Shown: in pieces, positions 1-25,365 of the stretch
How positions within the stretch are numbered: the first letter of the stretch is position 1
Layout of the letters: every line of letters begins with the position of its first letter
IMG/VR virus record: IMGVR_UViG_3300025151_000271
Location: 1-25,365 of that record
DNA: 25,365 nucleotides
From: a virus
Strand: one strand, 5' to 3'
Position numbers and translations under genes: made by a program
Notes under the pieces: model-generated
Database searches by the model: none
The model's input: only the letters and a program-made list of their open reading frames with translations
Told to the model about the DNA's origin: nothing

Positions 1-7
1 TAGCACA

Positions 8-106
8 ATGGATATATTAGAAGATAGCCTTAAAATACTTTTATTGTTGGTTACTATTGGCTATACAGCCCAAAAGTGGTACGAGTTGAAAAAAAAGAAG
101 AAATAA
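8..106 (+). CDS. 32-residue membrane peptide, possible holin or spanin-like lysis peptide
   Basis: A short ORF starts at ATG 8 and ends at TAA 104-106. The product has an acidic start (MDILED), one hydrophobic segment at about residues 8-21 (LKILLLLVTIGYTA) and a tail of five lysines. This charge pattern predicts a single-pass protein with the basic tail in the cytoplasm. It lies just upstream of the M15 peptidase gene, and a 3TM holin follows, so a lysis role is a reasonable inference. TAG at 1-3 may end an upstream gene. I do not recognise a named family, and a peptide this short could also be a chance ORF. The compact composition and tight spacing favour a real gene. Confidence 0.5.
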   Translation: MDILEDSLKILLLLVTIGYTAQKWYELKKKKK

Positions 107-111
107 TGTGT

Positions 112-119
112 GATATTTG
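112..119 (+). promoter_or_regulatory. possible weak promoter box before the endolysin
   Basis: GATATTTG differs from the Bacteroidota -7 box TAnnTTTG at one position and lies 15 bp before ATG 135. The nearest upstream TTG (86-88) is 23 bp away, which is long for a -33 element. Weak evidence, listed because it bears on the choice of start for the next gene. Confidence 0.25.
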
Positions 120-134
120 CGTACATTGCGGTTT

Positions 135-491
135 ATGTTAAAATACTTTAATTATAGCGAATTTGACAGCCCTGACGTACAAGGTAGTGGTCAAATGATG
201 GATAAGCGTATTTTAGAAATGTTAGATCAAGCTAGAGATAAGTTTGATAAGCCTATCCATATAACAAGCGGATTCAGAACTCCTTTTTGGAATGAAGAGG
301 TTAACGGTGTGGAATCCAGTAGCCATCTTAAAGGATTGGCTGCGGATATTCATTGCGACAATTCAAGAGATAGACATAACTTAATTAACTGTCTTTTAGA
401 TGTAGGCTTTAAACGCATTGGGGTTGCTGAAAAATTTATTCACGTCGATATTGATCCTGATAAATCACAAGACTTAATTTGGCTATACTAA
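135..491 (+). CDS. M15-type D-Ala-D-Ala carboxypeptidase-like endolysin
   Basis: The product is a 118-residue zinc peptidase-like protein that should cut peptidoglycan stem peptides during lysis. The M15A/Hedgehog-fold signature is clear. SSSHLKGLAAD carries His64 and Asp71, FIHVD carries His103, and these fit the three zinc ligands of the family. HITSGFRTP (residues 42-50) is the usual substrate-side strand. I chose ATG 135 because the upstream in-frame TTG at 117 lies inside a promoter-like box, and because MLKYFNYSEFDSPD is the normal start of phage M15A proteins. The stop overlaps the next ATG (TAATG), so the gene is probably translationally coupled to the holin. Codons at 408-419 contain a weak version of the dispersed repeat (TTTAAACGCATT). 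Confidence 0.85.
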   Translation: MLKYFNYSEFDSPDVQGSGQMMDKRILEMLDQARDKFDKPIHITSGFRTPFWNEEVNGVESSSHLKGLAADIHCDNSRDRHNLINCLLDVGFKRIGVAEKFIHVDIDPDKSQDLIWLY

Positions 492-892
492 TGAAAAAGA
501 TATTTCAAGCCATTACAGGCGGTTTACTGAAGGATATTGGAAAAGTAATAGACAACCTCCACACAAGTGAAGAAGAACGCTTAGAGGCCAAGCAAAAGCT
601 TCAGGAGCTGCTTGAGCAAGCTGACAAGGAAGCGCAGGACCAAGTAACGGAGCGTTGGAAGTACGATATGCAGTCGGACTCGTTCTTGTCAAAGAACATA
701 CGTCCTCTGGTATTGGTATTCCTTACAGTGATGTTTACGCTGTTCGCTTTTACGGATGGCAATATAGGTGAATTTAAAGTACAAAAAGAATATATTCCAA
801 TCTTCCAAACATTGCTTATTACCGTTTACGGTGCTTACTTTGTAGGAAGAAGTTGGGAAAAAGGAAAGAAAAATGGCGAAAAAGATAATTAA
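491..892 (+). CDS. phage holin, 3TM family
   Basis: The 133-residue product has an amphipathic, charged N-terminal half (residues 25-60, probable coiled coil). The typical family motif RWKYDMQSDSFLSKNIRPL follows at residues 55-73. Hydrophobic segments lie at about 70-88 and 102-119, and the tail is Lys-rich. This matches phage 3TM holins (GTA holin type), which permeabilise the inner membrane so that the endolysin can act. I prefer ATG 491, which shares a base with the endolysin stop, over the TTG at 479. It is located between two M15-like genes in the lysis module. Confidence 0.8.
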   Translation: MKKIFQAITGGLLKDIGKVIDNLHTSEEERLEAKQKLQELLEQADKEAQDQVTERWKYDMQSDSFLSKNIRPLVLVFLTVMFTLFAFTDGNIGEFKVQKEYIPIFQTLLITVYGAYFVGRSWEKGKKNGEKDN

Positions 893-998
893 CAGTTTTA
901 TACAATCGTCAAGAAAAAAAAGACCAGGTGTTCATTCTAAGAACGCATCTCCTGGACAAAAGGGACACAAGAAAGCTTATCGGGGACAAGGGCGTTAA
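873..998 (+). CDS. small basic protein of the KRPGVHSK...YRGQGR type
   Basis: A 41-residue, strongly basic protein starts at ATG 873 inside the end of the holin gene and stops at TAA 996-998. Its SSRKKRPGVHSKNASPGQK core and terminal YRGQGR resemble a small conserved protein that I recall from many Bacteroidota phages, where its function is unknown. The Arg/Lys/Gly-rich composition suggests nucleic-acid binding, but nothing in the sequence proves it. Its stop codon directly abuts a copy of the dispersed repeat (999-1015). Confidence 0.65.
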   Translation: MAKKIINSFIQSSRKKRPGVHSKNASPGQKGHKKAYRGQGR

Positions 999-1015
999 TT
1001 CTTAAACGCAATGGG
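999..1015 (+). repeat. copy of the dispersed TTCTTAAACGCAGTAGG motif (start-codon variant)
   Basis: TTCTTAAACGCAATGGG matches the 17-mer unit except near the 3' end. The change creates the ATG (1011-1013) that starts the next gene, so the repeat supplies both the spacer and the start codon. Confidence 0.75.
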
Positions 1016-1412
1016 TATACACGAGCTTAAGCACTTCGAATACGAAGAGTTTGACTGTAAGTGGTGCGATAAGCACTCTACAGGTTTTAAAAATATGGAT
1101 AGACATTTCCTGCAGATGTTGGATGAAGCAAGGAAATTAGCCGAGCTGAAATTTAAAGTACTTAAAGGATTTGTCTGTTACGGGTGCAGAGGTAAAATAA
1201 ATGAACTTGAACATTCATCACACTTGATCGGCAGAGCAGCCGTAATACAATGCAAACACCCTTATAAACGGTATCGGATAATAGCGGCTCTACTAGAGGC
1301 CGGATTCACAAGGATAGGTATAAACAATAAATATATCTACGTGGATAATGATGATATGAAAGCTGATTCCATATTTCCATTTGAAATAATACACGAAAGA
1401 ACTATAAAATAA
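1011..1412 (+). CDS. degenerate M15 peptidase paralogue, probably catalytically dead
   Basis: The 133-residue product aligns end to end with the 135-491 endolysin. Shared features are ExxFDxxxxxxxG near the N-terminus, FLQMLDEAR against ILEMLDQAR, HSSHLIGRAA against SSSHLKGLAA, and LLEAGFTRIGINNKYIYVD against LLDVGFKRIGVAEKFIHVD. Of the three zinc ligands, only His71 remains. The Asp is Val78 and the second His is Tyr110. It has instead gained CKWC (16-19) and CYGC (56-59), a pair of CxxC motifs that could hold a structural zinc. It is probably a pseudoenzyme arising from gene duplication in the lysis module. A peptidoglycan-binding or regulatory role is possible but unproven. The start codon lies within a repeat copy. 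Confidence 0.75.
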   Translation: MGIHELKHFEYEEFDCKWCDKHSTGFKNMDRHFLQMLDEARKLAELKFKVLKGFVCYGCRGKINELEHSSHLIGRAAVIQCKHPYKRYRIIAALLEAGFTRIGINNKYIYVDNDDMKADSIFPFEIIHERTIK

Positions 1413-1414
1413 GT

Positions 1415-1445
1415 GGGCTAGCCCCTTTCAAGGGGGCTATGCCCT
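1415..1445 (+). terminator. hairpin after the lysis module
   Basis: GGGC TAGCCCC..GGGGCTA..GCCC folds into a strong stem just after the stop at 1412. It is followed by an A/T-rich stretch rather than a pure U run, so it is a probable but not classical intrinsic terminator. Confidence 0.6.
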
Positions 1446-1560
1446 ATATTATATTATATATTATACTTTATTATTATATTATATATTATTATTATATTAT
1501 ATATTATATATACTATTACATACAAATAAATTGTATGTAATAATATTATATGCATTCTAT
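1444..1560. other. AT-only block with a 12-bp inverted repeat, possible origin or operator
   Basis: About 100 bp consist almost entirely of TATTATAT-type sequence and contain no gene. Near the end TATTACATACAA (1514-1525) and TTGTATGTAATA (1531-1542) form a perfect 12-bp stem around ATAAA. The block separates the lysis module from the early module. An easily melted block at such a boundary, with a palindrome, fits a replication origin or a regulatory site, but I see no iterons and cannot choose. Confidence 0.45.
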
Positions 1561-1602
1561 TTAAAAAAAGTTTTATATATTAGCAGCATAAAACACAAAG
1601 AT

Positions 1603-1848
1603 ATGGATGCAATACACGAAATAAACTTTTATAATAATTTTGACTTAATATCACAGGCCCTAAAAGACCACGACCCTCAGGTCGTGAAATCACTGAATGA
1701 GATGGCTATATATGTGGCTAGCTTACATTTAGAATGCAGAGAGAATAATACACTGATTAAAAGCCTCAAACAGGAGTGCCGCGAAAAGGATGTAAAAGTC
1801 GGTATGTTGTCTTTTAAGTGTGAGGAGTATGAAGAGATAAATAAATAA
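1603..1848 (+). CDS. hypothetical early protein, predicted coiled coil
   Basis: The 81-residue product starts at ATG 1603. The in-frame TTG at 1531 would place the N-terminus inside the inverted repeat of the AT-rich block and is unlikely. The protein is acidic to neutral and the second half is heptad-like (LHLECRENNTLIKSLKQE, then CREKDVKVGMLSFKCEEYEE), which suggests a coiled coil. It has four cysteines. I do not recognise the family. It is the first gene after the AT-rich block and precedes the promoter of the ERF gene. A poor -7-like TATATTAG lies upstream at about 1575-1583. Confidence 0.55.
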   Translation: MDAIHEINFYNNFDLISQALKDHDPQVVKSLNEMAIYVASLHLECRENNTLIKSLKQECREKDVKVGMLSFKCEEYEEINK

Positions 1849-1854
1849 TATTAT

Positions 1855-1884
1855 TTTGTAAATCAAAAATAATGTATATATTTG
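1855..1884 (+). promoter_or_regulatory. canonical Bacteroidota promoter of the ERF operon
   Basis: TTTG (1855-1858), an 18-bp spacer and TATATTTG (1877-1884) match the TTTG/TAnnTTTG promoter consensus exactly. Only four bases separate the box from ATG 1889, so the predicted start of transcription falls at or next to the start codon and the mRNA is probably leaderless. Confidence 0.8.
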
Positions 1885-1888
1885 CACT

Positions 1889-2455
1889 ATGACTACGCTA
1901 GTAAATAAGCTGGTTGCTATTCAGGGGAGACTGAAAGCACCGAAGAACCAAAGGAATAACTTTGGCAAGTATAACTACCGAAGCTGTGAAGACATCCTAG
2001 AGGCTGTCAAACCGCTTCTCGCAGAGCAAGGAATTGTTCTGACTGTATCAGATATTTTTGTAGGAAGAGGCGAAATCCCTCATATAGTAGCTACAGCTTC
2101 TATAACGGATGGCAAGGACACTGTATCTGTATCTGCACAGGCTGGGGTTGACCCAAACAGAAAGGGAATGGATATTGCCCAATCGTTTGGCTCTTCTTCT
2201 TCATACGCTCGCAAGTATGCGTTAAACGGTTTATTCTTAATTGATGACACCAAAGATGCAGATGCGACTAACACACACGGAAAGACAGCTACTGCTCAAC
2301 CTAAAAAGGTTGATATAAAGAAAGCTATTCTTAAACCGAATACCCCTGAGTTCGATAAAGTAAAGAACTATATGGACAATGGAGGTAGTATAGAAAAGGT
2401 GCAGATGAAATATAATATTTCAGATGCAGCGAAAATTAAACTTTTAAATAAATAA
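1889..2455 (+). CDS. erf: ERF-family single-strand annealing recombinase
   Basis: The 188-residue product matches the ERF superfamily. The LVNKLVAIQGRLKAPKNQ start, NFGKYNYRSCEDILEAVKPLL (about 24-44) and the QSFGSSSSYARKYALNGLFLI segment (about 98-118) with the family's GSxxSYARKYAL signature are all present. ERF proteins anneal complementary single strands in phage recombination and genome circularisation. The C-terminal 60 residues are Lys-rich and less conserved. The gene has its own promoter, opens the recombination module and is followed 2 bp later by an SSB-like gene; a RecE-like exonuclease (6244) probably supplies its substrate. The length is typical. Confidence 0.9.
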   Translation: MTTLVNKLVAIQGRLKAPKNQRNNFGKYNYRSCEDILEAVKPLLAEQGIVLTVSDIFVGRGEIPHIVATASITDGKDTVSVSAQAGVDPNRKGMDIAQSFGSSSSYARKYALNGLFLIDDTKDADATNTHGKTATAQPKKVDIKKAILKPNTPEFDKVKNYMDNGGSIEKVQMKYNISDAAKIKLLNK

Positions 2456-2457
2456 AT

Positions 2458-2745
2458 ATGGCAGCATTAACTGAAATCTCAATCGATGTAAAGAAAATCG
2501 ATAAAAGTAAATTAAATAAAGGTCAATACCTTAATCTAACCGTAGCTACTCGTGATGAGTTGTCTCAATACGGTCAGAATGTATCCGTCTTCTACGCTCA
2601 ATCAAAAGAGGAGCGTGAAGCTAAAGCCAATAAAAATTATATCGGAAATGGCAAAGTTGTCTGGACCGATGGAAATATTGCTACGGCTCGTTCATTAGAG
2701 CAGCCTGAAGCAGCCGAAACCCTTGACTCTAATTTAGAGTTCTAG
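2458..2745 (+). CDS. small SSB-like protein with acidic C-terminal tip
   Basis: The 95-residue product contains IDVKKIDKSKLNKGQYLNLTV, KEEREAKANKNYIGNGKVVW and an acidic tail ending in DSNLEF. Proteins with this layout occur next to ERF or SSB genes in Bacteroidota phages. The acidic tail ending in an aromatic residue resembles the protein-docking tip of bacterial SSB. A single-strand DNA-binding role is therefore inferred from context and tail rather than from a clear OB-fold signature. It is co-transcribed with erf and followed by a terminator. Confidence 0.55.
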   Translation: MAALTEISIDVKKIDKSKLNKGQYLNLTVATRDELSQYGQNVSVFYAQSKEEREAKANKNYIGNGKVVWTDGNIATARSLEQPEAAETLDSNLEF

Positions 2746-2768
2746 TGTTGTCTCTTTTGTTTTATTCA

Positions 2769-2798
2769 AAGGGTGGGCTTAAAACCTCACCCTTTTTT
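2769..2798 (+). terminator. intrinsic terminator of the erf operon
   Basis: AAGGGTGGG pairs with CCTCACCCTT (one G-U pair) around an 8-base loop, and the stem is followed by a run of T. It lies 23 bp after the SSB-like gene. Confidence 0.85.
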
Positions 2799-2818
2799 AA
2801 CCACTAATTTTAAGAGAG

Positions 2819-3637
2819 ATGACATTAGACGAAAGATACGAACAATTAAGGGCAGAATTATCGGTAAACCCATACGCAGAGGTTGAGTACCCGCCAATAG
2901 CTATTAGCTATGGTACATACAAATCAAAAGACGACACATATCCAACACCCATAGGAACCTATGGAAACTTCAGCTTTGTACAAGCACCACCAAAAAGTAA
3001 GAAGACATTCTTTATATCAATGATTGCAGGAGCCTACTTGTCCGGCAAAACGGACTGCACAGGCGCAATTAGAGGCCATAGAGACAACCTTAGGTTAGTT
3101 CACTTTGATACTGAGCAAGGTATATTCCACGCTCAAAAGGTATTTCGTAGAGTATTAGATATATCTAAATATGATGGTCTGGATTATGATCCATATGCAA
3201 TGAGGACATTGCCTGCAAACGAAAGAGTAAAGTTTATTGACTGGTACTTAGATAAGTATCAAGATGAAACAGGCTTTGTTATTATAGATGGTGTTGCTGA
3301 CCTAGTTCTAGATGTTAACGACATTAAAGAATCAGCAGCTATAGTCCAGGAGATAATGAGATGGAGTGAAGAGTATAACGTTCATATTATGGTAGTTATA
3401 CATAGTAACTTCAATAGCGATAAACCTACAGGACACTTAGGTTCATTCCTAGAGAAGAAAACAGAGACACAGATACAACTTAAACTAAAGGAAGATAACG
3501 AAGACATAGTTGACGTTATATGTAAACGCAGTAGGTCCTACCCTTTTGAGCAATTCAGCTTTGAAGTGGATAGACAGGGCACTCCACGAATAATAGATAA
3601 AATCGATGACATACTCAGAATTGACACTTCATTTTGA
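2819..3637 (+). CDS. RecA-like/AAA_25 ATPase, probable replicative helicase-type protein
   Basis: The 272-residue product has a RecA-like P-loop fold. APPKSKKT at 56-63 is a variant Walker A (the family often has xxxKSxKT), VIID at 154-157 is the Walker B strand, and VVIHSN at 192-197 fits the sensor strand. GHLGSFLEKKTETQ (205-218) resembles the region after the RepA/DnaB-type ATPase core. It probably acts in phage DNA replication or recombination as a hexameric ATPase. The last 32 bases overlap the RusA gene, which implies coupled translation. At 3521-3535 the coding sequence contains TGTAAACGCAGTAGG, a copy of the dispersed motif, read as Cys-Lys-Arg-Ser-Arg. Confidence 0.7.
   Translation: MTLDERYEQLRAELSVNPYAEVEYPPIAISYGTYKSKDDTYPTPIGTYGNFSFVQAPPKSKKTFFISMIAGAYLSGKTDCTGAIRGHRDNLRLVHFDTEQGIFHAQKVFRRVLDISKYDGLDYDPYAMRTLPANERVKFIDWYLDKYQDETGFVIIDGVADLVLDVNDIKESAAIVQEIMRWSEEYNVHIMVVIHSNFNSDKPTGHLGSFLEKKTETQIQLKLKEDNEDIVDVICKRSRSYPFEQFSFEVDRQGTPRIIDKIDDILRIDTSF
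3521..3535 (+). repeat. intragenic motif copy in the RecA-like ATPase gene
   Basis: TGTAAACGCAGTAGG, read as Cys-Lys-Arg-Ser-Arg. One base differs from TTAAACGCAGTAGG in the core. Confidence 0.6.
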
Positions 3638-4025
3638 TATAAGACCAACACCGCACCAATCCTTTAGAAGAGGCCGGAACGGTATTGCTTACACACCAAA
3701 GAAAATACTTGACTTTAAAAAAGACATAGCGCAAATCGCAATGTCCCAAGTAGAAGATGGGTTTGAAATAATAAGAGCGGGAACTCCAATTATAGTGGAG
3801 CATCTACATTATTGTTTTGCATTTACTAAGTCCACAGCTCTTAAACGCAGAATAATAGGTATGCCAAAGGCAACTAAGCCAGACTTACTAGACAACCTGA
3901 ACAAAGCATTCATAGATGCTTTGGAAGGAACTATATTCGAGCAGGACCAAAATATCGTTGAGGTAAGAGATTTAAGAAAATTTTACGGAGAAAGCGATTA
4001 TATTCAAATAAAATTACTATATTAG
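3606..4025 (+). CDS. rusA: RusA-family Holliday junction resolvase
   Basis: The 139-residue protein has the RusA core KPDLLDNLNKAFIDALEG (91-108) followed by EQDQNIVEVRD (112-122). The usual metal-binding acidic residues map to Asp93, Asp96 and Asp114. The classical motif is KPDxDN, so this protein has one extra Leu between the two Asp residues, a mild oddity that may shift the ligand geometry. RusA enzymes resolve Holliday junctions formed during recombination and replication. The gene overlaps the ATPase gene by 32 bp. Codons at 3840-3850 (CTTAAACGCAG) are a copy of the dispersed motif. Confidence 0.8.
   Translation: MTYSELTLHFDIRPTPHQSFRRGRNGIAYTPKKILDFKKDIAQIAMSQVEDGFEIIRAGTPIIVEHLHYCFAFTKSTALKRRIIGMPKATKPDLLDNLNKAFIDALEGTIFEQDQNIVEVRDLRKFYGESDYIQIKLLY
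3840..3850 (+). repeat. intragenic motif copy in the RusA gene
   Basis: CTTAAACGCAG, read as Leu-Lys-Arg-Arg; exact 10-mer core. Confidence 0.6.
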
Positions 4026-4040
4026 TGCAAACAATTTAAT

Positions 4041-4217
4041 ATGTTCGGAATATCATTTTTTCCTATTTACGGTTGTGTTCTTGGGGTTAATTTTAAGGAT
4101 TCAGCAATGGATGAAGCTTTTGAAGAGGTTGGAGATTATATTATGATTCAGCTTCTTTTTTTTGTATTTGGAATAACTTTTTTATATTATGTGGGAGATA
4201 CTGACCAAGAGGCATAA
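4041..4217 (+). CDS. 58-residue membrane protein
   Basis: ATG 4041 to TAA 4215-4217 encodes a small protein with a hydrophobic N-terminus (MFGISFFPIYGCVLGV), an acidic middle (KDSAMDEAFEEVGD) and a strong transmembrane segment at about residues 34-50, then an acidic end. Its last 29 bases overlap the start of the sigma-like gene. I recognise no family. The overlap and the clean membrane topology argue that it is expressed. Confidence 0.45.
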   Translation: MFGISFFPIYGCVLGVNFKDSAMDEAFEEVGDYIMIQLLFFVFGITFLYYVGDTDQEA

Positions 4218-4749
4218 AGAGTGGATACAGATGGCTAAGTCCATATGTAATGATATACACCTGGCTAATGATTTAGTTCAGGATATGTACTTGAGAATAA
4301 ATAGATATGTCGATAAACCAAATAAAATTATTAAAGATGGTGAGGTTAATTCTTACTTTATATATATCACTTTACGCAACCTGTTCTATGACTCTAAAAA
4401 GAGCTACAAGGCAGAAATCAATAAAAACTATTCCGCTATTGAAAACATCAATATCCTTTCGTCTCTTGCGGAAGTTCCAGAAGAAAGAAAGAAAAATGAC
4501 CTTATGGAGGAGGCATATTTTAATATATTTGAAGCCATTGATAAGGAAGTTTCTACTTGGCATTGGTACGACCAAAAATTATTCAAGCTATACTATTATA
4601 CTGATCAATCTCTTAGAGATATTGCTAGCGATACAAAGATTTCACTTACGAGCATATATAATTCTTGCAAGAACTACAGAAAGATTATTGAAGAAAAGTT
4701 CGGTGAAGACATAGAAGACTTTTTTAATCAAGATTACGATAAGATATGA
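4189..4749 (+). CDS. sigma-70-like (ECF-type) RNA polymerase sigma factor
   Basis: The 186-residue product has a region 2-like N-terminal helix pair (WIQMAKSICNDIHLANDLVQ, then DMYLRINRY, about 12-40) and a C-terminal region 4-like helix-turn-helix (QSLRDIASDTKISLTSIYNS, about 139-158, then CKNYRKIIEEKF). This is the domain order of small sigma factors. It would direct host RNA polymerase to phage promoters. The three accessory promoters at 10071, 11204 and 12588 share an unusual upstream repeat and are attractive targets, but that link is inference. It overlaps the 58-residue gene and, by 4 bp, the next gene. Confidence 0.7.
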   Translation: MWEILTKRHKEWIQMAKSICNDIHLANDLVQDMYLRINRYVDKPNKIIKDGEVNSYFIYITLRNLFYDSKKSYKAEINKNYSAIENINILSSLAEVPEERKKNDLMEEAYFNIFEAIDKEVSTWHWYDQKLFKLYYYTDQSLRDIASDTKISLTSIYNSCKNYRKIIEEKFGEDIEDFFNQDYDKI

Positions 4750-5165
4750 ACATACCAGAAGCACCAAAAGATAAACGAACCAAAGCATATAAGGAGTGGA
4801 AGGCCAAGTATGACTCAGCCCCAAAAGGGCTGGGTGATACCATAGAAAAGATTACTACAGCTACAGGAATAAAAAAAGCTGTGAAGTTCTTAGCCGGAGA
4901 AGATTGCGGTTGCGACGAACGTAAGGAAGTCCTTAACAAGAAATTTAGATATAAGAAGCCTAATTGTTTGCTTGAAGATGAATATAATTTTGTTAGTGAT
5001 ATAATTGAAAGCGGAGTTGATAGATTAGATGCCGCACAAGTAAATAGAATGATTGAGGTTTATAATAGGGTTTTTAATGAAAACAGAAAGCCAACTAACT
5101 GTAATTCTTGTTTTATCAACAGTATATTTAAACCATTAAAAACATTATATGGAACCTATAAATAA
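4746..5165 (+). CDS. conserved phage hypothetical protein with cysteine motifs
   Basis: The 139-residue product has a basic N-terminus (APKDKRTKAYKEWKAKY), a GLGDTIEKITTATGIKKAVKF segment and a CGCDERKEVLNKKF motif at about 53-66. A late NCNSCF (about 118-123) completes four closely paired cysteines that may bind zinc. The GLGDTIEK...CGCDERK pairing is one I have seen in other Bacteroidota phage proteins of unknown function. It overlaps the genes on both sides (4 bp and 17 bp), so it belongs to the early operon. No enzymatic motif is visible. Confidence 0.55.
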   Translation: MNIPEAPKDKRTKAYKEWKAKYDSAPKGLGDTIEKITTATGIKKAVKFLAGEDCGCDERKEVLNKKFRYKKPNCLLEDEYNFVSDIIESGVDRLDAAQVNRMIEVYNRVFNENRKPTNCNSCFINSIFKPLKTLYGTYK

Positions 5166-5544
5166 AGAAGCCGATTTATTCGACTTTCTTAAACGCAGTA
5201 CATATCCTGACCTTGTCAAGGCTAAAACTCAGATGAGTCGATGGGATTGCTACTCGCCAAAGGTTAGGCACCGTATAGAACTTAAATGCAGGAGAAAACA
5301 TTATGACACATTACTTATTGAAAAAAAGAAATTTGATGCGATTATTGAGGTCTGTGAAGACAATCTCGACATACCTATGTATATTTGTAGTACTCCAAGT
5401 GGTGTATTCGCATTTAATTTATTTTGGGTTGAACCTAACTGGGAAATCAACAGAAGAAATCCAGCTACTACTGAGTTCGCTAATGGGGCTAGGATAGAAA
5501 AAGAAGTAGCATATTTAAACATAAAAGAAGCAACGAAATTATGA
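5149..5544 (+). CDS. possible PD-(D/E)XK-type nuclease-like protein
   Basis: The 131-residue product includes DCYSPKVRHRIELKCR (about 33-48) followed by HYDTLLIEKKKFDAII and PMYICSTPSGVFAFNL. An Asp followed about 12 residues later by Glu-Leu-Lys fits the D...(D/E)xK pattern of PD-(D/E)XK nucleases, and the later strands fit the fold. The assignment is tentative because the motif is short. The gene starts inside the previous one (17-bp overlap) and its stop overlaps the next start. Bases 5186-5200 are a copy of the dispersed motif and encode Leu-Lys-Arg-Ser at residues 14-17. Confidence 0.45.
   Translation: MEPINKEADLFDFLKRSTYPDLVKAKTQMSRWDCYSPKVRHRIELKCRRKHYDTLLIEKKKFDAIIEVCEDNLDIPMYICSTPSGVFAFNLFWVEPNWEINRRNPATTEFANGARIEKEVAYLNIKEATKL
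5186..5200 (+). repeat. intragenic motif copy in the possible nuclease gene
   Basis: TTCTTAAACGCAGTA, read as (Phe-)Leu-Lys-Arg-Ser; matches the first 15 bases of the 17-mer exactly. Confidence 0.8.
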
Positions 5545-5891
5545 ATAATCCTAAAAAATCATTTTACGGAGGAGGATATGTATCGGATTACAGCGACTTT
5601 GTAAACCCTCCAAAAGAAAATAGAAAAAATATACCTGTTTATTCAGGTGTATTAAAATACTTTCCTGATGCAATTAAAGAGGTTGCTAAGTGCAGCTATG
5701 CAGGGAACGAACAGCATAATCCTGGTACTCCATTACATTGGGACAGGAGTAAATCTGGAGATGAGTTAGACGCTTTAATGCGTCACCTCATCGATGCAGG
5801 AACAATAGATACAGATGGCGTAAGACATTCAGCTAAAGTAGCTTGGAGAGCATTGGCCAATCTGCAAAAAGAAATAGAGAATGAAAGCTAA
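5541..5891 (+). CDS. dATP/dGTP diphosphohydrolase-like protein (DUF5664 type)
   Basis: The 116-residue product matches the N-terminal domain seen in phage dATP/dGTP diphosphohydrolases. VLKYFPDAIKEVAKCSYAGNEQHNPG (about 37-62) precedes HWDRSKSGDELDALMRHLID and RHSAKVAWRALANLQKEIE. The helical E/D/H-rich pattern is that of all-alpha NTP pyrophosphohydrolases that act on dNTPs. A role in changing the deoxynucleotide pool is plausible. It sits in an overlapping early operon. Confidence 0.65.
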   Translation: MNNPKKSFYGGGYVSDYSDFVNPPKENRKNIPVYSGVLKYFPDAIKEVAKCSYAGNEQHNPGTPLHWDRSKSGDELDALMRHLIDAGTIDTDGVRHSAKVAWRALANLQKEIENES

Positions 5892-6018
5892 ACGAATTAC
5901 CCAAGCACAGAAGCTTAAACAACTAGAAGGCAATGTTGCACAGTTGCAGTCAATGGTTGTAGATATATATAGAATGGTGCAAGAAAATACTAAAGCCAGA
6001 ACAGATGGAAAAAGTTAA
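5881..6018 (+). CDS. 45-residue coiled-coil hypothetical protein
   Basis: ATG 5881 to TAA 6016-6018 gives a basic, heptad-like peptide (QAQKLKQLEGNVAQLQSMVV, then DIYRMVQEN). It overlaps the upstream gene by 11 bp and the downstream gene by 14 bp, the same tight spacing as its neighbours, which supports real expression. No known family recognised. Confidence 0.5.
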   Translation: MKAKRITQAQKLKQLEGNVAQLQSMVVDIYRMVQENTKARTDGKS

Positions 6019-6256
6019 AGATATAAAAAAAGAAGATTTAATTGAATTAGGATTTAAGAGAAACCATAAACATAGTTATGTATATATACATAATGGTGTC
6101 GTTGTTTTTGAAGCTTACATTCACGATGTTGTTGTTGATACTTTCTTTGTTATGTTTTCGATAAGAAACTCAGATATACATATTGATTATAAAGCAGACT
6201 TAAAAAACCTTATGGATGTAATTACAAAAAATATCATTCAATCGTGGATAGTATAA
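6005..6256 (+). CDS. hypothetical protein, 83 residues
   Basis: The product starts with a charged helix (MEKVKDIKKEDLIELGFKRN) and continues with alternating hydrophobic strands (HSYVYIHNGVVVFEAYI, VVVDTFFVMFSIRNSDIHIDY), then a helix. This looks like a small alpha/beta protein. I recognise no family. It overlaps the 45-residue gene and the exonuclease gene and is likely to be coupled to the latter. Confidence 0.5.
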   Translation: MEKVKDIKKEDLIELGFKRNHKHSYVYIHNGVVVFEAYIHDVVVDTFFVMFSIRNSDIHIDYKADLKNLMDVITKNIIQSWIV

Positions 6257-6987
6257 AACTTCTTGATGGTACTGACTGGGCTATAGATGATATAGTCGAA
6301 AAGATGTACGATAATGAGTTCTACTATGGATACCTCAATAAAGCATCCTTATCCTCATCGTCCTGCAAGAAATTACTAGAGGGTATCGACAGCTACTTAG
6401 GTAACCGAGAGCCTTTAGACAGCAATATGAAGCCTCTGCGTGAAGGTAGGCTTATCCACGTTTCATTACTAGAAAAAGATAAGCTAGATGACTATTATCA
6501 TTTTGTTGATGTAGCTACTAGACGTAACAAAGGTTATAAGGAAGCTGTTAAAGATTCTTCTCTGGAGGGTAAAGAGATTATGCTATCTAAGGAGAAGGTA
6601 TGGGCGCAAAGCATTGTTGATGCTGTTTTGGATAATCCAACAGCAAAAGAATTGTTTACAGGAGGTGAATATGAATTACCAGGAATCGGATACGTTGATG
6701 GACTTCCCTTCAGGGCCAAAGCAGACTGCTTGAGAGATGATCGGATAGTCGACCTTAAGACGACATCCGACATCGATTCTTGGCACTATAATATGGATTA
6801 TTATGGATATGATGCACAAGCATACATTTATATGTCGATATTTAAGAAAAAAATGTTTACCTTTGTTATTGTAGACAAAAAGACACTGAAAGTAAAAACA
6901 TATGACGCAACACCCGATGACATACAACGAGGTTACGAGAAAGTTAGCGAGGCAATTGGAAACTATATTGACGGAGTGGGATTTTGA
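6244..6987 (+). CDS. RecE-like PD-(D/E)XK exonuclease
   Basis: The 247-residue product matches the RecE C-terminal/DUF3799 exonuclease layout. LSSSSCKKLLEG (36-47) is the family entry motif, GRLIHVSLLE (68-77) gives His72, and VDGLPFRAKADCL carries Asp161. IVDLKT (168-173) provides the D-x-K pair Asp170/Lys172, and YDAQAYIY (189-196) is the Gln-Tyr motif. This enzyme would resect duplex DNA so that the ERF protein can anneal the single strands. The only start consistent with the full N-terminus is GTG 6244, within the end of the upstream gene. Length and motifs are complete. Confidence 0.85.
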   Translation: MDSIKLLDGTDWAIDDIVEKMYDNEFYYGYLNKASLSSSSCKKLLEGIDSYLGNREPLDSNMKPLREGRLIHVSLLEKDKLDDYYHFVDVATRRNKGYKEAVKDSSLEGKEIMLSKEKVWAQSIVDAVLDNPTAKELFTGGEYELPGIGYVDGLPFRAKADCLRDDRIVDLKTTSDIDSWHYNMDYYGYDAQAYIYMSIFKKKMFTFVIVDKKTLKVKTYDATPDDIQRGYEKVSEAIGNYIDGVGF

Positions 6988-7186
6988 TACTCCTATAGTA
7001 AAAGATTATTTTATTCTCACTTGCAATGATATAATAGCTGGAGTTCCATTAAAAGAACTTTATGTTAGTATAGATTTGTTTGAGCAGCTGGAGGCTTACG
7101 AGGAGTGTATGGGAATACTTTTAGCGTGTCAATTGTGCACTACATTAACAATGCAAATATATTTAAACAAAGACAACGATGAATAA
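6902..7186 (+). CDS. hypothetical protein, long overlap with exonuclease gene
   Basis: The 94-residue product is mostly helical with a hydrophobic, Cys-containing C-terminal half (ECMGILLACQLCTTLTMQIY). The start is uncertain: ATG 6902 gives an 86-bp overlap with the exonuclease gene and ATG 6917 gives 71 bp. No in-frame ATG occurs right after the exonuclease stop, though TTG codons at 6956 and 6971 exist. The stop overlaps the next ATG. No family recognised. Confidence 0.45.
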   Translation: MTQHPMTYNEVTRKLARQLETILTEWDFDTPIVKDYFILTCNDIIAGVPLKELYVSIDLFEQLEAYEECMGILLACQLCTTLTMQIYLNKDNDE

Positions 7187-7754
7187 TGAAATAGCCCAAG
7201 AGGTAACTAGAATAGAAAAGATAGTATCAACTGTAACAGGCAGAGACTTAAGGAGCAATGTAAGGAACCATAAGAACGTAATTGCTAGATTAATATTTTA
7301 TAAGGTAACGTATGATTATCTTTGTAAGATAGGTATGGAAAGGGGTGCTAAATCTTATGTAGCTAAATTTATAGGGAAAGACCACGCTACAGCACTGTAC
7401 GCTTTAGGTAGATTTAAGTACGACATACTCGGTTCTCCACTAAATAAAAAGATGTACAGTAAATGCGTTGAGGTCTTTGAAAGTGTTGGAGATGTCTACT
7501 CAAGTGTAGATGAAAGAGACTTAATGATAGATGAACTGAAAAACAAAATAACCGACCTTCAGTTAAGATTAAAGGATGCTAAACCTTATCGTGAAGAGGT
7601 TGAGGTACTTGTGGAACTTATAAACCAGGTCCCAAGTGAACATATAGAGACTGCTGAGTTCAGAATATTAACAATGTTAAAAGGATTTAAAATTGCACCG
7701 AAAAACCAAGAAACCAAAGTTATCGGCTCTTATGAAACGGTTACAAGCTTCTAG
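7179..7754 (+). CDS. DnaA domain IV-like DNA-binding protein without the ATPase
   Basis: The 191-residue protein has at about residues 28-82 a helical region resembling the C-terminal DNA-binding domain of DnaA. RNHKNVIARLIFYKVTYDYL is followed by AKFIGKDHATALYALGRF, which fits the DnaA signature IGxxFGxxDHTTVxHA. No Walker motifs are present, so only the DNA-binding part is there. The second half (105-150) is a likely coiled coil (DERDLMIDELKNKITDLQLR). It may mark the phage origin, recruit host replication proteins, or repress. The binding site cannot be read from this sequence. Confidence 0.7.
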   Translation: MNNEIAQEVTRIEKIVSTVTGRDLRSNVRNHKNVIARLIFYKVTYDYLCKIGMERGAKSYVAKFIGKDHATALYALGRFKYDILGSPLNKKMYSKCVEVFESVGDVYSSVDERDLMIDELKNKITDLQLRLKDAKPYREEVEVLVELINQVPSEHIETAEFRILTMLKGFKIAPKNQETKVIGSYETVTSF

Positions 7755-7947
7755 AAGTATGGAAGCTCAAAGTTACTGTTTTAATAAAGGCTATAAGATA
7801 TACCCAATCCCTGAAGGATTGGATTACCGTATACAAATAGAGTATAAGGGTCAGACTAAATTAGGAGAAAAGATATATAGCAAAACCGAATGGTATGATG
7901 CTATATGGGAATTATACGATAGGATATATGAAGGAAGAAACCTATAG
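7732..7947 (+). CDS. conserved flavophage hypothetical protein
   Basis: The 71-residue product begins MKRLQASRSMEAQSYCFNKG and continues with YKIYPIPEGLDYRIQIEYKG and EWYDAIWELYDRIYE. I recall similar short proteins from flavobacterial phages, without a function. Start ATG 7732 gives a 23-bp overlap with the upstream gene. ATG 7759, just after that gene, is an alternative, while the TTG at 7693 is unlikely. The downstream SET gene starts 20 bp before its stop. Confidence 0.55.
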   Translation: MKRLQASRSMEAQSYCFNKGYKIYPIPEGLDYRIQIEYKGQTKLGEKIYSKTEWYDAIWELYDRIYEGRNL

Positions 7948-8266
7948 ACCGCTACCACCTTCTCTTACTATTAAACGCAGTAGGGTTGATGGTCTGGGCT
8001 TATTCGCTAACGAATATATAGAGGCAGAAACTTATCTTGGAATCACACATATTTTTTTGTATATGGAAGCTGAATGGATCAGAACTCCGTTAGGCGGATT
8101 TATAAATCATAGTTCAAATCCAAATTGTTCCATAGTGTATAAAGATAATGAATATGGCAGAAGCAAAAGAATGTTATATACAGAGGAAGATATAGCTCCT
8201 GGAGAAGAGCTTTTGGTTTATTATTCTTTAGATGAATATAAAGATAAAATAAGTAATTTTAAGTAA
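7928..8266 (+). CDS. short SET-domain protein, probable protein lysine methyltransferase
   Basis: The 112-residue product contains the three SET hallmarks: GLGLFA at 22-27, FINHSSNPNC at 58-67 and GEELLVYY at 92-99. These bind S-adenosylmethionine and build the knotted active site. It consists of almost nothing but a minimal SET core. Substrate unknown; host or virion proteins are possible. I chose ATG 7928 over the upstream ATG 7895 because SET proteins of this type begin just before the IKRSRVDGLG motif, and this start leaves a 20-bp overlap. The codons of Ile-Lys-Arg-Ser-Arg (7970-7984) are a near-perfect copy of the dispersed motif. Confidence 0.8.
   Translation: MKEETYRPLPPSLTIKRSRVDGLGLFANEYIEAETYLGITHIFLYMEAEWIRTPLGGFINHSSNPNCSIVYKDNEYGRSKRMLYTEEDIAPGEELLVYYSLDEYKDKISNFK
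7971..7986 (+). repeat. intragenic motif copy in the SET gene
   Basis: TTAAACGCAGTAGGGT, identical to the intergenic copies over 16 bases, encodes the Lys-Arg-Ser-Arg part of the SET entry motif. Confidence 0.85.
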
Positions 8267-8688
8267 TGCCTAGACGAAAGCCAGAACGTAAATATATGAA
8301 GAAGACCGATGGTCGGAAGGGTAACGGTGCAAAGCGTGGCGATGCACTTGTCCGGAAGACTATGGCTACTCCTGCTAATATAAACAAGGCTAAGAAGAAC
8401 AGGTCAAAGATACTTGCTACCAATGCGATAGAAGAGGTTTATGGGTCTGAGGCTAACTTCTGGAAGATGGTTGCGGAAAAGGCAGAGAACTCGCAGTACG
8501 ACCGTAAGATGGTTATTGAGTATGTATACGGTAAGGCAATGGATAATCCTGATGCGCTGTCCCAAGCAAAGGACATAGACTTCTCCATTGTAAACATCTT
8601 TACAGGCTCAGAGAAACCAAAAGAAATAGAAGACATAATCGACATTACACCTGAAGATGAAAGTACCGAATCTGAACCCGAAGTATAA
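8266..8688 (+). CDS. terS: probable terminase small subunit
   Basis: The 140-residue product has a very basic N-terminus (MPRRKPERKYMKKTDGRKGN), a helical core (AIEEVYGSEANFWKMVAEKA, then VIEYVYGKAMDNPD) and an acidic tail (EDIIDITPEDESTESEPEV). This fits small terminase-like proteins of Bacteroidota phages, which bind the packaging site and load the large subunit. The start shares a base with the SET stop and the last 32 bp overlap terL. The assignment rests mainly on position and general layout, not on a clear HTH. Confidence 0.55.
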   Translation: MPRRKPERKYMKKTDGRKGNGAKRGDALVRKTMATPANINKAKKNRSKILATNAIEEVYGSEANFWKMVAEKAENSQYDRKMVIEYVYGKAMDNPDALSQAKDIDFSIVNIFTGSEKPKEIEDIIDITPEDESTESEPEV

Positions 8689-9868
8689 ATCGTTTGGTAA
8701 TGACTCTAGATACTTTATCACCACAGGTGGTCGAGGGTCTGGTAAGTCTTTTGCTGTTAACGTATTCTTACTGCTCCTAACATACGAGAAAGGACATAAG
8801 ATACTTTTTACACGGTATACGATGGTATCTGCATCTTCATCGATTATTCCTGAGTTCATTGAGAAGCTGGAGCTTATGGGGGTTGTCGAGGACTTTCGCA
8901 TAACGAAGGACGAGATAACAAATATAAAGACAGGCTCATCGATTATGTTTAAAGGGATACGCACAGCCTCAGGGAATCAGACAGCATCACTCAAATCGTT
9001 AAACGCAATAACCACCTTTGTCCTGGATGAAGCTGAAGAGCTGATAGACGAGGACACATTCGATAAGATTGACCAGTCTGTTAGAGTGAAGACTAAACCT
9101 AATAGGGTTATCCTGATACTTAACCCAACCACTAAAGAACACTGGATATGGGGGCGTTTCTACGCCAACAGAGACATTCCCGAGGGCTTCAACGGTATTA
9201 AGTCGGGGATTACATATATACATACGACATACTTAGATAACACTGATAACCTGTCGCAGTCGTTCCTGAATCAGATAGCAGAGATTAGAAGACGTAGACC
9301 TGAGAAGTACACACACCAGATACTTGGTGGGTGGATGGAAAAGCAAGAAGGAGTAATTTTTACTAATTGGAGAATAGGGGAATTTAACAGTAACTATGAA
9401 ACTATATTCGGACAGGATTTCGGTTTCTCTGTTGACCCTACTACACTTGTGAAGTTAGCAATAGACAAAGGCAACAAGCGGATATTCCTAAAAGTAATGT
9501 ATGCTAAGACAGGAATGTCTACAACTCAAATTGCTGATTATAACATAAGGTATGCAGGTCCGCACCTCATAGTGTCGGACTCTGCAGAACCACGACTGAT
9601 TAAGGAGATTAAGCTTAAGGGATGTAACATTAGACCGACCGTTAAACGCAGTGGGTCTATCTTGTCGGGAATAGCACTGCTCCAGGATTATGACCTGATC
9701 ATTGACCCTGACTCCACAGAGCTGATTAAGGAGCTGAATAACTATGTGTGGGCCACTAAAGGACAGACAAAACCTGTAGATAAATGGAATCACTGTATCG
9801 ATGCTATCAGATATGCAGCTCAATATGTTTTAGTAAATCGCACAAAAGGTTCTTATACTATTAGGTAG
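8657..9868 (+). CDS. terL: terminase large subunit (Terminase_3 / PBSX type)
   Basis: The 403-residue product is a complete packaging motor. Walker A is GGRGSGKS at 24-31. Walker B with the catalytic acid is FVLDEAEEL at 121-129, and motif III is ILILNPT at 152-158. The C-terminal RNase H-like nuclease has QDFGF (Asp254), VSDSAEPRLI (Asp308) and HCIDAIRYA (Asp382). It cuts concatemers and pumps DNA into proheads. The gene overlaps terS by 32 bp. Two copies of the dispersed motif lie inside it: 8997-9010, read in a different frame as Ser-Leu-Asn-Ala-Ile, and 9641-9656, read as Val-Lys-Arg-Ser-Gly. Confidence 0.95.
   Translation: MKVPNLNPKYKSFGNDSRYFITTGGRGSGKSFAVNVFLLLLTYEKGHKILFTRYTMVSASSSIIPEFIEKLELMGVVEDFRITKDEITNIKTGSSIMFKGIRTASGNQTASLKSLNAITTFVLDEAEELIDEDTFDKIDQSVRVKTKPNRVILILNPTTKEHWIWGRFYANRDIPEGFNGIKSGITYIHTTYLDNTDNLSQSFLNQIAEIRRRRPEKYTHQILGGWMEKQEGVIFTNWRIGEFNSNYETIFGQDFGFSVDPTTLVKLAIDKGNKRIFLKVMYAKTGMSTTQIADYNIRYAGPHLIVSDSAEPRLIKEIKLKGCNIRPTVKRSGSILSGIALLQDYDLIIDPDSTELIKELNNYVWATKGQTKPVDKWNHCIDAIRYAAQYVLVNRTKGSYTIR
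8997..9010 (+). repeat. intragenic motif copy 1 in terL
   Basis: CGTTAAACGCAATA, in a different reading frame from the other intragenic copies (Ser-Leu-Asn-Ala-Ile). Confidence 0.55.
9641..9656 (+). repeat. intragenic motif copy 2 in terL
   Basis: GTTAAACGCAGTGGGT, one base from the intergenic unit in its 3' half, read as Val-Lys-Arg-Ser-Gly. Confidence 0.75.
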
Positions 9869-9883
9869 TTTAAAATATTTTTG

Positions 9884-9891
9884 TATATTTG
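9884..9891 (+). promoter_or_regulatory. TATATTTG promoter box downstream of terL
   Basis: A perfect TAnnTTTG box begins 16 bp after the terL stop. No good TTTG -33 element is present at the usual distance. No ORF starts behind it before a large hairpin at 9936-9991, so it may drive a short noncoding RNA. Confidence 0.5.
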
Positions 9892-9895
9892 CTGT

Positions 9896-9993
9896 ATCGA
9901 AAGATTGTGATTGTATTTTGTTTCATTAGGTAATATCCCTGATTTTGTTTGGCTCTGTATTCCCTCTCGGGAGCCTCTCAAAATCGGGGATTT
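9896..9993 (+). ncRNA. candidate small noncoding RNA
   Basis: A perfect promoter box, about 40 unstructured bases and a long hairpin ending near 9991 occur with no ORF. The predicted transcript is about 100 nt. This is a candidate from layout only and matches no RNA family I know. Confidence 0.3.
9936..9991 (+). terminator. large hairpin between terL and the accessory block
   Basis: ATCCCTGATTTTG (9936-9948) pairs with CAAAATCGGGGAT (9979-9991) over 13 positions with one G-U pair, and an inner stem TCCC/GGGA with GGCT/AGCC lies within. It is followed by TTTATCG rather than a long T run, so it may be a terminator or an RNA processing element. Confidence 0.6.
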
Positions 9994-9995
9994 AT

Positions 9996-10036
9996 CGTTA
10001 AACGCAGTAGGGTAATTCTTAAACGCAGTAGGGTAA
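9996..10036 (+). repeat. repeat cluster A: two tandem copies of the dispersed motif
   Basis: CGTTAAACGCAGTAGGGTAA is followed at once by TTCTTAAACGCAGTAGGGTA plus A. The two copies are 21 bp apart and follow the hairpin at 9936-9991 directly. Confidence 0.9.
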
Positions 10037-10037
10037 G

Positions 10038-10070
10038 CGACACATCCGACACATCCGACAGAAACGACAC
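10038..10070 (+). repeat. 9-bp tandem repeat CGACACATC
   Basis: CGACACATC occurs twice exactly, then as CGACAGAAA and a partial CGACAC. It fills the space between repeat cluster A and the 11-bp promoter repeats. Confidence 0.7.
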
Positions 10071-10116
10071 TTAACCATTTCTTAACGTTAGCTTAACATT
10101 GGATTCTATATATTTG
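10071..10116 (+). promoter_or_regulatory. accessory promoter P1 with 11-bp periodic TTAAC repeats
   Basis: TTAACCATTTC, TTAACGTTAGC and TTAACATTGGA start at 10071, 10082 and 10093, exactly 11 bp apart. TATATTTG (10109-10116) follows, 19 bp after TTAACGTT. Only four bases lie between the box and ATG 10121, so the transcript is probably leaderless. Confidence 0.75.
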
Positions 10117-10120
10117 CCCT

Positions 10121-10261
10121 ATGAAGAAACCAACACTACAAAGCGTATTGCAAGCCCAGGGCTTCAATTCGCAGGACGCTAAGACAGTAGCGAAGCTCGC
10201 CAAAGAAGCGAAAGAAGTAAAAATAAATAATAAAGGTATAACACTTAAAATTACTATATAA
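10121..10261 (+). CDS. 46-residue hypothetical protein, first gene of unit P1
   Basis: ATG 10121 to TAA 10259-10261 encodes MKKPTLQSVLQAQGFNSQDA followed by a Lys-rich helix and a short strand (ITLKITI). It begins right behind promoter P1 and its stop shares a base with the next start. No family recognised. Confidence 0.6.
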   Translation: MKKPTLQSVLQAQGFNSQDAKTVAKLAKEAKEVKINNKGITLKITI

Positions 10262-10548
10262 TGACTTGGATATTAACAGCACCACAAACAAAGGTGGATA
10301 AACTAAAGGAGGCCACTAAAGGTGGTAAAATCTTCAGTGCTACATTCGTAAAGAAGGACGGCACCATAAGAACGATTAACTGCAGAAGAGCGGTTAAAAA
10401 AGGTGTGACGGGTAAAGGTATGTCCTTTGATCCGGCATCAAAAGGATTAATGGTCGTATACGATATGCAGAAGCAGTCGTTTAAGATGATTAATTTAAAC
10501 ACACTCATCGAAGCAAAAGTAAATGGTAAAACTATTAAATTTTTATAA
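10261..10548 (+). CDS. SH3-like beta-barrel protein (DUF2693/WYL_2 type)
   Basis: The 95-residue product has FVKKDGTIRTINCRRAVKKG (about 29-48), KGLMVVYDMQKQSFKMINL (about 61-79) and a final VNGKTIKFL strand. This fits the small phage family DUF2693, described as a Sm-like SH3 beta-barrel (WYL_2). Similar small barrels bind nucleic acids or regulatory ligands, but no specific role is known to me. It is the second gene of unit P1, coupled to the first by TAATG. Confidence 0.65.
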   Translation: MTWILTAPQTKVDKLKEATKGGKIFSATFVKKDGTIRTINCRRAVKKGVTGKGMSFDPASKGLMVVYDMQKQSFKMINLNTLIEAKVNGKTIKFL

Positions 10549-10549
10549 T

Positions 10550-10771
10550 ATGAATAATAATACATATATAGGTATGGTAGATACGGTCTGGGGTAGTGAT
10601 GGAGAGGTTCATATATCTCAAGGCGATAAAACAGTAACTTTTGATGCTACTGATTTTTTTAGCTGGCTAGATGCTGTTGTAAGTACCACAATAAAACAGC
10701 GCAATGAAATGAGCGATTTAATTTTAATTAACATTAGAGAAAGGATAAAAAATGAACTATCAGAAAATTAG
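10550..10771 (+). CDS. 73-residue hypothetical protein
   Basis: ATG 10550 follows the upstream stop by one base. The product has beta-rich NTYIGMVDTVWGSDGEVHIS and VTFDATDFFSWLDAVV, then a helical tail. The in-frame TTG-type start at 10523 lies inside the preceding gene and is unlikely. The stop overlaps the next start by 20 bp. No family recognised. Confidence 0.5.
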   Translation: MNNNTYIGMVDTVWGSDGEVHISQGDKTVTFDATDFFSWLDAVVSTTIKQRNEMSDLILINIRERIKNELSEN

Positions 10772-11036
10772 AAAACTGCAAAAGGAGAATGGCGTTGATG
10801 TAATGCAACGCCTAATAGACAATGGATCAGTGTGGCACCTAGAGGGTACAGTAGGTAGGCAAGCGATGGACTTATTAAGGTCCGGAGCTTGTATGCTGCC
10901 TAAGCAAAACCATAAGGATGCGTACGGCAATTATATTCCTTCACGTGATGAAGTTAAGCCAGGTACTACAGGAAGCTATAAGAACGCAGTAAAATATTGG
11001 GAATCGATTCACGATTACGATGCGATGTATATTTGA
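10752..11036 (+). CDS. conserved phage hypothetical protein, 94 residues
   Basis: The product starts MNYQKIRKLQKENGVDVMQR and contains WHLEGTVGRQAMDLLRSGAC and YGNYIPSRDEVKPGTTGSYK. I recall closely similar proteins from Bacteroidota phages, where they have no assigned function. It is the last gene of unit P1. Bases 10983-10991 hold a partial AACGCAGTA that I do not count as a motif copy. Confidence 0.6.
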   Translation: MNYQKIRKLQKENGVDVMQRLIDNGSVWHLEGTVGRQAMDLLRSGACMLPKQNHKDAYGNYIPSRDEVKPGTTGSYKNAVKYWESIHDYDAMYI

Positions 11037-11078
11037 AAATTTTTTTTCACTTAAGTGCTTAAGAAAATAAAAATATAA

Positions 11079-11151
11079 TTCTTAAACGCAGTAGGTTCTT
11101 AAACGCAGTACCTTCTTAAACGCAGTAGGGTAATTCTTAAACGCAGTAGGG
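11079..11151 (+). repeat. repeat cluster B: four tandem copies of the dispersed motif
   Basis: Copies of TTCTTAAACGCAGTAGG begin at 11079, 11096, 11113 and 11134 (spacing 17, 17, 21). The second ends in ACC and the third carries the extra GTAA also seen in cluster A. The cluster runs directly into the terminator at 11155. Confidence 0.95.
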
Positions 11152-11154
11152 TTT

Positions 11155-11200
11155 GCCTTACACCCCTGTAGGGCATTTCCTACATTGGTGTAGGGCTTTT
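11155..11200 (+). terminator. bipartite intrinsic terminator of unit P1
   Basis: GCCTTACACC pairs with GGTGTAGGGC (one G-U), and an inner TGTAGG/CCTACA stem closes the loop. TTTT follows. Confidence 0.85.
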
Positions 11201-11203
11201 CTG

Positions 11204-11270
11204 TTTACAATTTCTTAACATTAGCTTAACATTAAGTTAACATTAAGCCACATAAAACGCCTTATGTTTG
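11204..11270 (+). promoter_or_regulatory. accessory promoter P2 with 11-bp periodic TTAAC repeats
   Basis: TTTACAATTTC, TTAACATTAGC, TTAACATTAAG and TTAACATTAAG begin at 11204, 11215, 11226 and 11237, always 11 bp apart. TATGTTTG (11263-11270) follows the last TTAACATT by 18 bp. ATG 11295 lies 24 bp further on. Confidence 0.8.
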
Positions 11271-11294
11271 TAGGGAATTATAAAACTAAAAAAG

Positions 11295-11603
11295 ATGACA
11301 ACAAGATGCACAATAAAAATAGAGGGCGTAAACTACGCCAAAATATATAAACATTGGGACGGATACCCGGACCATATGATTCCCTGGCTTAAAGAATTTA
11401 ACGATGACTTCAATATAAACAGGGGCCCAGACTCAGATTATAAATTTGCTCAGTGCTTAAGATTCGCACAAAAAAAGACTAGTGAATTTAATTTAGACGC
11501 AAGCCAATATACTGGATGGGGCGTAATTCCTTTTGATGGTGAATGCGGGGCTGAATATGAATATATGTTAACAAGCGAAGGCGTAAATGTTAAAGTATTA
11601 TAA
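11295..11603 (+). CDS. conserved phage hypothetical protein, 102 residues
   Basis: The product begins MTTRCTIKIEGVNYAKIYKH, then WDGYPDHMIPWLKEFNDDF. This strand-turn-helix start is shared by a family of small phage and plasmid proteins that I recognise only as conserved and uncharacterised. It is the first gene of unit P2 and precedes the gp88-like gene by 2 bp. Confidence 0.55.
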   Translation: MTTRCTIKIEGVNYAKIYKHWDGYPDHMIPWLKEFNDDFNINRGPDSDYKFAQCLRFAQKKTSEFNLDASQYTGWGVIPFDGECGAEYEYMLTSEGVNVKVL

Positions 11604-11605
11604 TT

Positions 11606-12364
11606 ATGACAACTACTTTCAATAATAATGTTTGGGACGCGGTTTCGATGGCCGTGCCTAATATGCCAAAGAAACTACTTTCACCAGGAAGTACAAATGC
11701 GAAGACGGCAAAGAATGAAATAAAAACTTTTATATTGTATCTTATGCCATATAACCAAAATAGCGAAGGCCGTAATTTATGCCCGCACGCCTCCAAAGGT
11801 TGTGCGGCAGCCTGCTTAGTGTCGGCCGGTCGCGGATCATTCTCGAATGTAATAAAAGCGCGCGTTAATAAAACAGAATTATTCGTCAAAAATAAATTAG
11901 CGTTTTTAAATAAATTGGCTGACGAAATTACACAAGAGACCGTAAAGGCTAAGCGGGGCGGGTATCGGGTTGCGTTTAGGTTAAACGGCACAAGCGATGT
12001 TGACTTTATATATATGCTAAAAAAGTACGGATTCCTGGATATTGAAACATTACAGCCGCACGCCGTATTTTATGACTATACAAAGAATATACAAAAGGCT
12101 ATCCGCTACAAAAGCCATCCTAATTACACGGTTACTTTTAGCCGCTCAGAGTCAAACAGTTTAAATTGTGAAACGGCCATACGTCACGGCGTTAATGTAG
12201 CCGCAGTTTTTAATGAGCTGCCGGATACCTGGCGCGGGGTTGAAGTTGTCGACGGTGACAGAAGTGACTTGCAAATGCTAAAATATAACGGCGTTATATT
12301 AGGACTCAAAGCGAAAGGAGCCGCGCGAAAGGATACAACAGGCTTTACAATTTTAAATATATAA
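11606..12364 (+). CDS. gp88-like (DUF7227-type) cysteine-motif protein
   Basis: The 252-residue product has RNLCPHASKGCAAACLVSAG (about 51-70) with a C-x6-C-x3-C motif. A series of strand-end motifs follows: FRLNGTSD, FYDYTK, TFSRSE, NVAAVF, VVDGDRSDL and GVILGLKAKGAARKDTTGF. I recognise this as a widespread phage family related to mycobacteriophage gp88. The repeated strand motifs suggest a barrel-like fold, and the Cys cluster could hold a metal or Fe-S cluster, but the activity is unknown. Codon use is unlike its neighbours (many GCG, GCC, CGC and CGG codons), which suggests recent transfer. Confidence 0.6.
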   Translation: MTTTFNNNVWDAVSMAVPNMPKKLLSPGSTNAKTAKNEIKTFILYLMPYNQNSEGRNLCPHASKGCAAACLVSAGRGSFSNVIKARVNKTELFVKNKLAFLNKLADEITQETVKAKRGGYRVAFRLNGTSDVDFIYMLKKYGFLDIETLQPHAVFYDYTKNIQKAIRYKSHPNYTVTFSRSESNSLNCETAIRHGVNVAAVFNELPDTWRGVEVVDGDRSDLQMLKYNGVILGLKAKGAARKDTTGFTILNI

Positions 12365-12368
12365 TACA

Positions 12369-12566
12369 ATGACATACGAAAATATAAACAATATAACAGA
12401 CAATGACCTTATAAAATTGGCCGCTGAGCTTGCGAGCATAAAAGATAGGTATACACTTGAGCAGGAAATTTACTATATACTTGACAAAGGCGCGAACGGC
12501 TTGCGCTCGGTGCTTCTGGAATATTGCGCCGCAAGATTAAACAAAAAATATAAAACCATAAAATAA
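12369..12566 (+). CDS. 65-residue hypothetical protein, last gene of unit P2
   Basis: An all-helical, partly acidic product (NNITDNDLIKLAAELASIKD, then RYTLEQEIYYILDKGANGLR). It starts 4 bp after the gp88-like gene and shares that gene's GC-richer codon choice (GCG, GCC, CGC). No family recognised. No convincing terminator follows, only the palindrome CTCAGCTGAG at 12574-12583. Confidence 0.5.
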   Translation: MTYENINNITDNDLIKLAAELASIKDRYTLEQEIYYILDKGANGLRSVLLEYCAARLNKKYKTIK

Positions 12567-12587
12567 ATATTTTCTCAGCTGAGGCTC

Positions 12588-12654
12588 TTAACAATTTGGT
12601 AACAATTTCTTAACATTGGCTTAACATTGGGCAGTATTAAATTAGCTACATTTG
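12588..12654 (+). promoter_or_regulatory. accessory promoter P3 with 11-bp periodic TTAAC repeats
   Basis: TTAACAATTTG, GTAACAATTTC, TTAACATTGGC and TTAACATTGGG begin at 12588, 12599, 12610 and 12621, exactly 11 bp apart. TACATTTG (12647-12654) follows the last TTAACATT by 18 bp. ATG 12688 lies 33 bp downstream. Confidence 0.8.
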
Positions 12655-12687
12655 TAGTATACAAACAAACAAATAAAACATACAATT

Positions 12688-12822
12688 ATGAAACTTTTAA
12701 ATTTTACCCTCAAATTAGTAGCTTTCAGTTTAACAGCATTAGCAGCATCCGGCATAGTTTGGGCTATCTTTGCCCTGGTATCTGGTGAGTTTACAAATGC
12801 AACCTTTGGAATCTTAGGGTAA
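12688..12822 (+). CDS. 44-residue membrane peptide, first gene of unit P3
   Basis: ATG 12688 to TAA 12820-12822 gives MKLLNFTLKLVAFSLTALAA, then SGIVWAIFALVSGEF and a short polar end. One long hydrophobic stretch (about 7-33) could be a transmembrane helix. The positively charged start also allows a signal-type reading. It is directly behind promoter P3 and coupled to the next gene by TAATG. No family recognised. Confidence 0.55.
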   Translation: MKLLNFTLKLVAFSLTALAASGIVWAIFALVSGEFTNATFGILG

Positions 12823-12902
12823 TGAAGGCACTAAAAAATATATCTTTGTTTATATTGGGCGGCCTTATCTTTATGGCTGCTTTATATATTGGATCACTTT
12901 AA
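12822..12902 (+). CDS. 26-residue membrane peptide
   Basis: ATG 12822 shares a base with the upstream stop. The product MKALKNISLFILGGLIFMAA plus LYIGSL is almost entirely one hydrophobic segment with a positive N-terminus. Together with the 44-residue peptide it would form a pair of tiny membrane proteins. Very short, so moderate confidence only. Confidence 0.45.
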   Translation: MKALKNISLFILGGLIFMAALYIGSL

Positions 12903-12913
12903 ATTATAATATA

Positions 12914-13057
12914 ATGACTAAGAATCAAAAGTTAATACACGATGCTTTAATAGATAAGCTAGGCAAGCCAGGCTTGCGCTTAGATGATCAAGATGCGATA
13001 TGCAATGTTATTGGACAAATTAAAATAGGCACGGGCCTAATTAATATACCCGAATAA
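12914..13057 (+). CDS. 47-residue hypothetical protein, last gene of unit P3
   Basis: ATG 12914 to TAA 13055-13057 encodes MTKNQKLIHDALIDKLGKPG, then LRLDDQDAICNVIGQIKIGT and a short end. It is helical and soluble. It is followed 21 bp later by a clear terminator, which supports it as the end of the P3 unit. No family recognised. Confidence 0.5.
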   Translation: MTKNQKLIHDALIDKLGKPGLRLDDQDAICNVIGQIKIGTGLINIPE

Positions 13058-13078
13058 CAGTACCAAAAATATAACAGC

Positions 13079-13105
13079 AAAGGCCCCGTAATAGGGGCTT
13101 TTTTT
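13079..13105 (+). terminator. intrinsic terminator of unit P3
   Basis: AAAGGCCCC and GGGGCTTTT form a 9-bp stem (one G-U) around GTAATA, followed by a T run to 13105. Confidence 0.9.
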
Positions 13106-13674
13106 ATGGCCGTAAAAAAATATAAGTGCTTGAGTATCAAAAATAGGTATTGATTGGGTTTATGCCGCCCCTCTTTTCCTATCAATTTTCTCTATAACAG
13201 GGAAAAAAGCGGCAAAGATACGAATATCTTTTTAAATAAAGCCAATAATTAAGTACAAAAAAATTTGGATATATCTAAATAAAGTTGTATTGACGTAAAA
13301 TGAAGTTTACCAGGGGTAAGTACCCACCTTTAACCAAATCAACCGAAATAGAAATGGCTTAAGCCGACTGCTAAATGGATGTTTACGGTAGCATCCCAAA
13401 TGCGGACGTAGACATCTGTATATATCTGTATTATACTAAATTTGAGAAAAGAATATAGTATCCCCAAGACCTCCTTATACGGTAAGATACGATATCATAT
13501 ATATTTTTATATCGCTCAGTGGCGTTCCGCGTCTACGTTTTTGACCGTAGCCACGGATACTACGTATAAGTAACTGTTTTTTTTTGGATTTGTTGTACGT
13601 TTTTGTTTATTATTTTGTTATATTTATAACAAATTGCCTATGGTACAAATATGTACTAACTAAGTTATATATAT
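13106..13674. other. geneless structured region before the tail operon
   Basis: No credible gene is present; only ORFs of 15 to 27 codons occur. Several stems can be read. GCCGC (13164-13168) pairs with GCGGC (13209-13213), and TTTTCC (13174-13179) with GGAAAA (13201-13206). AAAGATA (13214-13220) pairs with TATCTTT (13225-13231) and abuts the previous stem. GGCTTAAGCC (13356-13365) is a palindrome. GGATG (13377-13381) pairs with CATCC (13392-13396), ACGTAGAC (13406-13413) with GTCTACGT (13531-13538), and CGATAT (13490-13495) with ATATCG (13509-13514). This could be a structured RNA, a long leader, a replication origin or a packaging site. Confidence 0.55.
13614..13633. promoter_or_regulatory. 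20-bp palindrome upstream of the tail operon
   Basis: TTTGTTATA and TATAACAAA form a perfect inverted repeat around TT, 41 bp before ATG 13675. It looks like an operator for a dimeric repressor or activator of the late tail genes. Confidence 0.5.
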
Positions 13675-14385
13675 ATGAGTAAAGAAATTAAGCTTAAAGT
13701 TCCTGCGGAACAAAAGGATATTCCACTACACAAGTACCAAAAGTATGCTAAGATAGTAAACGACGCGGAAGGGGATTTAGCGGAGGATTTTATCCGAGCA
13801 AAGATACTTGAGATATTTTGTGGTGTAAATCTCAAGGAAGCCTATGAGCTTCCGTTGAAAGAATTAGACGGTGTAGTAACCCACGTATTGGGTTTAATGG
13901 CTGAAAAGGCTAAACTACAAAGACGGTTTACAATGACCGATCCAAACGGAGATACTGTTGAGTTCGGTTTTATGCCTAATATGGATGAGATGTCTCTAGG
14001 TGAATACATTGACTTGGAGAAGTATATTTCTAATTGGGATACTATGCATAAAGCTATGTCGGTATTGTACCGGCCTATAGTAGTCGGCAAAGGGGAGTTC
14101 TACGACATAGAGCCTTACAAGGGGTCGGACAAGTATTCTGACATAATGAAGGACTCACCCGTCACTGTTGCTTTAGGTGCGATGGTTTTTTTTTACGATT
14201 TAGGGAAAGAATTGTTGAGAATTACGAAGCACTTTTTGGATCAGGAAGCTCTGGAGAATCTCAAGTCGGAATTGGACAATCCTTCGGAGTTAAGTGGGGA
14301 TGGTATCAATCCGTCTATGCACTTGCCGGAGGGGATGTCAGAAAGTTTGAAGAAGTTACAGGACTTGGGGTCCACCAATGTTTAA
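13675..14385 (+). CDS. tail assembly chaperone, zero-frame product
   Basis: The 236-residue product is helical (VPAEQKDIPLHKYQKYAKIV at the start, GAMVFFYDLGKELLRITKHF near 175). It sits just before the tail terminator, gp10-like and tape-measure genes, where tail assembly chaperones are normally found. These proteins keep the tape measure soluble during tail assembly. Its last 100 bases overlap a long open -1 frame that encodes a typical second chaperone domain, so a -1 frameshift product ending at 14456 is expected. Two short ORFs of this sort are a hallmark of siphovirus tail genes. Confidence 0.65.
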   Translation: MSKEIKLKVPAEQKDIPLHKYQKYAKIVNDAEGDLAEDFIRAKILEIFCGVNLKEAYELPLKELDGVVTHVLGLMAEKAKLQRRFTMTDPNGDTVEFGFMPNMDEMSLGEYIDLEKYISNWDTMHKAMSVLYRPIVVGKGEFYDIEPYKGSDKYSDIMKDSPVTVALGAMVFFYDLGKELLRITKHFLDQEALENLKSELDNPSELSGDGINPSMHLPEGMSESLKKLQDLGSTNV

Positions 14386-14456
14386 TGTGGTTAGAGTTTG
14401 AAAAAGAGAAAAACGAATTAGAAGCAGAAAGAATAAAAAAAGCATATAAGCAATGA
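14283..14456 (+). CDS. tail assembly chaperone, -1 frame extension (gpT-like part)
   Basis: The -1 frame reads FGVKWGWYQSVYALAGGDVR and then KFEEVTGLGVHQCLMWLEFE before ending KEKNELEAERIKKAYKQ at TGA 14454-14456. WGWYQSxYxLAGGD and the CLxxLxFEKEKNExE tail are typical of the frameshifted domain in Bacteroidota tail chaperones. It has no start of its own apart from ATG 14385, so a ribosomal -1 shift from the 13675 frame is the likely source. The coordinates mark the recognisable part; the slip site is upstream and I could not locate a convincing XXXYYYZ heptamer. The run of nine T at 14186-14194 is the most obvious slippery stretch but may be too early. Confidence 0.65.
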   Translation, partial: FGVKWGWYQSVYALAGGDVRKFEEVTGLGVHQCLMWLEFEKEKNELEAERIKKAYKQ

Positions 14457-14914
14457 GAGCAGTATATCAAGTATTAGACAAAATGAAAGACAAGCTAAGG
14501 TCGTCCCCTAACATACAGACAGTATCGTTTGGTGATTTGTTTGATATAGACCTCAATAAGACAGATATATATCCCATCGCTCATATCGGGCTTGGGACTA
14601 CCTCTATGCAGGAACACAAACTAGAAGTCGGAATAAGCCTTACATTGCTTGATGTAGTAGACGACAATCGGAATTCGGCGGTTACAGATGATTTTTACAG
14701 TAATGACAACCTTCAGGATATCCTAAACACTCTGTTGGCGGAAGCCAACATCTTAGTGTCGGACCTGAGAAGGGGAAGCAGTTACGATGAGCTTTTTCAA
14801 GTGGAGAGTAATGTGTCTGCAGAGCCATTCTTAGATAGATTTGAGAACCAGCTTGCAGGCTGGTCTCTCAATATCATTATATCATTTCCTAATAACGATA
14901 CAAGTATTTGCTAA
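14453..14914 (+). CDS. tail terminator / tail completion-like protein
   Basis: The 153-residue product starts MRAVYQVLDKMKDKLRSSPN and contains TVSFGDLFDIDL, HIGLGTTSMQEHKLEVGISL, then DRFENQLAGWSLNIIISFPN and a final TSIC. This layout is conserved in flavophage structural clusters next to the tail chaperone and gp10-like genes. It fits a tail terminator or tail completion protein that caps the tube. The role is inferred from context and family resemblance. Its start overlaps the -1 frame stop and its own stop overlaps the next ATG. Confidence 0.5.
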   Translation: MRAVYQVLDKMKDKLRSSPNIQTVSFGDLFDIDLNKTDIYPIAHIGLGTTSMQEHKLEVGISLTLLDVVDDNRNSAVTDDFYSNDNLQDILNTLLAEANILVSDLRRGSSYDELFQVESNVSAEPFLDRFENQLAGWSLNIIISFPNNDTSIC

Positions 14915-15381
14915 TGGGGTCTAATTTAGAAGGGACATTGCGTAAGATTGCTAATGAGCTTATCCAAGATATGGTTAATGAGATAACCACAAGAGATAGG
15001 GTTGCTAGTGGTACTTTAAGAGACTCTTTTAAAGCAGAACCAACTAAAGAGGGTATTGGTATCAAGAATGAGGCGAGGTCTCCGGAGGGGTATAATTACT
15101 CATCTAACGTAGATTTAGGTAGAAGGCCAGGTAAGTACGTACCTATACAGCCTCTAGTTCGTTGGGCAACCCTCAAAGGGATTGTCCCAAAGAACAATAA
15201 GTCGTTAAAGCAATTTGCTTTTGCGGTTAGTAAAACATTAATGAAGCGGGGTTATCCTGGAATAAACTATGCTGCTAAATCATTCCTTAAGTCACAGGAT
15301 ATGATAACAAAAAGAATAGGTGAAGCATATTTAAAAGACTTAGAAAAACAATTAGAGAAACAAATACCAAATCTTAAGTAA
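14914..15381 (+). CDS. HK97 gp10-like head-tail joining protein
   Basis: The 155-residue product is basic, with a helix LRKIANELIQDMVNEITTRD followed by RVASGTLRDSFKAEPT, and a central RPLVRWATLKG-like segment (IQPLVRWATLKGIVPKN), then a Lys-rich helix. The SGxLRxSF motif is typical of HK97 gp10-type neck proteins, which join head and tail. I use ATG 14914 (TAATG overlap) rather than TTG 14908. Its neighbours support a tail or neck role. Confidence 0.6.
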   Translation: MGSNLEGTLRKIANELIQDMVNEITTRDRVASGTLRDSFKAEPTKEGIGIKNEARSPEGYNYSSNVDLGRRPGKYVPIQPLVRWATLKGIVPKNNKSLKQFAFAVSKTLMKRGYPGINYAAKSFLKSQDMITKRIGEAYLKDLEKQLEKQIPNLK

Positions 15382-16586
15382 TGGCAAGATTAATAAACAC
15401 ACGAAGTCCGTTTTACATAAAAGTATCAGATAGTAATTTAGCTGTTGCTAAATTGGAATTATACATCTATGAAGGTGTTAAAGACGTAACTCCCGATGCT
15501 GCAGACTTGAAATACTCAATAGTAAAGGCAGAGATAGGCGGAAGTAATTATGTTGTGTTTGAGATATCTGACTTAGTGAAAGACTACATAGAGTATAAAT
15601 ACGATGGTGAATATGACAGTTATTGCGTTTGGGTAAATCCCGTAATAACAGCATACAGTGATATTTTAGGAACAACACCGATTGCATCACCAACAGTTTC
15701 ACCAAGTGATTATAGTTCTCAATTCATAGCAACAGAAGGTTACGGCTACTTTGAAGAGGGTGTAAACCCAGACTTTGATGAAGGGCTAATGATGTCCGAA
15801 GGAACTATATACAGGGTTAATGACAGGAGTATAAATATTCCTGTTTACACAGGTAGTACAAATAGCGTAGCTTTTAGATTAAATGGAGAAACTGTATATT
15901 CTAAAAATATTGTTTATACAGACCCTGCAAACCCCACAACATCTGAAGCAATCCAATACATAGCTTCTGATAGCAATTCAACAGCAGACAGCTACAAAGA
16001 GAGAGTATTAGAAAATGGTGGTATATTTGAATACAACAGATGTCTTGAGGCATTTGAAGATGTTGTTGATATGGGTGCTGTCGATGAGGTTTGGGTTAAC
16101 TACACAAATTCCACAGAAACAAAAACGAAGATACTTAAAGTAAAAACATTCGACTGTTCAAAGTATGAGCCAATAAGAGTTACCTTTGTAAATAAGTATG
16201 GTGCATTACAAGACTTTTACTTCACAAGAAAATCAAGCGAATCGGTGTCAGTCAAAAAAGACGCTTATAAAGCGTCTATTGTAGACTTCTCTGGATCATC
16301 CGTTACTTATGACACCACCGGACACCAACAGAGAACACTGAATTTAATAGGTAATGAAAGTATTACCTTAAATACAGATTACATAGACGAGTCTTGCAAT
16401 GAACATATCAGACAACTAATGCTTTCTGAACAGGTTTGGATGACAAGACTTACTGATGAAGAGTTAATATTTCCGCTAACACTTAAATCTCAATCTGTTC
16501 AAATGAAGACCTCTTTAAATGAAAAGATGATTCAGTATACTATGAATTTTGATATTGCAAATGATAAGATAAACAGTGTAAAATAA
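15381..16586 (+). CDS. tail/baseplate structural protein
   Basis: The 401-residue product is beta-rich. It starts MARLINTRSPFYIKVSDSNL and has repeated strand patterns such as KLELYIYEGV and YDSYCVWVNPVI. The C-terminal YTMNFDIANDKINSVK is typical of virion proteins. It lies between the gp10-like and the 802-residue baseplate-type genes. I assign it as a tail or baseplate component by position and general appearance and recognise no catalytic motif. Confidence 0.45.
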   Translation: MARLINTRSPFYIKVSDSNLAVAKLELYIYEGVKDVTPDAADLKYSIVKAEIGGSNYVVFEISDLVKDYIEYKYDGEYDSYCVWVNPVITAYSDILGTTPIASPTVSPSDYSSQFIATEGYGYFEEGVNPDFDEGLMMSEGTIYRVNDRSINIPVYTGSTNSVAFRLNGETVYSKNIVYTDPANPTTSEAIQYIASDSNSTADSYKERVLENGGIFEYNRCLEAFEDVVDMGAVDEVWVNYTNSTETKTKILKVKTFDCSKYEPIRVTFVNKYGALQDFYFTRKSSESVSVKKDAYKASIVDFSGSSVTYDTTGHQQRTLNLIGNESITLNTDYIDESCNEHIRQLMLSEQVWMTRLTDEELIFPLTLKSQSVQMKTSLNEKMIQYTMNFDIANDKINSVK

Positions 16587-18994
16587 TGAATGTAGTTACT
16601 CTTTATATAGAAAATACTGATGGTGTTCTTGAACAGGTAGATTTATTTAGGGATGAAACAATATCTGTTACATCTAAAATACAAGACATACGTGATATAG
16701 CAAAAGTGTTTACCGACTTTTCGCAATCATTTACACTCCCAGCTTCTAAAAAGAACAACAAGATATTTAGACATTTCTACAACTATTTCATATCAGAAGG
16801 TGCGTTTGATGCTAGAAAAAAAGTTGATGCTGTATTAGAGATTAACCATATGCCATTTAGGGAAGGAAAGGTTTTTCTAAACAACGTTAAAATGAAGGAT
16901 AACGGTCCTTTTTCTTACAACGTAACATTTTACGGTAATACAGTTAACTTAAAAGACGCTTTAGGTGACGATGAGTTAACTAAATTAGACTTATCACAAT
17001 TTGATCACGATTACGATAGTAATGAAGTAAAAAACGGCTTAACAACAGGCATTAACTTTAGTGGTAACACTACTTCTATTATATACCCACTTATAACACA
17101 TACAAAAAGACTTTATTATGAGTCTGTAAACAGCAGCTCACACACTATAGATGGTAATCTATATTGGCAGAATACAGGGGCTAATAGTCACAATGCAGAT
17201 GCAGCATTGGAATTTACAGACCTTAAGCCAGCGATAAAAGCAAGTGAAATAATCAGTGCTATTGAAGCAAACCCAAATTACAATATATCTTTTGTTACGG
17301 GTAATGATAATGATTTCTTTGATTCTGATGCTTTTAGTAATCTTTACCTTTGGCTTAGTAGAACAAAGGGTATATTGGGCGGCGAAGAGTCTGATGTGGA
17401 AAAAGTTAAGGTGGTTGAAGATTGGCAATACGACTCTGGGGATAATTTCGTATCTATATCATCTAATGGCCAGGAGTTTTTTGTTACCGACTTACCGTCT
17501 TCCGGTGCGCCATTTGATGTTTTTACTGTTAGCTCTACGGTTATTCCAGAAACAGGTTATACTAATGTTAGATATACATTGCAATTACTTATAGATGAGG
17601 TTGTTTGGGCTGAAAAAACAAATGTAACTGGAAACAATAATGTTATATTTACAACACAGTTTTTTCCAGCAAATTATAACAATAAAAAGTTCAAAGTTGT
17701 AGTGAAAAGTAATAGTGCTTTTTTATTCACAGTATCAGCAAGTGTGTATGACCAATTTAGCAACCCAGATAGATTGCAATATTTAGACACGAACCCATCT
17801 ATATTATCGGCACAAAGTCAAGTTTTAATAAGACAGGAGTTACCTAAAATGAAAATAATGGATTTTCTTTCAGGTATATTTAGTATGTTTAATTTAACTG
17901 CTTTCGTTGAACAAGATAGGTCTAGTTCTGATTATGGGAAAGTTAAAGTTATGACTTTAGATGATTTTTACGCATCAGACATACAGTTATTTGATATAAC
18001 AAAATACGTGGAGTCTTCAGAGACAGATATTGAATCAACAATACCATTTAGTGAGATTAATTTTAAATATAGCGAAGGTCAGACGCTATTAATGAAGAGG
18101 CATAGTCAGGATTTTAATGAAGATTTTGGCGATGAAGAATTTAAGCCAGACGGAGTAGACAGGGGTAAGCCGTATGAGGTTAAGACTCCATTTGAGCATA
18201 TGAAGTTTGAAAGGCTTTTTGATGAAAATGTTTCTTCGATACTTGTAAACACACCTACAGATATACAATGGGGTTATTCTGCAAACGACAACTTCAAGCC
18301 AGATTCAACTGCAGAACCACAACCTACAGCAAATTATGAGCCTGTACTTACAAAACCTATGCTTTTTTATGGTATAAATGTAACTATATCAGATAATAGA
18401 AAGATAAATTGGATTGGAAACGCACACGAAGGACTATCAACCTATTGGAAACCGTCTAATACCAATGAAAATGGAAGTAATCCATCTTATAACTTGCCAT
18501 TGGAGTCAGGCACAACAACCTCAACAACAACTGATAAATTAGTAGATAGTGGTCAAAACTTTCTATCAACTGTAGAGATTGGTGATTTTGTAGATAACAC
18601 TGACGACTCAACAACGGCATTAGTTACTAATGTTGATAGTAACACAACACTATCATTAAGCCAAGATATATTCACTTCTGGAGAAGACTATAAGATATAT
18701 AGAAGACCTGAATTTACCTTAAACTTCGATAATGAAGTTGATGAATGGAATTTAATTGATTATGACGGTCAAACAAATTCGCTATTTAAGAACTTCTACG
18801 AAACTTACATATCAGATGCTTTTGACGCAAAGAAAAGAATATTTAAAGTTAAGGCATATTTACCAAATAGCGTGTTACTTAAGTACAAGATGAACGATAG
18901 ATTTCAGATTGGAGACAAAGTATTTACTATAAACTCAATAGATACAAACCTGAAAACAGGCGAATCTAAATTAGAATTATTAAACGTATTATGA
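16586..18994 (+). CDS. large tail/baseplate protein with an inserted beta module
   Basis: The 802-residue product opens with KVFTDFSQSFTLPASKKNNK (about 40-59), then FDARKKVDAVLEINHMPFRE and GKVFLNNVKMKDNGPFSYNV. I recall this N-terminal domain from tail proteins of flavobacterial siphophages. At about residues 641-707 a separate short module (TTTDKLVDSGQNFLSTVEIG, then DFVDNTDDSTTALVTNVDSN and TTLSLSQDIFTSGEDYKIY) interrupts the protein. Similar modules occur inserted in many environmental phage structural proteins. The protein is probably a distal tail/baseplate or host-contact component. Confidence 0.55.
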   Translation: MNVVTLYIENTDGVLEQVDLFRDETISVTSKIQDIRDIAKVFTDFSQSFTLPASKKNNKIFRHFYNYFISEGAFDARKKVDAVLEINHMPFREGKVFLNNVKMKDNGPFSYNVTFYGNTVNLKDALGDDELTKLDLSQFDHDYDSNEVKNGLTTGINFSGNTTSIIYPLITHTKRLYYESVNSSSHTIDGNLYWQNTGANSHNADAALEFTDLKPAIKASEIISAIEANPNYNISFVTGNDNDFFDSDAFSNLYLWLSRTKGILGGEESDVEKVKVVEDWQYDSGDNFVSISSNGQEFFVTDLPSSGAPFDVFTVSSTVIPETGYTNVRYTLQLLIDEVVWAEKTNVTGNNNVIFTTQFFPANYNNKKFKVVVKSNSAFLFTVSASVYDQFSNPDRLQYLDTNPSILSAQSQVLIRQELPKMKIMDFLSGIFSMFNLTAFVEQDRSSSDYGKVKVMTLDDFYASDIQLFDITKYVESSETDIESTIPFSEINFKYSEGQTLLMKRHSQDFNEDFGDEEFKPDGVDRGKPYEVKTPFEHMKFERLFDENVSSILVNTPTDIQWGYSANDNFKPDSTAEPQPTANYEPVLTKPMLFYGINVTISDNRKINWIGNAHEGLSTYWKPSNTNENGSNPSYNLPLESGTTTSTTTDKLVDSGQNFLSTVEIGDFVDNTDDSTTALVTNVDSNTTLSLSQDIFTSGEDYKIYRRPEFTLNFDNEVDEWNLIDYDGQTNSLFKNFYETYISDAFDAKKRIFKVKAYLPNSVLLKYKMNDRFQIGDKVFTINSIDTNLKTGESKLELLNVL

Positions 18995-19143
18995 TAAAAA
19001 ATATTTTAGACTTATTGAAGTTAGATGATTATTACGGTATGTCACCTCATATTGATATAGCTAAAGGAAAATACCAAGCACCTAGAACAATAAAAGAAGC
19101 ACTTAAAAAACATAAAAGATGGCAGCACAATCAGAATACTTAA
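18991..19143 (+). CDS. 50-residue conserved phage protein
   Basis: ATG 18991 to TAA 19141-19143 encodes MIKNILDLLKLDDYYGMSPH, then IDIAKGKYQAPRTIKEALKK and a short end. It overlaps the preceding gene by 4 bp and the tape-measure gene by 25 bp. Its position between the baseplate and tape measure genes is consistent with a small structural or assembly factor. Function unknown. Confidence 0.55.
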   Translation: MIKNILDLLKLDDYYGMSPHIDIAKGKYQAPRTIKEALKKHKRWQHNQNT

Positions 19144-21077
19144 TTAATATAAAGGTAATAGATGGCAAAGCTCAAGCTAGTGTAGATGGGCTTACTAAAG
19201 GTTTTGTAGACTTAGATACTGCATTAACTAAAGTAAAAACTTCTACAGTACAAGCTAGTAAAGCTACAGATAATTTAGGTAAGAAAAACCTAGACCTTAT
19301 GTCTAAGGCTGGCCTTGCAGGGGCCACCCTTACTGAGGTTGGTAGAACTATATCAGATTTACCCTATGGTATTAGAGGTGTTGCTAACAACTTGTCGCAG
19401 CTCTCGACGTTGTTTGTTACTCTTATTAGCACAACAGGAGGTTTTAAAAATGCAATGAAGTTGTTAAGTATGCAAATAATGGGGCCACTCGGAATTATAT
19501 TAGCATTCCAAGCTGCATTAGCTGCATTAGATTATTTCGCTGGCGGTGTAAAAAAGGCTTCAGATGCAATTGACTCATTTGGTAATAAATTTGGAGAATC
19601 AGCAGCTAAATTAATAACTTATAAAAACGTGCTTAATGACGCTACTATATCTGCAAAAGAAAAAAGGCACGTTCTAAAAGAAGTTACAAAAGAAACGGGT
19701 GGATTAAATGTTAAATTGGATGAAAATAATCAACTAACATCAGAGTCAACTAGGTTATTAGATGACAACATAGAAAAATTAAAAGAACAGGCTGAAGTTA
19801 GAGCGATAATAGATAGGCTTACTCAATTAAATACTAATAAGTTAAAATTAGAATACGAATTAAGTCAGCAAACCGAAGGTCAATATGATAGGTTCCTAAA
19901 GTCAATAGATGCAGCAGGAGCAGCAATTGGTAGTTTACCAAGTATATCCGACTTTCTGCAATTAGGTAAGTTAGAGAAATTTGCTGAGTTTGTTGGATTA
20001 GACGAGATAAAACGCATAGGAGGTGACTTAGAAGATGTTAATAACGAGATAGCTTCTTTGTTAGAGAAATTATCTGGCAAAACCTTAAATGTGTTCAAAG
20101 ACTTAAAAAAGGGTGGGAGAGCTAGAAAAATCGTTGACGACTTCAATCAATACTTTACCAAAGAAATGGATGCTCTAAATGTAGCTAGGGCTGGCAGTGA
20201 AATAAGAAGATTAAAGGAAGAAAGATTCCAAAGATCAAATTCTTTAAACATAGAGATTGCAAATAGAAAAGCTAAAGAGAAAAAATTATTTGAAGATGGT
20301 ATTATAGATCAAGAGGAATATAACTTTAGAATAGGAGAATTAGAGTTTCTCAAGGGAGAAAAAATGATTCAAATAAACAAAGAAATTGACCGAGCTATAA
20401 ATGAAGCTAGAATAAATAACTTTATGGGTCAAGTAGAGCTTATTGCTAGTATTGGGGATCAATTCCTTGAGTCTGAAATATCCAGAGAAGAAAGAAAAAC
20501 TGTTTTAATGAATAATCAACTTAAAGAAAGATTAAGAAATGATAGTTTATCAGCAAAAGAAAGGGAAAGTATAAATGCTCAGATAGAAGCTAACGAGGAA
20601 AATCTACAAAAGAAAAGAGATAAGTTAGCCGAGAAGCAATTTAAAATACAAAAAGCAGTATCTATAGGTCAGGCATTAATAAATACCTATGAGATGGCTA
20701 ACAGGGCGTATAATGCAGTATTGGCTGGGCCAGAAAAGTTTCTGGGTATATCTGCTTTAGTATTGGCTAAAATTGCAGCAGGTACAGCAACCGCCTTAGG
20801 TCTCGCTAACGTAGCTGCAATTGCTAGACAACAATTTGTTCCTTCTGCATTATCAGCAGGTGGCGGTGCTGGAGGTGGAGGTGGAGCAGGTGGGGCAGGA
20901 GCCGGCATAGAAGCTCCTGACTTCAATATAGTGGGTGCTTCGGCATCTAGTCAATTAGCTCAAACGGTAGCCGGTCAAGAAGCTAAACCTGTTAAAGCGT
21001 TTGTTGTTGGTAAAGACATATCATCACAATTAGAATTAGATAGAAATATAAGTAGTACAGCTTCATTCGGAGGATAA
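19119..21077 (+). CDS. tape measure protein
   Basis: The 652-residue product is long and helical, with a hydrophobic segment at about 99-140 (TLFVTLISTTGGFKN, MGPLGIILAFQAALAALDYF). It has a long charged coiled-coil region (about 180-510) with many ExxxR/KxxxE heptads, a hydrophobic helix near 555, and a Gly/Ala linker (SAGGGAGGGGGAGGAG) near 585. This is the usual plan of tape measure proteins, which set siphovirus tail length. 652 residues would specify a short to medium tail. It follows the chaperone and tail genes as expected. Confidence 0.75.
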   Translation: MAAQSEYLINIKVIDGKAQASVDGLTKGFVDLDTALTKVKTSTVQASKATDNLGKKNLDLMSKAGLAGATLTEVGRTISDLPYGIRGVANNLSQLSTLFVTLISTTGGFKNAMKLLSMQIMGPLGIILAFQAALAALDYFAGGVKKASDAIDSFGNKFGESAAKLITYKNVLNDATISAKEKRHVLKEVTKETGGLNVKLDENNQLTSESTRLLDDNIEKLKEQAEVRAIIDRLTQLNTNKLKLEYELSQQTEGQYDRFLKSIDAAGAAIGSLPSISDFLQLGKLEKFAEFVGLDEIKRIGGDLEDVNNEIASLLEKLSGKTLNVFKDLKKGGRARKIVDDFNQYFTKEMDALNVARAGSEIRRLKEERFQRSNSLNIEIANRKAKEKKLFEDGIIDQEEYNFRIGELEFLKGEKMIQINKEIDRAINEARINNFMGQVELIASIGDQFLESEISREERKTVLMNNQLKERLRNDSLSAKERESINAQIEANEENLQKKRDKLAEKQFKIQKAVSIGQALINTYEMANRAYNAVLAGPEKFLGISALVLAKIAAGTATALGLANVAAIARQQFVPSALSAGGGAGGGGGAGGAGAGIEAPDFNIVGASASSQLAQTVAGQEAKPVKAFVVGKDISSQLELDRNISSTASFGG

Positions 21078-21109
21078 GAACAAAAAGCAACTTAATAAGT
21101 TATTTAGGT

Positions 21110-22285
21110 ATGGAAGAAATAAAAGTAATCGAACTTATCATTGATGAGGAGAATGAAATCAGTGGAATAGATGCTATTTCAATCGTAGACGACCCAGCAA
21201 TACAAGAGGACTTCATTATGCTTAGTTCTCAAGAGGTAAAACTAGCAGAAGTAGATCAAGAGAAGAAGATTCTTATGGGGCCTGCTCTAATTCCTAATAA
21301 AAAGATATACCGAAGAAGTGGAGAGGATGAATATTACATTTATTTCTCTGAAGATACCGTCAGAAAAGCCTCAGAGCTTTTCCTGACTAAAGGATATCAA
21401 AATAATGCTACTTTAGAACACGATGGAGACCTAGATGGCTTATCTGTCGTAGAATCTTGGATTATAGACGATACAAATCAAGATAAATCAAGAAAATACG
21501 GTTTTGACCTACCTAATGGCACTTGGATGGTCTCTATGAAGGTATATGACGACTCAGTATGGTCAGATTACGTTAAAACAGGCAAAGTAAAAGGTTTTAG
21601 CATCGAAGGACATTTCGCAGATGCTATGGAAAGACCTCAAGAGCAACTTCCTGAGTATGGAGATGAAGAGCTAGAGGCTTTATCACTCATAGAAGAGCTT
21701 ACAGAGGCTATGGAGGTCGAATTACGCACATATGATGATTATCCTAAGGCTGCAAGAGAAAATGCACAGAAAGTCCTTGATTGGCGTTTGCGTTATGGTC
21801 GTGATGAGGTTAAAGGAATGACTAGGGTGGGCTGGCGAAGAGCCAATCAGCTCTCTAAAGGTCAAAAAATCAGCCGCTCAACGATTGCTAGGATGGCTTC
21901 ATTCAATAGACACCGTAGAAACGCTACTATAGACCCAGACTTAAGAGGAACGCCCTGGAAAGATGCAGGATACGTTGCTTGGCTTGGTTGGGGTGGTACT
22001 GAAGGTGTAAATTGGGCTATCCGTAAGATGAAGCAATTCAGGAGAGGGGAGTTTGCGTCTATGGTTATTGATAAGAACACCGCTATAATAGATGATAGGC
22101 TTGCGTATGCAACAAAGGAGCTTGCAGAGAAAGCTGCTGAAGATATTGGATGCGAAGGATATCACGAACACGAATTTGAGGGCGAAACCTGGTATATGCC
22201 CTGTGAAAAGCACAATCTAGCAGAGGTGGGACCAAAAGGTGGCATAAAAAGCTCTCCTAAAAAACACCCTAAATCTTCAAAATGA
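21110..22285 (+). CDS. XkdF-type prohead protease fused to two extra domains
   Basis: The 391-residue product has an XkdF-like serine protease at about 1-180 (ILMGPALIPNKKIYRR, TLEHDG with His104, KGFSIEGHF with Ser164). A second domain at about 208-308 (YPKAARENAQKVLDWRLRYG, GYVAWLGWGGTEGVNWA) is found in several phage structural or maturation proteins. A third small domain at about 330-368 (LAYATKELAEKAAEDIGCEG, then YHEHEFEGETWYMPCEKH) has Cys and His residues. A C-terminal Gly/Lys/Ser tail follows. The protease should mature the prohead. The role of the added domains is unknown. Confidence 0.7.
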   Translation: MEEIKVIELIIDEENEISGIDAISIVDDPAIQEDFIMLSSQEVKLAEVDQEKKILMGPALIPNKKIYRRSGEDEYYIYFSEDTVRKASELFLTKGYQNNATLEHDGDLDGLSVVESWIIDDTNQDKSRKYGFDLPNGTWMVSMKVYDDSVWSDYVKTGKVKGFSIEGHFADAMERPQEQLPEYGDEELEALSLIEELTEAMEVELRTYDDYPKAARENAQKVLDWRLRYGRDEVKGMTRVGWRRANQLSKGQKISRSTIARMASFNRHRRNATIDPDLRGTPWKDAGYVAWLGWGGTEGVNWAIRKMKQFRRGEFASMVIDKNTAIIDDRLAYATKELAEKAAEDIGCEGYHEHEFEGETWYMPCEKHNLAEVGPKGGIKSSPKKHPKSSK

Positions 22286-22434
22286 ACAGAAAGAAATTTG
22301 TTACACCATCGAATAGTAGTCCAAGAGGCGGACGTAGAGGATGTTTATGTAAAGACGGTAGGACTTACAGTAAGAAATGCTGCGATGGGTCACTCCAGGC
22401 TCAAGGTATAGGTCCTACTAGCGGAACAAGTTAA
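22282..22434 (+). CDS. 50-residue cysteine-rich protein of the CLCKDG...CC type
   Basis: ATG 22282 to TAA 22432-22434 gives RGCLCKDGRTYSKKCCDGSL, with four cysteines in CxC...CC spacing, then QAQGIG. I recall this tiny motif from head-gene clusters of many Bacteroidota phages. The cysteines could bind a metal or form disulfides. It overlaps the protease stop and precedes the scaffold gene. Confidence 0.65.
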   Translation: MNRKKFVTPSNSSPRGGRRGCLCKDGRTYSKKCCDGSLQAQGIGPTSGTS

Positions 22435-22504
22435 AAATACAACAAATACATACCGATTTAGTTAAGTAGTTAGTTAATTATTGTTTAACCTTATTAATTC
22501 GTAT

Positions 22505-22975
22505 ATGAAAGCTAACGAAATTGTAGAGCGTTTCAAAAACGTTTTACTTAGTACTGAGACTAAAGAAGAGGAAACTCCTGTAGTTGAAGACCAAGTAGAA
22601 TTGTCTGAGGAAGCTAAAGACATCCAAGTTGACGCTGCTGAGGAAGTTAAAGAAACTTCTGAAGAAGTTGAAATGACTGAAGAGCTAGAAGAAACTAAGG
22701 AAGTCGAAGAAGAAGTAATGGAAGAAGAAGATAAGTACGCTACTAAAGAAGAACTCGCTAAAGCTATGGCTGAAGTAAGAGGTATGATTGAAGAGCTTAC
22801 TGCACAAAAGGAAGAATTGGAAGTTCCAACTGAACTATCAAATCAAGAACCTGCTGTGGAGCCATTATCTCATAGTCCAGAAGCAGAGGTGTCTAAAAAA
22901 CCAACACACCTATTTGCACAAAATAGAAGTAAATCAACTCTTGACAGAGTAATGTCAAAAATAACAAACAACTAA
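22505..22975 (+). CDS. capsid scaffold-like protein
   Basis: The 156-residue product starts MKANEIVERFKNVLLSTETK. It is extremely acidic (runs of Glu at about 30-80), has a helical segment (KYATKEELAKAMAEVRGMIE, then ELTAQKEEL) and a basic end (FAQNRSKSTLDRVMSKITNN). This charge pattern and its place directly before the capsid gene are typical of scaffolding proteins. I use ATG 22505; the upstream TTG at 22481 would add an unrelated hydrophobic piece. Confidence 0.7.
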   Translation: MKANEIVERFKNVLLSTETKEEETPVVEDQVELSEEAKDIQVDAAEEVKETSEEVEMTEELEETKEVEEEVMEEEDKYATKEELAKAMAEVRGMIEELTAQKEELEVPTELSNQEPAVEPLSHSPEAEVSKKPTHLFAQNRSKSTLDRVMSKITNN

Positions 22976-22986
22976 AATAAAATAAA

Positions 22987-23907
22987 ATGCCAAATCCAAC
23001 TATTACTAGTTCATACGCAGGCGAATTTGCTGGCAAGTATTTAGCTGCTGCACTTTTATCTGCTGATACCTTAGATCAAGGTACTATCACTATTCTGCCT
23101 AACGTAAAATACAAGGCAGCTATGAAAGTAGGTGCTTTTTCAAATCTTGTTCGTTCTGCGGACTGCGATTTTGACTCAAGTACTTCAGGAATGACACTTA
23201 CAGAAAGAGTGCTTACTCCTACTGAGTTACAAGTAAACCTACAAATCTGTAAAAAAGAATTACACGCTGACTGGGAAGCTGCTCAGATGGGTTATTCTGC
23301 TTTTGACAGCTTACCTCCGCTATTCTCTGATTTCGTAATCGGACAAGTAGCTGCTGAGGTTGCTAAAGCAACTGAAACTTCTATCTGGAGTGGTTCTGCT
23401 GGAGAAGGGTCTTTCGATGGTTTTGAAACTCTACTTGCTGCTGACGCAACTGTTGTAGACGTTACTGCTGCATCTGTTGATTCATCTAACGTAATTGCAC
23501 AATTAGGTGCTATCGTTGATGCTATTCCAACTGCTGTTTACGGAAAAGAAGACTTAACTTTATATGTATCTTCTAACATCGCAAGAGCTTATGTTCGTGC
23601 GCTTGGTGGATTCGTTGCTACTATCGGTGGTGCAGGTACTGACAACAAAGGTTCTCAGTGGTACAACGGTGGTCAACTTTCTTTCGAAGGTATCAATATA
23701 GTTGTAGCTAAAGGACTTGCTGACAACACTGCTGTTGCAGCTCAGAAATCTAACTTATTCTTCGGAACAGGTCTATTAGATGACAGAAACGAAGTTAAGT
23801 TGATTGATATGGCTGATATCGATGGTTCACAAAATGTTCGTGTAGTTATGCGCTATACTGCAGGTGTACAATTCGGAATCGGTTCTGATATCGTTCTTTA
23901 TTCTTAA
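22987..23907 (+). CDS. major capsid protein, HK97-fold type
   Basis: The 306-residue product matches a flavophage capsid family. It has MPNPTITSSYAGEFAGKYLA at the start, LPNVKYKAAMKVG (about 38-50), TLTERVLTPTELQVNLQICK (about 70-89), a helix DFVIGQVAAEVAKATETSIW and a C-terminal FGIGSDIVLYS. Codon use is strongly biased to favoured GCT/GTT/ACT codons, as in a highly expressed gene. It follows the scaffold gene by 11 bp and ends with a strong terminator. Confidence 0.8.
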   Translation: MPNPTITSSYAGEFAGKYLAAALLSADTLDQGTITILPNVKYKAAMKVGAFSNLVRSADCDFDSSTSGMTLTERVLTPTELQVNLQICKKELHADWEAAQMGYSAFDSLPPLFSDFVIGQVAAEVAKATETSIWSGSAGEGSFDGFETLLAADATVVDVTAASVDSSNVIAQLGAIVDAIPTAVYGKEDLTLYVSSNIARAYVRALGGFVATIGGAGTDNKGSQWYNGGQLSFEGINIVVAKGLADNTAVAAQKSNLFFGTGLLDDRNEVKLIDMADIDGSQNVRVVMRYTAGVQFGIGSDIVLYS

Positions 23908-23926
23908 TAAACTGAAACATTAATCT

Positions 23927-23967
23927 AAAAGGGGTAGGTAAGCCTTAGAGCCTACCTGCCCTTTTTT
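23927..23967 (+). terminator. intrinsic terminator after the capsid gene
   Basis: AAAAGGGGTAGGT pairs with ACCTGCCCTTTT (one bulge, one G-U pair), followed by TTTTTT. Confidence 0.9.
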
Positions 23968-23982
23968 AATACTTAAATAATT

Positions 23983-24531
23983 ATGGCTTGTGATTTAACT
24001 AGAGGTAGAAAAGAACCCTGCAAAGACGTAGTAGGCGGTATAAAAGCTGTTTACTTTACTGATTTCGGTGACTTCGGAACTGTTACACAAACAAACGATG
24101 AGATTACTGATATGTCAGGAACTTTCACTGCCTTCAAATATGACGTAAAAGGAAACTCTTCTCTTGAGCAAACTATCAACGCTTCTCGTGAGAATGGAAC
24201 TTCTTTTTATGAGCAAACACTAAATCTAACCCTACACAAACTAAGTAAGGAAGACCACAAAGAGATTAAAATCTTAGCTGCTGGCCGTCCTCATATTGCT
24301 GTAGAAGACTATAACGGAAACGTAATGGTTGTAGGTTTAGAACACGGTGCTGATGTATCAGGCGGTACAATCGTAACAGGTGCTGCTATGGGAGACCTAA
24401 GCGGATATACTCTTACGTTTACTGCACAGGAAACTAAGCCTGCTAACTTTGTCGATAGCCCAACGGCTGCTGACCCATACGCAGGAATGTCAAGTGCTAC
24501 TGTAACTGTAACTGAAGGAACCAATTCTTAA
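23983..24531 (+). CDS. major tail tube protein
   Basis: The 182-residue product reads MACDLTRGRKEPCKDVVGGI, KAVYFTDFGDFG, FKYDVKGNSSLEQTINASRE and NGTSFYEQTLNLTLHKLSKE. It continues with VEDYNGNVMVVGLEHGADV and GGTIVTGAAMGDLSGYTLTF. I recall this layout as the tail tube protein of Bacteroidota siphophages. Its place right after the capsid gene, while most tail genes lie 4-10 kb upstream, is unusual. The stop codon TAA lies inside a copy of the dispersed repeat. A biased codon choice suggests high expression. Confidence 0.7.
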   Translation: MACDLTRGRKEPCKDVVGGIKAVYFTDFGDFGTVTQTNDEITDMSGTFTAFKYDVKGNSSLEQTINASRENGTSFYEQTLNLTLHKLSKEDHKEIKILAAGRPHIAVEDYNGNVMVVGLEHGADVSGGTIVTGAAMGDLSGYTLTFTAQETKPANFVDSPTAADPYAGMSSATVTVTEGTNS

Positions 24532-24558
24532 ACATAGTAGGTTCTTAAACGCAATAGG
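24525..24558 (+). repeat. repeat cluster C: two tandem copies of the dispersed motif
   Basis: TTCTTAAACATAGTAGG (24525-24541) and TTCTTAAACGCAATAGG (24542-24558) are exactly 17 bp apart. The first contains the tail tube stop codon and the second overlaps the left arm of the terminator. Confidence 0.85.
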
Positions 24559-24584
24559 CCTCACCTTTATGGTGGGGCTTTTTT
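24556..24584 (+). terminator. intrinsic terminator after the tail tube gene
   Basis: AGGCCTCACC and GGTGGGGCTT pair over 10 positions (two G-U) around TTTAT, followed by TTTT. The left arm shares AGG with the repeat. Confidence 0.9.
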
Positions 24585-24618
24585 GTAAACAAATAGTTCG
24601 ATTTCAAGTTATATAGAT

Positions 24619-25365
24619 ATGAATGTGTTAATTCCATCAACATCTAGTCAAGAAATAAAAATAATACCTAGAGATTATACTCCAGGAAGTAATTTTACCG
24701 TTATTCTAATTGAAGACGGAAGTGGTAAAAAACAAACCATAACAGGGGTTACAGGTATTTTAGAGGGGAACTACTTTAAGTTAACAGTTGCCTTTACTAT
24801 ACTAATTGCAAACTCAACTTATTTCATAGAAGTTCAAAATCAAGATGGAAGTGTTATATATAAAGGAAAAGTATTCTGCACCACAAGAACAGATAAGAGA
24901 TATAAAGCATCTTTAAACACAGGTAAATATAGCGAACACACATCTAACACGCTTAATCAAAAATATATAATTGTTGATGGTGGATCGACAGATGAAGCTC
25001 CTATCGGAGGCGGTGGCGGAGGCGGAGCTAGCGATGTTATTATTTGTTATGATGAAGGAGATATGGCCGCATTAACAAGCGCATTCCAAATATGTAACTT
25101 ATATTGTGTTACTATAAATGACACTACATACGATGATTGGTACTTACCTTCAAAAGAGGAAGCTGAAGAGTTATATAGATATCTAGGACTTCTTAATCAA
25201 GTTGCTGTACAATACGGATATGACCCATATTATGTTCCAGAAGTGGTGTCAACACCATCTGGACCTAGTCAAACAAATTTATATTATTGGACATCAACAG
25301 AAAGAGTTGAATCACCAAGCAGAGCTTATGTTTATCAGAGATGGTTTTATAATCCACCAATATCA
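24619..25365 (+). CDS. partial tail fibre-like protein with DUF1566/C-type-lectin-like domain
   Basis: ATG 24619 opens a frame with no stop before the window ends (249 codons seen). The N-terminal part (about 1-105) is beta-rich and typical of small Bacteroidota phage fibre proteins (PSTSSQEIKIIPRDYTPGSN, FIEVQNQDGSVIYKGKVF). A Gly linker (GGGGGGGAS, about 130-138) leads to a second domain with YDDWYLPSKEEAEELYRYLG and YYWTSTERVES. These match the WYLPSxEE and YWTSTE marks of DUF1566 (Fib_succ_major) proteins, which share the C-type lectin fold. It probably binds the host surface. The true end is outside the window. Confidence 0.65.
   Translation, partial: MNVLIPSTSSQEIKIIPRDYTPGSNFTVILIEDGSGKKQTITGVTGILEGNYFKLTVAFTILIANSTYFIEVQNQDGSVIYKGKVFCTTRTDKRYKASLNTGKYSEHTSNTLNQKYIIVDGGSTDEAPIGGGGGGGASDVIICYDEGDMAALTSAFQICNLYCVTINDTTYDDWYLPSKEEAEELYRYLGLLNQVAVQYGYDPYYVPEVVSTPSGPSQTNLYYWTSTERVESPSRAYVYQRWFYNPPIS

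Follow-up and report, generated by a model that had tools for sequence, protein, structure and literature searches.

A strand-polar, dispersed motif in a group of uncultured marine phages: predicted sites for a DnaA domain IV-like protein at module ends

A short motif with the core 10-mer TTAAACGCAG recurs on a single strand of the 25,365-nt stretch of viral DNA analyzed here (the window; IMG/VR record IMGVR_UViG_3300025151_000271) and of its relatives, an uncultured marine phage family whose hosts are probably Flavobacteria. The copies are tentatively read, at somewhat below even probability, as predicted sites for a DnaA domain IV-like protein acting on RNA polymerase at module ends. The strand polarity, dispersal, and DNA-level nature proposed in the first-pass annotation are borne out by the relatives, in which the pattern is much larger than in the window; its suggestions of a Chi/KOPS-like signal, an RNA-level signal, or a small mobile repeat are not.

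Copies of the motif in the window

All ten 10-mer starts reported earlier are exact and on the plus strand only; the reverse complement is missing from the whole 25-kb window, with 0 copies of TTAAACGCAG on the minus strand. An order-2 Markov model predicts 0.039 copies on the plus and 0.023 on the minus strand (vs. 10 and 0 observed). The six near-variants are also genuine, starting, from the core T, at 409, 1002, 3522, 8999, 24528, and 24545 (Table 1), and the site matching 1002..1015 is a tandem pair in relatives. Within genes, copies are in frame 0 or 1 and never in frame 2, which would give an in-gene TAA stop. Since copies occur in two frames, a peptide-level explanation (LNAVG) was ruled out. 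In 21 genomes, 23 of 221 copies provide the stop codon of the preceding ORF, and the first copy of array IV does so for ORF 23983-24531.

Table 1. Positions of motif copies, arrays, promoter and terminator elements, and related genes in the window
Feature	Position	Strand	Sequence	Context
Core 10-mer		+	TTAAACGCAG	Ten exact copies
Motif copy	409..422	+	TTAAACGCATTGGG	Within endolysin-like ORF, frame 1
Motif copy	1002..1015	+	TTAAACGCAATGGG	Between two ORFs; includes ATG of M15-peptidase-like ORF at 1011
Motif copy	3522..3535	+	GTAAACGCAGTAGG	Within AAA_25 (Sak4-like) gene
Weak motif copy	3841..3854	+	TTAAACGCAGAATA	Within rusA
Sigma-factor-like protein	4189..4749	+		Sigma-70 regions 2 and 4; conserved in 22/22 genomes
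Motif copy	5189..5202	+	TTAAACGCAGTACA	Within ORF 5149-5544
DnaA domain IV-like protein	7179..7754	+		Candidate binder; residues ~18-84, plus helical C-terminal part
Motif copy	7971..7984	+	TTAAACGCAGTAGG	Within SET-domain ORF
Terminase large subunit (TerL)	8657..9868	+		Anchor for finding relatives and for synonymous-site test
Motif copy	8999..9012	+	TTAAACGCAATAAC	Within TerL, frame 0
Motif copy	9642..9655	+	TTAAACGCAGTGGG	Within TerL, frame 1
Array II	9998..10032	+		2 copies, 21 nt apart; 3' of TerL stop
Promoter module	10082..10116	+	TTAACGTT-N3-TTAACATT then TATATTTG	3' of array II; Bacteroidetes-type -7
Array III	11082..11150	+		4 copies, spacing 17, 17, 21 nt; 5' of GP88 and structural genes
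Intrinsic-terminator-like hairpin	11178..11203	+		Between array III and its promoter module
Promoter module	11215..11270	+	Three TTAACATT, then TATGTTTG	3' of array III; 11-nt phase
Array IV	24528..24558	+	TTAAACATAGTAGG (AT-type copy)	One AT-type and one GC-type copy, 17 nt apart
Intrinsic-terminator-like hairpin	24558..24585	+	GCCTCACC..GGTGGGGC then T-run	Directly 3' of array IV

Polarity and dialects among relatives

The motif has two dialects, TTAAACGCAGTRGG and TTAAACATAGTAGG, the latter being the AT type. With at most one mismatch to TTAAACRYARTRGG allowed, the 29 relatives compared (near-complete or partial) have 332 sense and 2 antisense sites; position weight matrix matches scoring at least 11 amount to 258 against 0 on the opposite strand (21 genomes), and the 10-mer is confined to one strand in 27/27 virus records. 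Among the IMG/VR matches listed, full-length sites number 1176 vs. 0 (224 loci, overlapping contigs kept in), and the motif strand is the core-gene strand in 230/230 listed loci with such sites. Array orientation in these counts is biased because the relatives were recruited largely through the same-strand tandem pattern; dispersed single copies are unbiased. In one small subclade (G043/L371, L385, L388, and L411), TTAAACATA arrays occupy two of the usual array positions but run antisense to the genes. The genomes are almost entirely one-directional, and reverse ORFs near arrays are tiny.

No copy of the motif was found in isolated phages. Phage P12024L has zero copies and no repeated substitute at the corresponding positions, and no isolate was matched when the DnaA-like protein was used as a tblastn query. 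No description of the motif or of its spacing rule was found in the papers searched, and the text matches listed for the 10-mer came from unrelated papers.

The 17-mer gave 14 hits in 85,000 GTDB genomes vs. ~30 expected by chance, and a single locus carries a tandem pair or array; on this near absence, a host-element origin was rejected. The Chi/KOPS-like role once suggested for the motif is not supported, given arrays massed at boundaries, densities differing between modules (0.03/kb vs. 1.47/kb), and the effective absence of the 17-mer from hosts, in which the over-representation characteristic of a Chi-like signal was not seen. Likewise, the proposed RNA-level signal finds no support: the arrays are unstructured (mean folding z +0.64 over 43 arrays), neither a stable nor a known fold was detected, Rfam gave no match in the window, and one subclade has inverted arrays.

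Array positions and neighboring elements

Arrays are found 3' of TerL in 27/29 genomes (array II position), in the interval from TerL to the structural genes in 25/27 (array III position), and 3' of the g40 family in 19/29 (array IV position); they follow most other core genes in only 0-6 of ~28 genomes, with g33 (11/29) as an exception. Each genome has three to five array positions together with single copies within genes. Motif density is 1.47/kb after TerL, 0.22/kb in the tail, lysis, and early genes, and 0.03/kb in the structural module, leaving ~11 kb of head and structural genes nearly devoid of sites. Intergenic sequence, just 7.8% of the total, holds 122 of 221 motif centers.

Of 48 arrays, 19 have phased TTAACRTT pairs in the 250 nt downstream, vs. 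0.95% of random places, and 24 are followed by TAnnTTTG, vs. 18% of random places; only a minority of arrays have a recognizable terminator after them. The motif is itself unlikely to be a phage sigma-factor promoter because its conserved block is one unbroken stretch of ~17 nt, lacking bipartite -35/-10 spacing.

Neighboring copies in arrays lie at odd base distances (80:18 after clustering, in both dialects), with spacing values of 15, 17, 19 ... 37, and never adopt a helical phase. This odd-spacing rule is not predicted by double-stranded-DNA binding.

Selection on copies within TerL

Among the close and distant TerL genes, the copy at 8999..9012 is shared by 26/27 and 17/32, respectively, while that at 9642..9655 is identical in 27/27 and 14/32. 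In 41 TerL genes, from two groups averaging 72% nucleotide identity, invariance is seen at 5 of 90 four-fold sites; three of these fall within the two motif copies and one abuts a copy. As invariant four-fold sites are almost confined to the copies or their edges, selection on them works at the nucleotide level. Neither this exact synonymous-site conservation nor the near-perfect polarity is expected of the small mobile repeat proposed earlier.

Candidate binder and partner proteins

The 7179-7754 product, proposed in the first-pass annotation as a possible binder, looks right as the most likely one, judging from its Pfam match, fold, and gene presence; the part of the case that did not hold is the covariation of specificity. 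Its gene is present in 21/21 motif genomes of the first set, in 8/9 records of the second, and in P12024L, which thus has the protein without the motif. The Pfam Bac_DnaA_C match (E = 0.0016, 18.8 bits) lies below the curated cut-off of 31.5. In Foldseek, the four best PDB matches are all DnaA DNA-binding structures (3pvp, 1j1v, 1l8q) with a probability of 1.00 and weak E-values (0.03-0.2), and the protein model matches well only DnaA DNA-binding domains; the fold thus agrees with the DnaA domain IV family, and the sequence profile does so just weakly. The histidine equivalent to E. coli H434 does not vary across a 70-sequence alignment; P12024L has R at this position.

In either dialect, the motif core agrees with the DnaA box TTWTNCACA at no more than 7/9 positions, a resemblance expected in ~8% of random 14-mers by our own estimate. 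Covariation between dialect and recognition helix was not supported in these genomes: L381 (AT) and L155 (GC) share RDHACVINALN, and the columns most associated with dialect lie mostly outside it. The DnaA-like and sigma-like proteins are both encoded in 22/22 genomes by genes that are not adjacent.

Comparison with known systems

The L5 repressor stoperators of cluster A mycobacteriophages are short asymmetric sites found in short intergenic spaces at more than 20 per genome, with an orientation tied to transcription and needed for effect (PMC9283540). The phage motif resembles them in its many asymmetric copies with one orientation relative to transcription (230/230 loci; 332 vs. 2 sites). 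It differs in its unrelated sequence and binder, in being tandem-arrayed and also intragenic, in the inverted subclade, and in the lack of any integrase or repressor recognized among the window and G003 proteins scanned.

GafA of RcGTA and GafY of CcGTA are DnaA-like proteins that, with a sigma-like partner, activate gene transfer agent genes from upstream sites; at -123 to -113, the GafY element includes ACTATG (PMC11150451, PMC9638019, PMC6363796), whose reverse complement, CATAGT, occurs in the AT dialect. Like GafA and the GafY/GafZ pair, the phages combine a DnaA-domain-like regulator and a sigma-like protein in one element, with sites far upstream of the promoter, although their two genes are not adjacent. 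Unlike the phages, these alphaproteobacterial systems use one or few sites rather than genome-wide polar arrays.

DnaA boxes share with the motif an asymmetric 9-mer core (7/9 match) and a domain IV fold in the protein, but differ from its core at positions 4 and 7 (4 and 8 in the AT dialect). An orientation-dependent transcription block at DnaA boxes was reportedly described by Schaefer and Messer in 1989. For E. coli DnaA, tandem boxes at close spacing are the preferred sites (PMC11317965). The phage candidate lacks the DnaA ATPase domain, and its sites are 15-37 nt apart vs. 11-12 for DnaA boxes.

Mode of action and alternatives

The motif would be a double-stranded-DNA protein-binding site, fixed in orientation relative to the genes and grouped in arrays at module ends. 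We infer that the DnaA domain IV-like protein binds it, and likewise the sign of the effect (block, activation, or elongation control). Bound as a polar complex to the DnaA-box-like core (TTAAACGCA / TTAAACATA), the protein would act on RNA polymerase, halting or insulating transcription where the early/packaging block ends and assisting polymerase recruitment to promoters 60-140 nt downstream, so that early transcription would be separated from structural transcription; its action may resemble that of a stoperator, GafY, or a DnaA roadblock. A strictly transcription-oriented roadblock is questioned because one subclade carries antisense arrays, which do not fit it.

Unlikely, but the strongest of the alternatives, is a replication origin, with the DnaA domain IV-like protein as initiator and iteron- or DnaA-box-like arrays that recruit the host replisome, their polarity setting the direction of helicase loading. 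The DnaA-like fold, the direct repeats, their polarity, and the existence of a subclade with entire arrays inverted suit it, and host recruitment may be needed because the window genes examined include no recognized polymerase, primase, or replicative helicase. An origin fits poorly, however, with several array positions per genome plus single intragenic copies and with the close tie of arrays to module ends and promoter elements; the GC skew of the genomes tested has no switch point at the arrays but is itself uninformative about an origin.

Antitermination, in which the DnaA-like and sigma-like pair (7179, 4189) would load on RNA polymerase and carry it past downstream terminators, is rather improbable. 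Both proteins are fully conserved, arrays stand just 5' of terminator hairpins in several genomes, single copies are scattered through the long early block, and in Caulobacter GafZ mediates antitermination while GafY travels with RNA polymerase; yet known loaders act at promoters rather than at the 3' ends of units, and the long structural block, where the need would be greatest, is almost free of sites.

The odd spacing may instead reflect a two-base register, in which the reader would be a machine that advances along one strand in two-base steps or a single-strand-binding polymer that covers two bases per unit; alternating registers would ensure one readable copy. This view is held to be quite improbable, and to our knowledge such a cis-signal has no known counterpart. 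Less probable still is a signal read by a translocase in packaging, recombination, or single-strand nicking (Chi-, pac-, or T5/tf-type). Phage T5 and Pseudomonas phages tf and phikF77 have localized one-strand nick sites, which are likewise short, polar, dispersed, and on one strand but are not known to be arrayed at module borders. The motif is polar, dispersed, and nearest to the terminase, and its odd spacing sets neighbors in opposite two-base registers, which could suit a two-base stepping machine; its near absence from the structural module, its concentration at module ends, and the lack of enrichment in host genomes speak against such a reader. Recombination linkers, that is, border repeats through which the phage ERF/Sak4/exonuclease system would exchange modules, are highly doubtful: arrays do bound the most variable stretch (TerL to structural genes), and ERF occurs in all and a Sak4-like protein in nearly all of the 22 genomes compared, but neither the synonymous constraint on single intragenic copies nor the promoter association of arrays is expected of them.

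Significance

With the motif as predicted sites for a DnaA domain IV-like protein, this abundant group of uncultured marine phages would gain a shared regulatory code, legible in the sequence itself, in which array positions predict the ends of transcription blocks. As a constraint, the odd-spacing rule is new, precise, and cheap to test, and standard DNA-binding models do not predict it. If the DnaA-like protein is the reader, the DnaA-plus-sigma logic previously known from gene transfer agents would extend to ordinary phages.

Polarity and dialects of the motif

The motif is a real, nucleotide-selected, polar family of sites in two dialects (GC-type and AT-type), common to one uncultured flavophage lineage. 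The ten exact copies of TTAAACGCAG that the first-pass annotation had placed on the + strand only were recovered at the same starts by an exact 10-mer count of the window, where an order-2 Markov model expects 0.039 on the + and 0.023 on the - strand. Compiled from 223 sites, the extended unit reads A-T-[TC]-[CAG]-TTAAACGCA-G-T-[AG]-G-G-T-T, with conservation spanning -4 to about +16.

TTAAACGCAG is confined to one strand per record in 27/27 virus records tested, and PWM matches (score >=11) number 258 versus 0 by strand in 21 near-complete or partial genomes. The second dialect, TTAAACATAGTAGG, was first met in one relative genome (G002) and then retrieved from IMG/VR; in ten second-dialect records, nearly all copies of the 10-mer TTAAACATAG keep to a single strand within each record, two copies running the other way. 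With <=1 mismatch to TTAAACRYARTRGG, 29 genomes contain 332 sense and 2 antisense sites; the tandem pattern that retrieved most relatives is same-strand by construction, and dispersed copies are unaffected by it. Core-gene strand equals motif strand in 230/230 loci. In the relatives G043/L371 (also L431/L432), L385, L388, and L411, ATAATATTAAACATA arrays lie on the antisense strand at two conserved array positions; the functional orientation of this unit is not certain because a palindrome, TAATATTA, is embedded in it. If inverted, these arrays count against a signal read in RNA, and likewise against a roadblock tied strictly to the direction of transcription.

Nucleotide selection within TerL

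Two copies inside TerL were followed in 62 distinct genes (close group, n = 27, and distant group, n = 32, in copy counts). All 27/27 close genes have an exact copy 9642, as do 14/32 distant ones. For copy 8999 the counts are 26/27 and 17/32, and this copy is the unbiased part of the test because the distant group was picked for having copy 9642. Mean nucleotide identity between the groups is 72%, and the best-conserved 14-base windows are both motif copies. With the amino acid fixed, 5/90 four-fold sites are invariant: 9007, 9649, and 9655 inside the copies, 9658 abutting, and 9820 elsewhere.

Organization of the arrays

The arrays are markers of module borders: 27/29 genomes have one no more than 250 nt past the TerL stop, 25/27 have one in the stretch that separates TerL from the structural genes, and 19/29 have one after the g40 core family; most other core genes are followed by arrays in 0–6 of about 28, with g33 as an exception (11/29). 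Sites are densest in the stretch from TerL to the structural genes (1.47/kb), compared with 0.03/kb inside the structural module and 0.22/kb in the remaining sequence. Intergenic sequence, 7.8% of the total, holds 122/221 sites, and in 23 cases a frame-2 copy terminates a gene with its own TAA.

Start-to-start distances of neighbouring copies are predominantly odd, with odd:even ratios over distinct spacers of 122:15 (GC), 105:9 (AT), and 41:6 (mixed), and of 42:9 and 38:9 after clustering of similar spacers. The odd values run 15, 17, 19 ... 37 and cover all helical phases, some even ones conceal a decayed copy, and the rule fades past about 60 nt. Odd spacing is seen in both dialects, e.g., in the three window arrays of the table. 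Stems of growing length are ruled out as its cause, since a folding test of the arrays showed no folding.

Features of the window and their surroundings
Feature	Window position	Strand	Context
GTA_holin_3TM match	479-892		family of a gene-transfer-agent holin
DnaA-IV-like ORF	7179-7754		candidate binder
SET-domain (methyltransferase-like) ORF	7895-8266		upstream of terminase genes; present in 21/21 motif genomes
TerL	8657-9868		contains copies 8999 and 9642
Array II	9998-10032	+	downstream, same kind of module as array III (TTAACATT/TATGTTTG-type), without hairpin
Array III	11082-11150	+	downstream, in this order: terminator-like hairpin; three copies of TTAACATT in 11-nt phase; TATGTTTG
Array IV	24528-24558		downstream, hairpin with T-run
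TTAACRTT at 11-nt phase	10082-10100, 11215-11244, 12610	gene strand always	upstream of Bacteroidetes-type -7 boxes; relatives too

A phased TTAACRTT pair occurs <=250 nt downstream in 19/48 arrays versus 0.95% at random places, and TAnnTTTG downstream in 24/48 versus 18%. PHO boxes are 8-bp direct repeats with 3-bp spacers; because the TTAACRTT repeats resemble them in geometry, some phage promoters might be under the phosphate control of the host. By eye, the last motif copy at G006:3606 and G010:18871 forms the 5' arm of the terminator CGCAGTGGGGTTTCACTGCGTTTTTTT, a perfect intrinsic terminator (CGCAGTG..CACTGCGTTTTTTT). Most arrays lack a recognisable terminator.

Source and gene content

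The window, an IMG/VR virus record of 25,365 bases, is likely a phage of marine Flavobacteriia, since the nearest isolates by TerL are the Nonlabens phages P12024L/S (51.6% aa), followed by Riemerella phages. It encodes ERF, AAA_25/Sak4-like, RusA, sigma-like, DUF3799/exonuclease VIII, DnaA-IV-like, and SET-domain proteins, TerL, GP88, structural genes, endolysins, and holin-like products; the search used found no counterpart of the SET-domain ORF in P12024L. The same gene order is found in G003, a relative of 31,617 bases that is circular as assembled, given its 82-base end overlap. The sole bacterial locus found with a tandem motif pair, L142:3543-3573 in a Flavobacteriaceae MAG contig (CALTAJ010000002.1), adjoins tyrosine integrase, HTH protein, and LRR/DUF285 surface-protein ORFs and is possibly a satellite or phage remnant.

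The candidate reader and its precedents

The DnaA-IV-like ORF matches Bac_DnaA_C at E=0.0016, below the curated cut-off. The four best PDB matches to its AlphaFold model (pLDDT 82.6) are only DnaA DNA-binding structures (prob 1.00, E 0.03-0.2), with TM 0.73-0.77 against isolated DnaA domains. In an alignment of 70 sequences, H69 is invariant and R29, V34, A36, and R37 are nearly so. Homologs are present in 22/22 first-set genomes, including the motif-less P12024L, and in 8/9 second-set records (G042 is without any core gene), with 105 distinct homologs in motif contigs; the P12024L protein has DRLT where others show xHxx. A link between dialect and recognition helix was looked for, and the outcome speaks against this protein: identical helices accompany both dialects, dialect-linked columns lying mostly elsewhere in the protein. 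Genomes mixing the two dialects are common. The protein either tolerates both dialects or is not the reader.

GafA, GafY, and GafZ join DnaA-like and sigma-like parts, activate gene-transfer-agent clusters, and antiterminate; the GafY element at -123 to -113 includes ACTATG (PMC6363796, PMC9638019, PMC11150451). The AT dialect has the reverse complement of this hexamer, CATAGT. Stoperators of the L5 type are asymmetric, many, and orientation-dependent (PMC9283540), and E. coli DnaA favours tandem boxes 2-3 bp apart (PMC11317965). Replication, antitermination, and translocase readings of the motif are alive. The best reading, held tentatively, is that the copies may be sites at which the DnaA-IV-like phage protein acts on transcription at module borders.
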